64,000 nt of DNA from Acidisoma sp. PAMC 29798 (lineage in GTDB: Bacteria > Pseudomonadota > Alphaproteobacteria > Acetobacterales > Acetobacteraceae): the NCBI RefSeq assembly GCF_030252425.1, contig NZ_CP126994.1, positions 2,294,001 through 2,358,000 of the forward strand, given 5' to 3'. Shown here piece by piece: positions 1 to 64,000 of this stretch. The notes beneath the pieces were generated by a model that worked only from the letters and a program-made list of their open reading frames with translations, searched no databases and had not been told where the DNA came from. Every line of letters begins with the position of its first letter. Position 1 is the first letter of the stretch. Made by a program: the position numbers and the translations under genes.

Positions 1-2469
1 GCAGGCACCGGAGAACTCGAACAGGGGCTGCAGGAACTGTACGCCGCGGACATCGGCGAAATCCACGCGCGCGCGATCATTGACCGGCAGGGTCTCGAAG
101 AAGGCGATGTTCTCTCGTTCGGCTTCCAGCAACGGGGCCTTGTCCACCATGTTGATAGCGCGGGTATCGGGCTTGCGCGGGCTCAGCGCAGGGCAGGCCT
201 CAACGCAGAGGCCGCAGCCGGTGCAGTCCTCGACGTAGAATTGCAGCGTGAAGCGTGCCTCCGGATAGCCGCGGGCGTTGACCGGCGCGGATTTGAAACT
301 GTCCGGCGCGTCCACGAGCTTGTCCTCGTTATAGTATTTGGCGCGGATCACGCTATGCGGGCAGACGAAGCTGCACTGGCCGCATTGGACGCAAAGGTCC
401 TCGCGCCATTCCGGCACGATCTCCGACACGTTGCGCTTCTCATACGCACTGGTGCCGGAGGGAAAGGTGCCGTCGGCGGGCACGAGGCTGACGGGGATTT
501 CATCACCCAGACCCTCAAACATGCGAGCGGTGAAGTTGCGGATGAAATCCGGTGCATCGGCCCGGACCTGCACGGCAAGCTCCCGCGTGCTGGTTACCTG
601 GGCGGGGACCGTGACCTCGCTCAACCGCGCCAAGGTGCCATCCACGGCGGCGAAGTTCTTGTCCACCACGCTCTGGCCCTTGCGGCCATAAGATTTGAGG
701 ATGGACGCCTTGATGTGTTCGATTGCCTTGTCGCGCGGCAAGACGCCTGAAATGGCGAAGAAGCAGGTTTGCAGGATGGTGTTTGTGCGACCTCCAAGCC
801 CGACTTCCCGCGCAACCGCCGAAGCATCGATCGCGAATAGACGCAGCTTGCGGTCGATGATCGTACGCTGCACCGGGCGTGGCAGCTGCGCCCACACCTC
901 GTTCGCCGGGAACGGTGCGTTCAGCAACAGGGTAGCGCCGGGGGCTGCGAGGCGCAGCAGGTCCTGCCGCTCAAGCGCCGCGAATTGGTGGCAGGCAACG
1001 AAGCTGGCCTGGGCGATTTGATAGGGCGCATGGATCGGTTCGGGTCCGAACCGCAGATGCGACACCGTCTGCGCGCCGGACTTGTGGCTGTCATAGACGA
1101 AGTAGCCTTGGGCGTAGAGTCCCGCATCTTCCGCGATGATCTTCACGCTGTTCTTGTTGGCGCCCACGGTGCCGTCCGCCCCCAGCCCATAGAACACGGC
1201 GCGAGTGACGTTCGGCTGCTCGATCATGAAGCTTGCGTCGATCGCCAGACTTGTATGCGTCACGTCATCAATGATGCCGAGGGTGAAGCCGTTCCGGGGT
1301 TTGGCGGCCAGCAACTCGTCGAGGGCGGCCTTGGCCATGGCTGGGGTGAAGTCCTTGGACGATAGGCCGTACCGGCCGCCGATGATGCGGGGCATCACGG
1401 CCCGCTCACCGCTGGCCACGGCGCCAGCCAGGGCCGCGACCACGTCAAGGAACAGCGGCTCGCCGATGCCACCCGGCTCCTTCGTGCGGTCAAGCACGAC
1501 GATGCCGCGCACCGTGGCCGGCAAAGCCGCCAGCAGATGGGCTACGGAGAACGGCCGATAGAGCCTCACCTGCAGCACGCCGACCTTTTGGCCCTGTTCG
1601 CGCAAGGCGGCGGCGGCGGCGCGCGCCGTTTCGGCGCCCGAGCCCATCAGGATCATGAGCCGATCCGCGTCCGCCGGACCTTCATAGTCGAACAAGTGGT
1701 AGTTCCGGCCGGTCATTGCGCCGAACCGCAGCATTGCAACGTCGACGATGCCGGGAACCCGGTCGTAATAGACGTTCACCGCTTCCCGCGCCTGGAAGAA
1801 CGTGTCCGGGTTCTGTGCAGTGCCGCGAATGAAGGGGTTCTCCGGGCTCAAGCCGCGTGCACGATGGGCGCGCACCAAATCGTCATCGATCATCGAGCGG
1901 ATCTCGGCATCGCTCAACAGATCCAGCGTGTTGAGTTCATGCGAGGTACGAAATCCGTCGAAGAAATGCACGAAGGGGACGCGGGCCTCCAGCGTCGCCA
2001 TCTGCGCGATCAGCGCGCTGTCATGCGCTTCCTGGACCGAACCCGAACAGAACAGCGCGAAGCCGGTCGGCCGTACTGTCATGACGTCGGCATGGTCGCC
2101 GAAAATCGACAGCGCGGAGGTCGCGAGCGAACGCGATGCGACGTGGAAGACCGTGGAGGTCAGTTCGCCCGCGATCTTGAACATATTGGGCACCATCAGC
2201 ATCAGCCCCTGCGAGGCGGTGAAAGTGGTTGTCAGGGCACCGGATTGCAGCGAGCCATGTACGGCACCCGCGGCGCCACCCTCCGCCTGCATCTCCTGCA
2301 CGGCGGGAATGTTGCCCCAAATATTCTTCAGCCCCTCGGACATCCATTGGTCTGCGGAGTCCGCCATGCCCGAAGACGGGGTGATCGGGAAGATCGCGCA
2401 GACTTCGTTGGTGCGGTAGGCGACATGTGCGACTGCGGTGTTGCCGTCCAGCGTGATCCGCGTACTCAC
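1..2469 (-). CDS. nifJ: Pyruvate:ferredoxin (flavodoxin) oxidoreductase, C-terminus beyond window edge
   Basis: Reading leftward from a GTG at 2469, 823 codons stay open to the window edge; the family is about 1,170-1,200 residues, so the thiamine-diphosphate C-terminal part is missing here. The N-terminus carries the pyruvate-binding PFOR domain (FPITPSSGMAD near residue 30), then the middle domains (YGLGADGTVGANKNS near residue 460), then a two-cluster ferredoxin domain (CVQCGQCSFVCP near 695 and CTGCGLCVEACP near 750). The enzyme oxidises pyruvate with CoA to acetyl-CoA and CO2 and reduces ferredoxin or flavodoxin in the cytoplasm. The start is chosen because AAGGAG lies 8 nt upstream and the GTG overlaps the upstream TGA (GTGA), implying translational coupling. 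It is the last visible gene of an MFS-flavoprotein-nifJ operon. No internal frameshift was seen. Confidence 0.93.
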   Translation of the reverse strand, partial: MSTRITLDGNTAVAHVAYRTNEVCAIFPITPSSGMADSADQWMSEGLKNIWGNIPAVQEMQAEGGAAGAVHGSLQSGALTTTFTASQGLMLMVPNMFKIAGELTSTVFHVASRSLATSALSIFGDHADVMTVRPTGFALFCSGSVQEAHDSALIAQMATLEARVPFVHFFDGFRTSHELNTLDLLSDAEIRSMIDDDLVRAHRARGLSPENPFIRGTAQNPDTFFQAREAVNVYYDRVPGIVDVAMLRFGAMTGRNYHLFDYEGPADADRLMILMGSGAETARAAAAALREQGQKVGVLQVRLYRPFSVAHLLAALPATVRGIVVLDRTKEPGGIGEPLFLDVVAALAGAVASGERAVMPRIIGGRYGLSSKDFTPAMAKAALDELLAAKPRNGFTLGIIDDVTHTSLAIDASFMIEQPNVTRAVFYGLGADGTVGANKNSVKIIAEDAGLYAQGYFVYDSHKSGAQTVSHLRFGPEPIHAPYQIAQASFVACHQFAALERQDLLRLAAPGATLLLNAPFPANEVWAQLPRPVQRTIIDRKLRLFAIDASAVAREVGLGGRTNTILQTCFFAISGVLPRDKAIEHIKASILKSYGRKGQSVVDKNFAAVDGTLARLSEVTVPAQVTSTRELAVQVRADAPDFIRNFTARMFEGLGDEIPVSLVPADGTFPSGTSAYEKRNVSEIVPEWREDLCVQCGQCSFVCPHSVIRAKYYNEDKLVDAPDSFKSAPVNARGYPEARFTLQFYVEDCTGCGLCVEACPALSPRKPDTRAINMVDKAPLLEAERENIAFFETLPVNDRARVDFADVRGVQFLQPLFEFSGAC

Positions 2470-4121
2470 AGCGCAAACTCCTTAGCCAAGATCGTGGCCG
2501 GTTCAGGCACCATTTCCATCGCATGGCAGGGACATTGGTCGACGCAGACCGAGCAGCCCGTGCAGAGTGCGAGATCAACGGTGTAGCCATGGGTCGGGCC
2601 CAGTTTGACGATCGCCGTTTCTGGACAGGCGGCGAAGCAATTGTCGCATTCGAAGCAATTGCCGCAGGACAGACAGCGCTTGGCTTCGTGCAACGCATCC
2701 TTCTGGCTCAACCCAGCGGTCACCTCGGCGAAGCCTTCGCGCTCGGCCGGTGGCACGTCGACTTCATGTGAGGGAATGGCGTCGCTATAGATCGGCAAAT
2801 TCAGATCCGCGAAGGTAACGCCGGCATGCTTGGGTGCCGGCACAAGCGCCTTGCCGCGCAGCCAGCCGTCGATATGGTGCGCCGCCTTCTTGCCGTGCCC
2901 GGTCGCGGTCGTAACGGTGCGCGTGCTCGGCACCATGTCGCCACCGGCGAAGATGCCGGGATGACCGGTCATCATGTCGGGACCGACGATGACGGTTCCG
3001 TCCGGTTTGACCACGATACCGGGGATGCCGGCGAGGAAGCCGCTTTCCGCCTGCTGACCGAGGGCGAGGATCACGCTATCGGCCTGCAGTGTCTCGAAGG
3101 TTCCCGTCGGCTGCGGGATGCCCTTGTCGTCGAGCGCCATCAGCTCGACCGTCAGTGCCTCCGTATCGATGTCGCGGATACTGCTGAGCCACTTGATCTT
3201 GACGCCTTCGGCCAATGCTTCCGCGGCCTCGAAACTATGCGCCTCCATATGCGCGCGGTCACTGAAGAAGACGATCAGTGCTTCGGTGGCACCAAGGCGC
3301 TTCGCGGTGCGGGCGGCATCCATCGCCGTGTCGCCGGCACCGTAGATCACCACACGGCGGCCGATCTTGGGACTGAGCCCGGCGCCCACGTCATGCAGAA
3401 GGCTGACGGCTGTCACGACATGGGCGGCATCGCGCGCCGGAATACCGATATGACGGCCGGCCTGCGCACCGATCGCCACGAACACGGCATCGAAGCCGCC
3501 GGCCGCTTCCTCCGCCAGCAGATCCTCGACCTTGTGGTTCAGCACGATCTTGACGCCCATCGCCTCTATCCGCCCGATCTCCTGCATCAGGACGCCGCGC
3601 GGCAGGCGGTAGGCGGGAATCCCGAAATGCAGCATGCCGCCGGGCAACGGACCCGCTTCATGCACCTCGACCTGATGTCCGAGCCGCGCGAGATGATAGG
3701 CAGCAGACAGCCCGCTGGGACCCGCGCCCACGACCAGCACGCGCTTGGAGCTCGGTTGACCGGTGATCGGCAACGGCCACTTCGCGGCGGTTGCGCAGTC
3801 CCCCAGATAGCGTTCCACGCTGTGGATGCTGACGCTGCTATCAAGCTCGGCACGATTGCAGGAGGTTTCGCACGGGTGGTAGCAGACGCGGCCATGCACA
3901 CTGGGCATCGGGTTGTCGCGCACCAGATGTTCCCAGGCTTTGCGGTCCTTCCCCGCCTGCGCCAGGGCGAGCCAGCCCTGTACGTCCTCGCCCGCTGGGC
4001 AGGCATTGTTGCAGGGCGGCAGCAGGTCGACATAGACCGGGTGGGCTGCGCGCGCCGGACCGGTGACGCGACGCCGCGTCATATCGACCGGTGGGCTCAT
4101 GTCGGCATGGCCATCGCTCAT
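2466..4121 (-). CDS. GltD-like NAD(P)-dependent FAD/iron-sulfur oxidoreductase with C-terminal ferredoxin domain
   Basis: This 551-residue protein has the architecture of glutamate synthase small-subunit relatives. There is an N-terminal cysteine-rich domain (CNNACPAGEDVQGW, CYHPCETSCNRAELD, about residues 35-95), an FAD-binding motif (VVGAGPSGLSAAYHLA near 128), a second dinucleotide motif (VVIYGAGDTAMDAAR near 257), and a C-terminal ferredoxin segment (CLSCGNCFECDNC then CTGCSVCVDQCP, about 480-530). No GltB partner is nearby. The gene overlaps nifJ by 4 nt, so it most likely passes electrons between NAD(P)H and the ferredoxin used by NifJ; that role is inferred from context. Its ATG overlaps the stop of the upstream MFS gene (ATGA), so the three genes look like one transcription unit, preceded by a FixJ-like box at 5461-5475. 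Confidence 0.85.
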   Translation of the reverse strand: MSDGHADMSPPVDMTRRRVTGPARAAHPVYVDLLPPCNNACPAGEDVQGWLALAQAGKDRKAWEHLVRDNPMPSVHGRVCYHPCETSCNRAELDSSVSIHSVERYLGDCATAAKWPLPITGQPSSKRVLVVGAGPSGLSAAYHLARLGHQVEVHEAGPLPGGMLHFGIPAYRLPRGVLMQEIGRIEAMGVKIVLNHKVEDLLAEEAAGGFDAVFVAIGAQAGRHIGIPARDAAHVVTAVSLLHDVGAGLSPKIGRRVVIYGAGDTAMDAARTAKRLGATEALIVFFSDRAHMEAHSFEAAEALAEGVKIKWLSSIRDIDTEALTVELMALDDKGIPQPTGTFETLQADSVILALGQQAESGFLAGIPGIVVKPDGTVIVGPDMMTGHPGIFAGGDMVPSTRTVTTATGHGKKAAHHIDGWLRGKALVPAPKHAGVTFADLNLPIYSDAIPSHEVDVPPAEREGFAEVTAGLSQKDALHEAKRCLSCGNCFECDNCFAACPETAIVKLGPTHGYTVDLALCTGCSVCVDQCPCHAMEMVPEPATILAKEFAL

Positions 4122-5402
4122 GACAAGACCTTTGCGGCAACGGGGACGGAGGAGGCCTTGTGCCCGGTTTCACGGAGGAAGAAGGCCAGCACGATCGCCA
4201 GCACGATGCCCGCGATGCCGATGGAACTCGCATGCTGGAACACCCCCAGCGTGAGCTTCCCGCCACCCGACAAGCGGCCGAGCAGCCACCCATAAGCGGG
4301 CGCCAGCAGAGCGCTGAGCGTGAAGACGAGGAAGTTGATCGCGCCGGTGGCACTGCCTTTCACCCGGTCCGGGTTCACTTCCTTGATGATGCTGTAGGGC
4401 ACCATCGCGGCGCCCGAGCCGATGCCGAGCAATAGACCGAGCATGTAAGGCGGCAGGACGCCGGGCAGGTAGACGAAGCAACTTGTCGCTACCAGCATGA
4501 GCAACGCGCCGGCGATGAGCACCGGCTTACGCCGCCCGATCCGGTCCGCCAGGTAGCCGAGCAGCGGACATCCGATCACCCAGCCGAGCGGCACCATGGA
4601 CGCACGGGTCGACCGCTTCGGCATAACCGACGCCGAGCCCATCGCGTAGGAACGGAACACCCCAGATCATGTCGCCGATGGTCGTCGGCAGGAACAGCAA
4701 GCCGGCGGTGAAACCACAGAGGTAAGATTGGGGGTTCGACAGCACAGTCTGGTAGGGTTTGAACATCGAGAGCCACGACTCCCCGCCGGAAACGGGCCTC
4801 GCATCTCGGCCGGACGGCGTCGTGACCAGCACGATGACGGCGACCACCAACAGTGCGACGCCCGCGATGAGCCAGAACTGCTGCCACGTGATCAGGTCGT
4901 GGATCATCGGGCCGACAGCGAATTGCCCAGCGGAGCCGCCGAGCATTCCGAACATTTGGGTGAAGCCGATCGCCGTCGCCAAGTAGCCGGCGCTGAAACC
5001 GTGGCTTGCGAGATAGACCGCGCCGGTGAATGCGAAGGCGGCGCCCATTCCCTGCAGAAGACGCCCCACTTCGGCGATTTGATAGCCGCCCAGCCCAAAC
5101 AGGATACTGCCAATCGCGGTGACGACGATGCCGGCAGGAATAACGTATTTGGCGCCGAGACGGTCGAGCGAAGCGCCGGCCACGATCGAGAAGGTCGAAT
5201 AGGTATAGTAATACAGCCCCAGCAGCGAGCTGACACCCAGCGTCGAGAGGCCAAACGTGCTGGTCAATTCAGGAACCATGACCCCGGGCGCGGACCGCAA
5301 GGCATATTGCCCGAAGTAGAACACGAGGCAGAAGCCCCAGGCGACAATGAAGCCGGAAGGATTGGAACGCACCGGTGATACGGTTACCGCAGTCGCCGAC
5401 AT
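4118..5402 (-). pseudogene. MFS transporter interrupted by a single-base frameshift
   Basis: Two overlapping minus-strand frames together make one 12-helix MFS protein. The first reads from the ATG at 5402 (GGGAGG 7 nt upstream) to about 4610. The second continues with VPLGWVIGCPLLGYLADRIG, the inter-domain MFS loop signature, to the stop at 4118. One extra base in the GGG run at 4606-4608 (CCC on the coding strand) explains the switch. Removing it gives 1,284 nt, exactly 428 codons (427 residues), normal for MFS. The substrate is not evident; genomic linkage to PFOR would fit a carboxylate or pyruvate carrier, but that is inference. The gene is the first of the MFS-flavoprotein-nifJ operon, so the lesion could also reduce downstream translation through loss of coupling. 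A sequencing error cannot be excluded. Confidence 0.8.
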
Positions 5403-5460
5403 TACCGCCTCCCTAATCTGATACCGAAGGTTAGCCGGCAAGAGCATGGCCGCGGCAGCA

Positions 5461-5475
5461 TCGGAAACTACTCAC
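5461..5475 (-). promoter_or_regulatory. FixJ-like box upstream of the MFS-PFOR operon
   Basis: On the minus strand this reads GTGAGTAGTTTCCGA. It ends 58 nt before the MFS start codon, and CTAA, a -10-like element, follows at offset 27-30 (5431-5434), leaving a short leader before the ATG at 5402. The same 14-15 bp recur elsewhere in this window. Confidence 0.65.
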
Positions 5476-5612
5476 ACGCGCTGGGATCCGGAGGCTTCGC
5501 GATATTGTTTCGTGGGTATTTTCCGAGCCTGCCCCGGTGGCCGCGAATGGCTCAGCATTTGGAATTCGCGGGCAGGACATGCCCTTCTCCTAAGGAATGA
5601 GGGTTTTGAATC

Positions 5613-7010
5613 ATGCCGGATGCCGGCCTTGACGAATTCCTCGAAAACCGCCCGTTCGACGAGATTGCGGTCGGCGACAGCGCGAGCCTTTCACATCGTG
5701 TGACACAACGCGACGTCGACCTGTTCGCCACGGCCACCGGCGACGTCAATCCAGCGCACGTAGACCCTGCCTATGCGGCCACCGACATGTTCCACCACAT
5801 CATCATCCACGGCCTATGGGGCGGCGGCCTGATCTCCGCCGTGCTTGGCACCAAGTTGCCCGGACCGGGAACGATTTACCTTGGTCAGACGTTGCGGTTC
5901 AGACATCCGGTCAGCATCGGTGACACCATCACGGCCACTCTCAAAGTCACGGAAAAGCAGGCCGACAAAGGCAACGTGACCTTCGACTGTGTCTGCACCA
6001 ATCAGGATGGTCAGGTCGTCATCACCGGAACCGCCGAGACGCATGCACCGCGCGAGAAGGTAAGGGTGGAGCGGATCACCCTGCCCTATGTACGCGTGGC
6101 GCGGCATGACGGGATGCGGGCGCTGCTGACCCGAGCCTCGGCGGAGGCGGCCGTCATGACGGCCGTGGTGCATCCCGTCGACGCGATGTCGCTGGTCGCG
6201 GCGGTGGAAGCCGCGAAGGCCGGGTTCATTGTGCCGATACTGATTGGCCCGACCGTGCGCATCAAGGCGGTGGCGGCGGCCGAAGCCGTGGACATTTCGG
6301 ACTACCGCCTCGTCGAGGCAGCGGATGCGGCAGCAGCAGCTGCAGCGGCGGTTGCAATGGCCCGTGCTGGAGAGGTGGCCATGCTGATGAAGGGCGATTT
6401 GCACACCGATGTGCTCATGCACCCAGTTATGTCGTCTCTGACCGGGCTGCGCACGGCCAAGCAGATCAGCCACGTCTTCGTCCTCGACGTGCCCGACTAC
6501 CCACGCCTGCTGCTGTTGACGGACATGGCGATCAACATCTCACCGATCCTGGCGGAAAAGGTGGGCATCGTTCAGAACGCCATCGACTGTGCGCATGTCA
6601 TCGGCATCGAGCGGCCGCGCGTGGCGATCCTGGCCCCGGTCGAGGTGGTGAACCCACGCCTGCAGGCGACCGTGGATGCTGCAGCCCTATGCAAGATGGC
6701 GGATCGCGGCCAGATCACCGGCGGGATCGTGGACGGTCCCCTGGGCTTCGACAACGCAATCAGCCCTGAGGCGGCGGCCGAGAAAGGTATCGTCTCCGAA
6801 GTCGCCGGCCGAGCCGAGATTCTGGTTGTTCCTGACCTCAACGCCGGCAATATGCTGGCGAAAGAGTTTACATTTCTCTCGGGCGCGGCCGCGGCGGGCG
6901 TCGTGCTAGGCGCGACGGTGCCCATCGTCCTGACCAGCCGCGCCGACAATGCCGCCACACGACTAGCCTCCTGCGCATTGGGATTGCTGGTGTCACGAGG
7001 CATCCGATGA
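5613..7010 (+). CDS. Bifunctional MaoC-like enoyl-CoA hydratase / phosphate acetyltransferase
   Basis: This 465-residue fusion has an N-terminal MaoC hot-dog domain, about residues 5-145 (DVNPAHVDPAYA and FHHIIIHGLWGGGLIS carry the hydratase Asp/His pair). It is followed by a phosphate acetyl/butyryltransferase domain (about 165-465, with MKGDLHTDVLMHPVM and GGIVDGPLGFDNAISPEAA). The second half interconverts acetyl-CoA and acetyl phosphate. In related genomes this fusion is typically next to acetate kinase and enoyl-ACP reductase; here acetate kinase sits 32 kb away and is broken. A gene that can turn phosphoketolase-derived acetyl phosphate into acetyl-CoA therefore remains intact in the window. 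TAAGGAATGAGG lies upstream of the ATG. The only box in the upstream gap points to the divergent MFS gene. About 210 nt without a convincing gene follow before the ATPase. Confidence 0.88.
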   Translation: MPDAGLDEFLENRPFDEIAVGDSASLSHRVTQRDVDLFATATGDVNPAHVDPAYAATDMFHHIIIHGLWGGGLISAVLGTKLPGPGTIYLGQTLRFRHPVSIGDTITATLKVTEKQADKGNVTFDCVCTNQDGQVVITGTAETHAPREKVRVERITLPYVRVARHDGMRALLTRASAEAAVMTAVVHPVDAMSLVAAVEAAKAGFIVPILIGPTVRIKAVAAAEAVDISDYRLVEAADAAAAAAAAVAMARAGEVAMLMKGDLHTDVLMHPVMSSLTGLRTAKQISHVFVLDVPDYPRLLLLTDMAINISPILAEKVGIVQNAIDCAHVIGIERPRVAILAPVEVVNPRLQATVDAAALCKMADRGQITGGIVDGPLGFDNAISPEAAAEKGIVSEVAGRAEILVVPDLNAGNMLAKEFTFLSGAAAAGVVLGATVPIVLTSRADNAATRLASCALGLLVSRGIR

Positions 7011-7219
7011 TGGCCTCGGGCCAGCCCGGCCGCCTGAAGGCCGCACTGAAGTCAGGCTTGTGCTGAAGCCTAGTTTTGCGAACGACACGGTCTTTGAGCT
7101 GGTGAAGCGCGGCGACCGGTCGGCACGCGTATTGCCGGACGTCGAAGCCACATGATCCATCGCCACCATGCGGGCACGATGAAGGCAGGGTCGGCGGATC
7201 AGGCAGGAAAGGACAGGTC

Positions 7220-9412
7220 ATGACCAAAGGCGCGATTCTCAGCCAGCAGCACCATCCCAACCTAGCAGGAAAGGCGACAGCGTCGACCGCTGCCAATGCG
7301 ATCTACACCTGCCCCATGCATCCGCAGATACGCCACAATGGGCCGGGCAACTGCCCAATCTGCGGCATGACGTTGGAGCCCGTCGTTGTGACCAGCGAGG
7401 CGGCCCCTAATCTTGAACTGCGCGACATGACGCGGCGCTTCTGGATTGGCCTGGTGCTGACCCTACCCGTGTTCATCTTGGAGATGGGCAGCCATATTCC
7501 GAGGTTGGGCCTCCCCCGCCTCGTGCCCGAGCAATGGTCGATCTGGATCCAGTTCGTCCTGGCGACACCAGTCGTATTCTGGGCCGGATGGCCGTTCTTC
7601 CAGCGCGGGTGGGCGTCGCTGCGGTCCGGGCATCTGAACATGTTCACGTTGGTCGCACTCGGTGCGGGGTCCGCTTACCTCTACAGTTTAGTCGCGACCT
7701 TCGCGCCTGATCTGTTCCCGGCCGGGTTCCGGGTGATGGGGGGAACGGTTGCCGTCTACTACGAGGCCGCCGCGGTCATTACCGTTCTCGTGCTCCTCGG
7801 CCAGGTGTTGGAGTTGCGGGCGCGCGACCAGACCGGGGGCGCCATTCGCGCGCTGCTCAACCTTGCGCCTAAGACCGCGCGAAGGCTGCGCGAGGGTGCG
7901 GATGATGAGGAAATTGCCCTTGACCAGGTGCAGGTCGGCGACCGCCTGCGCGTGCGACCCGGTGACGGCGTACCCGTGGACGGAACGGTCCAGGAAGGCA
8001 AAAGCGCCGTCGACGAATCGATGGTCACGGGCGAGTCCATGCCGTCACCCAAGGAGGCTGGGGACAAAGTCATTGGCGGCACAGTAAACGGCTCCGGGTC
8101 GCTGGTCATGCGCGCCGAGGCGGTCGGCGCAGGCGGCATGCTGTCCCGCATCGTCGCCATGGTCGCCGATGCGCAGCGCAGCCGGGCACCGATCCAGAAG
8201 CTGGCCGACACGGTGGCGGGCTATTTCGTCCCCGCGGTCCTCGGCATCGCCGTCATCGCTTTCATAGCCTGGGCGGTGGTGGGACCAGCGCCTGCCCTTG
8301 CCTTCGCGCTGGTCGCGGCTGTTTCGGTCGTCATCATCGCTTGCCCCTGTGCGCTGGGACTGGCCACGCCGATGTCGATCATGGTCGCGATGGGCAAGGG
8401 TGCCGGGGCGGGCGTGCTCATCAAGTCGGCGGAGAGCCTGGAGCGCATGGAGAAGGTCGACACGTTGGTTGTGGACAAAACCGGCACGCTGACCGAGGGC
8501 AAGCCCCGTGTCACCTCGATCATTCCCGCCTCTGGGTTGACCGAAGACGACGTGCTGCGACTGGCTGTGAGCCTTGAGCGGTCGAGCGAGCACCCGCTTG
8601 CGACCGCTGTCATGGCCGCGGCCAAGGAGAAGAACATCGCGGCCGAAGAGTCGACCGACTTCAGTTCGGTGACGGGCAAGGGTGTCACTGGCAAGGTCGG
8701 AGGCCGGCTGGTGGCGCTCGGCAACGCCAAACTGATGGCGGGACAGAATGTTGACGTAGGCGACCTCGCTAGGAAGGCAGACTTGCTTCGCGGCTCCGGC
8801 GCCACCGTTCTCTTCGTAGCCATCGATGGCAAGGCGGGGGGCATCATCGCGATCGCCGACCCGATCAAGGCAACTACTCGGTCCGCGCTCGACAGCCTGC
8901 GATCTGATGGTATCCACGTCGTCATGCTGACGGGTGACAACAGGACGACAGCACAGGCTGTTGCCAACCAGCTCGGCATCGAGGACGTCGAGGCGGACGT
9001 GCTGCCCGAAGACAAGAGCCGTATCGTGAAGAAGCTACGTGCCGCCGGTAAGATCGTCGCGATGGCAGGCGACGGCGTGAACGATGCACCTGCGCTGGCC
9101 GAGGCCGACGTGGGAATTGCAATGGGGACGGGCACTGAGGTAGCAATTCAAAGCGCCAGCGTTACGCTGGTGAAGGGTGACCTGGCCGGGATCGCGCGCG
9201 CCCGGGCCCTGAGCCGCATGACCATGCGCAATATCCGTCAGAACCTGGTATTTGCCTTCGCCTATAACGCGATCGGCATTCCTGTGGCGGCTGGCGTGCT
9301 CTATCCGACCTTCGGCATCCTACTCAGTCCAGTGGTAGCGGCACTGGCGATGTCTCTGAGTTCGGTCTCCGTCATTGGCAATGCCTTGCGCCTGCGGGCT
9401 GCCCACCTCTGA
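7220..9412 (+). CDS. copA: Copper-type P1B heavy-metal-translocating ATPase
   Basis: This 730-residue P1B ATPase exports monovalent copper or a similar soft metal across the inner membrane. The N-terminus has the short heavy-metal-binding segment [20 protein letters not shown] with CGM, instead of a full HMA domain. It then shows the transmembrane CPC metal site (Cys375-Cys377 in [13 protein letters not shown]), the TGES actuator loop, the phosphorylated Asp419 in DKTGTLTEG, the P1B-specific SSEHP with His458, and [10 protein letters not shown]. The CPC plus this N-terminal segment favour the CopA/CopB-like copper group; silver transport is possible. AGGAAAGGACAGG precedes the ATG at 7220. 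It follows the MaoC-Pta gene on the same strand after 209 nt, and no FixJ-like box lies in front of it. No regulator of the CueR or CsoR type is adjacent. Confidence 0.9.
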
Positions 9413-9441
9413 CGCTGGGCATCCGACAAATATGAAAATTA

Positions 9442-9720
9442 CTAGGTAGCGTGGACGGATTTGACCAGCATTAGCCCGCACGCTTGCTTCTTCGAGTTTT
9501 CGCGGCGCGGGATGAACGGCGTGATGCCGCGTGAGAGTGCGGCTGCTCGGTTGGCGTGACCATCGCATCCTTTATACGTCATCGCGATGCGCGAGCGGAT
9601 GTCTGGACCGACGTCGAGCGACGTCTCGAACTGTGTGCTGTCGCTGACCTCGCCCCCGGTCAGATGGAAATCGAGTGGATTGCCGTCGAGATCGGGCAGC
9701 CCGATGTGCGAGCGCCGTCA
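9442..9720 (-). pseudogene. IS5-type transposase fragment (C-terminal part)
   Basis: The minus strand encodes an open stretch ending at TAG 9442-9444. It reads GLPDLDGNPLDFHLTGGEVS, then DSTQFETSLDVGPDIRSR, AMTYKGCDGHANRAAALSRG and ITPFIPRRENSKK, the central-to-C-terminal signature of IS5-family DDE transposases. The expected DKGYD is degraded to YKGCD, and both the N-terminus and the terminal repeats are absent, so it is a dead remnant filling the gap between copA and pgm. It is distinct from the intact IS5-family element at 38111-38970. Confidence 0.7.
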
Positions 9721-9744
9721 CACGGCGGCCGCGGCGGCCCTTTT

Positions 9745-11403
<1,659 letters not shown>

Positions 11404-11420
11404 GATGTCTTCCCTTCAAA

Positions 11421-14400
11421 TTACGCCGCCGCGGGCGTGTGAACGGCATCAAGCTCGGTTTGTCCAAGCTCAACCTCCAAGCGGTGTGTCGCGCCGTCAT
11501 CGATCAGCGTCACCCGCAGTGGCCGCTCCAGTATCACCCTTCCATCAATCCTAGCGGACGCAATCCCCAAGCCGGATTGATGCGGATTGCGAACATGGAT
11601 CTCGTAATGGCTGGAACGGTGACGAAGCACGATCTCGAAGCCGGGCCAGGCTTTCGGGATGCGAGGATCAAGGCACAGCACGTCTCCGAGCAGGCGTAGA
11701 CCTAGAATGCCCTCGGTGGCCGCGCGTTGCATCCAACCCGCCGACCCCGTGTACCAGGTCCAGCCGCCACGCCCGACATGCGGCGCGACGGCGTAAATAT
11801 CCGCCGCCACGACATAAGGTTCCACCTTGTAGCGATGCACATCCGCGCGCGTACGCGCGTGGTTGATGGGATTAAGAAGTGCGAAGAGAGATGCCGCCGC
11901 GTCCCCATCGCCCAGCGCCGCGAAAGCCATCACGGACCAGAGCGCCGCATGCGTATATTGGCCACCGTTTTCGCGTATACCGGGCGGATAGCCCTTGATA
12001 TAGCCAGGATCGAGCGCGGTTTTGTCAAAAGGTGGCTCAAACAGGAGCGCTAGGCCCTGCTCGGGCCGGATGAGGTGACGCGTCACGGCAGCCATCGCGA
12101 GAGCGGCCTTTTCCGGCGTGGATGCCCCTGAGAGCACGGCCCAAGACTGCGCAATGGAGTCGATCCGGCACTCATCATTGGTGGCCGATCCCAGGGGCGT
12201 TCCGTCATCGAAGAATCCCCGTCGATACCAGTCGCCATCCCAGGCCTCGCTGCCGAGTGCGACCTTCAGAGACGCCATATGCCCCTCCCAGCTCGTCACA
12301 TGGTCGGTGTCGCCGCGCGACTTCGCGAAGGGAACAAAAGCTTCCAGCGCGGCATAGAGGAACCATCCGAGCCAAACGCTCTCGCCCTGCCCCTTCTCGC
12401 CGACCCGGTTCATGCCGTCATTCCAATCGCCCGTGCCCATCAGTGGGAGCCCGTGCTGGCCGACCGCGAGGCTGTGATCCAAAGCGCGGGCGCAGTGCTC
12501 GAACAAGGTGGCATGTTGATCTGAGACGGTCGGCAAGAAGAAGTTGTCGTGCTCACCCGGCGCCAATGATTGGCCTTCCAGAAAGGCGAGCGACTCGTCA
12601 AGCACCCCGACGTCGGCCGTGGCGGACACATATTGGCTGACGGCATAGGCGAGCCACGCACGATCGTCGGAGATACGGGTTCGCACGCCTTGCCCCGAAT
12701 GCGGCAGCCACCAATGCTGTACATCTCCTTCGATAAACTGACGCGAGGCGGATTCCAGAAGATGCGCACGCGTCAGAGCCGGCCGCGATACCGTCAGAGC
12801 CATTCCATCCTGAAGTTGATCACGAAAGCCGTAAGCGCCACTCGCCTGATAGAAGGCCGATCGCGCCCAGACACGGCAAGCGAGCGCCTGATACAAAAGC
12901 CAACCATTGACCATGATGTCCATGGACCGGTCGGGGGTCTTGACCTCGATCCGACCGAGGGCGTCGTCCCAATAGTCCTTAACGGTCGCCAAGATTCCAT
13001 CAAGGTCGGCTGTTCGATACTGACTGATCAGTCGCCGTGCTTCATCAGCACTCGGCGCGTCACCCAGAAAGAAGACGATCTCTACAGTGCCGTTCGCCGG
13101 CACCACGACCTTCCGTCGCATGGCACAGCAAGGGTCGAGGCCGGCCCCTACTCGGTTGGACAAAGGCGTGCCGTCGCGGAGCGCCAGCGGGTCCGCGAGC
13201 GTTCCGTGGCGTCCAACGAATTCTCGCCGATCGCCCGTCCACTCCGTCTGGCCGCCATGCATATCCGCAAACGCCACCCGCGACGGGAAGGCCATATTCC
13301 AGGAATTGCGCGCAAGCATTGCGCCGGTCACAGAGTCGATTTCCGTGGCAACGAACGGCAAGGAGGCCGAGCGCTGTGGCGCAAGAACCCATTCCGCATA
13401 GGCGGTGATGCTCAGATGCCGAGCGCGGCCGGAACGATTCCGCAGCACAAGGCGAGATATTTTGATTGACGCATCCATCGGCACGTATTGGAGAAGCTCG
13501 CTGCCAATACCGCTCGCCGTATGCTCGAAACGGGAATAGCCGTGTCCGTGACGCGCCACATAAGTCGCGTGATCGTCGCGCTTGGGGAACGCAGTCGGAC
13601 ACCAGACGTCACCGCTTTCCTCGTCACGGAGGTAGAACGCCTCGCCGGCGCGATCCGTGACGGGGTCGTTCGACCACGGCGTAAGTTGATACTCGCGGCT
13701 ATTGACCGACCAGCTATAGCCGCTGCCCTCGGTCGCCACCTGGAAGCCGAAAGCAGGATTTGCAATGACGTTGATCCAGGGTGCCGGGGTGGATTGGCCT
13801 GGACCGATCACGGTCACGTATTCCTTTCCGCCGCGGGCGAAGCCCCCGAGCCCATTAAAGAACTCAAGATCGGGCGTGGTCGGTGATGCCTGCCTCTCCG
13901 GAGGCGTACGGTGCCCTTTCGCGGTCTTACGAGCGGATACGCCCTTTTCGGAAATGCGTTCGAGTTGATCGAACAGGCTGCCGTGTTGGGCGACGAGTAC
14001 GACGCGGGCCACGGAAACTAGAAGGGCGCTGGTCTCCGCCGGAATGAGATCGGCGCGGAGCACGAAGACGCGCCCAGACGGTGCGTCTCCACCGGTTCGC
14101 CAACGGGATTGACTGGTCCGAAGCTGCGCCTCGATCGCGATCTGCAGATCCTGAACGTAGGATGACTGGCGCTCATTCAGAATGACCAGGTCGACCGCAA
14201 GCCGCTTCATACGCCAGTATTCATGCGCCTGCAGCAGCTGTCGGGCGATGTCGAGGCTGCCAAGATCGCTGATCCGCAGGAGAATGATAGGGAGATCGCC
14301 GGAGATTCCTTGCCCCCAGAGACCTGATTGTGCCCCTGCCCCCCGCGAGATCGCGGTCGATGCCGGGCGCAAGTCCGGCGTCGCATAAATCGCGTAACCC

Positions 14401-17400
14401 GCGAGACGCTGGAAGAGACCGGCCTCGCCCGACGTGATACTGAAATGATGGAGCTGCACCTGCGCCTGGGTCCAGGTGAGCGTCGTTGCCCGCGTGAAGG
14501 CGGCGGTGTCACGATGCTTGTCCACGCTATCCAGCAGCTCTTGCCGTGTCGCCGCGACGACCGTCCAGAAATCGACATGCACGAGGCCCGACGGCGGAAT
14601 GATGACGCGGCGACGCAAGGCGAAGATTGGATCGAGAACGGTTCCGACCGTATTGGAAAGAGATTGCCCGTCGATCATCGCGATCGGCGTGCGCGCTCCA
14701 TGTCCGCGCCCGAGAAAGCGCGCGCGATCGGTCTCTATCTCGATCGGGCCGACCGCTTCGCCGTCGACCACGGCCAGATGCGCGGCCCAAACCTCGGCCT
14801 CTTCCGATGTGCGTCGGCGCCGGGTCGCCAGGATCGCCCCCACGTCTTCGAGAAACTCGGTTTCCACGAAAAGTTTTGCGAAAGCCGGATGAGCGACATC
14901 TGTCGCCTGTGGCGCCAACACGAGTTCCGCATAGGACGTGATCTCGATCTCACGCCCGTGGAGGCTCGTGTTGGAGATCGAGACCCGCCGCACCTCCGCA
15001 TCGTCTTCGGACGACACGAGCACTTGCACAGTCGTCGTCAGCCGCCCGTCGCGCCGCGTGAATTCAGCCCGATCCTCATTAAAGATGACCTGATAATCAT
15101 CGGGTTCCACACCGGTGGGCTGATAGGTCGCAGACCAAACCGCGCCGCTGCGCACATCCCTGATATAGATGTAGGAGCCGGAATCATCGCATGTCGCGTC
15201 TTCGCGCCACCGCGTGATCGCAAGGCCGCCCCAGCGACTATAGCCGGAGCCGGCGACCGTGAGCATGGTAGTATAGTGGCCATTCGAAAGAAGATGAGTC
15301 GCCGGCGTCGCCTGATGGGCCGAGTCAAAGCGGCGTCCACCTGGCGCCTCTACCTCTCCAGCTCTGGCCTGTATCTCGGCCTCGCGCGGGGGGGCGACCG
15401 AGATCTCCCGCGGCGGCCGCTCCTGCAACAGAAGTTCCGTCGCCTGGACAATCGGCTCGGCATGGAAGCGGGTCCTCATCACGCCGTCCAGTAGCGCATC
15501 GGCGATCGCGACGATCGTCATCCCCTGATGATGGGCCATGAAGGCGCGCACGATGGCGACGGTCTCGCCCTCCCGCACGCGGATCGGCGTGTAATCGAGT
15601 GCTTCATAGAAGCCGTAGCGACCGAGCGCGCCCGCCGCCGTCAAACGACCGAGGTTCCCGGATGCGGCTTTCGGATCGACCATCGCCGCCAAAGCAGTGG
15701 CATAGGGGGCAATGACGCGGCTCTGTCCGAGCCCACGCTTCAGGCCGAGGCCGGGAACTCCGAAATTGGAATACTGGTAGGTGAACTCGAGGTCCCGAGC
15801 ATTGTATGCGGATTCCGAAATACCCCAAGGCAAGTCGAGCTCGGCGGCATAGGCGATCTGCCGGGCGACGATCAGCCGGCTTGTCTGCTCAATCAGGCTC
15901 CCCATCGGTGCGCGCATCACCAAAGATGGCATCAGATATTCGAACATCGAACCCGACCATGAGATCAGCGCGGCCCGGTGACCGATCGGAGTAACCGTGC
16001 GACCGAGCCGGAACCAATGGCGCGCGGGAATATCCCCTTTAGCAATCGCGAAAAAGCTCGCCAGCCGCGCCTCGGACGCCAGAAGATCATAGCAATTCGA
16101 GTCGAGCGATGCGTCTGCAGCGACAAAGCCGATTGATAGAAGCTTTCGCTTCTCGTCGAACAGAAACGTGAAGTCCATTTCGAGTGCAAAGGTTCTGGCC
16201 TTCTCTTCGATCGTCGCAAGGCGTGCGTCCATCGATCCGTCCGCGAGCGCCAGAAGTTTGAGATCGCGGCGGTGACTTTCGATCGCAATCGCGCTTGCCT
16301 GGGCCCAGTATAGCAGGTCCGTCCCAGTGTCATCACCGCGCTCCTCCGCAAGCACGTGGGCAATGTCGATCATGGTGGCGCACTGGGCTGCCAAGTCTTT
16401 CAGCTGCCGCCCGACGTCGCTCCCATACGCGGAATTAGGCCGCACCGCTTTGATGAGACCAAGAAGCGCCTCATCGAGCTGACCCCAAGTGACCGTCTGG
16501 GTTTGCGGGCCGCCGCGCAAGCGCCCTACTTCCTCCTGCGTTAGAGAGAGCGCGTCCGCGATGCCGGCGAAGCGCGCGGCCGCCGAAACAGGCGTCGCCC
16601 GCCATTCACCGCAGGCGTTCGCGAGCGCGATGAGATGACCGGCGAGATTTCCGCTATCAACCGAAGAAATATATTGAGGATCAAGCGGACGTAGATCTGT
16701 CGTGTCGTACCAGTTGTAGAAATGTCCTCGAAAGCGCGCGAGGCCCGCCATGGTGGCCAGCGTCGCTTCAAGGCGAGTGGCAGCGTCCACAGTGCCCGCC
16801 CAACCCAGATCGCGGGCGGAGAGGATGGACAGAAGATAAAGACCAAGATTGGTAGGCGAGGTCCGGTGGGCAACTTCCGGCGTCGGTTGCTCCTGGAAGT
16901 TGTCCGGGGGCAGGCTGTTTTCGGCCGCAGTCACAAAGGTCTCGAAGAAGCGCCAGGTGCGCCGAGCCGTCAGCCGCAAGCTGCGGCGATCTGCCGGAAG
17001 ATCAGACAAAAGGTCATGGCGCTGGGGCGATAGGCTCACCCAAAGCGCCACGGCCGGGGAGAGAAGCCAGAGCAGCAGGAACGGTGCGGCGATCACCCAT
17101 GTCCGGTTTCCCGTGCCGCACACGACTCCTGCCGCTACGCCGGCGACGATCGCGACGCCCGCCATCCTTCGGTAGAAGCCGACGAGGTCGAGGCGCGGGG
17201 CAGTCGTCGATGCGGCGGCGGGTGTCCATTCCAACAAATGCCGGCGGCTGACGAGAAGACGCCACAGCGTGCGGATAATGGCGTCCCCCATCAGCCACGC
17301 CTGATGCGCCAGGAAGATGATGTTCAAAGCGGATAGCGACGTGGCTAGACGGAGATCCACGCCTAATCCCCGGACGTGACTTGAGAGCGTTATACCCGCT

Positions 17401-20159
17401 CGACGCGGCCGAATGGCCGCAACGACAGGAATAGCGGTCGGCACGACCAGTGTTGCAATGACAAGGCCCGTCCAGATCAGCGCCTGATGAAGAGGCAATG
17501 CCCAGCCCGCGAGCAAGGCGAGGACTGCGGCGGGAGCCGATAGACTGCGCCGCAGATTGTCCAGCATCTTGGAGCGACCGAGCGCCGGAACATGTCCAGT
17601 CCGCGACTTCAAATGCCCCGTAACCCGTCCGAAACCGAAGATCCATGGCAGGAGCTGCCAGTCTCCGCGGGTCCAGCGATGGTGCCGTCTCGCACCGACA
17701 TCGTAGCGGGTCGGAAAAGCCTCCACGACTTCGACGTCGGACGCAAGACCGGCACGGGCGAAGACGCCCTCGAAAAGATCGTGACTCAGCACCGTTGATT
17801 CCGGAATGCGTCCGGCCAAAGACGCCTCGAATGCATCCACATCATAGATGCCTTTGCCCGCATAAGATCCCTCTCCAAACAGGTCCTGGTAAACATCGGA
17901 CACGGCTGCGGCATAGGGGTCGATGCCGCTCAGGCTCGAGAAGATGCGTTGGAAACGCGAGCCTTCGCGGCTGACCGGCAGCGATGGTGTGACCCTCGGC
18001 TGCAGGATGGCATAGCCTTCCACAACGCGGCCGCCAGCCGCATCGAACCTTGGCTGATTGAGCGGATGGGCCATTTTCCCGATCAGTCGGCGCACCGTAT
18101 CGCGCGGCAATCGGGTATCAGTGTCCAAGGTCAGGACGTACCGAACGCCTGGGGGCGGCAGCGGCATCTGGCCATCGATCGCGATGAAGCTGGTATCCGT
18201 GGCGGCACGGAGGAGACGGTTCAACTCGTGGAGCTTGCCTCGCTTGCGTTCCCAACCGATCCATCGCGCCTCCCCCTCGTTCCAACTCCGCCTGCGGTGC
18301 AGGAGCAGAAAACGGGCACCGGCAGGTGCCGGTCCATATTGGCGATTGAGACCGGCAATCCCATCCGCCGCGGCCTCCAGGAGAGCGCCGTCACCGGCCT
18401 CATGCTCGTCTTTGGAATCCTCCCAATCCGACACCAGTGCGAAATGAAGATCGCCATGCCCGCTAGCGAGGTGGTGAATTTCGAGCCTCTCGACCTGTTG
18501 CTTGATGGCCGCGATTGTCGTTAGCAGTGTCGGAACCGCCACCAGGGTCCGCAACTGCGGAGGAACGCCGCCACGGAGTTCGAGGGCTGGCAGTCGTCCG
18601 GCGCCGAAGCCCATGCTGACGGCGCGATTGAGCAAGGCGACCGCAAGATCAATCGACGGAACCAAGCCCAGGAACCCAAGAAGAACCAGCCAGCCATGAC
18701 CGAGCCGTTCATCCGCCAAAACGACCAGGGGAACCGCCAGCACGCCTGCCGTAACGACGGCAACGCCGGCCGTATATCCGCCGATTCCCACCTTACGGTT
18801 GAGGCGCGCGACCCATTTACGGATCGGCAGGCGATAACCGACCTGGGACTCGAAGCCTAGTCGGCCTCCCGATACGAGATAGTATCCTGGATCCCGGTGA
18901 CGCGTTTCCGTTTCAGCGCCGGATAGATGCTGAGCATCGTCGGCCGTCGCCACCGCCATCCGCGCGATCTCGATTTCGCTGTGATCCGAGCCTCGGGCGA
19001 GCTGCTCGACGCAGGTCCGGTAGAGATCGCGAGTTTCGAAATCCATGTCCTTGAAGTTGTTGCCCGCCAACAGCGTGTCGTTGACAAGACTCATGCCCTC
19101 AAAACCCTCGTTCCAATCGGCATCCGCGATCAGGTGAAGGCTGGTGATCACGTTGCGCACCGACACGTTGGTGGCGCCTTGCTCCCGATGGACGTCGCGA
19201 ACCACGACATCCGCCGTCTTGCCTTGTGCCGCCAGACGCTCATCGAGCCATGCTAATGCTGGCGTTACCTTGGGATCTTGATCGCGTAGTCTATGCATCA
19301 ACTGGACTGTAAAGGCGTCGGGCAGCTTATCATGCATTCGGTGGGTCAGGACGACAGAGACGGGCTCAATCGGGCGACCGGCGGCCCCCAACAGACGGTC
19401 GGCGAGATCGTCGGCTTCCAGACGTTCCGCGCGATTTTGCACGATTAGCACCGAAAGCCGCCTTAGATTTTCGATCAGGACGATGCGCAGGGTCACTGGA
19501 AGTGCCCACAACTCAGCAATTTCCAGAAGCTGCACTTCCTGATACGCGCGTATATAGTGTTGCAGCACCGTTGCATCGAATGAACTGTCTGTATGTGCAA
19601 CGAAAGCCCACGCCAGCCCAAATACTCGTGGATATCCGACGAATGGCCCCGCGGCCAGCTTGGGCAGCTTTCGGTAGAAGCTCGGAGGCAGGTCCGTGCG
19701 AATTTCACGGAACTGCTGCTCGACGAGATGATAGTTGTCGATCAGCCACTCGGCCGCCGGCGTAATAGCGTGGCCCTGATTGAGAGATTGAACCATGCTT
19801 TGGTAGGCCGCGAAGAGAACGGGAACGTTTTCGGAAAGCCTGCGCCCGAGGGGATGGCCCCTCACCGCGCGCATCGTCACAGGCTGAGCCGCCGCCAAGC
19901 TTCTCCCGTGCCCTTCAAGGCGCTCGAGACTGAAAAGCTCCTCGCGGATAGGAGTAGGTGTATCCCAAAACGAGGGCGCACGGCGCCATACGAGGCTGCG
20001 AAACAAAAGGGCTGCCAATTGAACCTCGCTTTTTAGGCCGCTTTTTAGCCAACGCTGTATTGAAAGGTGACGCAAAAATGGATGCCGGCGTCGCCGCCGA
20101 GAGGTTTGACGATTGCGTGTCAGTTTTTGATCCGGGTTACGCGCGCCTTTGGTCGACAA
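11421..20159 (-). CDS. ndvB: Cyclic beta-1,2-glucan synthase
   Basis: At 2,912 residues this matches the NdvB/ChvB/Cgs family (about 2,830-2,870). A basic N-terminus is followed by membrane segments around 445-505, then a GT84 glycosyltransferase domain with TLDTDTRLP near 680 and HHRWTRGDWQLLPW near 828. More membrane segments follow at about 866-1043. A transglycosylation/glucoamylase-like domain (GH189 type) comes next, with FYNWYDTTDLRPLDPQYISS near 1155 and PWGISESAYNARDLEFTYQY near 1440. A GH94 phosphorylase-like domain with GTGDWNDGMNRVGEKG near 2578 ends the protein. The enzyme polymerises UDP-glucose, cyclises the chain and exports it to the periplasm, where such glucans serve osmoadaptation and host interaction. 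It is co-directional with pgm. A FixJ-like box ends 57 nt before the ATG. The frame is uninterrupted over 8.7 kb, a useful control for sequence quality. Confidence 0.96.
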   Translation of the reverse strand: MSTKGARNPDQKLTRNRQTSRRRRRHPFLRHLSIQRWLKSGLKSEVQLAALLFRSLVWRRAPSFWDTPTPIREELFSLERLEGHGRSLAAAQPVTMRAVRGHPLGRRLSENVPVLFAAYQSMVQSLNQGHAITPAAEWLIDNYHLVEQQFREIRTDLPPSFYRKLPKLAAGPFVGYPRVFGLAWAFVAHTDSSFDATVLQHYIRAYQEVQLLEIAELWALPVTLRIVLIENLRRLSVLIVQNRAERLEADDLADRLLGAAGRPIEPVSVVLTHRMHDKLPDAFTVQLMHRLRDQDPKVTPALAWLDERLAAQGKTADVVVRDVHREQGATNVSVRNVITSLHLIADADWNEGFEGMSLVNDTLLAGNNFKDMDFETRDLYRTCVEQLARGSDHSEIEIARMAVATADDAQHLSGAETETRHRDPGYYLVSGGRLGFESQVGYRLPIRKWVARLNRKVGIGGYTAGVAVVTAGVLAVPLVVLADERLGHGWLVLLGFLGLVPSIDLAVALLNRAVSMGFGAGRLPALELRGGVPPQLRTLVAVPTLLTTIAAIKQQVERLEIHHLASGHGDLHFALVSDWEDSKDEHEAGDGALLEAAADGIAGLNRQYGPAPAGARFLLLHRRRSWNEGEARWIGWERKRGKLHELNRLLRAATDTSFIAIDGQMPLPPPGVRYVLTLDTDTRLPRDTVRRLIGKMAHPLNQPRFDAAGGRVVEGYAILQPRVTPSLPVSREGSRFQRIFSSLSGIDPYAAAVSDVYQDLFGEGSYAGKGIYDVDAFEASLAGRIPESTVLSHDLFEGVFARAGLASDVEVVEAFPTRYDVGARRHHRWTRGDWQLLPWIFGFGRVTGHLKSRTGHVPALGRSKMLDNLRRSLSAPAAVLALLAGWALPLHQALIWTGLVIATLVVPTAIPVVAAIRPRRAGITLSSHVRGLGVDLRLATSLSALNIIFLAHQAWLMGDAIIRTLWRLLVSRRHLLEWTPAAASTTAPRLDLVGFYRRMAGVAIVAGVAAGVVCGTGNRTWVIAAPFLLLWLLSPAVALWVSLSPQRHDLLSDLPADRRSLRLTARRTWRFFETFVTAAENSLPPDNFQEQPTPEVAHRTSPTNLGLYLLSILSARDLGWAGTVDAATRLEATLATMAGLARFRGHFYNWYDTTDLRPLDPQYISSVDSGNLAGHLIALANACGEWRATPVSAAARFAGIADALSLTQEEVGRLRGGPQTQTVTWGQLDEALLGLIKAVRPNSAYGSDVGRQLKDLAAQCATMIDIAHVLAEERGDDTGTDLLYWAQASAIAIESHRRDLKLLALADGSMDARLATIEEKARTFALEMDFTFLFDEKRKLLSIGFVAADASLDSNCYDLLASEARLASFFAIAKGDIPARHWFRLGRTVTPIGHRAALISWSGSMFEYLMPSLVMRAPMGSLIEQTSRLIVARQIAYAAELDLPWGISESAYNARDLEFTYQYSNFGVPGLGLKRGLGQSRVIAPYATALAAMVDPKAASGNLGRLTAAGALGRYGFYEALDYTPIRVREGETVAIVRAFMAHHQGMTIVAIADALLDGVMRTRFHAEPIVQATELLLQERPPREISVAPPREAEIQARAGEVEAPGGRRFDSAHQATPATHLLSNGHYTTMLTVAGSGYSRWGGLAITRWREDATCDDSGSYIYIRDVRSGAVWSATYQPTGVEPDDYQVIFNEDRAEFTRRDGRLTTTVQVLVSSEDDAEVRRVSISNTSLHGREIEITSYAELVLAPQATDVAHPAFAKLFVETEFLEDVGAILATRRRRTSEEAEVWAAHLAVVDGEAVGPIEIETDRARFLGRGHGARTPIAMIDGQSLSNTVGTVLDPIFALRRRVIIPPSGLVHVDFWTVVAATRQELLDSVDKHRDTAAFTRATTLTWTQAQVQLHHFSITSGEAGLFQRLAGYAIYATPDLRPASTAISRGAGAQSGLWGQGISGDLPIILLRISDLGSLDIARQLLQAHEYWRMKRLAVDLVILNERQSSYVQDLQIAIEAQLRTSQSRWRTGGDAPSGRVFVLRADLIPAETSALLVSVARVVLVAQHGSLFDQLERISEKGVSARKTAKGHRTPPERQASPTTPDLEFFNGLGGFARGGKEYVTVIGPGQSTPAPWINVIANPAFGFQVATEGSGYSWSVNSREYQLTPWSNDPVTDRAGEAFYLRDEESGDVWCPTAFPKRDDHATYVARHGHGYSRFEHTASGIGSELLQYVPMDASIKISRLVLRNRSGRARHLSITAYAEWVLAPQRSASLPFVATEIDSVTGAMLARNSWNMAFPSRVAFADMHGGQTEWTGDRREFVGRHGTLADPLALRDGTPLSNRVGAGLDPCCAMRRKVVVPANGTVEIVFFLGDAPSADEARRLISQYRTADLDGILATVKDYWDDALGRIEVKTPDRSMDIMVNGWLLYQALACRVWARSAFYQASGAYGFRDQLQDGMALTVSRPALTRAHLLESASRQFIEGDVQHWWLPHSGQGVRTRISDDRAWLAYAVSQYVSATADVGVLDESLAFLEGQSLAPGEHDNFFLPTVSDQHATLFEHCARALDHSLAVGQHGLPLMGTGDWNDGMNRVGEKGQGESVWLGWFLYAALEAFVPFAKSRGDTDHVTSWEGHMASLKVALGSEAWDGDWYRRGFFDDGTPLGSATNDECRIDSIAQSWAVLSGASTPEKAALAMAAVTRHLIRPEQGLALLFEPPFDKTALDPGYIKGYPPGIRENGGQYTHAALWSVMAFAALGDGDAAASLFALLNPINHARTRADVHRYKVEPYVVAADIYAVAPHVGRGGWTWYTGSAGWMQRAATEGILGLRLLGDVLCLDPRIPKAWPGFEIVLRHRSSHYEIHVRNPHQSGLGIASARIDGRVILERPLRVTLIDDGATHRLEVELGQTELDAVHTPAAA

Positions 20160-20216
20160 CGCCCCTCCCCTACAACGCCAACGACCTTACTCGAAGAGCG
20201 CATCGGCTCGTGAGGT

Positions 20217-20231
20217 TCGGAAACTACTCAC
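20217..20231 (-). promoter_or_regulatory. FixJ-like box upstream of ndvB
   Basis: The minus strand reads GTGAGTAGTTTCCGA and ends 57 nt before the ndvB ATG. GTAA follows at offset 27-30. With the plus-strand box at 20246-20260 it forms an inverted pair with 12-bp arms (TTCGGAAACTAC / GTAGTTTCCGAA) between the divergent ndvB and slipin genes. Confidence 0.65.
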
Positions 20232-20245
20232 ACCACCCCTCACCT

Positions 20246-20260
20246 CTAGGTAGTTTCCGA
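20246..20260 (+). promoter_or_regulatory. FixJ-like box upstream of the slipin gene
   Basis: The plus strand reads CTAGGTAGTTTCCGA and ends 102 nt before the slipin ATG at 20363. A hairpin (ATCTTCC, 10-nt loop, GGAAGAT) follows at 20261-20284. The -10-like TA seen after most other boxes is not at the usual offset here. Confidence 0.6.
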
Positions 20261-20362
20261 ATCTTCCTGCTTCATGTGGAAGATGCGACGTTCGAAGAAC
20301 CTCCATGAGTTCTCGGACCTTCCATCTCTTGCGATGGAATCCTTTTGAAAAGGTTGACCGTG

Positions 20363-21193
20363 ATGACTGGGTTACCCATCGTTCTTCTCCCGCTTATCCT
20401 TATCCTCGCCTTCGTCATTCTCTTCTCCGCGGTAAAGGTCTTGCGGGAATATGAACGGGCCGTCGTCTTCACGCTTGGCCGATTTCAAAAGGTGAAGGGG
20501 CCGGGTCTCGTCCTTCTGATTCCGTTCCTGCAGCAAATGGTGCGGGTGGACTTGCGCATCCAGGTAATCGAGATCCCGACGCAGGACGTTATCTCCCGCG
20601 ACAATGTGTCCATGAAGGTCGATGCCGTTCTCTACTTCAAGGTCACCAATCCCGAGCACGCGATCATTCAGGTGCAGTCCTATCTCCCTGCGACCAATAT
20701 GCTCGCCCAAACAACGCTGCGCGCAGTTCTGGGCCAACATGACCTCGACGAGATGCTTTCGGAACGCAAGAAGCTCAGCAGCGACGTTCAGAGTATTCTC
20801 GATGCGCAGACGGAAATTTGGGGCATCAAGGTTAGCAACGTCGAAATCAGAACCGTCGAACTGACGGAGAACATGGTGCGCGCCATTGCGAAGCAGGCAG
20901 AAGCGGAACGCGACCGGCGGGCCAAGATCATTCACGCAGAAGCGGAATTCCAGGCATCGCAAACGCTTGTCAATGCGGCCAAAATCCTAGGAAGCGTGCC
21001 TGCGGCAATGCAGCTCCGGTATCTGCAGACGCTTACCGAGATCGGGGCAGAACAGAATTCCACAGTCGTCTTCCCAATGCCGATCGACATCATCAGGCCG
21101 TTTCTCGAACTGCTCGAGAAATCTGGCAAACCCTCCGTCCCAATTGTAGGAATGAACGGTGCGGTCCCCAAGGAAGAGTCCTTGCCACAATAG
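20363..21193 (+). CDS. Slipin / SPFH-domain (stomatin-like) membrane protein
   Basis: One N-terminal membrane helix (LPIVLLPLILILAFVILFSA) is followed by the slipin SPFH core. Landmarks are REYERAVVFTLGRFQKVKGP, a Pro-rich juxtamembrane segment, VDLRIQVIEIPTQDVISRDN, and the coiled-coil/AKQAEAERDRRAKIIHAEAE segment near residue 190. Slipins organise membrane microdomains and often work with an NfeD protease partner; no NfeD gene is present next to it. The ATG at 20363 is preferred to the TTG at 20345 because AAAAGG sits about 10 nt upstream and it places the helix at the very N-terminus. The gene is divergent from ndvB with paired FixJ-like boxes between them. The product has about 276 residues, a normal length. 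Confidence 0.88.
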   Translation: MTGLPIVLLPLILILAFVILFSAVKVLREYERAVVFTLGRFQKVKGPGLVLLIPFLQQMVRVDLRIQVIEIPTQDVISRDNVSMKVDAVLYFKVTNPEHAIIQVQSYLPATNMLAQTTLRAVLGQHDLDEMLSERKKLSSDVQSILDAQTEIWGIKVSNVEIRTVELTENMVRAIAKQAEAERDRRAKIIHAEAEFQASQTLVNAAKILGSVPAAMQLRYLQTLTEIGAEQNSTVVFPMPIDIIRPFLELLEKSGKPSVPIVGMNGAVPKEESLPQ

Positions 21194-21260
21194 GGCATCG
21201 GCGATCTGGCGGACTGTGATGTGAGTATCCCAGTCGCCACGCCACCGGTCGGAGTCGCGT

Positions 21261-21488
21261 GTGGTCTCTCCGTGTCAAATTCTGCCGCTGTTCCAGGTTT
21301 CGGTCGACGTGACGGTCTCGCTCCTCGTCGGCACGCTCAATCTGGTGATGATCGCGGAACTCGGTGTCTCGGCCCGGCCGGTGGCGATCATGGTGGCGTT
21401 GCCGCTGATCTTCGCGCCGGCGCGCGCCCTGATCGGCTTCCGCTCTGACAATTACCCGCTCGGTGCTGAAAGCGGCCTACGTCCGTGA
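21261..21488 (+). pseudogene. N-terminal fragment of a PucC/BCD-family transporter
   Basis: About 75 codons read ILPLFQVSVDVTVSLLVGTL, NLVMIAELGVSARPVAIMVA and LPLIFAPARALIGFRSD. This is the start of PucC-type (bacteriochlorophyll delivery, BCD) MFS proteins, where the canonical text runs FQVSVGM...GTLNRVMI.ELGVPAW...FAPFRALIGFRSD. The reading frame ends by 21488, a small fraction of the approximately 450-residue family length, with no continuation in other frames nearby. It is therefore a remnant. PucC relatives are typical of phototrophic lineages, hinting at the ancestry of the organism or of a donor. Confidence 0.6.
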
Positions 21489-21586
21489 CCCTGCCCCAAC
21501 TTGCCCTCACTCATACGCAGAATCCGTTCTCCGTTGCTCTGCACCCCATCTTTGGACCGCCCCAGGGTAGAGTCTTGGGCCTGGTT

Positions 21587-21715
21587 TCACGATGACGGGC
21601 TGGGGCCGTCATCGTGATAATGCAGTGAAATCGGCGCCATATTACCAATCGCCCCGTGCGGGCGAACCTCATTGTAGTAACTGAGCACCTCAACTACGAG
21701 CTGCCACTTGATGGC
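21587..21715 (-). pseudogene. IS3-family transposase OrfB fragment (C-terminus)
   Basis: The minus strand translates as IKWQLVVEVLSYYNEVRPHG then AIGNMAPISLHY to a TGA at 21587-21589. SYYNE.RPHGAIGN..PI is the invariant end of IS3-family integrase-type transposases. About 40 residues remain, and no upstream DDE domain or terminal repeat was found. It abuts the FixJ-like box at 21716. Confidence 0.7.
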
Positions 21716-21730
21716 ATAGGTACTTTCCGA
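21716..21730 (+). promoter_or_regulatory. FixJ-like box upstream of the RMF-like gene
   Basis: The plus strand reads ATAGGTACTTTCCGA and ends 102 nt before the ATG at 21833. CTAC, a -10-like element, follows at offset 27-30. It is a variant of the consensus (C instead of G/T at position 8). Confidence 0.5.
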
Positions 21731-21832
21731 GTCTATGCCACGGCCTTAGTCGCTTGCTACTTCGACCGCTCAAGGCCTGGGTCATCGCGATAACGAGACC
21801 AGAGCCGGTAAGAACGATTGTAGGAAGGGACG

Positions 21833-22141
21833 ATGATCATAATGAGCCTGCCGCAACAATTTATACCTACAGACGTCTATATGTCGGGGAAGAGCGCCTT
21901 TTGCGCCGGATGGTCGCAGCAGACGAACCCGTGGGAAGCTGGAAGTGAGGAACACGATCAGTGGTCAGACGGATGGGATGATGCCAACTGTTCTCAATCG
22001 GTCCTTCCCTTTCTGGAAGGCGGCGATGCCCACGCGTTCGCAGAAAGCTTGTCAGCAAATCCTTGGAGCGTCGTATCTGAGGAGCATACGCTCTGGACTG
22101 ATGGGTGGCTTGCCGCTGCGGCCGCACCGAAACACCTATAA
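21833..22141 (+). CDS. Small protein with two ribosome-modulation-factor-like repeats
   Basis: This 102-residue protein contains two copies of a short module, SAFCAGWSQQTNPW...EEHDQWSDGW and HAFAESLSANPW...SEEHTLWTDGW. The pattern A..G.....NPW..(G)(S)EEH..W.DGW resembles the C-terminal half of ribosome modulation factor (RMF/CrpP-type small proteins, with C/NPY followed by R..W..GW). RMF proteins dimerise and silence ribosomes in stationary phase; a similar role here is a guess from the motif. AGGAAGGGA precedes the ATG with good spacing, and a FixJ-like box with a -10-like element lies about 100 nt upstream. It is compact, has no signal peptide and is rich in Trp. Tandem duplication of the module is unusual. 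Confidence 0.6.
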   Translation: MIIMSLPQQFIPTDVYMSGKSAFCAGWSQQTNPWEAGSEEHDQWSDGWDDANCSQSVLPFLEGGDAHAFAESLSANPWSVVSEEHTLWTDGWLAAAAAPKHL

Positions 22142-22528
22142 TTCTCGCCGAATGCCAACTTATGGCAAGAAGGCTCCGACGCCACCACCACGCCGAAGTT
22201 ACCGGACCTCCTTAAAAAGCTGTCTAACTGAGATGTTGATTTCTTTGAACACATGATCCTTGAGAGTTATTGGAAGCCAGTGAGCAATGTCACGACAACC
22301 CGGATCCCCTGAACGATCAACCCTCTCCATTTCGAGAGGCCGTGGCCTCCCCTCAGAGCGCGTCGCGGGTAGTGACGAAGATTTCATCAGCGCCTGGGAG
22401 AAGGGGCTCATCCCAGGGTTTGTAGCCTTCCTTCACGTTCAACAACTCCAACGCGTCACCCAGACCGCTACTGCAGCGCTGTGCTCGGAGAATGCTGGAA
22501 GAGACGTCGGGGGGAACCGGCGACTATA
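22142..22528. other. Intergenic stretch without a convincing gene
   Basis: The only open frame, 80 codons on the plus strand from 22287, has no recognisable motif and an unusual composition. I see no regulatory box. The stretch ends at the left inverted repeat of the IS6-family element. Confidence 0.5.
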
Positions 22529-23381
22529 GGGTTCTGTTGCAAATGCTGGCGGAAGACGCACCAATCCGGTAGACGGCCTGAGGCCGACGATCTCAAGCTG
22601 CGACTTGAAAGAGGTTTGCGACGAACGCGGTCTGCGCCTGCATGTCGCGACCGCCGATGTTGTGAACCTGCCCCTTTCGGATCATCGCCATTGCTTCGTA
22701 GCCGGCCAGCGTTCGTCGGGCCGTTGGCAGGCTTCCAAAGCCGAGCCCAGGCCTCACCAACCGCTTTATTCTTCGATGATCTTGCTCAACAATGTTGTTG
22801 AGGTATTTGCACTGTCGCAGCTGCGCGAAACGCCACAGCTCACCTCCACGCTTCATGTCTGCGGTGGCACGTGGGTAGGCCGGGTTCTTGTCGACGGTGA
22901 TCGTGCGCGGGTTACCAGTATGGACCTGCGCCAGTGCCTTACGGAAGAAACGCTTAGCCGAAGCTGCGTCCCGCCGCGGCGACAGCAGGAAGTCGATCGT
23001 CTGGCCAAGGATATCCACAGCCCGATAGAGATGGGTCCAGGCTCCCTTGACCTTGATATAGGTCTCGTCCACCCGCCAGGAGCCGGTGTTGCGCCGCAGA
23101 TGACGTCGGAGCCGCTTCTCCAGCGACGCCGCATAGGCCTGCACCCAGCGGAAGATCGTGGTGTGATCGACTTCCACGCCGCGATCAGACAGCATCAACG
23201 AGAGGTCGCGATAGCTGACGGGGAACGCGAGATACCACCGGAGAGCCCATAGGATGACATTCGCCGCGAAGTGCCGCCCTTTTAATGCGCCACCTTGGTC
23301 CTCGTTCATCACCCACCCGCCGTTCGCCCGGGCATAGCTTGCCACGTCCCGGGCGCAGCGGGCAGCCTTGCAACAGAACCC
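22529..23381 (-). mobile_element. IS6-family insertion sequence (IS26-like organisation), 853 bp
   Basis: The element is bounded by perfect 14-bp inverted repeats, GGGTTCTGTTGCAA at 22529-22542 and its complement at 23368-23381, and contains a single transposase gene. IS6 elements normally make 8-bp target duplications. The flanks here (CGACTATA left, TAAATAGC right) do not match, so the copy probably arrived by cointegrate formation or has since recombined, deleting adjacent DNA. Confidence 0.85.
22593..23345 (-). CDS. IS6-family transposase
   Basis: The product has about 250 residues and the DDE catalytic core of IS6/IS26 transposases. It shows KGRHFAANVILWALRWYLAF, the HTH-like YRDLSLMLSDRGVEVDHTTI, WRVDETYIKVKGAWTHLYRA with the first Asp, ITVDKNPAYP with the second Asp, and NNIVEQDHRRIKRLVRPGLG with the Glu. 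An ATG at 23309 (MNEDQGG) would fit the usual 235-240 residue length better than the first in-frame codon at 23345. The gene looks intact and sits inside matched terminal repeats, so it may be active. It lies in a zone of transposon scraps. Confidence 0.9.
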   Translation of the reverse strand: MASYARANGGWVMNEDQGGALKGRHFAANVILWALRWYLAFPVSYRDLSLMLSDRGVEVDHTTIFRWVQAYAASLEKRLRRHLRRNTGSWRVDETYIKVKGAWTHLYRAVDILGQTIDFLLSPRRDAASAKRFFRKALAQVHTGNPRTITVDKNPAYPRATADMKRGGELWRFAQLRQCKYLNNIVEQDHRRIKRLVRPGLGFGSLPTARRTLAGYEAMAMIRKGQVHNIGGRDMQAQTAFVANLFQVAA

Positions 23382-24325
23382 TAAATAGCGCCAACATCGG
23401 CGACTTTTTTCGGAGTGCCTCTGATTCTAAAGACCAGAGACAGATTCCGTCAAGGGCCCAGAGGCGAAAGCCAATCTAACCGGGACGGGGTCCTACAGCC
23501 GATCCATCGAGCCCGAATGAGCAGATCGGTTAGAAAGGTTCTTCCCTCCAGATGCCCTCCATAGTGACGAACCCATGACTGCTTCGCCCTGCTAAGGCTC
23601 TGCGAAGGATTTGGTAGACGCCCAGAAGCGCAACGGCCGCGCCTGGCGGCTTTTTATCCGAATACGATGGAGGTCATCACCAGCACTCTCCCATTTCTAA
23701 AGGAGGCGTTGCATCTTTTCATGGCTGGCGCTGTTGCCCGGATAGGACTCGCCTGAGCGGCCGGTGGCGCGGCCTTCGTCGGAGGGTTGGACAACACATC
23801 TGGACGCTCGCCCATCCTCACGGTGCCGGCGACACCGACGTCCACATAGCCGCCGGTTTCGGGCTCGGTTTGCTTCTGACCTCCCTGTTTCCAACTGAAG
23901 TCGCAACATCCGGAGCAAACCCTCCGAAAGATCTCTCATCGTGACCAACTGCGGCGTACCGCTCCCGGTCGCGACGTCGCTGAGCCAGCGCCTGATCAAA
24001 ATGTCGACGTTTGGAGCTGATGGTAAGCGCCCCGTCATGTCAGCCTATCCGCAACTTCAGGGTGACCCTGAAGCCGGGACCTTTTACTCTTTCACGAATA
24101 CTATCACGGGGACAGCGGCCGTGGTGTCGGCGCTTCGCACCAGACCGGCTGGAGCGCTGCCGTTGCTTTGCTGCTTCAGCCTCGGAAGGGGGTGAAGGCC
24201 GCTCGATCGAGTTCGGCTACCTCCGAAAGAGATTATGTGGTTGCCGTAGCGGTCATGGCGACCGCATCTGGTCCCTCTAGTGGCAATATAGCCGAGCGTC
24301 TTCCTGTGCGTTGGCGCTCTCCTCA
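23382..24325. other. Long intergenic stretch with no supported gene
   Basis: Several overlapping short frames exist on both strands, none with a known motif or a good ribosome binding site. One minus-strand frame (about 23860-24038) has plausible coding composition (VDILIRRWLSDVATGSG) but breaks off, so it may be gene debris. No FixJ-like box is present. Confidence 0.5.
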
Positions 24326-24517
24326 TCAATTTCTGAAAAGTGGCCTGCGCCCCGATGAGAGACGCGGCTGGGACCGAGATTCAGAGCCAAGATCCTGACC
24401 CTCGAGTGGACCTTTGGCCTGTCCTGATAGAGTGGTTTCGTCTTTTTCCTCGACACCTTCGACACCGAAAGGGACGGTGCCGTCTTCACTCTTGGCGCCC
24501 TCTGATTTCTCAGTCAT
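24326..24517 (-). CDS. Hypothetical 63-residue acidic, disordered protein
   Basis: I do not recognise this protein. It begins [20 protein letters not shown] and stays hydrophilic throughout, with no membrane segment or cysteine. Two things support a real gene: AAGGAG sits 7 nt before the ATG, and a FixJ-like box (24638-24652) followed by a -10-like CTAG lies 120 nt upstream in the same orientation. The C-terminus turns Ser/Arg-rich, and another frame continues beyond it ([17 protein letters not shown]), so the gene could be truncated by a frameshift. Confidence 0.45.
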
Positions 24518-24637
24518 AGCCGCTCCTTGCTAAAAGATGTGCTTGACAACATTGGATCAGCTATGTGGGCGCAGAGAACAAGCCACACTCAGGCCGATGA
24601 CAACCTGTCTAGAGCGAGATGCTCGGCCGCGGTAGCT

Positions 24638-24652
24638 TCGGAATCTACCTAG
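24638..24652 (-). promoter_or_regulatory. FixJ-like box upstream of the 63-residue ORF
   Basis: The minus strand reads CTAGGTAGATTCCGA, with CTAG at offset 26-29. It ends 120 nt before the ATG at 24517. Confidence 0.55.
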
Positions 24653-24653
24653 C

Positions 24654-24950
24654 GGTGCCGGTTCCGTGTGCAAGGAACCATCGCCGCTCGCCATGTCGCC
24701 AGGCCCTTGCGGATGTTCTCAAGCTCGAGTTTCCACTCATGCGGCTTGATGGATATTCCATGTTCAAATCACGCATGTTGTCTAAAAGGATCTGCGACAC
24801 GATGAGCCGCGCCGTCTCCTTCGTCCGCCGGCACGACATACCAAGGGGGCTGCCTTCGTACTGCCGTGGCTGAGGCACTCACTATAGGCGGTCATATACG
24901 ATTTCCAGAATTCCGCCCGGCAATATCAGCCGCACTGAATTTCCAGTCAC
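24654..24950 (-). pseudogene. Polyphosphate kinase 2 remnant (C-terminal part, frameshifted)
   Basis: Across three minus-strand frames the C-terminal third of a PPK2 can be read in order: DWKFSAADIAGRNS, then PPWYVVPAD, then ETARLIVSQILLDNMRDLNM followed by EYP, then a tail resembling HEWKLELENIRKGLA. These align with [34 protein letters not shown] and [11 protein letters not shown] of the intact PPK2 at 60370-61239. At least two frame changes separate the pieces, and the kinase core is missing where the IS110-type region begins. It is a decayed second PPK2. Confidence 0.65.
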
Positions 24951-25091
24951 AACTGCTTCACAGGCTCAAGATGATCTTGGACAGATGGGGTGATTGGGGT
25001 CTTTCCCCGGTGATCCGGTAGCCGCTCCTCTTAGGATGATCGAACGTGGTCTGGGGTGTGGATCGGCCACGAGCATCAAGGAGGAGCAGCC

Positions 25092-26078
25092 GTGGGTTAC
25101 TTTGCCGGGTTGGACGTGTCTTTGGAAGAGACCGCAATCTGCATCATTGATGGGGCGGGTCATATCGTGCGCGAGGCGCGTGCGGCCGGCGAGCCGGAGG
25201 TGCTGGTTGCGTTCTTCAGGGCATCTGGGATGGAGATGGACCGGGTCGGCCTGGAGGCTTGTTCGCTGACAGCGTGGCTGCACGCTGGGCTCACGGAGGC
25301 CGGCATCCCGGCGATCTGCATCGAGACGCGTCAGGCCAAGGCGGCGATGGGGGCGATGCCAAACAGGACTGACCGCAATGACGCGAGTGGGATCGCACAG
25401 ATCATGCGCACCGGCTGGTATCGCGCGGTGCATGTGAAGAGCCCGTCCTGCCGTTCCCGGCGAGCGCTGCTGACCGCACGGCGGATGGTGCTCAACAAAC
25501 GCCGCGACGTGGAGAACGGAATTTGCGCGCTAGTGCGGGAGGTCGGACTGAAGGTCGGCACGCCAAACCGCAAGGACTTTCCGGCCCGCATTCGCGCGTT
25601 GGCCGCCGACGACCCGGTTCTGACCAGCCTGGCTGAGTCGTTGCTGGCCGTTGTCGAGGTGATGACCCGGGAGGTCGAGCGCCTCACCAAGCGTGTGATC
25701 GACGAGGTGCGCATCGAGCCAAAGTGTCGGCGGCTGATGACGGTCCCAGGCGTAGGTCCGCTCACAGCCTTGGCGTTCCGCGCCACGATCGACCGGCCGG
25801 ATCGCTTTCGGAGATCGCGCGACGTTGGCGCGCATCTCGGGTGCGGCGACGAACTGGCGCGCACCGCGCTTTACGAGGCGGCCCATTCGCTGCTGATCCG
25901 CAGCAAGAAATGGTCGGCGCTGCGGGCGTGGGGCATGAACGTTGCCAAGCGTCGCGGCATGGCGCGGGCTCGTGTCGCAGTGGCACGCAAGCTGGCGGTC
26001 ATCCTGCATCGCATGTGGGCCGATGACAGTGAGTTCCGCTGGGGCAAGCATGCCTTGGCTCTCACCGCCGCGGCGTGA
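25092..26078 (+). CDS. IS110-family transposase, probably with an internal deletion
   Basis: The protein has the two-part IS110 architecture. The N-terminal DEDD (RuvC-like) domain starts YFAGLDVSLEETAICIIDG and includes LEACSLTAWLHAGL and NRTDRNDASGIAQIMRTGWY. The C-terminal helix-hairpin region is LMTVPGVGPLTALAFRATID followed by ALYEAAHSLLIRSKKWSALR. The GTG at 25092 is chosen because AAGGAGGAG lies 6-7 nt upstream; a longer frame from 25056 lacks such a site. Between VGAHLG and CGDELARTALYEAAH the usual segment of about 20 residues (LTPRRYQSGE...) is missing in frame, which may abolish activity. Element ends could not be fixed, since IS110 elements lack long terminal repeats. Confidence 0.8.
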   Translation: MGYFAGLDVSLEETAICIIDGAGHIVREARAAGEPEVLVAFFRASGMEMDRVGLEACSLTAWLHAGLTEAGIPAICIETRQAKAAMGAMPNRTDRNDASGIAQIMRTGWYRAVHVKSPSCRSRRALLTARRMVLNKRRDVENGICALVREVGLKVGTPNRKDFPARIRALAADDPVLTSLAESLLAVVEVMTREVERLTKRVIDEVRIEPKCRRLMTVPGVGPLTALAFRATIDRPDRFRRSRDVGAHLGCGDELARTALYEAAHSLLIRSKKWSALRAWGMNVAKRRGMARARVAVARKLAVILHRMWADDSEFRWGKHALALTAAA

Positions 26079-26727
26079 CGAGAAGAGTTCGAGTTTCCGC
26101 CTAACCAGGGCGGATGCCGCGTCGTTCCCGTGGGGACGATGGGCGAGGTGATCTCGGTGTGTGTCCGGAGCCGGAGGGCCGCAATACCCCGAAGGTCGCG
26201 GGACAGATTGAGACGCCTCGCCCTCCTGACCCCATCACCCCATCATGCGGCGACCGCGAAGAGAAGCGAGTGACCTACGGGAATGGCCTGAGGCAAGAGA
26301 CCCTGACAACCCCAATCAGAGAGGACACTTAGGGCGAATGCCCTGGGGCCCACCCGGCGGCGAGCCCAACCGACACATTAGATAGCGACAAGCGCGGCGA
26401 CCGTTTGTCCCCCGGATCCTTTGGTCCGGACGATCCCGAGCGTGCGGAGACCGCGCGCCACATAGTCATCGTCCGTCTCGGCAACTCCTGTCGTTTCGCA
26501 AAATTGGACTATGCGGGGGCGACCACAAGGAGCGGCAGGCCCCTTGCATTTCTAAACGTTCGCCATAAACCCCTGCCACAATAGCCTCGCATACGCTCTC
26601 TCACCGCGTCGACAGGCTGAGAGCTCGCCGTTAGAGAGATTCTGCACCCTCGGCCTTCAGGTCGCGGGTGCAGAAGCCATGCGACAAAATTGTGAAGCAG
26701 ACTTCAGCAAGCCGGCGGGTCGACTGT
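26079..26727. other. Intergenic region with IS110 flank and gene debris
   Basis: The first part probably belongs to the IS110 element. A minus-strand frame ending at TAA 26378-26380 (VQFCETTGVAETDDDYVARG followed by LRTLGIVRTKGSGG) looks coding by composition but starts abruptly near 26530. I cannot assign it. No regulatory box was seen. Confidence 0.4.
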
Positions 26728-27606
26728 CTATCTGCTGGCAGTCTTTCTGGGCAGGCTCGCCGTCCAATATGCGTCTACCTTCTTGCTTTGGGCGGCAAAC
26801 TGCCCCGCAGCTCTGAACTGCGCATCGGTCGCCATGGGCGCGGCTGCGACAACCGCCTTGGTTGTGTCGAGCACGAGTAGGTCGGCGCTCCGCGTGACTT
26901 TGAAATCATGCCATGGAATCGGGACAAACTTCTCGTCAAACCCAAACAGGCCGCCGCGGGCCACGACCAAATAGGCGATCTTCCCTGTTTTAGGATCAAT
27001 GACCAAGTCGTAGACGCTGCCGAGCGCCTCCCCCTTTGCGTTGCGCACGTCCGTGTCGATGAGCTGATCCGAACGAAGCGCGGCGGTCGTGTCTGTGACC
27101 GGCAACGCAGAACCGATCTGCTGCATGCGCCAGTCGGCACCGTAAATCATTGGACCTCGTCGACCCTCTGAGTTTGCCGTGTAGCTTTTATAGATTGTCC
27201 GCGTGGTTGCGAGCACTTCCTCGCAGGCTTGCGGCTTGCCATTCTGAGCGAGGATATTGGCTGTGGTGATGAGATTTCGAATCTCATAGCCTGGCCGTAC
27301 ATTCCTGTAATCAGGCGACACACCAGCGGCATGACCCTTGATCGGGGATTGGTTTCCGTAGCCTTCGACTGGATATCCGTAACCATAATCGGATCCGCCC
27401 ATCCAGTAGCCGCCCTTCTGCATCGTCTTAGAGAAAGTCCGGATGTCGCTAGCGCAGTCTGAGTTCGAGGTGGTGGCTGATGCAGTTCCCGTAGCCGAAG
27501 GCGAGGTGCTCTCAATGTTGCTGGTGGCAGGTTCTGCTGAGAACGACGGCCCCGCAAGGGCAACGCAGACGGCAGTAGCGGAGGTAAACAGGATCGTGCG
27601 GATCAT
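26728..27606 (-). CDS. Exported PRC-barrel domain protein
   Basis: This 292-residue protein has a clear Sec signal peptide (MIRTILFTSATAVCVALAGP, cleavage after SFSA). It continues with a Ser/Thr-rich linker, a middle region with a conserved helical segment (IRNLITTANILAQNGKPQAC), and one PRC-barrel near residues 175-250 (LIDTDVRNAKGEALGSVYDL then VIDPKTGKIAYLVVARGG). PRC-barrels bind partner proteins or RNA; secreted versions are common in alphaproteobacteria and are uncharacterised. It differs from the three cytoplasmic double-PRC proteins elsewhere in the window. A FixJ-like box ends 101 nt before the ATG, followed by CTAG as a -10-like element. Confidence 0.8.
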   Translation of the reverse strand: MIRTILFTSATAVCVALAGPSFSAEPATSNIESTSPSATGTASATTSNSDCASDIRTFSKTMQKGGYWMGGSDYGYGYPVEGYGNQSPIKGHAAGVSPDYRNVRPGYEIRNLITTANILAQNGKPQACEEVLATTRTIYKSYTANSEGRRGPMIYGADWRMQQIGSALPVTDTTAALRSDQLIDTDVRNAKGEALGSVYDLVIDPKTGKIAYLVVARGGLFGFDEKFVPIPWHDFKVTRSADLLVLDTTKAVVAAAPMATDAQFRAAGQFAAQSKKVDAYWTASLPRKTASR

Positions 27607-27707
27607 TTGATTGCTCCCTAAAGATGACTGACCGAACTACGAGCGGCGCGATGTCATCGCCCTTGTTGAGAGGGACTCCTAGTCCGACCGCGACCGACCT
27701 GCCAGGC

Positions 27708-27722
27708 TCGGAAACTACTCAC
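27708..27722 (-). promoter_or_regulatory. FixJ-like box upstream of the exported PRC-barrel gene
   Basis: The minus strand reads GTGAGTAGTTTCCGA and extends to GTGAGTAGTTTCCGAGCCTG, a 20-mer shared exactly with the box at 62325. CTAG follows at offset 26-29. It ends 101 nt before the start codon. Confidence 0.65.
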
Positions 27723-28035
27723 CCGCGTGCCGCACGTTTACCTCCTTCGTCGTGGTTCGCAAGAGTCTTTCCACTTTCTGCATGTCCTCTCCGCCTCGAG
27801 ACTTGTAATTTCTATCTCACAGAAGACCCGTGTTGAACGCCGCTATAAACGGGTGGTGCGGGTCCACCACCACCCCTATATAGTCGCCTCGTCGGGCGAC
27901 TTACCCACAGCACCTACACCATCAACCCCGACACGACCGGGCATCTGCTGAAGCTTGTCCCAAGAGTTAGACAAGGCAATCCGCGGGGCTCAGCTGGTAT
28001 GAGTTACCCTCGCCGTAGTCGATGGCAATGTCGGT

Positions 28036-28050
28036 CTGAGTAGTTTCCGA
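28036..28050 (+). promoter_or_regulatory. FixJ-like box, plus strand, distant from any gene
   Basis: Reads CTGAGTAGTTTCCGA with GTAC at offset 26-29. The next plus-strand gene (the CheB-like ORF) starts 451 nt downstream, so the box either drives a long leader, a small RNA, or a lost gene. Confidence 0.5.
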
Positions 28051-28501
28051 TCCTACAGAGGTCCGTTGGCATCGTGTACCGCAAGTGAGCATCAAAAGAC
28101 GTCGGGGAACGACGTGAGTTTGAGGAAAAGATAATAACGAGGCCGGGACGCCCCTTTGCTTCTCATGCCGCCGTATGCTGCAAAGGTCGCATAGAAAGGC
28201 GCCCAGAGATCCATGACTGCGGCCTTTTGAAAGGGTGGTCGGTTGTGACAGCATCATACTACTGTCGGATTCTCCTTAGGCAGCCAAACCGAGGGCGTGA
28301 AGAGGACTCTTTGCCTCATCCGCGTCTTGCCTGCATGCACGGATATTAGAAGCGGCTCCATCAAATGAGACGGTGCGCCCCCAAGAGGTTGGACAAAGAG
28401 GACACCTAGACCCTCGCACGGTTAAGCACGCCAGATCGCCACAAGATTCCATCCACTGTCAGTTTCTAATCTATGGTTCGACATAACTCTGCGGAGGCTC
28501 A

Positions 28502-29113
28502 GTGAGAAAGAGTTGCCTAATGACATTCGATCACGAGCTGCGGGACTTTCCGATCGTTTGTGTTGGTGGTTCGGCCGGCGGATTAGATGCGTATATAAGG
28601 CTGCTAAGCAACCTTCCCAGCGACATGGGCGTCGCCATCGTTATCGTTAACCATCTCAGAGTCGTTGCGACGCAGCTTCATGAGATTCTACCGCGATACA
28701 CGTCAATGCCCGTGGAATTGATAAATGAGCGGCTCGAAGTTCGGCCAAATTGCGTCTTTATTATCCCGGAAAAGCGGGATTTACATGTCTTGAACGGCGA
28801 GTTCAGGCTGAAGCCAATCTCGAAACCGCATGGTTGGCCCGATGTAATAACGGTTTTTCTTCGTTCATTGGCTCAACATTGGGATGGTCGGCTCATCGCC
28901 GTCATTGTATCTGGATTCGACGGCGACGGCGCTGAAGCACTTTGTGAGATTAGAGACATTGGAGGTGTCACAATCGCGCAAGCACCGAACACGGCGTCTC
29001 AGCCGGATATGCCGGATAGTGCCATAGCAAGTGGCTGTATTGACTATATCCTCGGACCCGAGGATATAGCGCGCACAATCGTTCGCGTCGCATCTCGTGA
29101 AAAGTTTCGCTGA
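28502..29113 (+). CDS. Stand-alone CheB-type methylesterase domain protein
   Basis: The 203 residues consist almost entirely of a CheB catalytic domain with no receiver domain. The Ser of the triad is in VGGSAGGLDA near residue 25, the His in IVNHL near 60, and the Asp in VSGFDGDGAEAL near 145. Classical CheB demethylates chemoreceptor glutamates, but no chemoreceptor or Che core gene is in the window. Related solitary CheB domains sit next to CheR-PAS kinases, and a fused CheB-CheR kinase lies 20 kb away, so a role in sensory adaptation outside chemotaxis is likely but unproven. GTG at 28502 has GGAGG 4 nt upstream; an ATG at 28520 is the alternative. A FixJ-like box is 451 nt upstream. Confidence 0.75.
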   Translation: MRKSCLMTFDHELRDFPIVCVGGSAGGLDAYIRLLSNLPSDMGVAIVIVNHLRVVATQLHEILPRYTSMPVELINERLEVRPNCVFIIPEKRDLHVLNGEFRLKPISKPHGWPDVITVFLRSLAQHWDGRLIAVIVSGFDGDGAEALCEIRDIGGVTIAQAPNTASQPDMPDSAIASGCIDYILGPEDIARTIVRVASREKFR

Positions 29114-29333
29114 TTGTCGATGTCAAGCATCGAGTTTCGTTTCTCCGTTCTCAACCCGATCCATCTCGAGACTCCTCACGCTGAGGACTTACGCCGGGCT
29201 CGATCCATGCGTGCCAATGAAATGAAATACATCGCGAAACGCAGTGTGGCTCGAGCGCACAGGACGTCACTTGCTCCGTTCCGGCATGTCTCCCTTCCAA
29301 AGACAATCTCAAGTTCTAATATTGAAGCAGAGC

Positions 29334-30755
29334 CTATTTGCCGGCAGCATGACAATGGGCTTCGAGCCAACCTCCCGTGAAGCCGGCGCGCAATAACCCG
29401 CTAATCACGTAAGGCGAGCTTCGCATCAATTGCCATGGCAAACCGCTTCGATAGTTCTCTATCATGAGCACGATCGGACCCTGATTCAATCCGAACTGCC
29501 AAGGTGATACCCAGCCGTAGGGGTTCTGGGTTCTGTCCGGATGGGTTGGATTGAACGTCGCCTTGAAGCCGAGCCGATCACCGGTCTTCAGGTCGATGTG
29601 GTTAATAAAATTGTCGAGGGTAGGCAAAACGATCTCGGGCGCGAACGGCAGCGACGCGACCACCGCCCAGGGCGCGAGTGTGCCATCATCGGGTCCTTCG
29701 GGCACGCCGCGTGCCCGATAGTCAAAGAATTGCCGCTTTCGGCCGCCGATCTCGATGGTGCTGGGCCCAGGACCGTCGCTCGCGGTGATCCCCCAGCACG
29801 TTTCACCGTAATCGGTGAACCCAAGAGGATTTTCGATCGCGTAGCGCTGCTGGACATAGGTCGCGCGACGACTGTTCTCAAAGTAGTCACTTCCTTTGCC
29901 GCGCATGTACTCATCACGTAGTCCTCGTAGGTCCAACCAGAGATGCGATATTTGGTGGGTAAAGAACGGTCCTGCGTACAACAAGTCATGCCCGAAAATC
30001 CGCCGCCATCGGTAAGTCGATGTCCAGGCGACATAGCTATCCCTCGGCAACGGATAAGTCGGCGAGCCAAGTCCGAGGACATAGAGAAACATTGCCTCGT
30101 CGTAGCCTTGCCAGCGATAGGGCAGGAAATGGCTCTCGGGCTTCCAGCCCTGACTGACCGTCAGGCCGCCGTTTTGAGCCCATTGCCAATCGGTGCGCCG
30201 ATAGAGAATGTCGGCAAGCAGGCGGATTTCACGCTCGTCATCGGTGTCGCCAAGAAAATAAGCCGCCGCGGCTAACATGCCCGCAAGCAGAAACGCTGTA
30301 TCGATGGTGGACAGTTCGCATTCCCAGACGCGCCTTCCGCTTCTCATGTCCAGAAAGTGGTAGTAGAAGCCCTTGTAGCCGGTGACGTCGGCTCCGACGC
30401 CTTGGCTGCTGTCATTAAAAAAGCGGAGAGTCATGAGGGTTCGCTGCACGGCGTCTGCACGATCGATGAAGTTGCGCTCAACGCCGATGGGATAGGATGA
30501 CAAGGCCAAGCCAACAGCCGCGATGCTGGCCGGCGCGCCTGGCTGGGTCTTGTCAGCTATCAGGCCGTTGCTCGGGTTCACTTCCTTGACGAAGTATTCA
30601 AACGTCTCCCGCTGCAGGCTATCGAACCGCGCGGAGCCGATCCGTGGGTCAATCACGCGCACAGTGTTCCGGCACTGCTGTTCAAGGATGTGACCGGGGC
30701 TGTCTTTGATCTGTGTGCCCTTGCTGCGGTGTGAGTTCCACTGTGACGGCGGCAA
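29334..30755 (-). CDS. Glucoamylase-like hydrolase (COG5368 / GH144 type), candidate endo-beta-1,2-glucanase
   Basis: This protein of about 440-470 residues has the all-alpha barrel signatures of the glucoamylase-like family. These include QRETFEYFVKEVNPSNGLIA, GYKGFYYHFLDMRSGRRVWE with CELSTIDTAFLLAGMLAAA, GYDEAMFLYVLGLGSPTYPL, TDYGETCWGITASDGPG, and the C-terminal WVSPWQFGLNQGPIVLMIEN. GH144 members cut beta-1,2-glucan, and the cyclic beta-1,2-glucan synthase of this window makes that polymer; this assignment is family inference, not seen directly. No signal peptide is visible, so it may act inside the cell. The first in-frame codon (30755) lies inside the GH39 gene; a GTG at 30662, 20 nt after the GH39 stop, is a plausible later start. 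It is the last gene of a transporter-GH39-GH144 unit. Confidence 0.75.
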   Translation of the reverse strand: MPPSQWNSHRSKGTQIKDSPGHILEQQCRNTVRVIDPRIGSARFDSLQRETFEYFVKEVNPSNGLIADKTQPGAPASIAAVGLALSSYPIGVERNFIDRADAVQRTLMTLRFFNDSSQGVGADVTGYKGFYYHFLDMRSGRRVWECELSTIDTAFLLAGMLAAAAYFLGDTDDEREIRLLADILYRRTDWQWAQNGGLTVSQGWKPESHFLPYRWQGYDEAMFLYVLGLGSPTYPLPRDSYVAWTSTYRWRRIFGHDLLYAGPFFTHQISHLWLDLRGLRDEYMRGKGSDYFENSRRATYVQQRYAIENPLGFTDYGETCWGITASDGPGPSTIEIGGRKRQFFDYRARGVPEGPDDGTLAPWAVVASLPFAPEIVLPTLDNFINHIDLKTGDRLGFKATFNPTHPDRTQNPYGWVSPWQFGLNQGPIVLMIENYRSGLPWQLMRSSPYVISGLLRAGFTGGWLEAHCHAAGK

Positions 30756-32166
30756 TGGAGTGTGCCGGCATCCTCACGTCCAAAAGAAGCGTGTCCCCCT
30801 CGTGCCTCCAGTTCACGGGCTTGCGCACGATCTGCGACGCCGTGCGCAGTTGCTCGACTTCGCGCGGCTTGGGCAGGACCGGGCTGCCCATTTCGATCCA
30901 GAGTCTTTTAGCATTCGCGTGATCGTCGTCGATCCGCTCGACGTAAACGCCGCGCGGCGGCAGCAGGCCGGTTAACTGAATACGTACAGACTCGGCCTGG
31001 ATCGGATGCCGCGGCAATACATGGTTCGTCAGAAGGACCGTAAGCGAGTCGCGGTTGCGCACCACCCAGACGTCGATGGTGTCATGCGCACCCGAGACGG
31101 GCAAAGCTGCGTTGCCCAGACGATGCAATAGCTCGAAAGCGCGAAAGGATGGTTTGGGAACACCCTGCAGCGTAAGCAGGCCAAAGCCGCCCTGGAAGGC
31201 GGTCGCGGGCATGTAATTCTCTTCGAAAATGTCGGTGAAGGTCCAGAAACTGTATCCCTGAACGAGCCCGACGGCCTCCATCATGGTCTTGACGATGACG
31301 GCCGCAGTATAGGGCTCGTCGTGCAGGTGATCGCGTGGGTTGGACGACGAACTCCATTCCGTGTAGTAGACGGGCCTTCCGCGCGCCTTGCGACGAGTTT
31401 CCTCTGCCCACTCGCGCAGGATGCTCCGTCTGCTGTGGGCCAGTTGCGTTTCAGTATCTTCGCCAATTGAGCCCAGGGCGTCAGTGGGATAATGGTGCGT
31501 GCTGACGAAATCGAGCGGCACGCCCCGTTGCTCGCAGAAGTCGACGAACTCGGTGATCCATTCGTTGTTCGCAGTCGCTGGTCCGCCGACCTGGAGCCGC
31601 GCGTCAACGGCCTTGAGTGCGAGTGCAGTAGCACGATAAAATGCAAAATAGTCTGACTGGGTGCCGGTCCAGAAGGCCGGCAGGTTCGGCTCGTTCCAGA
31701 CTTCAAAGAACCAGCTGGCGACCTCATCGAGGCCGTAGCGCTCCACCCAATGGGTCGCCAGCCTAAACACCAGCGTAGCCCATTGCTCGAGATCCTTCGG
31801 TGGCGTGACATTGGCGCCGTAGTGGAAGACCGTCTTGTCGCCGGTCGCCAGGGCGCTCGGCATGAAGCTCAATTCCACAAATGGCTTCATGCCGATTGAC
31901 AGAAGGAAGTCGCAGATCTGGTCGGCGTTGAAGAAGGAATAGAGCAGCTCCTTCTTCTCGTTCATTAGCGTGCCCATCTCATCGCACAGCAACCCGTGAA
32001 AGCGGGTGTGTCGAAAGCCAAGCTGCGTGCGGCACTCCTGCAACTGGCGCTGCCAATCTCCGCGCAGCGCCAGCGGGGCGTGGCCGCTGCCGACGGTGTG
32101 CTCCCAGAAATGGGGCAATGCGGTGGTCTCGTCCGACAGACTGCATGAGAATTGCGGATGCTTCAT
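30682..32166 (-). CDS. GH39-family glycoside hydrolase (beta-xylosidase / beta-glucosidase-like)
   Basis: This 494-residue TIM-barrel hydrolase resembles GH39 beta-xylosidases. The acid/base Glu is in WFFEVWNEPNLPAFWTG near residue 160 and the nucleophile Glu in PVYYTEWSSSSNPRDHLHDE near 270, followed by a beta-sandwich C-terminal domain. FVELSFMPSALATGD and DFVSTHHYPTDALG are further GH39-like landmarks. There is no signal peptide, so it is probably cytoplasmic and acts on an imported oligosaccharide. It begins 18 nt after the sugar transporter stop and is followed by the GH144-like gene, making a small uptake-and-hydrolysis unit. Its true substrate (xyloside, glucoside or other) cannot be told from sequence. 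Confidence 0.85.
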   Translation of the reverse strand: MKHPQFSCSLSDETTALPHFWEHTVGSGHAPLALRGDWQRQLQECRTQLGFRHTRFHGLLCDEMGTLMNEKKELLYSFFNADQICDFLLSIGMKPFVELSFMPSALATGDKTVFHYGANVTPPKDLEQWATLVFRLATHWVERYGLDEVASWFFEVWNEPNLPAFWTGTQSDYFAFYRATALALKAVDARLQVGGPATANNEWITEFVDFCEQRGVPLDFVSTHHYPTDALGSIGEDTETQLAHSRRSILREWAEETRRKARGRPVYYTEWSSSSNPRDHLHDEPYTAAVIVKTMMEAVGLVQGYSFWTFTDIFEENYMPATAFQGGFGLLTLQGVPKPSFRAFELLHRLGNAALPVSGAHDTIDVWVVRNRDSLTVLLTNHVLPRHPIQAESVRIQLTGLLPPRGVYVERIDDDHANAKRLWIEMGSPVLPKPREVEQLRTASQIVRKPVNWRHEGDTLLLDVRMPAHSIAAVTVELTPQQGHTDQRQPRSHP

Positions 32167-32184
32167 GCTATTCGACCCTTGCTG

Positions 32185-33618
32185 TCATAGTTTGCGAGGT
32201 GCTTTGCCGGACCGCCAGTGCGCTTCGATCTGCTCCAGGGTTTTCCCCTTCGTTTCCGGCACCAGCCGGTAGAAGAAAGTCCATGCGCCGACCGCGACGA
32301 GGCCATAGAACCAGAACGTGTGGGCATGCCCCAGGACCGCGACCAGACTCAGGAACGTCACAGCGACCAAGAGATTCATGACCCAGTTGGTGACGGTGAC
32401 GGCGCTCATGGCAATGCCGCGATTCTTCAGTGGATAAATCTCAGAGATCAGGAGCCAAAAGATTGGCCCGAGCCCAAAAGCAAAGCAAGCGACGTAGATC
32501 ACCAGCCCTGTGATGGCCACGTCGCTCTTGAAGCTCACCAATTGCGGAAATTGGAATGCGGCGCCCAGGACGCCCAAGCCGACGATCTGGCCGGCCACGC
32601 CCGTCAACAGCAGGGGCCGACGGCCAATCCGGTCCAGCAGAAAGATCGCCAGCACGTGAAAGCACCACATGACGGCGGCCAAACCCGCACCCGCCAGAAT
32701 GGCCGGCCCCGCAGCGCTAATGCCAACGAACTTAAAGATGGTCGGGGCGTAGTAGATGACCGTGTTGATGCCGGTGATCTGCTGAAACGTTGCCAGACCA
32801 AGGCCGACGATCATCGGCATCCGCAACGACGGCTGCAACAGCCCGGCCATCCCGCCTTCGTCTTGCTCCGCCATACTCTTCTGGATATTCTTGATCTCTG
32901 GGTCTACGTCCGATGTCGTCCGCGCACGCTGTAAGATTTTTCGCGCCTCGTCGATCTTCGACTTGCTGATCAGCCAGCGTGGACTGTCGGGCAGCCACCA
33001 CATGCCGATGACGAGGCCGACGGACGGCGCCACGGCGAGAGCAAACATGTAGCGCCACCCATGACTCGCCGAAAATGCGTAGTCCACCAGATAGGCCGTT
33101 AGGATGCCAGTCGTAATAGCCAGCATGTTGACAGCCACCAAGGAACCGCGCGCTTCTGCCGGGGCGAGTTCGGCTATGTACATGGGCGAGATAAACGAAG
33201 CGATCCCGATGCCTATGCCACTCGCCACCATCGCGCCGATCAGATAGCCGACGGATGGCGCCAATGCCGTGCCAATCGCGCTGAGCGTGAAGATAATGCC
33301 GGAAAGGATGATCATCTTGCGACGCCCAAACCGGCCTGTCAGAGCGCCTCCGGCGGCGGCGCCGAGCGCCGCACCCAGCAGGACGGCGCTGACAACGAGC
33401 TCTTCCATCGTGGGTGAGAGGGAAAACTCGGCTTTGATAAATAAGATGGCGCCCGAGATGACACCCGTGTCATAGCCGAACAGTAGACCGCCCAGGGCCG
33501 CAATGCCTACAGCGATGTAGACGAAACGGTTGATCACTTGTGGGGGCCGGCCGACCCGCTCCTCCAATGTCGTTGCAGGGCCTGCATATTCCTTCCGGCC
33601 CTCACTTGCGCAAGTCAC
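32185..33618 (-). CDS. MFS sugar transporter, SP family
   Basis: This 477-residue, 12-helix symporter belongs to the GalP/XylE/AraE-type sugar porter family. Signatures are GGLLFGYDTGVISGAILFIK, TGRFGRRKMI, LPDSPRWLISK after helix 6, the sugar-site GLATFQQITGINTVIYYAPT, LDRIGRRPLL, and the terminal PETKGKTLEQIEAHW. It imports a hexose or pentose with protons. The first in-frame start is a GTG at 33618; GTG at 33540 is also possible. It leads the GH39 and GH144-like genes with 18-nt spacing. No FixJ-like box was found in the 180 nt upstream, so this unit seems to sit outside the proposed regulon. Confidence 0.88.
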   Translation of the reverse strand: MTCASEGRKEYAGPATTLEERVGRPPQVINRFVYIAVGIAALGGLLFGYDTGVISGAILFIKAEFSLSPTMEELVVSAVLLGAALGAAAGGALTGRFGRRKMIILSGIIFTLSAIGTALAPSVGYLIGAMVASGIGIGIASFISPMYIAELAPAEARGSLVAVNMLAITTGILTAYLVDYAFSASHGWRYMFALAVAPSVGLVIGMWWLPDSPRWLISKSKIDEARKILQRARTTSDVDPEIKNIQKSMAEQDEGGMAGLLQPSLRMPMIVGLGLATFQQITGINTVIYYAPTIFKFVGISAAGPAILAGAGLAAVMWCFHVLAIFLLDRIGRRPLLLTGVAGQIVGLGVLGAAFQFPQLVSFKSDVAITGLVIYVACFAFGLGPIFWLLISEIYPLKNRGIAMSAVTVTNWVMNLLVAVTFLSLVAVLGHAHTFWFYGLVAVGAWTFFYRLVPETKGKTLEQIEAHWRSGKAPRKL

Positions 33619-33797
33619 GAGGCGACCTGGACTGCGTGCAATTCACCGCACTGGGCGACGGCGTTTCGTGTAGGGCAGACCGAGGCACGTGTCATAGCTT
33701 TCACTTCCATTACCAACATGCTCCAGTCCGAGACAATCTTCCGAGTGCAACGTATGTCGTTCGTTCTATTAGCGGACGGCCACCCAAGTGCATTGAC

Positions 33798-36700
33798 TTA
33801 TTCTGCAGCCCTTGGCGTTGCCGCCGGCGGCTTCTCGGTTCCGTCTTCGGGCTTAGTTATGGACGCGCCTCCCTGCTCGGGTTTGGCTTCGGCGCCAGCC
33901 GTCTTCGCGACAGCGACGGCCGGTTCGACTTTGGCGATAGCTGCGGCTATGAGACGCCCTGCATCCCCGGGATCTTTGGCTATACCGGAGAGAAGAAGGT
34001 CACCGAGGGTCCTTTCGAGCACGGATGCGTCGTCGGGTCCTGTGTCCGGCTTCGGACCAACCGCAGCTTTCGACCCGGCCTTTGCGTTGGGCTTGGGTAC
34101 AATGGCAGCTGCGGGCGCGTCCTCGACCTTTACCTCGGAAGTGGGTTCTGCATGTGTGTCGGGTTCGGCCTTGACCTTGATATCGGACCCGACATCTGGC
34201 TTGGGCGCAGGATCTGCTTCGGGGGCGGCCTCGGGCTTTTGGTCCGGCTTAGACGGGCCCGACGCTTTGGGCTTCGCGTCGGCTGTGGTCTCTTGCCTAG
34301 AGTTTGCCTTGGATTCGGTCTTGCCGTCTGGCTTGGACGTCGCTTTGGCTTCTGACTCCGCCTCGGGTTTTGCGTCGGATTTTGCGTCGGGCTTCGCTTC
34401 GGCTTTGTTTTCGGGCTTGGTCTGGGCCTTTGCTTCGTGCTTTGGCGTCGCTTTGCCCGTATCAAAGAACTTATATGCGAGCAGCTTCACCGGGTCGGTC
34501 AAGAGGAACCAAGCGAAGGCGTATGCCCAAACCATCGCCGCATACTTCCAGCCAAGCGGCGTCACGAGCCAGGCGCCATACACCGCAACAAGCGTGGCCA
34601 CCGTCTGGGTTCCGACTACCGCCGCTAGCAGAATCCAGGCGGGGCGAGTTGACCACCAGGGGCCACGCGTGCGGGTCTGGAAGATCGTCAAATGCCCGGC
34701 GACGGATAGCATGAGATACATCATCGTTTGGAGTTGCGGATGGCCAAGATGAAAGACGCGGTCACCGAGGAAGAACAGTCCGAACGCGGCGATCGGACCG
34801 ACGAGTCCCAGCACAGTGGCGATGCCAAGAACCAGACGCATGTTCCATGCTTCAGGCTGATTCCTGTAGGTGACGTTGTCATAGGCGATGGACAGAATTG
34901 CGCCGTCATTCAGCAACGCCAGCATCACGATCATAATCGCCGTCAGCGGGTAGAAATTGAAGATCACGATCGCGAGTGTCATAAACAGGAGGACGCGCAG
35001 TGTCTCGGCGATGCGGTACATCGCGTAACTGTTCATCCGCTGAAAGATCTTCCGGCTCTCCTTGAGCGCTTCGATAATCACCGATAACCCAGGGGCGACC
35101 AGCACGATGGAGGCCGCTGCACGGGCCGCATCCGTCGCCCCAGAAACCGCGAAACCGCAATCCGCCTTCTTGAGCGCCGGGGCATCATTCACTCCGTCGC
35201 CCGTCATGCCCACGATGTGGCCATGCTTCTGGAGGACGTCGACGATATGGAATTTGTGCTCGGGGAACACCTGCGCGAAGCCGTCAGCATCTTCGATGGA
35301 TTTCGCTATCGCCGCAGTTTCCTCGGTCTTCGCATCACCAAGTGTTGCACCGTCGAGGATGTTTGTCCCCATTCCTAAGGTCTTCGCAGTCTCCTTTGCG
35401 ATTGCCAGCGCATCGCCCGTCACCATCTTGATCTTCACGCCCATCGCGGCCGCGGTCGCGATCGTGGCCTTGGCATCTTCACGCGGTGGATCGAACAGCG
35501 GGAGCACACCTAAAAGCTGCCACTTCCCATCGCCATCCGCCCGGGCGACACCGAGAGCACGAAAGCCGCGCGCGGCAAAGTCGTTGACGGCCTTGTCGAT
35601 GGCAGGTTTCACGGCAGACGCATTGTCCGACAAGGCCACGATGACCTGCGGCGCCCCCTTCGTCACCTTGAACGTCTTACCATCCTTGTGCTTGACGGTC
35701 GCCTCGGTGCGCTTATGCACTGGATCAAAAGGTTGGAAATGCGTAACTTGATAAGGCTTTAGAACCGCTTTGTCTTTGAGGCCGCCGAGGACGGCGAGAT
35801 CGATCGTGTCGTCGTTTTCCGCTCGCGAGGCCAGGGCGCCGGCAAGGATGACCTGGTCGGCCGTGATCTTATCCAAACAGAACGGCTCACCCAGGGTCAG
35901 CTTGTTCTGCGTTAAGGTGCCGGTCTTGTCGGCACAAAGAACGTCCACACCGGCCAGTTCCTCGATTGCAACCAGCTTGCTGACGATCGCCTGCTTCTTC
36001 GCGAGCAGTCGCGCCCCGACCGCCATCGTGACGGATAGCACTGTCGGCATTGCCACCGGGATTGCCGCCACAGTCAGCACGAGGGCGAATTGCAACGTCG
36101 TGAGAATCGGGTCGCCGCGGTAGAGGCCCATGCCGATGATGATCGCCACCATGACCACCGCCAGCATAATGAGGTAATTGCCGATCCTCAGTACCGCTTT
36201 CTGGAAATGACTGACGGTGACGGCCGACTGCACGAGCTCAGCCGTCTTGCCAAAATAGGTTTTCCCACCCGTCGCATAGACCAAGGCCCCGATCTCGCCG
36301 CGGCGGATGATCGACCCCGAGAAGATCGCATCGCCCGGCTTGCTGGTCTTCGGCAAGGACTCACCCGTGAGCGCCGATTGGTCGACAGATACTTCGTCGC
36401 CTTCCAGGAGGCGCGCGTCCGCGGGCACGATGTCCCCCAAACGCAACCGTATGACGTCACCTGGCACTAATTCCCGCGCCGACGGCGTGACCCACTTGCC
36501 ATCGCGTTTTACGCGGGCTTTGATCGCTAGTTTGGCTTTTAATGCATCGATGGCATTGCCGGCCTGGCGTTCTTCCCAGAATCCAACGACGGCATTGGCC
36601 ATCAACAACAGCAGAATGATGAAAAAGTCTGGCCAATGCCGAACGACACCGGACAGCACCACCGCAACCTCAATCATCCATGGGATTGGGCCCCAGAAAT

Positions 36701-36932
36701 AAGAGAGGAATTTCAGGACCGGATTGGTCTTCTTCTCCTCGATCTCGTTCGGCCCGTATTGCTTCAGCCGTTTCTGCGCCTCAGCTTGGGTAAGGCCCTC
36801 GGGCGACGAACCCAATTTCTTTTCGACTTCCGCCATCGGCAGAGTTTTCAGATCATTTCTCGCGTCGGGTGCCGGTTTTGCCTTGGGCGTGGCAGCCGTA
36901 TCCGCCTCAGGTTTGGCCTTGGGTTCGGTCAT
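33798..36932 (-). CDS. Plasma-membrane-type proton-efflux P-ATPase (P3A) with long charged C-terminal tail
   Basis: Residues about 25-820 form a P3A proton pump. Landmarks are EVEKKLGSSPEGLTQAEAQK, the DQSALTGESLP actuator motif, membrane helix VAAIPVAMPTVLSVTMAVGA with the P3A PVAMP, Asp335 in CADKTGTLTQNK, VTKGAPQV, and MVTGDALAIAKET with [17 protein letters not shown]. The pump expels protons at the cost of ATP. From about residue 823 to 1044 there is a roughly 220-residue tail dominated by Lys, Ala, Glu, Pro and Asp (KPEAESEAK, KPDAKSDAKP), with a short ordered-looking stretch VLERTLGDLLLSGIAKDP near 975. A similar but short KA/P-rich segment opens the protein. The tail could be regulatory, as in fungal Pma1, but that is speculation. 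A FixJ-like box lies 352 nt upstream. Confidence 0.92.
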   Translation of the reverse strand: MTEPKAKPEADTAATPKAKPAPDARNDLKTLPMAEVEKKLGSSPEGLTQAEAQKRLKQYGPNEIEEKKTNPVLKFLSYFWGPIPWMIEVAVVLSGVVRHWPDFFIILLLLMANAVVGFWEERQAGNAIDALKAKLAIKARVKRDGKWVTPSARELVPGDVIRLRLGDIVPADARLLEGDEVSVDQSALTGESLPKTSKPGDAIFSGSIIRRGEIGALVYATGGKTYFGKTAELVQSAVTVSHFQKAVLRIGNYLIMLAVVMVAIIIGMGLYRGDPILTTLQFALVLTVAAIPVAMPTVLSVTMAVGARLLAKKQAIVSKLVAIEELAGVDVLCADKTGTLTQNKLTLGEPFCLDKITADQVILAGALASRAENDDTIDLAVLGGLKDKAVLKPYQVTHFQPFDPVHKRTEATVKHKDGKTFKVTKGAPQVIVALSDNASAVKPAIDKAVNDFAARGFRALGVARADGDGKWQLLGVLPLFDPPREDAKATIATAAAMGVKIKMVTGDALAIAKETAKTLGMGTNILDGATLGDAKTEETAAIAKSIEDADGFAQVFPEHKFHIVDVLQKHGHIVGMTGDGVNDAPALKKADCGFAVSGATDAARAAASIVLVAPGLSVIIEALKESRKIFQRMNSYAMYRIAETLRVLLFMTLAIVIFNFYPLTAIMIVMLALLNDGAILSIAYDNVTYRNQPEAWNMRLVLGIATVLGLVGPIAAFGLFFLGDRVFHLGHPQLQTMMYLMLSVAGHLTIFQTRTRGPWWSTRPAWILLAAVVGTQTVATLVAVYGAWLVTPLGWKYAAMVWAYAFAWFLLTDPVKLLAYKFFDTGKATPKHEAKAQTKPENKAEAKPDAKSDAKPEAESEAKATSKPDGKTESKANSRQETTADAKPKASGPSKPDQKPEAAPEADPAPKPDVGSDIKVKAEPDTHAEPTSEVKVEDAPAAAIVPKPNAKAGSKAAVGPKPDTGPDDASVLERTLGDLLLSGIAKDPGDAGRLIAAAIAKVEPAVAVAKTAGAEAKPEQGGASITKPEDGTEKPPAATPRAAE

Positions 36933-37742
36933 GGCTGCCCTTTCTTTCTTTTGCTATGCGCCAGGTTGCAGTGTCCAACACCGGGAGAGGATCTTCGGCA
37001 CCCTCCGTCGCGATGATGTAATTGCCGCAGCTGGCCGCGTGACAGCAGGCGGCGAGCGTCGCCTGCTTATTCAAAGCCTGGTTGAGCACGAACCCCCTGG
37101 CGGGCCTGATGTCGCAACGACTGTATTCAAGCTCGCGACTCCGTGGATGATCCCGCTTTCGCTTAAACTGAAACTCGCCGACCGCCCGCTGGGCTATTGG
37201 TTGTCCTCCGGCGACATGGGCACGAGGGCTGGTGCAGCGTTCGGTTAACCAGACCTTAATGGTCACACGTCGCCAACGGGAGATTCGGAAACTACTCACG
37301 CGGCCGCTCCCCGGCGATGGGATGTATGCAAAGGCTTTGGGCAGGCCTAAGCCACATCGTGCGGCAGCTCTGCCGGCTCGGTGTACACGCGAGCGTCATA
37401 GGCGTCTCTTTCCCCCGCGAAGGGCATCGTCCTAAAGGGCTGCAAAGTTGCCGACGAGGGTCATTTTTGTCTCGCTAGAGTGTTTTGCGAACATTCTGGC
37501 TCTACCTGCAACGCTAGAAAGTCACATCCTGTCGCGTGAGCGTATCGTCTTCTCCAGAACACAATCTTCTGGATCGGAAACTCAATTAATCAGGCTTCAA
37601 ACTGGGAAAGACCTTCCAGCGCATCGTCTCGGAATTGTATGCCAACGCGAAATTTAAACTGAGGCACGCCGCTTTGACTAGTCGACTGACCCGCCCGCAC
37701 AGGCGTGAATGCGAAAGAGCTGCTCCTGGCGAGCGCGATGCT
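36933..37742. other. Intergenic region upstream of the proton ATPase
   Basis: Holds the FixJ-like box at 37285-37299. A plus-strand stretch up to 37248 (VFKLATPWMIPLSLKLKLAD then RPLGYWLSSGDMGTRAGA) reads like real protein but has no start of its own and overlaps the ATPase gene; it may be a gene remnant that I cannot name. From 37300 to 37742 I see nothing. Confidence 0.45.
37285..37299 (-). promoter_or_regulatory. FixJ-like box upstream of the proton P-ATPase
   Basis: The minus strand reads GTGAGTAGTTTCCGA with TTAA at offset 26-29. The distance to the ATPase start (352 nt) is the largest for a box with a downstream gene, implying a long leader or an intervening lost gene. Confidence 0.6.
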
Positions 37743-38110
37743 CTATGGTTTCGCTCGTTGACCCAGATCGAGAACGCGAGCAACGGATTTCGCGATCATG
37801 AGCTCCTCATCGGTACGGATCACCCGTACCTTGACCGGACTACTGGCCGACGAGATCAGCGGCCCACTGTTCGCGTTGGATTCCAGGTCAAGTTCGATGC
37901 CGAGGAAGCCAAGACCCTCGCAGACCCGCTTACGGACAGGGGGCGCGTTCTCGCCGATCCCACCGGCGAAGACCAGCGTATCGACTCCGCCCATCGCGGC
38001 TGCGAATGAGCCGATCCATTTCTTGGTCTGGTAGCAGAACAGCGCGACCGCCTCGGCCGCCCGCACGTCGTCGGTTTCGCGGTCGAGCAGGTCGCGCGTG
38101 TCGGAACTAG

Positions 38111-38970
38111 AGGGTGTTATGTACTTTTGAACGGGTCTGGTGCAGTCATGATGGATGACGCCCGCTCGCAAGCCGTATCCCTCTGACGTTTCTGATGAGG
38201 AGTGGAGCCTCGTTGCTCCCTACCTGGCGCTGATGCGGGAGGATGCCGCCCAACGTCAGCATTCCCTGCGGGAGTTATTCAACGGCCTGCGCTATCTGAT
38301 CCGCTACGGGATCGCCTGGCGCGCCATGCCGAATGACCTGCCACCATGGGCGGCAGTCTATCAGCAGACGCAGCGTTGGATGGCGGCGGAATGCTTCGAG
38401 GCGTTGGCGCAGGATCTCCGCGCTGTGCTGCGGATGGCGGCCGGGCGCAATGCCGAGCCGACAGCGGCGATCTTTGACAGCCGCACGCTGCGGTCTACGC
38501 CGGAGAGCGGAACGCGGGCAGCCTATGACGGCGCCAAGCGCAAGAAGGGTTCCAAGCTGCATCTGGCCGTTGATACGCTGGGCCACATGCTGGCGTTGCA
38601 CGTGACGCCTGCCAACGTCGATGACCGTGCCGAAGTCGGTCGTTTGGCTCAGGCCGTGCAGGAAGCGACGGGGCAAACCGTCGAACTGGCTTACGTTGAC
38701 CAGGGCTACACCGGACCCAAGCCTGCAGCCGCGGCGCAGGCGGAAGGCATGGCATTGGAGGTGATCAAGCTCTCCGAAGCCAAGCGCGGTTTCGTCCTAT
38801 TGCCACGACGCTGGGTCGTGGAGCGCTCATTCGCCTGGGCAACGCGCTGCCGGAGGCTCGTCAAGGATTATGAGCGATACGCAACAACGCTGGCCAGCCT
38901 GCACATCGTGGCCTTTGCTTGTCTCATGCTCAGACAAGCCGCAGCCATCGCCGCAGGTTCATAACACCCT
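38111..38970 (+). mobile_element. IS5-family insertion sequence inserted in ackA, 860 bp
   Basis: Terminal inverted repeats AGGGTGTTATGTAC (left) and the complement of AGGGTGTTATGAAC (right) differ at one of 14 positions. The 4-bp target CTAG is duplicated at 38107-38110 and 38971-38974, matching the YTAR preference of the IS5 group. The undamaged duplication and intact transposase indicate a recent insertion. Confidence 0.93.
38155..38964 (+). CDS. IS5-family transposase
   Basis: This single-ORF DDE transposase of 269 residues fills the element. The N-terminus shows YPSDVSDEEWSLVAPYL and the DUF4096-like LFNGLRYLIRYGIAWRAMPN with DLPPWAAVYQQTQRW. The catalytic core shows AAIFDSRTLRSTPESG with the first Asp, KGSKLHLAVDTLGHMLALHV, LAYVDQGYTGPKPA with the second Asp, and RRWVVERSFAWATRCRRLVK with the Glu. 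No frameshift is present. It is on the opposite strand to the ackA gene it interrupts. Confidence 0.93.
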   Translation: MTPARKPYPSDVSDEEWSLVAPYLALMREDAAQRQHSLRELFNGLRYLIRYGIAWRAMPNDLPPWAAVYQQTQRWMAAECFEALAQDLRAVLRMAAGRNAEPTAAIFDSRTLRSTPESGTRAAYDGAKRKKGSKLHLAVDTLGHMLALHVTPANVDDRAEVGRLAQAVQEATGQTVELAYVDQGYTGPKPAAAAQAEGMALEVIKLSEAKRGFVLLPRRWVVERSFAWATRCRRLVKDYERYATTLASLHIVAFACLMLRQAAAIAAGS

Positions 38971-39828
38971 CTAGTCTCCGACACGCCAAGCGGGCCGGAT
39001 TCATGAGGTACCATTTTCTGAAACGAGGCCTGACTCATTTGGTCGGTTCGTGCGAAGTACGAGATCAAGCCCGGATCCAGATCGCCCGAGCGGGTGCTCA
39101 TAACCAATCCCGCCGTCGGCGTGAAGCTCATGCTCGTATCGACGCTCCTGCCATCTAGGACCGCGGCCAGGCTTGCGCCATTGCCTAAATGCGCAAGAAT
39201 CACACGCCCCTTAAGTGCCGCCGGGTCCCCGAGACGTGCGAGTTCCGCCATGAGGAATTCGTAGGACAGCCCGTGAAACCCGTAACGTCGGACCCCGGCC
39301 GCTTCATAGCGCCGCGGGATCGGCAAAACAGTGGCAACGCGCGGCATGGTGCGATGAAACGCGGTGTCAAAGCAGGCCACATGGGGTAGTTCCGGGTGAC
39401 GCTGGGTGAACGCCTCCAGCAATTCGATTTCAAGCGGCAGATGCTCAGGATCGAAGGGGCTGAGCCGGTGGAGTTCTTTGACCATTTCTGCGGTGACTTG
39501 CTGCGGCTCGCCGTAGGTCGGGCCGCCATGACCACACGATGTCCCACCGCGGCCAATGCTTGGCGTCCGCTGTGTTCACCGATCCACGCTAGCAGTACGT
39601 CCACCGCCGCGGTGTGATTAGCCGCCGCCACCGGCCGCGAGAAACTATCGCTTTGCGTCTTGGCTTTCACGCTCAAGCTGGCATGCGGGGTTCCGATCGG
39701 CTCAAGCTCGCCTCCCAGGATACGTCGGAGCGTGCCGCTCGCCTTGAACAGCCCGAACTTGATGCTGGACGAGCCCCCATTGATCGTCGGGACGCGCGAC
39801 CCAGCCGGATCCATGGCCGGTTCCGTTG

Positions 39829-39975
39829 TCATTCTTTGCCCTGCGTGAAGCCGCCGGGAGACGACTTCAATTGCTTTTCCCGATCGGCCATCGGCAGCCG
39901 CGTCCACGCGGCTTTGCAAGCATTCCACGCGGGTATCGGGATCGGGCTAGCGGGGGCGTCAGCTTTAGCAGTCAT
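39829..39975 (-). CDS. Hypothetical 48-residue ORF coupled to ackA
   Basis: The minus strand encodes 48 residues starting MTAKADAPASPIPIPAWNAC, with AAWTRLPMADREKQLKSSPG near the end. Its TGA overlaps the ackA ATG (ATGA), so it could couple ackA translation to the upstream gene. The ribosome binding site is weak. I do not recognise the protein. It fits between the membrane protein gene and ackA without leaving a gap, which is the main support. Confidence 0.5.
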   Translation of the reverse strand: MTAKADAPASPIPIPAWNACKAAWTRLPMADREKQLKSSPGGFTQGKE

Positions 39976-40024
39976 TCTGTTACCCAATCTTGTGACATGG
40001 GTTGGATGTCGGCACTGAGCCCGC

Positions 40025-40546
40025 TCAGTGCTCTTCGTCCAAGGGAGCGGGAGCGGCAGTTTGAGCCTTGGTCTGGCTAATCTCGGGCGAAGCGGCGCCC
40101 CCGCTCGATGCATGTATGAGATTGAATCCGAATCCCAGAAGCAATGAGAAGACCAGCAGAGCCATTGGCAGCCATCGCGGCATATCGGCACCGCGCGAGG
40201 TTCCGAACACACGCATTGCCGTCTTGTCAGCAAAGGGCGTATTTTTTAGGCCCGACAGCCCTTGCTGGGCCGGCAGCAGCATCACGAGGCGGGCCGCCAC
40301 CGTCTTCGTCTCGAAAGCGCTTCCGGAGGAAAACGGAATATCGGTGATCGCGGCGACCAGGCGATCAATCGCCATAGCCTTAGGCAGCTTCGACCAACGA
40401 GCGGCCTGAACCCAGGGGTCTTGGCCCAGACGCGCCAACACCGAAAGCATGGTCAAGGTCGAGCCATTCAGTTCGGTACCGACATCGGCAAAAAGAAAGG
40501 GATTGAGATCAGAATTTTGCAGAGCAGCGTGGTCGGGATGAGACAC
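40025..40546 (-). CDS. Hypothetical single-pass membrane protein in the phosphoketolase operon
   Basis: A GTG start at 40546 is chosen because AGGAG lies 6 nt upstream and the gene then follows the tpiA stop by only 2 nt; an ATG at 40570 inside tpiA is the alternative. The protein of about 173 residues has a soluble N-terminal part (NPFLFADVGTELNGSTLTML, SVLARLGQDPWVQAARWSKL), one hydrophobic helix near residue 128 (WLPMALLVFSLLLGFGFNLI), and a Pro/Ala/Gln-rich charged tail ending LDEEH. I do not know a function. Its place between tpiA and ackA suggests it belongs to the same metabolic unit. Confidence 0.65.
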   Translation of the reverse strand: MSHPDHAALQNSDLNPFLFADVGTELNGSTLTMLSVLARLGQDPWVQAARWSKLPKAMAIDRLVAAITDIPFSSGSAFETKTVAARLVMLLPAQQGLSGLKNTPFADKTAMRVFGTSRGADMPRWLPMALLVFSLLLGFGFNLIHASSGGAASPEISQTKAQTAAPAPLDEEH

Positions 40547-40548
40547 AA

Positions 40549-41301
40549 TCAACTCCTGTTCTGCTGGCATGGCACCGCCTGGATGACGGATGCGAACTCC
40601 GTCACTGCCAGGCTCGCTCCGCCCACGAGGGCTCCCCCTACCTCTGGCAGTCGTAGGATAGACGCGGCGTTGGATGGGTTGACGGAGCCGCCATAAAGAA
40701 TGCGAACATTCAGCGCCTCGGCACCAATATGAGCGATCAGACAAGCCCGTATATGCCGATGGACTTCGACGATCTCGTCGGCAGAGGGTACAACCCCGGA
40801 ACCGATCGCCCACAGCGGCTCATAACCGATCACCAGCCGCGACGAATGGCTTTGAGATGGGACGCTCCCCGCGATCTGCTCTGCGCAGACGGTCAAGGCA
40901 GCACCGGCGATGCGTTGACCTTGCGTCTCACCGATGCAGATGATCGTTGACAGGCCCTGTTCAGCGGCAGCTTGCGCCTTGGCGAATACCACGGCGTTGG
41001 TTTCGCCGTGGTGATGGCGACGCTCCGAATGACCGAGGATAACGGCGGTGGCACCCGCATCTTTGAGCATCTCGGCGCTCACGTCACCCGTGCACGGACC
41101 GGTCTCGGTGATGGCGCAGTCCTGGCCGCCAATTGCGATGCGGCCAGCCGCAATCTCGGCTGCCCGCGCAATCAGTGTAAACGGCGGGCAAATCAGGATG
41201 TCGGCCGGAGACCGGGCGGACGCCCGACAGATCGCTTCTATCAACGGTAGCTGACCGGTCAGACCATGCATCTTCCAGTTTCCCGCGATCAACTGCTGCA
41301 T
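40549..41301 (-). CDS. tpiA: Triosephosphate isomerase
   Basis: This 250-residue TIM barrel interconverts dihydroxyacetone phosphate and glyceraldehyde-3-phosphate, the triose released by phosphoketolase and aldolase. Active-site landmarks are Lys in AGNWKMHG near residue 10, His in VILGHSERRHHHGE near 92, and Glu in VIGYEPLWAIGSG near 162, with the phosphate loop ILYGGSVNPSNA near 203. The start codon directly follows a hairpin that could hide its GGAGG ribosome binding site. It belongs to the co-directional xfp-fba-phosphatase-tpiA-ackA series. Confidence 0.95.
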   Translation of the reverse strand: MQQLIAGNWKMHGLTGQLPLIEAICRASARSPADILICPPFTLIARAAEIAAGRIAIGGQDCAITETGPCTGDVSAEMLKDAGATAVILGHSERRHHHGETNAVVFAKAQAAAEQGLSTIICIGETQGQRIAGAALTVCAEQIAGSVPSQSHSSRLVIGYEPLWAIGSGVVPSADEIVEVHRHIRACLIAHIGAEALNVRILYGGSVNPSNAASILRLPEVGGALVGGASLAVTEFASVIQAVPCQQNRS

Positions 41302-41302
41302 G

Positions 41303-41317
41303 TGGAGGTCGCCTCCA
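41303..41317 (-). promoter_or_regulatory. Hairpin over the tpiA ribosome binding site
   Basis: A perfect 6-bp stem with a 3-nt loop, TGGAGGCGACCTCCA on the coding strand, ends one nt before the tpiA ATG and includes the GGAGG Shine-Dalgarno sequence. Folding would slow tpiA translation unless ribosomes from upstream open it. Seen by eye only. Confidence 0.4.
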
Positions 41318-41335
41318 GGATTCGGTTGCCAGCGG

Positions 41336-41944
41336 TCATTTGACGTCTCTGAGCACTGATGGAACCCCGTTCCACAACGCGATCACGCGGGTGTCTGGGT
41401 GGCTCGGGTTATAGGCCAGGATGCTAAGCGACGCCGTACTCAGCATGAAATGCTGAGCACTGATGACGGGCAATCCGATCCACCGGGCCGCGAGCGCGCT
41501 TGCGAACTGGCCATGCGTAAAGAGCGCGACACTGCCCTTCAGTGCGCCAAGGTGCTGGATCACGCGATCGGCGCGGACAGAGATGGCATCGGGCGTCTCT
41601 CCACCTGGCACGCCATCCCGATAAACGGCCCAATCGGGGCGGCTCTTGTGAATTTGGGCGGAGGTCAAGCCCTCATAGTCACCGTAGTTCCATTCTGACA
41701 GGTCATCATCGACCTCGACCGAACGTCCCAGGCCCGCCAGCTCACAGGTGCGTCGCGCTCGTCGCATCGGACTTGCCCGCACATGCGTGAAGTCGATGCC
41801 GCGCAGCCAAGGCACCAATGCCTCCGCCTCAGCTTCCCCGCGCTCGGTGAGGGGGATGTCGGTTCGTCCCGTATGCTGCCCGGAGAGGGACCACGCTGTC
41901 TCCCCGTGGCGTAACACATACACGCCAGGATCCTTCGATTGCAT
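41336..41944 (-). CDS. Histidine phosphatase family protein (phosphoglycerate mutase-like)
   Basis: This 202-residue protein belongs to the histidine phosphatase superfamily. The phosphorylated His is in VYVLRHGETAWSLSGQHTGR near residue 13, followed by TDIPLTERGEAEA, RASPMRRARRTCELAG, the Glu in LSEWNYGDYEG, and the second His in ALFTHGQFASALAARW near 143. Members are either cofactor-dependent phosphoglycerate mutases or small-molecule phosphatases. The short length and YDYEGLT-like motif are closer to the GpmB/phosphatase side, so a sugar- or nucleotide-phosphate phosphatase is as likely as a glycolytic mutase. It starts 2 nt after the aldolase stop. Confidence 0.85.
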   Translation of the reverse strand: MQSKDPGVYVLRHGETAWSLSGQHTGRTDIPLTERGEAEAEALVPWLRGIDFTHVRASPMRRARRTCELAGLGRSVEVDDDLSEWNYGDYEGLTSAQIHKSRPDWAVYRDGVPGGETPDAISVRADRVIQHLGALKGSVALFTHGQFASALAARWIGLPVISAQHFMLSTASLSILAYNPSHPDTRVIALWNGVPSVLRDVK

Positions 41945-41946
41945 GG

Positions 41947-42993
41947 TCAGCCGGCCTCCATCGCGGCGCTATAGTCGCCCCGCAGAGCGGCGCGGTTGCA
42001 ATTGGCGCGATGGAAGAGGGCCTCCTGCGCACGCGCCGCGTTGTCGCCTTCGCCGTTCCAAATGTGCAGGGCGGGGCGCTGAATGGCACGCGCGAAGGAG
42101 AAGACGAGAGGCCAAGGCACGCGCGTGGCCATAGCTTTCCCCATGACGTTCATCGCGTTGAGACGCTCAGAAGCCAGTTCGGCTGATTGGCCACCAGAGA
42201 GGAAGGCAATCCCCGCGACGGCGGCAGGCACCACGCGTTGCAAGGTTGAAATGGTGGCGGCGGCAACAACGTCAGCGCTTGGCTGGAGCCGACTGTCTAG
42301 TCCCGGCAGAATCATGTTTGGCTTGAGGATCAGGCCCTCCAGCAAGACCCCCTGCTCGTAGAGGGCTGCGAACACCGCATGCAGTGCCTCTTCCGTGACC
42401 AGACGGCACCGATCCAAATCGTGGTCGCCCGCCATGAGCACTTCAGGCTCGACGATTGGAACAAGCCCGGCCTCCTGACAGAGGGCCGCATAGCCAGCGA
42501 GAGCCTCTGCATTCGCGGCGAGACATGCCCGGCTCGGCAACCCCTTACCCAAGGCGATGACCGCCCGCCATTTGGCAAAGCGCGCACCCATCGCCGCATA
42601 GTCCGACAGGCGTTCCCGCAGGCCGTCCAGGCCGCGGGTGATCGTCTCACCCGCCCGCCCGGCTAGCGCCTTCGCACCGATATCGACCTTGATTCCGGGA
42701 ACGATCCCCGCTTCGGTTAGGACGGTGGCGAAGGGCACGCCGCTGGCCGTGCTCTGCCGGATGGTCTCGTCATAGAGGATGGCACCGCTGATGCAGGAGC
42801 CAAGATTCGGTGTCGTTACAAGCAGCTCTCGGTAAGCGCGCCGCATTGGTTCCGTCTGTGCGATGTCTTCGGCGGCAAAGCGCTTGTTGCAGGTCCCATT
42901 GCTCTCATCCATTGCCAGCAGACCCTTGCCGCTGCCTACCAGCGCGTGGGCGGTGTCGACCAGCTGTCGCGCATTCACGAGGGTTGGCCCCAT
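41947..42993 (-). CDS. Class I fructose-bisphosphate aldolase
   Basis: This 348-residue Schiff-base aldolase of the eukaryote-like class I type splits fructose-1,6-bisphosphate to triose phosphates. Landmarks are [20 protein letters not shown] near residue 24, [20 protein letters not shown] near 137 with a conserved Lys, [17 protein letters not shown] near 178, the Schiff-base Lys in [17 protein letters not shown] near 223, and [20 protein letters not shown] near 272. The start lies within the last 19 nt of the phosphoketolase gene, an overlap typical of coupled genes. No metal-dependent class II aldolase is nearby. Confidence 0.94.
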
Positions 42994-45398
42994 CTCCAGT
43001 TCCGGACCTCGGGCAGGTCCTCACCATGCTTGTCGATGTAGATTTTGTGTTCGATCAGCTTGTCCTGGATGACCTGCTTGAGATAACTGCCTTCCGTGCT
43101 TTGCCGCGGCAGATTGTCCAACACATCCTGCACGAGATGGAAGCGATCAATTTTGTTTTGAACGCGCATGTCGAAGGCGGTCGTGATGGTGCCTTCTTCC
43201 ATATAGCCGCGCACATGCAGCTGACGGTTGGCCCTGCGATAGGTCAATCCGTAGATCAGCGACGGGTAGCCGTGGAAAGCGAAGATGATGGGTTTGTCGC
43301 GGGTGAACAGGGCATCGTAGTCTGTTTCCCTGAGGCCATGCGGGTGCTCACTCGCAGATTGTATCTTCATCAAATCGACTACGTTGACGACGCGAATCCT
43401 CAATGCTGGCATATACTCGCGGAGGATGGAAACCGCCGCCAACACCTCTAGCGTGGGCGTATCGCCGCAGCAGGCCATGACCACATCAGGCTCGCTGGCC
43501 TGATCGTTGCTGGCCCACTGCCAGATGCCGATGCCTTCTGTGCAATGGACGATCGCCGCTTCCATCGAGAGCCATTGCGGAAGGGCGTGCTTTCCGGCGA
43601 CGACCACGTTCACGTAGTGGCGGCTGCGCAGGCAATGGTCGAAGGTCGACAAAAGGCAGTTCGCATCCGGCGGTAGGTAGACCCGGACAATGTCCGCCTT
43701 CTTGTTGATGACGTGATCCAGAAAGCCTGGATCCTGATGCGTGAAACCGTTGTGGTCCTGCTGCCAGACATGTGACGCGAGAAGATAGTTCAGCGAAGCG
43801 ATGTTTCTGCGCCAGGGCAGTTCGCGCGTGACCTTCAGCCATTTCGCATGCTGGCTGAACATCGAATCCACGATGCGTATGAAAGCCTCATAGCTATTGA
43901 ACAAACCATGCCGTCCGGTCAGAAGATAACCTTCAAGCCAACCCTCGCACTGATGCTCGCTCAACATGGAGTCGAGAACGCGACCTTCGGACGACAAGAA
44001 TTCGTCGCCAGAGACCTCGACTGCCTCCCATTGGCGGTTCGTAACCTCGAACACCGCCCCAAGCAGGTTGGAAAGGGTTTCGTCAGGTCCGAAGACACGG
44101 AAATTGTCCGGGTTAAGTTTCACAATGTCCCGAAAAAAGTTACCTAGCACGAGTGTATCCTGGGCAGAGACGGCCCCTGGTGAGGGCACCGCGACGGCGT
44201 GACGGCGGAAGTCCGGCATATGCAAGTCGCGCAACAACATGCCACCATTGGCGTGCGGATTGGCGCCCATACGCCGATCGCCCAGTGGGGCCAATTCGGC
44301 GAGTTCTGGGATTAGCTTTCCGTCAATGTCGAACAGTTCCTCGGGCTTGTAGCTCTTCATCCAGGCCTCCAGAAGAGCGACATGCTCCGGATGTGCCGGG
44401 TCGACGAGCAGCGGCACCTGATGGGCCCGGAACGTGCCTTCGATCTTGAGACCGTCGACCTCGACCGGGCCGGTCCAGCCTTTCGGCGACCGCAGCACGA
44501 TCATCGGCCAGCGTGGCCGGCCCTTATTTCCGCCGTCGCGTGCCTCTGTCTGAATCTGTTTGATGTGGTCGATGGCCTTGGCGAGAGTTGTCGCCATCAG
44601 TTCGTGCATCGTCTCCGGATCGGAGCCCTCCACGAAATAGGGTGTCCAACCGCAGCCAAGGAAGAAATGCTCCAGTTCATCATGGTCGATCCGCGCAAGG
44701 ATCGTCGGATTGCTAATTTTGAATCCATTAAGATGCAGGATCGGTAGGACCGCGCCGTCGCGAACGGGACTCAGGAACTTGTTCGATTGCCATGCCGTCG
44801 CGAGAGGGCCAGTTTCCGCTTCTCCGTCGCCCACGATGCAGGCGACGATCAGATCGGGATTGTCAAAGGCGGCGCCAAAAGCATGGCTAAGCGAGTAGCC
44901 GAGCTCGCCGCCTTCATGGATGGAACCTGGGGTTGTTGGTGCAACATGACTCGAGATGCCGCCGGGGAAGGAGAACTGCGTAAACAGGCTCTTCAGACCA
45001 GCTTCATCCTGGCTGATATTGGGGTAGATTTCGCTATAGCTGCCTTCAAGATAGGTGTTGGCGACCAGCGCGGGGCCACCGTGGCCCGGGCCTGCGATAT
45101 AGATCATATCGAGGTCATAGGCTTTGATGACGCGATTGAGATGAACGTAGATGAAGTTTTGGCCTGGTGTCGTTCCCCAGTGGCCAACGACCAGAGGCTT
45201 TACATGGCCCATGGTCAGCGCCTCACGCAGTAGCGGATTGTCATAAAGGTAGAGTTGTCCCACCGACAGATAATTGGCGGCGCGCCAATAGGCGTTGATC
45301 CGCAGCAGTTCGCTGTCCGTGAGTGTTCGCGTGCCCGGGCCAGTCACGTCACCAACGGCGGGCTCCGGCGGAGATAGCTTCGGGGCGGGATGGTCCAT
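42975..45398 (-). CDS. xfp: Xylulose-5-phosphate/fructose-6-phosphate phosphoketolase
   Basis: At 807 residues this matches the phosphoketolase family (about 780-830). It splits xylulose-5-phosphate or fructose-6-phosphate with phosphate into acetyl phosphate and a triose or tetrose phosphate, using thiamine diphosphate. Landmarks are [20 protein letters not shown] near residue 70, [20 protein letters not shown] with YSEIYP near 100, the TPP motif [20 protein letters not shown] near 185, [17 protein letters not shown] near 295, and the C-terminal [20 protein letters not shown] region. It is the first gene of a co-directional series with aldolase, phosphatase, TIM and acetate kinase. A FixJ-like box ends 124 nt before the ATG. 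With ackA broken, its acetyl phosphate would have to go through the MaoC-Pta fusion at 5613 or a gene outside the window. Confidence 0.96.
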
Positions 45399-45522
45399 AG
45401 GTTTGATCCTTTAAGTCATTGGCGCTTCATAGGACTTTCCCAAACCCATAGAAGGCAGTTCCCGCTTGATCGGCCGGAGGCACGTTCAAAGAGTAGCGCC
45501 GTGTGATTCAAAGCGAACAGTA

Positions 45523-45537
45523 TCGGAAAATACCTAG
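45523..45537 (-). promoter_or_regulatory. FixJ-like box upstream of the phosphoketolase operon
   Basis: The minus strand reads CTAGGTATTTTCCGA with CTAC at offset 27-30. It ends 124 nt before the xfp ATG. Confidence 0.6.
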
Positions 45538-45556
45538 ACGATGTGACCCCGACCGG

Positions 45557-46342
45557 TCAGTAGGAGCCATAGCCGGGCCAATTGTAGTGATGATGCAGTT
45601 CTTTCTCGTACACCTGCGTCACCATCGCGAACGGGTCCCATTCCGGGCTGCTCTTCACCTCGGCAATGGTAACATTGAGGCGCACGTCATGGTCCTCCCA
45701 TCTAATCGCTGTCACGGCGTAAGGTGAGATCAGCACGTGGCTACCTGGCCACCAGTCTCTGGTGTCTATGATGACGTAGCGGATATCCCAATTGGTATCG
45801 TCGACTAACAAATTTTCGATGTGGCCGATCGTCCCCTCCGTTGCATGAACATGGTATCCGTTCATGGCCGCTGCGCTGCGAAGGTGGGGATCCTGCTCAA
45901 CTTCAAGGAGGGACGCATCGCCGGGTTGGTGCGGCGGAGCTCTGAAAAGCGGCCGCGACAGGGGCGCTTTGACGCCACCGGCACCACTTTCGTTCCTCGC
46001 GCCGAAGTAGCCTCCGCCACCCCAAATCGGATCCCAGCCATAGTATTCGTAGAGGTCTAGCTCCGCCTGTCGACTTACCGGCTGATCGTGACCGATCCCC
46101 GGGCTTGCTTCCACCTGGGCCATCTTTAGGGTGACGAGAAGCTCCCGCCGCTCGTAATCAACCTTCCGAATGGCCGCCGGATGCACAACCACCCGGCGGG
46201 ACTTCAGCCAAGTCCCGGTATCGACGACCAACCAACGGACCTTCCAAGTCATATCGTCGAAAAGAAAATCTGACACGGTACCCATGCTGCCGTCGGTGGC
46301 CTCAATGGCATAGCCTTTGAAAGCGGCTAAAACGACAAGCAT
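45557..46342 (-). CDS. Double PRC-barrel domain protein (paralogue 1)
   Basis: Two PRC-barrels lie in one protein of about 262 residues. The first is [20 protein letters not shown] then WKVRWLVVDTGTWLKSRRVV; the second is GYHVHATEGTIGHIENLLVD then WDIRYVIIDTRDWWPGSHVL. A Gly/Pro-rich linker with YYGWDPIWGGGGYFG separates them, and a Tyr/His/Trp-rich tail ends HHHYNWPGYGSY. No signal peptide is present once the ATG at 46342 is used; it is chosen because GAGAGGA lies upstream and the PRC domain begins right after it. Function is unknown; PRC-barrels are protein- or RNA-interaction modules. It is 60-70 percent similar by eye to the neighbouring paralogue at 47270 and resembles that at 61353. Confidence 0.82.
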   Translation of the reverse strand: MLVVLAAFKGYAIEATDGSMGTVSDFLFDDMTWKVRWLVVDTGTWLKSRRVVVHPAAIRKVDYERRELLVTLKMAQVEASPGIGHDQPVSRQAELDLYEYYGWDPIWGGGGYFGARNESGAGGVKAPLSRPLFRAPPHQPGDASLLEVEQDPHLRSAAAMNGYHVHATEGTIGHIENLLVDDTNWDIRYVIIDTRDWWPGSHVLISPYAVTAIRWEDHDVRLNVTIAEVKSSPEWDPFAMVTQVYEKELHHHYNWPGYGSY

Positions 46343-46433
46343 CACGAAGATCCTCTCTGACAAAACAGCGATACGGAATAGCCCTACGCCGGGGTGCATA
46401 GCGTCAACCACTGCCGATGCAGTGAAGCTCGGA

Positions 46434-46448
46434 CTAGGTATCTTCCCG
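46434..46448 (+). promoter_or_regulatory. Degenerate FixJ-like box, plus strand
   Basis: Reads CTAGGTATCTTCCCG, the weakest match of the set, without the -10-like TA at the usual offset and without a plus-strand gene downstream. It lies 91 nt upstream of the PRC gene start at 46342 but in the opposite orientation. Confidence 0.3.
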
Positions 46449-46655
46449 TCGTGTGGAATGTCCTGAAACTGGTGAATTCTCGGCTGCAGCGCGGCAATTA
46501 GTAACTTGGCGTCTTGCGGCCTCTACGAATTCAGGAAACGATAGGAACGCGACTCATTGATCCGGCGGGTTGATCTATCGAAAGTTCGAATACCTGCCTT
46601 TGATTCTCTTGATGCCTGACCGTCGGAGGGTGAGCCATCACTCATGCCCGCTTCT

Positions 46656-46892
46656 CTAATCGCCGGATCGATTCGTCGCCGTGAGCCTCTTTTGGCCAGA
46701 TTCCGGGCGATCGAGCATAGGTCCAAAGGCGATTGGCGAACGCTTTCCAGCATCAAGCAAGGTCTTTGACGCTCTTCTCTGCTCGCATCGTGCGTCACGC
46801 GCGGCGCTTGAAGGAGTTTGGTGAGGCTCTCCTACGGCGGTGTGTCCGCTGCCAGCACCTATTCCAGGACTCAAGGCGATTTGAAGCTTCAT
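46656..46892 (-). CDS. Possible 78-residue small protein of unknown function
   Basis: From the ATG at 46892 the frame reads MKLQIALSPGIGAGSGHTAV and continues Arg/Ser-rich with no recognisable domain. AGGGA sits 5-6 nt upstream, and a FixJ-like box with a CTAT -10-like element (47007-47021) ends 114 nt before the start, a spacing like that of the confident genes. Composition alone would not persuade; it may instead be the 5' end of a decayed gene. Confidence 0.3.
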   Translation of the reverse strand: MKLQIALSPGIGAGSGHTAVGEPHQTPSSAARDARCEQRRASKTLLDAGKRSPIAFGPMLDRPESGQKRLTATNRSGD

Positions 46893-47006
46893 GATATCCC
46901 TAAGAGGGTTCCTTTGATTGAGGCGGCGGAAAGGCGTCTTTGAACTGGACGAGTCTGCATCTGGGCACACTCGATCTATAGCGCCCCCAAAAGGGCCAGG
47001 GCAGGA

Positions 47007-47021
47007 TCGGAATCTACTTAG
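47007..47021 (-). promoter_or_regulatory. FixJ-like box, minus strand
   Basis: The minus strand reads CTAAGTAGATTCCGA with CTAT at offset 26-29. The nearest downstream candidate is the 78-residue ORF starting at 46892. Confidence 0.5.
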
Positions 47022-47269
47022 CTCATCGTGAGCGGCGTCAGTCAGTGAGAACTGCTTCGCTCCTAGACGCGTCAACCATCCTTTGCCGCGATGGCTCTAG
47101 TGGCCCAGGGAGTTCACTGCCGGTCCACCACAGGGGAACACTTCTTGCGTCTGGTAAGGCCGATTTCAGGCTGAGAAGTATGAGATGATCAAACATCCGG
47201 TCTGACGATATCCCCCAAGATGCGTCCGGATCAGGAATGCGAATTTTCTACGCAGTGCTTACCAATCGG

Positions 47270-48064
47270 TCAGTGGAAACCGTAGCCCGGCCAATTGTAA
47301 TAATGATGCAGTTCCTTCTCATAGACCTGGTCGACCATAGCGAGTGGATCCCAAGCCGGGCTGCTCTTGACCTTTTCCCGGGTAACGTTGAGTTGGATGT
47401 CGTGGTCTTCCCAGCTAGTTTTCGTCACGGCATAGGGCGAAATCAGAACATGTCGACCGATCCACCAGTTCTTTGTATCTAGAATAAAGTAGCGAATACT
47501 CCAGCTGGTGTCGTCGATGAGCAGGTTCTCCATATGGCCGATCGATCCGTCTGTGGCGTGAACATGATACCCAATAATCTCCGTCGTACTGCGAAGATGG
47601 GGATCTGCCTCATTGTCAGCGAGCGACGCTTCGACCTCGTCCGTGTCATGTGACGCGGCGGCGAAGAATGAGGGCGTCGACAACGGCTTGCCGATCCCGC
47701 CGGCACCAATCCCAAAACCGCCTCCGAAGTAGTCACCCCCGCCCCAAAGTGGGTCCCAACCGTAGTAGTCCTTGAGGTTCAGCTCTGCCTTTCGGGATAC
47801 CGGCTGATCGCTCCGAATATCCGGGCTTTCCTCCACCTGCGCTCTCGTCAGAGCCACCGCTAACTCATGGTGTTCATAGTCCGGCTTGGCGACGGCCGAC
47901 GGATGCACCAGCACCTTGCGGCCCGTCAGCCAACTTCCGGTATCGACAACCAACCAGCGGATCTTCCAACTTCTGTCATCATAGAGGCAATCCGAGACGG
48001 TCCCCATGCGACCATCCGATGCCACGATGGCGTAACCCCTGAAAGCAGCAACGACGACAAGCAT
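47270..48064 (-). CDS. Double PRC-barrel domain protein (paralogue 2)
   Basis: This protein of about 264 residues has the same plan as its neighbour at 45557. PRC one is GYAIVASDGRMGTVSDCLYD then WKIRWLVVDTGSWLTGRKVL; PRC two is [20 protein letters not shown] then WSIRYFILDTKNWWIGRHVL. The linker is YYGWDPLWGGGDYFGGGFGI and the tail ends HHYYNWPGYGFH. The ATG at 48064 follows GGAAAGGACC and begins directly at the first barrel. The two genes are tandem duplicates, as their DNA is still alignable at the 3' ends. A FixJ-like box ends 113 nt upstream. It is divergent from the giant CheB-CheR kinase gene, with 286 nt between start codons. Confidence 0.82.
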   Translation of the reverse strand: MLVVVAAFRGYAIVASDGRMGTVSDCLYDDRSWKIRWLVVDTGSWLTGRKVLVHPSAVAKPDYEHHELAVALTRAQVEESPDIRSDQPVSRKAELNLKDYYGWDPLWGGGDYFGGGFGIGAGGIGKPLSTPSFFAAASHDTDEVEASLADNEADPHLRSTTEIIGYHVHATDGSIGHMENLLIDDTSWSIRYFILDTKNWWIGRHVLISPYAVTKTSWEDHDIQLNVTREKVKSSPAWDPLAMVDQVYEKELHHYYNWPGYGFH

Positions 48065-48177
48065 GGCGAACGGTCCTTTCCAAAATAACGGCATGATGAG
48101 GCCGCCTGCTTGCAAGCGGATAACGCGGTTCCGTTTGAAACACAGACCGTAAAGGGTCTTCGCCTAGCTGGGCAGGC

Positions 48178-48192
48178 TCGGAAACTACTCAA
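48178..48192 (-). promoter_or_regulatory. FixJ-like box between PRC paralogue 2 and the giant regulator gene
   Basis: The minus strand reads TTGAGTAGTTTCCGA followed by GCCTG, and TTAC at offset 26-29. It points toward the PRC gene (113 nt to its start). It also lies 158 nt upstream of the regulator start, in the opposite orientation, so it could mediate feedback on the regulator gene. Confidence 0.6.
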
Positions 48193-48350
48193 ACACCCAA
48201 GTCGATCGAGCAAATTGATCAAGATAATCCCGACGAGACCCGAGGGTGTGTTGCAAACCGTCCAGACGAACACGCTCGCTCATTCTCAACTTTGTGCTAG
48301 TGTCGCTCCTACGCCTGCTAAAGGCCTTCCTGTTGAGGCGTATCGCACCC

Positions 48351-51300
48351 ATGCCAGAGAGCCGACCGCGCGGCACCAGAGACCCTGCCGACCTGACGGT
48401 TGTGGGCATTGGCGCCTCTGCGGGCGGTCTAGAGGCCTGCCGTGAATTCATAAAGGCGCTGCTGCCCGCCGAGACTGGCTTAGCCTTCATCCTGGTGCAG
48501 CATCTCGATCCATCCCATGAAAGCATGATGGTGGAACTGCTCGGCAACCATACCGCGTTGACCGTGCGACAGGCGACCGAGGGTATGAAGATCGAGGTCG
48601 AGCACCTTTATGTCATTCCCCCAGGCATGTACCTTTCCGTCACCGAAGGCACGCTGCACCTCTCACGCCCGACCGCCCATCATGGCGCCCGCTTACCCTT
48701 CGATTTCCTTCTGAAGTCTCTCGCCACAGCCTACGGCGGGCACGCCTGCTGCATCGTCCTCTCTGGGTCAGGCGCCGATGGCAGCGTTGGACTCGCCGCG
48801 ATAAAGAAGCACGGCGGACTGGTCCTTGCTCAAGACCCCGAGGAGGCCGGTTACGATGGCATGCCGCGGAGCGCCATCATGACCGGGCTGGTCGATCAGG
48901 TGCTCCGGGTAAGGGAGATTCCGGCCGCCCTCGCTCATCGGCTTCAGCAGAAGATACTACCAGCGCCGACCCGTGCGTCGCCCCGGTCAGGCGCAGGGCT
49001 GACCGAGATCATAGACCTTCTGCGCCTCAAGACTGCACATGACTTTACCTACTACAAGCAAGGAACCCTGCAGCGTCGGATCCGTCGACGCATGAGCCTT
49101 GCCGGGATCGAAGCGGACGAGATGCAGAAATATCACGCGATGTTGGACAGCGATACGCCTGAAGTCGAGCTTCTTGCCAAGGATCTTTTAATCAACGTCA
49201 CAAAGTTCTTCCGAGACCCCAAAGTCTTCGACCTTCTCGCCAAAACCATCATTCCCGAATTGGTACGCAAGCATCCTCTCGATCGTGCTCTTCGCGTATG
49301 GGTTGCTGGCTGTAGCACGGGTGAGGAACCTTATTCTCTCGCCATCCTCTTCCGTGAGGAGATCGTGGCAGCAAATCTTTCTATCAAGCTACAAGTCTTC
49401 GCTTCCGATGTGGATTCCGAAGCTATCGCGAGTGCTCGGGAAGGCTTTTACCCGATTGCAATCGAATCTGACGTGTCCCCACAACGTCTAAGCCGGTTCT
49501 TCACCAAGGAAGACCATGGCTACCGCATACTGCCCGAGCTCCGTGCCATGGTCGTCTTCACCGTGCAGGACGTCATGGCCGATCCGCCCTTCTCACGGCT
49601 CGATCTGGTTTCCTGTCGCAATCTTCTGATCTATCTGGACTTGGAAGCACAAGTGCGGGTCCTGTCCATGTTCCATTTCGCGCTGCGCCCGGGCGGGATC
49701 CTTCTCCTCGGCTCGTCCGAAACAGCTGGAAATGCCGGTGAGCGATTCGAGGTCATCTCTAAGCCGGCGCGCCTTTACCGACGCATCGGTCACACGCGGC
49801 CCGGGGAAATCGGCTTCGCCATCAGCAGTGCCGATGGAGCCCGGCTGTCGATCCGGCCGCGGCAGAGCTCTGGTTTGTCGAGGCAGGCGGCCCTGGCCGA
49901 ACTCTGCCGCAAGCAGGTGATGGAGAGCTACGCGCCGGCGGCCCTTTTGATCAATGGCAAGAACGAGTGCATCTATTCGCTTGGGCCGACCGACCGCTAC
50001 CTCAGTGTGCCCTCCGGCCATCCGACCCATGATCTCCTTGCGATGGCACGGCCAAGCATGCGGACCAAGCTCCGCTCCGCGATTCATCGCGCCAACGAAC
50101 AACGCACGCGCATTCTGGTGCCCGGCGGACGTCTGGACCGCGGCGCCAACGGGCCTTCGTTCAACATCGCCATAGAGCCGGTCGAGAACGACGGGGAGTC
50201 GCTTCTGCTCATTTGCTTCCTCGACGACCAGACCTACGAGAAGAAACGTGGACGTCCTCTGGCACCGCACGACGCGCCGCGGGTGGCTGAACTCGAACAG
50301 GAGCTTGAGGCAACGCGAGCTGAATTGCGCGGCGCCATCCATAGCCTCGAAATCTCTAATGAAGAGCAAAATGCAATTAATGAAGAGGCACTTTCCGTAA
50401 ACGAAGAATATCAGTCGACCAATGAGGAACTCCTCACCTCGAAGGAGGAGCTCCAATCTTTGAACGAAGAACTGACGGCCCTCAATGGGCAGTTGCAAGA
50501 AACACTCGACAGTCAGCGCACAACATCCAACGATCTAAAGAACATCCTCTACAGTACGGATGTCGCCACACTCTTTCTTGATTCGCAGCTCAACATCCGT
50601 TTCTTCACCCCAGCTACCCGCTCACTGTTCAGCGTCATCACGAGTGACATCGGTCGCCCCCTGGCCGATCTCAACGCTTTGTCGTCTGACACAGATCTGC
50701 TCGCAGACGCTCGATCGACTCTAGATACCCTTGCCCCTATTCAACGCGAAATTGAGGCAAAATCCGGCGCTTGGTATCTCCGCCGGGTCTCTCCGTATCG
50801 GACCCATGATAACGGCGTCGGGGGTGTGGTCATAACCTTCATGGACATCACCGCTCGCAAGACTGCGGCCAAGGCTCTGGAGGATGCCACGCGCCGCGCA
50901 GAGACAGCCAATATCGCCAAATCCCGCTTCCTAGCGGCTGCAAGCCACGATCTTCGGCAGCCTTTGCAGACGCTGTCACTGATTCAAGGGCTGCTTGCCC
51001 GAAAAGTGCTTAGCGACAATGCGCACAAGCTGGTCGCCATGCTCAGCCCGACATTGACCGCAATGTCCGGCATGCTGAACACACTCTTGGACATCAACCA
51101 AATCGACGCGGGCACGGTCAACGCCAAACCGAGCACCTTCCCAATCGCGATGATTTTCGACCGGATGCGGGATGAATTTGCTTATCACGTCGAGGCGCAG
51201 GGGCTTGAGCTGATCGTTATTCCGTGTAGCCTAGCAATTCATACGGATCCTCATCTTCTTGAGCAGATGATCCGGAACCTTCTGGCCAATGCGCTGAAAT

Positions 51301-52739
51301 ACACGCGATACGGAAAGATCCTGCTGGGCGTGCGCCGGTACCGGAAGACGCTGAGCATCGAGGTCTGGGATACCGGGATCGGAATACCTGACCGCGAACT
51401 CGAATCGATCTTCAATGAGTATCATCAAGTCGACAATCCGGCCCGCGACAGAAGCCGAGGGCTAGGGCTCGGTCTGCCAATCGTCCAAAGACTTGCCGAA
51501 CTATTAGGTCATCATATCACCGTTCGGTCCAATCTTGGGCGTGGTTCGGTATTTGCCATCGAAGTCGCGCGTGAGACGGCAATCATCGATTTATTGAATA
51601 GCCCCAGGCGGGACGAGGGAGTTACCGACGAAGCAGCGATGAACCGGCGCCGAACCGGGACCATTCTCGTCATCGAAGACGATGGAGAGCTCAGAGAACT
51701 TCTTGATCTGCTGCTTTCTGCTGAGGGCCATCATGTTGTGACTGCGCCCGACGGCGTCGCGGCGCTTGATCTTGTAGCGCGCGGCGCCGTCCGCCCTGCC
51801 CTGATCCTCTCTGATTACAATCTTCCTAACGGCATGGACGGCCTTCAGGCTTGCGACCGCATTCGTGCTAGACTTCATCGACATGTTCCCGTCATCATCC
51901 TGACGGGAGACATTTCAACAAAAACCCTGCAAGATGTCGCGGCTCTGGACTGCGTCCAACTTAGCAAGCCTACTAAGCCAGAGGAACTTGCAGAGACTAT
52001 TCAGCGCCTCCTGCCCCCGCCCCAAGCCGAGCTGCGCTGGCAGAAGTCGGAGCCCCCGGGCGTAAAGGATGCCACGACTCCCGCAACCATATACGTGGTC
52101 GATGACGATCGCCATATACAAGAGATGATGCAGCGTGTTCTGGAAAATGAAGGCTTTGTCGTCGAGACCTATGAGAGCTGCGAAGACTTCGTGGGCGCCT
52201 ATCAACCCAGCGACCACGCCGCTTGTCTTGTGATAGACGCCTACCTCCCCGGCATGCAGGGACTCGAACTGCTTCAAAAGCTAAGCGCCGACGACAGCCA
52301 TCTGCCTGCCATCATGATCACCGGCACGAGCGACGTGCATATGGTTGTCGAGGCCATGAAGGCCGGAGCATCCGACTTCATTGAGAAGCCTGTCAGCGCT
52401 CATGAACTTCTCGCAGGTATCCACCGGGCGCTCGAACAAGCGCGAGATTCGAGCAAGCAATCCGCGTGGCGACAGATCGCCACCGATCAGGTTGCCGGGC
52501 TAACTGGACGGCAACGACAGATCATGGATCTCGTTCTCGCCGGGCATCCGAGCAAGAACATCGCAGCCGACCTTGGCATAAGCCAGAGGACCGTTGAAAA
52601 CCATCGGGCCTCCATCATGAAGCGCACCAGTTCGCACTCTCTGCCCGAGCTCGCCCGCACCGCACTCGCCGCCGCTTCGGGTAGCGCGGAACTGCTTGTT
52701 CACCACGGTTCCGCGTCGATCCCGGTCGTGGCAGAGTAG
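48351..52739 (+). CDS. CheB-CheR-PAS-histidine kinase-REC-REC-LuxR fusion regulator
   Basis: This protein of about 1,462 residues has these domains in order. A CheB methylesterase spans 14-215 (Ser in [11 protein letters not shown], His in VQHLDPSH, Asp in [10 protein letters not shown]). A CheR methyltransferase spans 216-490 (SAM motif [12 protein letters not shown] near 317). A PAS-like region is followed by a long coiled coil (about 645-730, [20 protein letters not shown]). A PAS domain spans 731-836. A histidine kinase has His866 in [12 protein letters not shown], then [20 protein letters not shown] and [11 protein letters not shown]. Receiver 1 has Asp1155 ([13 protein letters not shown]). 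Receiver 2 is FixJ-like with Asp1296 ([32 protein letters not shown]). A LuxR/GerE helix-turn-helix ends it ([20 protein letters not shown] then [20 protein letters not shown]). It is a phosphorelay in one chain with DNA-binding output. The ATG at 48351 directly precedes the CheB domain. Confidence 0.9.
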
Positions 52740-52748
52740 GTCGTCACT

Positions 52749-53732
52749 TTGCACGCTATGGTTTTGAAGGCGCTGAGATCGCCACTCGAATGGACGGAGC
52801 TTCCGGACCGGACGCCGGGAGCCGGTGAAATTCGGCTGAAGGTTGCCGCTTGCGGCGTCTGCAGAACTGATCTCCATGTCGTCGATGGCGAATTGCCGGA
52901 GCCGGAGGTCCCCATCATCCCCGGTCACGAGATCGTCGGTCGGATCGACGCGATCGGTGCCGGGGTAGAGGGGCTCCACCTTGGCCAAAGGGTTGGCATT
53001 CCATGGCTCGGTCACACCTGCGGAGTCTGCCCATACTGCCTGAGCCAACATGAGAATTTGTGCGACCGCCCCCTCTTCACCGGCTACACGCGGGATGGCG
53101 GCTTTGCGACAGCCACGGTCGCCGACGCTCGCTTCGCATTCCCGCTCGGGGACGCGGGAACGGACGTCGAAGTCGCACCTCTGCTCTGCGCCGGACTGAT
53201 CGGCTGGCGATCACTGGTCATCGCGGGCGAGGGTCACAAACTCGGTCTGTATGGGTTCGGAGCGGCGGCGCATATCCTTGCGCAGGTTGCCGCTTGGCAG
53301 GGTCGATCCGTCTATGCCTTCACCAAACCCGGCGACGTCGCAAACCAGGCCTTCGCCCGGAGCCTCGGCGCCCGCTGGGCAGGCGGCTCGGACAAGATGC
53401 CCCCGGAACCTCTCGATGCGGCGATCATCTTTGCCACTGTCGGAGACCTGGTGCCCATGGCACTGAAGGCGGTGCGGAAAGGCGGTCGCGTCGTTTGTGC
53501 CGGCATCCACATGAGCGATATCCCGTCCTTCCCCTACAGCCTGCTTTGGGAAGAGCGCCAACTCGTCTCCGTCGCCAATCTTACGCGCCAGGACGGCCTA
53601 GAATTTCTGAGCCTCGTGCCGAAGATCGGCATCATCATGGAAACGATGCCCTACCCGCTTGTGAAGGCGAATGAAGCACTCGCCGACCTTCGGGCCGGCC
53701 GCTTCGAAGGGGCCGCCGTTCTCGTGCCCTGA
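52749..53732 (+). CDS. Zinc-dependent alcohol dehydrogenase family protein
   Basis: This 327-residue medium-chain dehydrogenase/reductase resembles AdhA-type enzymes. Catalytic zinc ligands appear in [20 protein letters not shown] and PGHEIVGRI. The structural zinc site is [15 protein letters not shown] with four Cys. NAD(P) binding is by [17 protein letters not shown]. It would interconvert an alcohol and aldehyde, fitting a fermentative programme. A TTG start at 52749 (giving M-H-A-M-V-L) matches the usual N-terminus M.AMVL of the family; ATG at 52758 is the alternative. It begins 10 nt after the giant regulator stop, so it is probably co-transcribed with it. It converges with the pgi-associated small ORF only 8 nt away, and no terminator is visible between them. 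Confidence 0.9.
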
Positions 53733-53740
53733 CCCGTCCA

Positions 53741-53908
53741 TCACGCTTGATTGTCGTGCAAAGCCATGAACGCCTTATAGAGAACACGCGGCTCGAATTT
53801 ACCCTGATATACGGCCGGCGGTTTCCGCTTCAGGTCCAACAGCGCATACCCCAGCGAAGCCGCCTGCTCTCCGGCCTGCTGTTTGAATCCAGTCGCGGCA
53901 TCGGTCAT
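53741..53908 (-). CDS. Hypothetical 55-residue protein coupled to pgi
   Basis: The minus-strand ATG at 53908 overlaps the pgi TGA (ATGA). The ORF encodes 55 residues: [55 protein letters not shown]. It is mixed amphipathic with no membrane segment, and I do not recognise it. The tight coupling and protein-like composition argue that it is real. It closes the glucokinase-gnd-tal-pgi operon. Confidence 0.55.
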
Positions 53909-55553
53909 CCGCGCAGGCGCCGGTAGCGCTCGATCAGCGCGTTGGTGGACGCGTCGTGGCTCAACTTGGGCTCCGGGCCGCGGTCCAGCTCGGGGATGAT
54001 GCGGCTAGCCAGCACCTTGCCCAACTGGACTCCCCATTGGTCGAAACTGTCGATCGCCCAGATCGCCCCCTGCGTGAACACGCTGTGCTCGTAAAGCGCC
54101 ACCAGGCTACCGAGTGTGTGGGGATCGAGACGCTCGGCGAGAATCGTGTTGGTCGGCCGGTTGCCTTCGGTCACACGGAACGGAGTCTGGAAACCGGGCG
54201 ATCCCTCCGCTGTCAGCTCGTCGGCCGTCTTGCCGAAGCCGAGCGCCTCGGCCTGCGCGAACAGGTTAGCCATCAGCAGGTCGTGCTGCCCGGCGAGCGG
54301 GCTGAGTGGCCTGCAGAACCCGATCATGTCGCAGGGAACCAGCTTCGTCCCCTGGTGGAGCAGCTGGTAGAAGGAGTGCTGGCCGTCGGTGCCGGGTTCG
54401 CCCCAGATCACCGGGCCGGTCTGATAGTCGACGACACGACCATCGAGGGCCACGTGTTTGCCGTTGCTCTCCATCTGCAGCTGCTGGAGGTAGGCGGGGA
54501 AGCGGGCCAGGTTTGCGGCATAAGGCATGACGCCGATCGTCTGGGCGCCGAAGAAGTTGTTGTACCATACGGTCAGCAGCCCCAGTAGCTTCGGCAGGTT
54601 GCTGGCGGGTGGCGCGGTGCGGAAGTGCTCGTCCATGGCATGGAAGCCGTCCAGCATCGCCTGGAAGTTCTCGGGCCCGATCGCCACCATCGTGTACAGG
54701 CCGATCGCGCTGTCCATCGAGTAACGGCCGCCGACCCAATCCCGAAAGCCGAAGATATGGGCAGGATCGATCCCAAATTTCGTCGCCGCCTCAATGTTGG
54801 TGGAGACTGCGGCGAAATGATTGGCGACCGCTGCATCCGGGCCGAGCTGCTGCCGCAGCCATGTGCGGGCCGCGGCCGCGTTGGTCATTGTCTCCAGCGT
54901 CGTGAACGTCTTTGAAGAGATAATGAACAACGTCTCGGCGGCGTCCAGATCTAGGATGGCCTCGGTCAAGGCCGCGCCATCCACGTTGGCGACAAAGCGG
55001 AAGTTCATCGACCTGTCGCTGAAGTCCCGCAGCGCGAGGTAGGCCATCTCCGGCCCCAGATAGGAGCCGCCGATGCCGATGTTCACCACATTGCGGATAC
55101 ACTTGCCGGTATGGCCGGTGAGAGCGCCGCTTCGCAGGCGGGTGGCGAAACTGGCCATCGCGTCGAGCACGTGATGCACGTCCGGAACTACATCGGCGCC
55201 ACCCGAGTCGATGTGGGTGCCGCGCGGTGCGCGCAGTGCAACGTGCAGTACGGCGCGGCGCGGCGCTCCGTGATGTTGATCGCCTCGCCGGCGAACATTG
55301 CGTCACGCCGCGCGGCCACTCCGCGGTCCTCGGCCAGCGCTAGGAGGAGCCGCATCGTCTCGCCGTTGATGCGGTTCTTCGAGTAGTCGAGGAACAGGCC
55401 CGCCCCTTCGGCGCAGAAGCGCTCCGCTCGCCCGGGATCGTCGGCGAACAGCGTGCGCAGGTGCAAATCGTTGATCTGGGCATGATGAGCGGTGAGGGCG
55501 CGCCACGCAGACGAGTCCGTGAGGGCCATTGGAATCCGGTCCTGTTCATCCAT
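53905..55553 (-). pseudogene. pgi: Glucose-6-phosphate isomerase, frameshifted by a 5-bp repeat expansion
   Basis: The first part, from ATG 55553, reads MDEQDRIPMALTDSSAWRAL to LDYSKNRINGETMRLLLALA and [11 protein letters not shown]. The rest, in another frame, reads [69 protein letters not shown] and the final [20 protein letters not shown]. The switch lies at three tandem copies of CGGCG (plus strand 55251-55265). With two copies the frame closes, giving 1,644 nt or 547 residues, the normal length. The enzyme interconverts glucose-6-phosphate and fructose-6-phosphate. Its ATG overlaps the transaldolase stop by one base (TGATG). A reversible slip of this short tandem repeat would act as an on/off switch. 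Confidence 0.88.
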
Positions 55554-56628
55554 CACGCTAGCACCTTGCTCTTTGCATCGATTGCAGCCAGCAATTCCTT
55601 CCATGAGTTCACGAACCCTTTGGCACCATCCGACTGCAATTGGGCGGCCAGGGCAGCCAGGTCGATGCCAGCGCGGGTGTGGGCGGCGAGCGCTGCTTCG
55701 GCATCGCCGCCGTCCCGCGGCAAGGCGTCCGGCGCGGTGCCATGATCGGCGAAGGCCAGTAACGTTTCCTCCGGCATGGTGTTGACCGTGTTCGGCGCGG
55801 CGAGACCCGCGATGTACAGCCAGTCCGAGGCGGTCTCGTCCTTAGTTGCCGGTGCTCGCGAACAGCAGCCTCTGCGACCGTGCGCCGAGGCTCGCCAAGC
55901 GCTGAAAGCGGTTGCTGTCCATCACGTCGCGATACGCTCTGTAGGCCTGTTGGCTGACCGCGAGGCCCAGCGTGTTGCGTAAGGCCGACGGGACCTTGTC
56001 CATGACGGCCTTGTCCCACCGGCTGACGAACAGCGACGCGACAGACCGAATATCGGGCAAGAGCCCGGCTGCGACCCGGCGTTCCAAACCCTTCAGGTAG
56101 GCATCGGCGGCCGCCTGGTATTGTTCGGTGGAGAACAGCAGGGTGACGTTGACCGGAACGCCGGCGAAGATCGCCTCCTCGATAGCAGGCAGGCCTTCCC
56201 TGGTGCCGGGGATCTTGATGAACAGATTGGGGCGGTTCGCCTGCGCGTGCAGCGCCTTCGCCTGCTTCACCGTGGCCTGGGTGTCATAGGCGAGCAGCGG
56301 CGACACTTCAAGCGACACGAACCCGTACACAGTGGCGGTCCGGGCGTGGATGGGGGCGAACAGATCCGGTGAGGTCCTGCACAGCCAGGTTGAAAAACAG
56401 CGCTTCGCCCGACCGGCCAGCGTCGAGTTGACGATGGATTTCGGCATCATACGACGCGCTGCCCGAGATTGTGTGATCGAAGATCGTCGGATTCGAGGTG
56501 AGCCCAGTGATCGACAGCGTGTCAATGTAATGCTGCAGCGTTCCGCGATCGAGCAGGTCGCGGGTGATGTTATCGAGCCAGAGGCTCTGACCCAGGCGGT
56601 TCAGTGTCTTTGGTGCGTCTGAGGCCAT
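55553..56628 (-). pseudogene. tal: Transaldolase with two indels
   Basis: Three frames together give a transaldolase. The first is MASDAPKTLNRLGQSLWLDN, then SITGLTSNPTIFDHTISGSA to FFNLAVQDLT. The second is DLFAPIHARTATVYGFVSLE, then FIKIPGTREGLPAIEEAIFA with the Schiff-base Lys, to SQRLLFASTG. The third is TKDETASDWLYIAGLAAPNT to KGFVNSWKELLAAIDAKSKV. The first break (56366-56370) is an apparent 8-nt deletion where LTRASDLF is expected; the second is one extra T (plus strand) at about 55845. Correcting both gives 1,083 nt, exactly 360 residues. It shuttles a dihydroxyacetone unit in the non-oxidative pentose phosphate pathway. AAGGAG precedes the ATG at 56628. Fused Tal-Pgi proteins exist in some alphaproteobacteria; here the genes overlap by one base. 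Confidence 0.88.
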
Positions 56629-56662
56629 GATGCGACTCCTTGGGAGTTGGGCAGACGGGCTG

Positions 56663-57685
56663 TCAGTGATCGGTGTTAGGCTTTTCGAGGTGGCCGCCGA
56701 AGCCGAAACGTAGCGCCGATAGCAGACGGTCCGCATAATCGGCCTCCCCGCGCGAACCGAAGCGCGCGAACAACGCCGCCGAAATCACCGGAGCCGGCAC
56801 GCTCTCGTCGATAGCCGCCTCCAGCGTCCAGCGGCCTTCGCCAGAGTCGGACACGCGCCCGGCAAAGTCGGCGAGATCCGGGCTTTTCCGCAGCGCGGAG
56901 GCAGCCAGGTCGAGCAACCAGGACGAGATCACGCTGCCGCGGCGCCAGACTTCGGCGACCTGTGCGATGTCGATGTCGTACTGGTAAAGTTCGGGGTGCC
57001 GCAGTGGCGTGGTCTCGGCATCGGTCGTTTGCTTTGTCTTGCCGATATTGGCGTGCTTGAGGATGTTCAGCCCTTCGGCGTAAGACGCCATCATCCCGTA
57101 CTCGATGCCGTTATGGACCATCTTCACGAAGTGGCCGGCGCCGTTTGGACCACAGTGCAGGTAGCCAAGTTCCGCGCTGCTCGGCTCGCCGTCCGCGCCT
57201 GCCGTGCGCGCTGCGGCGCCGACGCCAGGCGCCAGCGCACGGAAGATCGGGTCGAGATGCTCCACGATGTCGGGTTCGCCTCCGATCATATGGCAGAAGC
57301 CGCGATCGAGACCCCACACGCCGCCGCTGACGCCCACGTCGACATAGTGCACGCCCTTGCCCCGCAGCGCCTCGGCACGGCGGATATCGTCATGGTAGTA
57401 CGAGTTGCCGCCGTCAATCAGGATATCGCCAGCTGCCAGCAACGGTAGCAGCGAGCCAATCACCGCATCGACCGCACCGGCCGGAACCATCAGCCATATC
57501 ACCCGGGGCGTGCTGAGCATCCTGACGAACCCGGGTAAGTCGGTAGCTCCCTCGGTGCCCTGATGGACGAGCGCCTCGACGGCCTCCCGATGCGTGTCAT
57601 AGACCACGCAGTCATGGCCGGCCTTGACCAGCCGAACCGCCATGTTGCCGCCCATCCGGCCGAGGCCAATCATTCCTAGCTGCAT
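56663..57685 (-). CDS. gnd: Decarboxylating 6-phosphogluconate dehydrogenase (short type)
   Basis: This 340-residue enzyme converts 6-phosphogluconate to ribulose-5-phosphate and CO2. It belongs to the short (YqeC/GndA-like) class, compared with about 470 residues for the classical enzyme. The N-terminal dinucleotide site is [19 protein letters not shown]; further landmarks are [17 protein letters not shown] near residue 92, [20 protein letters not shown] near 117, the catalytic [20 protein letters not shown] near 185, and [20 protein letters not shown] near 285. Its start overlaps the end of the glucokinase gene by about 10 nt. It feeds the pentose branch ahead of phosphoketolase. No zwf gene is visible in the window. 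Confidence 0.93.
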
Positions 57686-58776
57686 CGTTGCGCTCTTTCG
57701 TTTTCGGGTTTGGCTTGGCTGGTTGCTGGGGTGCGAGGACCGGCTGTCGATCCGAGCCGGCTACCGAGCGGGGTTCTCGGCAAACGGCGACCGGCTGCGT
57801 GGTCCAGCCCGTACAGCGCCGCGCCGAGCAGGGCGGCATTGATCGTGATGATGTTGACCGGAATGGCGCGCAGGAGATTGGCAAAGCGGCCTTTAGCGGC
57901 GAAGGTGCGCATAAACGCGCCGTCCTGAAGCTGCGGCACCAGCCTGGGCGGCAGGCCGCCGGCCAAGTAGAGTCCGCCGGTCGCCATGACCTTCAGGGCG
58001 AGGTTTCCGGCTTCTGCGCCCCAGACGTCGATCACGATGCGCAGCGTCTCGGCGGCGAGCGGGTTGTTGTCGGCATCGTGTAGCGCCGCCTGCATGATGG
58101 GCGGCGTGCGGTCGTGGGCGGCGTCCAGAACCGCTCGGAACGCCGCGCTCTCCGAGGCCGGGTCGCGGGACCGCACGTAGTCGTAGACGTTCGGTAGGCC
58201 GGAGCCGGCGCAGACCCGTTCGTAGGCCGCGTGGCGGAACCGCTCAGTGAGGAACGTCCATAGATCGGCCTGGACCTGGTTGGTCGGTGCAAAATCGGCG
58301 TGGCCGCCTTCGGAGGCGCAGGCGATGTAGTCTTGCCCGCTCCAGATCAGGAAGGCTTCGCCGAGTCCGGTGCCGGGGGCCAGCACCGCGATTGGGGAAT
58401 GCGCGACCGCTGTACCGGCATTGACCTCGGCCGTCTCCCCGGGCTGCAGATGTGGCACCGCATGGGCGATCGCCTCCAGGTCGTTGAGCAGGGTGATGTG
58501 GTCTAGTCCGAGGTCGCGGCACAACGCTGCCTCTTCCAGATCCCACCGTAGGTTCGTCAGGTGCGCGCGGCCCGCGATCACCGGTCCTGCCACGTCGAAG
58601 CAGGCGGAGGTGGGCTGTTTGCCGGTATTCGCCAGGAAGGCCTCGACGATCGGTTGCAAGCCTTTGAAATCGACGCTGTGGAACTCCTGCTCGGCCACGA
58701 AGAGCCGCGGCCCGGCTTCCGCCGAGACGAGGGCCAGCCGGGTCGTAGTCGCGCCTATATCGCCCGCAAGCAGCAT
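57676..58776 (-). CDS. glk: Glucokinase
   Basis: This protein of 366 residues, from the ATG at 58776, belongs to the bacterial Glk family (ROK-unrelated). Landmarks are the ATP-binding [19 protein letters not shown] at the N-terminus, [19 protein letters not shown] near 62, [17 protein letters not shown] near 93, [15 protein letters not shown] near 130, [18 protein letters not shown] near 155, and [17 protein letters not shown] near 268. It phosphorylates glucose delivered by the co-transcribed sugar transporter. GGGAGGGG lies just upstream, and the ATG overlaps the transporter stop by one base (TGATG). The last roughly 35 residues ([20 protein letters not shown]) look like a non-conserved extension running into gnd. 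Confidence 0.93.
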
Positions 58777-60233
58777 CACAAGCCCCTCCCGTTCCAGAGA
58801 TCCTGGATCTGTTCCAGCGAGCGTCCCTTCGTCTCCGGCACGGCGCGGTAGATCCATACCCATCCGGCGCCACAGAACAGCGCGAATAGCCAGAAGGTGA
58901 AGGAATTGCCGATCACCCCGATCAGCGACAGGAAGCCCTGGCTGACCAGGAACGCCGAGCCCCAGTTTGCCGCGGTCGCGACCGCCACGGCACGGCCCCG
59001 GATGTGCCCCGGGAAAATCTCGTTGATCACCGTCCAGACGACGGGGCCCATGGAGAAGGCGAAGCAGATGATGAAGGCGACCAACGCCAGCAGGGTCACG
59101 ATGCCGGCGCCGCTCGGCCCCGCGGCAGCGACGCCCGCGGGAACCGTACTGATGAACCGGAAGGCGATGCCAACCACGCATAGGCTGAGGCCCATCCCGA
59201 GCAACCCAGCCAGCAGCAGCTTGCGGCGTCCAAGGCGGTCGATGAAGGCGATGGCGATCAGCGTGGCAAGCATGTTCACGCCGCCGACCGCCCACGTGGT
59301 GACCATCGTCTGCGAGGATTGTGAGGTGAAGCCGGCGGAGGCGAAGATCTGGTCGGCATAGTAGATGATGGCGTTGATGCCGGTGACCTGCTGGAACACC
59401 GCCAGCCCGACGCCGATCAACAGCGGGCGCCGCCATTCCTTGTGGAACACCTCGGCCCACGAGGCGCGGCCGGCCTCACGGCGAAGGCTGGCCGCAACGG
59501 CGTCCAGGCGCGGCTTGAAGTCGACCCCGGGCCGGATCTTCTGAAGCTGCGCCGCGGCCTCGCTCCGCCATCCCACCTTCATCAGCCAGCGCGGCGATTC
59601 CGGGGCCAACAGCGCCACCGCGAACAACAGCAGACCCGGCACTGCGGAGGCGCCGAGCATCCAACGCCAGGCATCGCCTTGCGACAGCCAGCCATCGACC
59701 AGATAGGCCAGGAAGATACCGGCGGTGATCGCCAACTGATAGGCAGAGACAAAGCGGCCCCGCAGCGTCGTCGGCGCCAGCTCGGCGGCGTAGAGCGGTG
59801 CGGCGACGGCCGCAACGCCGACACCGCCACCGACGATCAGTCGCCCTGCCACGAGGATCACCGTATCCGGCGCCAGCGCCTGGACGAGGGCGCCACCCGT
59901 GAACATCGCGCCGGCGATCAGCACCGTGCTCTTGCGTCCGATCCGGTCCGCAAGCTCGCCCCCCGCTAGCGCACCGAACAGGGCACCAAGCGTCACCCAA
60001 CTCGTGACCACCTCCACCAAGAGCGCACTGAGCGAGAATGTCGCTTTGATCCCGTGCAGCGCGCCTGAGATGACGCCCTGGTCGTATCCGAACAACCCGC
60101 CGGAGAACAGGATCACCGCGAGCACGACCATCAGCCAAGGCGTAACCGTCTGGCCGGCCGATTGCGCCGCTCCGGACGGCGGACGAGCAGCCGGGATAGG
60201 AGGTGCCTCGGGGGCGGCTATTCGAACCTTCAT
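58776..60233 (-). CDS. MFS sugar transporter, SP family (second copy)
   Basis: From the ATG at 60233 the protein has 485 residues and 12 helices. SP-family signatures are [38 protein letters not shown]-like [10 protein letters not shown], the sugar-binding [30 protein letters not shown], and the terminal [15 protein letters not shown]. It is related to but clearly different from the transporter at 32185. A proline/alanine-rich N-terminal extension ([14 protein letters not shown]) precedes helix 1. It lies 136 nt after PPK2 and is coupled to glucokinase, making glucose its likely substrate by context. Confidence 0.9.
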
Positions 60234-60369
60234 CGTGGATCCACCGGTTTGTGCCGTTGCAGGAGAGCGACCCGACGCTGCGATGGCCGCAACCCATCCC
60301 GCATGCGTTGTCCGTAGCTGATGCCCGGACGATCGCGGAAGGCTTGAAAACGACACACGCCGCCGCGCC

Positions 60370-61239
60370 TCAGGCCGCGAGCCCATCTTTGATCGATTGC
60401 AGCTCTAGGGAACGCTTCGCTGTCACCTCGGGATAGCTCATGCCAAGCCCTTCCAGTGTATCGACAACGATCTGGGAGATGATCAGCCGGGCGCTTTCCT
60501 TGTCGTCCGCCGGCACCACGTACCAGGGCGAGGCATCTGAGCTGGTGGCACTCAGGCACTCTTCATAGGCCGTCCTGTATTGCTTCCAGAACTTGCGCTC
60601 CTCGATGTCGGCCGGGCTGACCTTCCAGTTCTTGTCGGGTTGGTCGATCCGCGCCAGGAAACGTTGCCGCTGCTCCTCCTTCGAGAGGTGGAGGAAGAAC
60701 TTGACCACGCGCGTGCCGTTGGCGTGGAGGTGGCGTTCGAGATCCACGATCGAACGGTAGCGGTCGTGCCAGAGCTTTTTGTCGTGACCGGGCGGATCGG
60801 GGATGTCCTCGCTGAGAAGGATGTCGCGATGGACGCGGACGACGAGGACTTCCTCGTAATAGGACCGGTTGAAGATGCCGATCCGCCCCCGTTCCGGCAG
60901 GTCCCGCGTCGTCCGCCACAGGAAGTCATGCTCGAGCTCGGTGGCGCTGGGATGCTTGAAGCTGAATACCTGACATCCTTGCGGGTTCACGCCGGACATC
61001 ACGTGGCGGATCGCCCCGTCCTTGCCGGCGGCGTCCATCGCTTGGAAGATAAGTAGGACGGCGTGGCGGCTGGATGCGTAATGAAGCTGCTGCAATGCGC
61101 TCAGCTGCTCGACGTGTTTGGCGAGGATCTCTTGGTAGCCGGACTTCGATTCGCACACGGGATCGACGGTCGTCGGCCGCTTCTTGAGGTCGACCTCCTC
61201 GCCCTCGCGGACACGGTATCCCTTGGTGTGGATCTTCAT
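60370..61239 (-). CDS. Polyphosphate kinase 2 family protein
   Basis: From the ATG at 61239 this 289-residue protein shows the PPK2 fold. Walker A is [20 protein letters not shown] near residue 63, the lid/Walker B region is [20 protein letters not shown] near 110, and [57 protein letters not shown] and [20 protein letters not shown] follow. PPK2 enzymes phosphorylate nucleotides at the expense of polyphosphate, letting a cell refill ADP or ATP under energy stress; the class (I, II or III) is uncertain, though the size fits single-domain class I or III. It lies between a PRC-barrel gene and the glucose operon, with spacers of 113 and 136 nt. A decayed second copy lies at 24654-24950. Confidence 0.9.
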
Positions 61240-61352
61240 CTGCTTCTCCCTATGCAGCCGGTTATTCGGCGGGTTACAGCGTCGTCGCAGCCGATCAGGA
61301 CAAGTGCATCGGGGCGTGAGCTCGCACCGTCGCTTCCTGGCCAGCCTACCCC

Positions 61353-62162
61353 TCACCAGCCATAGCCAGGCCAGTCGTCATACTTGTGCAGCCGCTGCTC
61401 ATATTCGGTTTTGATAGCATCAGCTGGGTTCCAAGGCGGGCAGGACTTGACCTGCTCCGTTCCGATGTCGACCCGGACATAGCGGTCGTGCCAGTCGACT
61501 CTCTTCACCGCATAGGGCGAGATCAAAACATGCTGCCCAAACCACCAGTTCGACGTATCGACGACGAGATAACGAATGCCCGAGCTCCCATTGTCGATCA
61601 GGACGTCCTGAACATGCCCGACGTCGCCGTCGGTTGCATGCACGTGGTAGCCCGTGACCTCTGCGACGCTGCGTAGATGAGGGTCACCGTCATCGGAGCC
61701 GGCTCCGCCCCGCTCGGCCTCCCGCACGGCCGACGCGCCTAAATACGCGGGTGCTTCTGCGGGCGCAGCAAACGCGCCCATCCCCCCGCCGTAGATGGAC
61801 CCGCCATACATCCTGCTGCCGCCGCCGAACATTGCGCCGCCCCAGAACGGATCCCCGCCATAGTAGCCGTAGAGATTGTTCTGCATCTGCCGTGAGATCG
61901 GGCGGTCCTGCAGAATATCGGGACTATCCTCCACCTGGGCCTTCGTCAGCGCGACGTTGAGGTATCTCGCTCCAATTTCAGCGGAGATGACGACCGACGG
62001 GTTGATCAGGACCTTGCGCTCGGTCAGCCAGCGTCCGGTGTCGAGGGCTATCCAACGCACCTTCCAGGTGCTGTCATCGAAAAGAAAGTCGCTGACCGTT
62101 CCAAGGCTGCCATCCTTGGCCTGGATCTCGTTTCCCTTGAATGACGATACAGCGTCCAGCAT
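61353..62162 (-). CDS. Double PRC-barrel domain protein (paralogue 3)
   Basis: This protein of about 269 residues has two PRC-barrels. The first is [20 protein letters not shown] then [20 protein letters not shown]; the second is [20 protein letters not shown] then [20 protein letters not shown]. The linker is Gly/Met-rich ([16 protein letters not shown]) and the tail ends [13 protein letters not shown] 62162 is chosen because the barrel begins directly after it and AAGGGACC lies upstream. It heads the gene series PRC, PPK2, transporter, glk, gnd, tal, pgi, all on one strand; a FixJ-like box ends 162 nt before it and could drive the whole 8.4 kb unit. Molecular function is unknown. Confidence 0.82.
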
Positions 62163-62324
62163 GGCATGGTCCCTTCGCTTGCAATCATCATCCACGGCGT
62201 CGGTCGGGGCCCGGTGCTCATTCGTCTGATGGCCGGCCTATTAGGAAGCTGGTTCTTTTGCCGCGCCGGGATCGGAGCGTATCACTGCATACAATGTGGC
62301 CTAGTTGGACCGCGAAACACAGGC

Positions 62325-62339
62325 TCGGAAACTACTCAC
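62325..62339 (-). promoter_or_regulatory. FixJ-like box upstream of PRC paralogue 3 and the glucose operon
   Basis: The minus strand reads GTGAGTAGTTTCCGA followed by GCCTG, identical over 20 nt to the box at 27708. A CTAG lies at offset 21-24, somewhat closer than after the other boxes. It ends 162 nt before the ATG. Confidence 0.6.
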
Positions 62340-62623
62340 GCAGCGGATGCTCTGGCTGGAACTGCGGGCTGGGCCGAAGCAGCGCCGCACGGCGGTCGAT
62401 TGACATGTGGAACAAGCAAACGATTTCCGCTGGATCGCAAAGTTCGGAGGCGCTTCCGCCCCGGCCCCACGACGCAATCGGCACCGGCGTTCGATCTGCG
62501 GCGAACCCGTTCAGTGTGTGACCATTGGTCTTCACCTGTCGTAGAACGAGGCAGTTTAGTCGAACGCGTTCACTGCGTCCTCTTGCTCGGCGCAACGTGT
62601 TCTTGGCACACCGTCATTTATAT

Positions 62624-62659
62624 GACGTTTAGTCCTGTTTATGTTTAGGATGAAACGTC
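62624..62659. repeat. Inverted repeat upstream of the antiporter gene
   Basis: Arms GACGTTTAGTCCT and AGGATGAAACGTC pair at 11 of 13 positions around a 10-nt AT-rich loop. It lies 116 nt before the antiporter ATG and lacks a T-run, so an operator is more likely than a terminator. Confidence 0.4.
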
Positions 62660-62775
62660 GCCTTGACTTATCACTTGTCTCGATCTGTAAATAAAGATTG
62701 GTTGAAGCTAAGTAGCATCGCCTTCCGAGAACGCATCTCCTTTGTCGTTCAAATCATGGGAATGACTGCTCCAAG

Positions 62776-64000
62776 ATGACACCTCTTGCCTTCTTTGCGA
62801 TATTGTTGACCCTCGCGTCACTGTTCGGAGTGGTCAATCATCGCACGTTGCGGCTACCCAATACGATTGGCGTGTTGATCATCGCCCTCCTGGTCTCAAT
62901 GGTCATGCTCGCTGCCGATCAGCTTACCCCGGGCTACAATCTCAAAGCGCTCTCACGGTCGCTACTCGGCACGATCAACCTCCCACAAGCGCTGCTTAAT
63001 GGTGTCTTGTCGTTTCTCTTGTTTGCCGGTTCGCTGCATGTTGATCTCGGGCAGTTGTGGGCCCGCAAACTTACCGTGCTGGCATTGGCCGTCGTCGGCA
63101 CTCTGCTTGCCGTCGCGTTGTTTGGAGGCGGGATGTGGTTGGTATTCCCACTCCTCGGCCAACCGGTTCCCCTGATCTGGTGCGTTGTCCTCGGTGCCAT
63201 CCTCGCGCCGACCGACCCCGTCTCCGTCGTTGGCATGTTGCGACGGATTGGTTTGCCACCCTCTCTACAAGCCGTGTTTGCGGGCGAAGCACTCTTCAAC
63301 GATGGGGTCGGCGTAGTGATCTTCGGTGTCGCTCTGGGTGTCGCCACTGGGGATGGCTCGGTATCGGGCGGGACCACGATTATTTCGCTCTTTTTGCTCC
63401 AAGCCGTGGGTGGGGGCCTCCTCGGCTTGATCTTAGGATGGCTGACGGTTCAACTCTTGCGCCTGGTCGATGATGCTCACCTTGAGCTTACCATTTCGCT
63501 GGCCTTGGCAACGGGAACTTTCAGCCTGGCGAACGCGTTGGGCATGTCCGGCCCAATCGCAGTCGTTGTCGCTGGCCTTACGCTCGGATCTCGTCAAGGT
63601 TTAGCGGCTATCTCACAAAATGGGCGTAAGGAACTGAAGACTTTTTGGTCCCTTATCGACGAAGTCCTGAATGTGCTGCTCTTTCTCCTGATCGGATTCG
63701 AAATCGTCGCCATCGCCTTTCATATGTCCCACATTTTAGCCGCCCTGCTTGCGATTCCACTCTCAGTCGTCGTGCGCGCGATTAGCGTCTTTCTTGCCAC
63801 ACTGCTCACGCGTCTACGCGGTGCCGATCGTGGCCGCGCGCTCATCGTATTGACATGGGGAGGACTGCGTGGCGGCATTTCAGTCGCCCTGGCGCTAGGA
63901 CTGCCCCCGGGCCCCGAGCGCGGCGCCTTGCTGGCGGTATGCTACGGTGTGGTTGTGTTTACGATTGTTGTGCAAGGCTTGACGATTGAACGCGTCGCGA
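62776..64000 (+). CDS. CPA1-family Na+/H+ antiporter (NhaP type), C-terminus beyond window edge
   Basis: 408 codons are open from the ATG at 62776 to the window edge; the family is about 400-550 residues, so the end is missing. Many hydrophobic helices begin at the N-terminus (LAFFAILLTLASLFGVVNHR). Characteristic motifs are LLFAGSLHVDLGQLW, VVLGAILAPTDPVSVVGMLR near residue 140, the ion-binding FAGEALFNDGVGVVIFGVAL near 170 with the ND pair, VLLFLLIGFEIVAIAF, and VLTWGGLRGGISVALALGLP near 360. It exchanges sodium or potassium for protons and would share pH homeostasis with the proton ATPase at 33798. It is divergent from the PRC-PPK2-glucose operon. The ribosome binding site is weak. Confidence 0.9.
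   Translation, partial: MTPLAFFAILLTLASLFGVVNHRTLRLPNTIGVLIIALLVSMVMLAADQLTPGYNLKALSRSLLGTINLPQALLNGVLSFLLFAGSLHVDLGQLWARKLTVLALAVVGTLLAVALFGGGMWLVFPLLGQPVPLIWCVVLGAILAPTDPVSVVGMLRRIGLPPSLQAVFAGEALFNDGVGVVIFGVALGVATGDGSVSGGTTIISLFLLQAVGGGLLGLILGWLTVQLLRLVDDAHLELTISLALATGTFSLANALGMSGPIAVVVAGLTLGSRQGLAAISQNGRKELKTFWSLIDEVLNVLLFLLIGFEIVAIAFHMSHILAALLAIPLSVVVRAISVFLATLLTRLRGADRGRALIVLTWGGLRGGISVALALGLPPGPERGALLAVCYGVVVFTIVVQGLTIERVA

What the first reader, a model, noticed from the sequence alone, without database searches (positions are those of the whole stretch)
5461..62339. A 15-bp FixJ-like box recurs 13 times between genes and defines a local regulon
Seen directly: TCGGAAACTACTCAC or close variants at 5461, 20217, 27708, 37285, 62325 (identical 15-mers), 48178 and 28036 (one end base changed), and at 20246, 21716, 24638, 45523, 46434, 47007 (variants). 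Gene-strand consensus is about (C/G)T(A/G)(G/A)GTA(G/T)(T/A)TTCCGA. None lies inside a confident coding gene. Ten lie in the correct orientation upstream of a start: MFS-PFOR operon, ndvB-pgm, slipin, RMF-like, 63-residue ORF, exported PRC, proton ATPase, phosphoketolase operon, PRC paralogue 2, and PRC paralogue 3 with the glucose operon. From memory, rhizobial FixJ sites have the form TA(A/C)GTA(A/G)TTTCCC, so the match is close. Inference: one FixJ/LuxR-type activator drives low-oxygen or energy-stress metabolism, membrane and ribosome protection here.
Basis: partly seen in the sequence, partly recalled or inferred. Interest (0 to 1): 0.9.

Follow-up and report, generated by a model that had tools for sequence, protein, structure and literature searches.

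The report
Portable survival-gene promoter switch and regulator
Thirteen copies of one short DNA switch in this window look like matched promoters, read most likely by one very large sensor protein encoded among them, and the same switch-and-sensor pair is found beside survival genes in other environmental bacteria, including on plasmids.

Summary
The window holds 13 copies of a 19-bp box, TRRGTAGTTTCCGANNCTR on the gene strand. All 13 are intergenic. The genome has 31 exact cores against 1 for a reversed control: 19 in one 104-kb island, 11 in a second 46-kb island.

Two features outside the search pattern mark promoters: an almost invariant CT at +16/+17, and a -10 hexamer (TANNNT) phased at +40/+41. 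The box is thus centred near -43, as for an activator replacing the -35 element.

The likely reader is a FixJ-like receiver-LuxR tail. In the window it ends a ~1,460-residue CheB-CheR-PAS-kinase-receiver protein (48351-52739); the second island has its own copy. Among 385 genomes, 18 of 18 with this tail at >=170 bits hold the core, against 0 of 16 with weaker FixJ-like tails. Four giant-free genomes keep both tail and box with other sensors. All 14 named plasmid loci fetched, one betaproteobacterial, hold boxes or near-boxes.

Downstream genes suit fermentative energy supply and envelope and stress protection. Low oxygen remains inferred. It is a sister of FixJ, not FixJ: a new variant of a known kind.

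The parts
5456..5474 (-). box in front of an MFS transporter / ferredoxin-linked oxidoreductase / pyruvate:ferredoxin oxidoreductase operon
   Evidence: score 30.8, -10 TANNNT at +41; targets (PFOR searched as a 372-residue fragment, below its cut-off)
   Evidence: score 29.6, no -10 match; target
20212..20230 (-). box in front of ndvB-like glucan synthase 11421-20159 and phosphoglucomutase 9745-11403
   Evidence: score 28.1, -10 at +41; targets
20247..20265 (+). box in front of slipin 20345-21193
   Evidence: score 28.8, no -10 match; Band_7
21717..21735 (+). box in front of a 102-residue ORF 21833-22141 that resembles ribosome modulation factor by eye
   Evidence: score 27.6, TA at +41; no family match
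24633..24651 (-). box in front of a 63-residue ORF starting at 24517
   Evidence: score 28.4, TA at +40; ORF read, gap 115 bp
27703..27721 (-). box in front of PRC-barrel protein 26728-27606
   Evidence: score 31.6, TA at +40; PRC
28037..28055 (+). box 446 bp in front of a stand-alone CheB-domain gene 28502-29113
   Evidence: score 30.6, TA at +40; CheB
37280..37298 (-). box in front of proton-efflux P-type ATPase 33798-36932
   Evidence: score 27.6, -10 at +40; TIGR01647 above cut-off
45518..45536 (-). box in front of the phosphoketolase / class I aldolase / triosephosphate isomerase operon
   Evidence: score 26.9, -10 at +41; targets
47002..47020 (-). box 590 bp in front of PRC-barrel protein 45557-46411
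   Evidence: score 29.7, TA at +40; PRC
48173..48191 (-). box in front of PRC-barrel protein 47270-48115, divergent from the regulator gene
   Evidence: score 31.6, -10 at +40; PRC
62320..62338 (-). box in front of PRC-barrel protein 61353-62195, followed on the same strand by PPK2, sugar porter, glucokinase, gnd, a transaldolase-like ORF and pgi
   Evidence: score 31.6, no -10 match; targets
48351..52739 (+). candidate regulator: CheB-CheR-PAS-histidine kinase-receiver-receiver-LuxR(GerE), 1,462 residues
   Evidence: Pfam (run on the 48246 start), NCBIfam, co-occurrence, sequence
52089..52736 (+). its second receiver plus GerE DNA-binding tail, the part that tracks the box

Best explanation
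The 19-bp boxes are core promoter elements bound by the receiver-GerE tail of a FixJ-sister family of regulators. In this genome the tail ends a giant one-polypeptide phosphorelay (CheB-CheR-PAS-kinase-receiver-receiver-GerE), one copy in each of two islands. When the sensor half is stimulated, phosphate passes from the kinase histidine through the first to the second receiver. The tail then dimerises on the box, which lies about -52 to -34, and recruits RNA polymerase to a -10 hexamer 21-22 bp downstream, in place of a -35 element. This switches on a clustered survival regulon: phosphoketolase and glucose fermentation, PFOR, a proton pump, polyphosphate kinase, glucan synthesis, slipin, PRC-barrel and BON proteins, GrpE. 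Shown here: box, phasing, clustering, association with the tail; phospho-acceptor residues present by eye. Inferred: binding, activation, phosphate path, and the signal (probably low oxygen or energy shortage).
For: 31 exact cores against 1 control in 4.99 Mb, 30 of them in two islands. 69 sites in 420 kb: 0 inside called genes, 60 of 69 oriented to a downstream start. Unsearched C and T at +16/+17 in 67 and 69 of 69. TANNNT at +40 or +41 in 37 of 69, against a mean of 0.29 and a maximum of 3 of 69 at 104 other offsets. Two of the genome's 13 GerE matches lie in the islands and both end giants. Tail >=170 bits: 18 of 18 genomes with the core; 140-169 bits: 0 of 16. Four giant-free genomes keep tail and box on other architectures: G014, G068, G083, G279. 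CheB-CheR-PAS matches not reaching the tail: core in 3 of 20, and two of those three carry the tail elsewhere. Tail clade support 100/98. 14 of 14 named plasmid loci fetched (of the 25 best hits) hold boxes or near-boxes; the plasmid with an annotated FixJ holds none.
Against: No binding or expression data. Only 37 of 69 sites, and 5 of the window's 13, have a full TANNNT. In the phylum-wide test one of two new genomes above threshold (G614) has no exact core, only a near-box. The 170-bit threshold was set after seeing the class data, and G052, below it, belongs to the box clade. Which of the two giants reads which island cannot be told. The islands are patchy: two of four same-genus genomes have no core TCGGAAACTACYYA. 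No oxygen-sensing feature was identified; haem binding was not examined.
Confidence: 0.82

Rival explanations
1. The boxes are ordinary FixJ sites read by a conventional FixJ in a FixLJ-FixK hypoxia cascade.
For: The core GTAGTTTCC matches the FixJ SELEX consensus GTAGTTTCCC (PMC4999443 passage). The closest solved relative of the tail is FixJ 5xso, 137.5 bits.
Against: 16 of 16 class-sample genomes whose best tail match is 140-169 bits have no exact core; in the phylum sample 2 of 26 have one and neither scores as a box. A plasmid with annotated fixJ and similar metabolic genes has no box. No intergenic exact TTGA-N6-TCAA (FixK/FNR-like) in 205 kb of island DNA. The giant is below the FixJ curated score.
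Confidence: 0.08
2. The boxes are real promoters, but read by some other regulator that travels with the giants.
For: The islands encode other regulators, and association across genomes is correlational.
Against: The box follows the GerE tail in four genomes without a giant, including one with a 204-residue GerE protein lacking a receiver match and lying beside the boxes (G279), and is scarce with sensor halves lacking that tail.
Confidence: 0.08
3. The boxes are a mobile or structural repeat rather than binding sites.
For: A transposase gene lies in the window and several fetched plasmid loci carry insertion sequences.
Against: Flanks differ from site to site, degeneracy is position-specific, and the phased -10 and orientation to genes are not expected of a repeat.
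Confidence: 0.02

Closest known systems
FixJ of rhizobia and its sites
   Same: Receiver-GerE arrangement, nearest solved relative 5xso; shared GTAGTTTCC core
   Different: Right half CCGANNCTR instead of CCC(TTA); helix [11 protein letters not shown] instead of ISPRTIEVYRA; fused to a giant kinase; would drive tens of promoters directly, where a comparative study found candidate FixJ sites upstream of four genes in Rhizobiales (PMC4999443 passages)
low-oxygen-activated (lxa) locus of Burkholderia cenocepacia
   Same: 50-gene cluster of stress and energy genes including BON and universal stress proteins, linked to anoxic persistence (PMC6127331 passages)
   Different: Authors there suggest an Anr/FixK-type regulator may be central; no box was tested there
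FixK2 regulon of Bradyrhizobium diazoefficiens
   Same: Includes oleate hydratase, phosphoketolase-acetate kinase and a universal stress protein (PMC9104804 table passages)
   Different: Uses TTGA-N6-TCAA-type boxes, of which no exact one lies between genes in the two islands here
DosR (DevR) dormancy regulon of Mycobacterium tuberculosis
   Same: NarL-subfamily response regulator driving a dormancy set with universal stress proteins (abstract in listing; passage)
   Different: Different phylum, sensor and site (recalled); not compared by sequence here
NahK/ErcS hybrid kinases
   Same: Kinase plus first receiver of the giant match this family at 364 bits
   Different: Below the 400-bit cut-off; no CheB, CheR or GerE in that family (recalled)

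Membership tests
FixJ (NCBIfam NF006900/PRK09390) | score at or above the curated 255 bits | tested here: not met
   231 bits for the giant
FixJ | receiver plus GerE domains in that order | tested here: met
FixJ | groups with FixJ-like stand-alone regulators in a tree | tested here: not met
   30 box-group tails plus G052 split from 17 FixJ-like tails with 100/98 support; bootstrap not settled; no named FixJ was in the tree
FixJ | target box TAAGTAATTTCCCTTA / GTAGTTTCCC | tested here: not met
   left half shared; right half CCGANNCTR
FixJ | partner FixL haem-PAS oxygen sensor | not tested
   the giant has its own PAS_10 and kinase; haem binding not examined
LuxR/NarL-type class II activator promoter | site centred near -42 with a fixed -10 and no -35 | tested here: met
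   box to -10 spacing 21-22 bp where a -10 is seen; absence of a -35 rests on the lack of other conserved positions; the -42 convention is recalled and no transcript start was mapped
LuxR/NarL-type class II activator promoter | activation by the phosphorylated regulator | not testable with these tools
   needs bench work
lxa-like low-oxygen island | induction at low oxygen | not testable with these tools
   no expression data

The most novel reading that the evidence does not exclude
A transferable, self-contained transcription module exists across Alpha- and some Betaproteobacteria: a FixJ-sister DNA-binding tail that evolution bolts onto different sensors (most often one carrying both chemotaxis adaptation enzymes CheB and CheR in the same chain), together with its own 19-bp promoter box, moving on plasmids and islands and switching on ready-made energy-survival gene sets, with CheB/CheR acting as a built-in adaptation system for transcription.
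Probability: 0.35. Interest if true: 0.8.

Novelty: new variant of a known kind. Interest (0 to 1): 0.68.

Why it matters
It assigns a DNA box to one clade of regulators often annotated only as 'chemotaxis protein CheB' or 'CheR family methyltransferase', gives a promoter grammar (box, 21-22 bp, TANNNT) that predicts regulon members in many genomes, and links these regulators to survival genes rather than chemotaxis. The pairing of recognition helix (Q and N in place of P and I/V) with the right half of the box makes FixJ-family DNA specificity directly testable.

Tried and rejected
FixK/FNR control of the islands: no intergenic exact TTGA-N6-TCAA in 205 kb, 1 match inside a called gene. General-stress sigma EcfG promoters (strict GGAAC-N16/17-CGTT, recalled consensus): none printed between genes in the two islands. 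Mobile repeat: flanks differ.

Led nowhere: literature searches for the box letters (157 papers hold at least one of six short strings; the 15 listed look unrelated by title and abstract, the other 142 were not seen), for the gene set (none; 2 papers) and for CheB-CheR-LuxR fusions. None of the listings shows this box or regulon, but only listings were seen for most papers and the library lacks most subscription papers. The original lxa paper is not held. The 102-residue RMF-like ORF matched no family. No structure was predicted.

My first association test used full-length giants (16 of 17 genomes with core; 51 of 368 others). It was replaced by the tail test after tail-bearing exceptions were found.

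Full report
OBSERVATION. A weight matrix built from 69 exact sites separates 13 window sites (26.9 to 31.6) from everything else (next 10.7; reversed window at most 7.2).

GENOME SCALE. The core TCGGAANNTACYYA occurs 31 times in the 4.99-Mb genome against 1 for the pattern read backwards: 19 in positions 2285487-2389500, 11 in 3956846-4002562, 1 at 1713853. The window lies inside the first island. The island limits were drawn from the sites themselves, so the tiny binomial value is only descriptive. The islands are patchy among kin: of four same-genus genomes one has 7 cores of the form TCGGAAACTACYYA, one has 1 and two have none.

WHAT THE BOX IS. I called genes with a simple script over 420 kb (two islands, the lone site, three relatives, two named MAG contigs). 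Of 69 exact sites none lies fully inside a called gene, 60 point at a downstream start on their own strand, and 42 also have a start on the other side. In a wider set of 122 sites scoring 21 or more in a second gene call, some in overlapping loci, one lies inside a called gene (L080). The aligned sites extend to TRRGTAGTTTCCGANNCTR. The CT at +16/+17 was not in the search pattern, yet C is present in 67 and T in 69 of 69. A TANNNT hexamer occurs at +40 in 22 and at +41 in 15 of 69, against a mean of 0.29 and a maximum of 3 at 104 other offsets; 32 of 69 lack it. A fixed box-to-minus-10 distance with no other conserved element is the signature of an activator site replacing the -35 region. It also gives the direction of transcription independently of gene calls.

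CONTROL. I examined 21 core hits in 20 regions, chosen from the hits in the 51 genomes with a core but no full-length giant: CT in 6, TANNNT in 6. All six TANNNT hits are in G083, G068 and G279, which carry the regulator's tail, or its GerE part, in other proteins. The other 15 have CT in 1 and TANNNT in 0. In 23 loci from giant-bearing genomes, 31 hits had CT in 26 and TANNNT in 20.

THE READER PROTEIN. Of 13 GerE matches in the genome (12 above the cut-off) exactly two lie in the islands, one in each, and both end giant CheB-CheR-PAS-kinase-receiver-receiver-GerE proteins. In 385 genomes of the class, the receiver-GerE tail matched at 1e-40 or better in 34. The 18 with at least 170 bits all have the core TCGGAAWNTACYYA; the 16 with 140-169 bits all have none; 49 of the remaining 351 have at least one, the background rate. 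The chance of such a perfect split of 34 is 1/C(34,18), about 5e-10 (my arithmetic; threshold chosen after the fact, relatedness ignored). G052, in the lower group, belongs to the box clade by tree and helix and has a near-box scoring 23.1 with a -10.

OUT-OF-SAMPLE TEST. I wrote the threshold down before the run. Among 393 genomes of the phylum, 30 had a tail match. Two genomes above 170 bits were new: G733 has a core 82 bp from the end of the tail match, scoring 29.7 with a -10; G614 has no exact core, only a near-box (20.3) with CCGG for CCGA and a -10. Of 26 with 140-169 bits, 2 had a core (G624, G630) and neither scores as a box. The direction holds, but the test is small.

THE SENSOR IS INTERCHANGEABLE. 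The same tail sits on kinase-receiver (G014), PAS-kinase-receiver (G083), receiver-only with an unassigned N-terminus (G068) and a 204-residue GerE protein without a receiver match (G279); no giant was found in these four, and all have phased boxes. PAS-kinase-two-receiver (G343) and receiver-only (G145) forms also occur, but those genomes have giants too, so they add no independent support. Conversely, of 20 genomes with CheB-CheR-PAS matches that did not reach the tail, 3 had a core; two of these (G068, G083) carry the tail elsewhere and the third (G344) has neither CT nor -10. The recognition helix separates the groups: third residue Q or R in 31 of 31 box-clade tails and in 0 of 17 FixJ-like ones; eighth residue N in 27 of 31 against 1 of 17. 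A 48-row tree splits the two groups with 100/98 support, bootstrap not fully settled.

NAMED CARRIERS. A plasmid search gave 235 records with a match at 1e-30, 229 of them below 60% identity. I fetched 14 of the 25 best: Phyllobacterium, Polymorphobacter, Methylocystis, Caballeronia (Betaproteobacteria), Methylocapsa, Lichenicola, Acidiphilium, Asticcacaulis, Neorhizobium, Rhizobium, Sphingomonas, Roseicitreum, Shinella and Novosphingobium. All 14 contain at least one site scoring 19 or more; Roseicitreum has only a 19.0 near-box. In the first seven there are 37 sites at 15 or more, 18 with TANNNT. By my reading of the listed CDS (an incomplete table) none lies fully inside one and two overlap the end of an upstream CDS. 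Targets repeat those of this genome: oleate hydratase and adhP-phosphoketolase-acetate kinase (Phyllobacterium), BON (Polymorphobacter, Caballeronia), PRC-barrel (Lichenicola), universal stress protein with slipin (Caballeronia). The Phenylobacterium zucineum plasmid has an annotated FixJ and comparable genes but no site at 15 or more. In Rhizobium and Neorhizobium the single box precedes a response-regulator gene beside polysaccharide genes.

REGULON CONTENT AND SIGNAL. Window and island targets or operons include a PFOR fragment match, MaoC-PTA, phosphoketolase-aldolase-TIM, PPK2-glucokinase-gnd-transaldolase-like-pgi, a proton P-type ATPase, ndvB and pgm, slipin, four PRC-barrel proteins in the window, triple-BON proteins in both islands, GrpE, a mechanosensitive channel, oleate hydratase, an aspartate/alanine-exchanger-like permease and an amino-acid permease. 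Targets in other genomes add ferritin, Usp, YflT-like, DUF3309, MauG, OmpA-like and desaturase genes. Bradyrhizobium FixK2 controls some of the same kinds of gene (table passages), and the lxa locus is similar (passages). Low oxygen or energy limitation is thus the likeliest signal, but it is inference.

MECHANISM. The kinase histidine, both receiver aspartates, and CheB and CheR motifs look present by eye in the protein sequence. I infer kinase to receiver 1 to receiver 2 to tail dimerisation. A separate CheB-domain gene lies 446 bp behind its own box (window 28037), which would suit feedback.

Noticed in passing
window 21833-22141: 102-residue ORF behind a box that looks by eye like two tandem ribosome-modulation-factor-like units (NPW...W..GW); no Pfam or NCBIfam match.
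   Followed up: partly
window 24517 (minus strand), and island 2 near genome position 3990100: Short hydrophilic ORFs ending RRPLFRN / RRSLFRR behind boxes in both islands; possibly a small unnamed protein family.
   Followed up: no
L150 (G614) 5736 and L159 (Roseicitreum) 7951: Both have a box with CCGG in place of CCGA, and both regulators read [11 protein letters not shown] instead of [11 protein letters not shown]: a possible helix-to-box co-variation, two cases only.
   Followed up: partly
L075 (G335:C12:158393): A box precedes a sigma factor with a PhyR_sigma2 match, so in that lineage the regulator may sit above the general stress response.
   Followed up: no
window 28502-29113: Stand-alone CheB-domain gene behind its own box.
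   Followed up: partly
window 38155-38964: IS4/5-type transposase inside the island.
   Followed up: no
L113 (G279) 6822-7436: 204-residue GerE protein with the same recognition helix but no receiver match, lying beside two phased boxes: a possible one-component version.
   Followed up: partly
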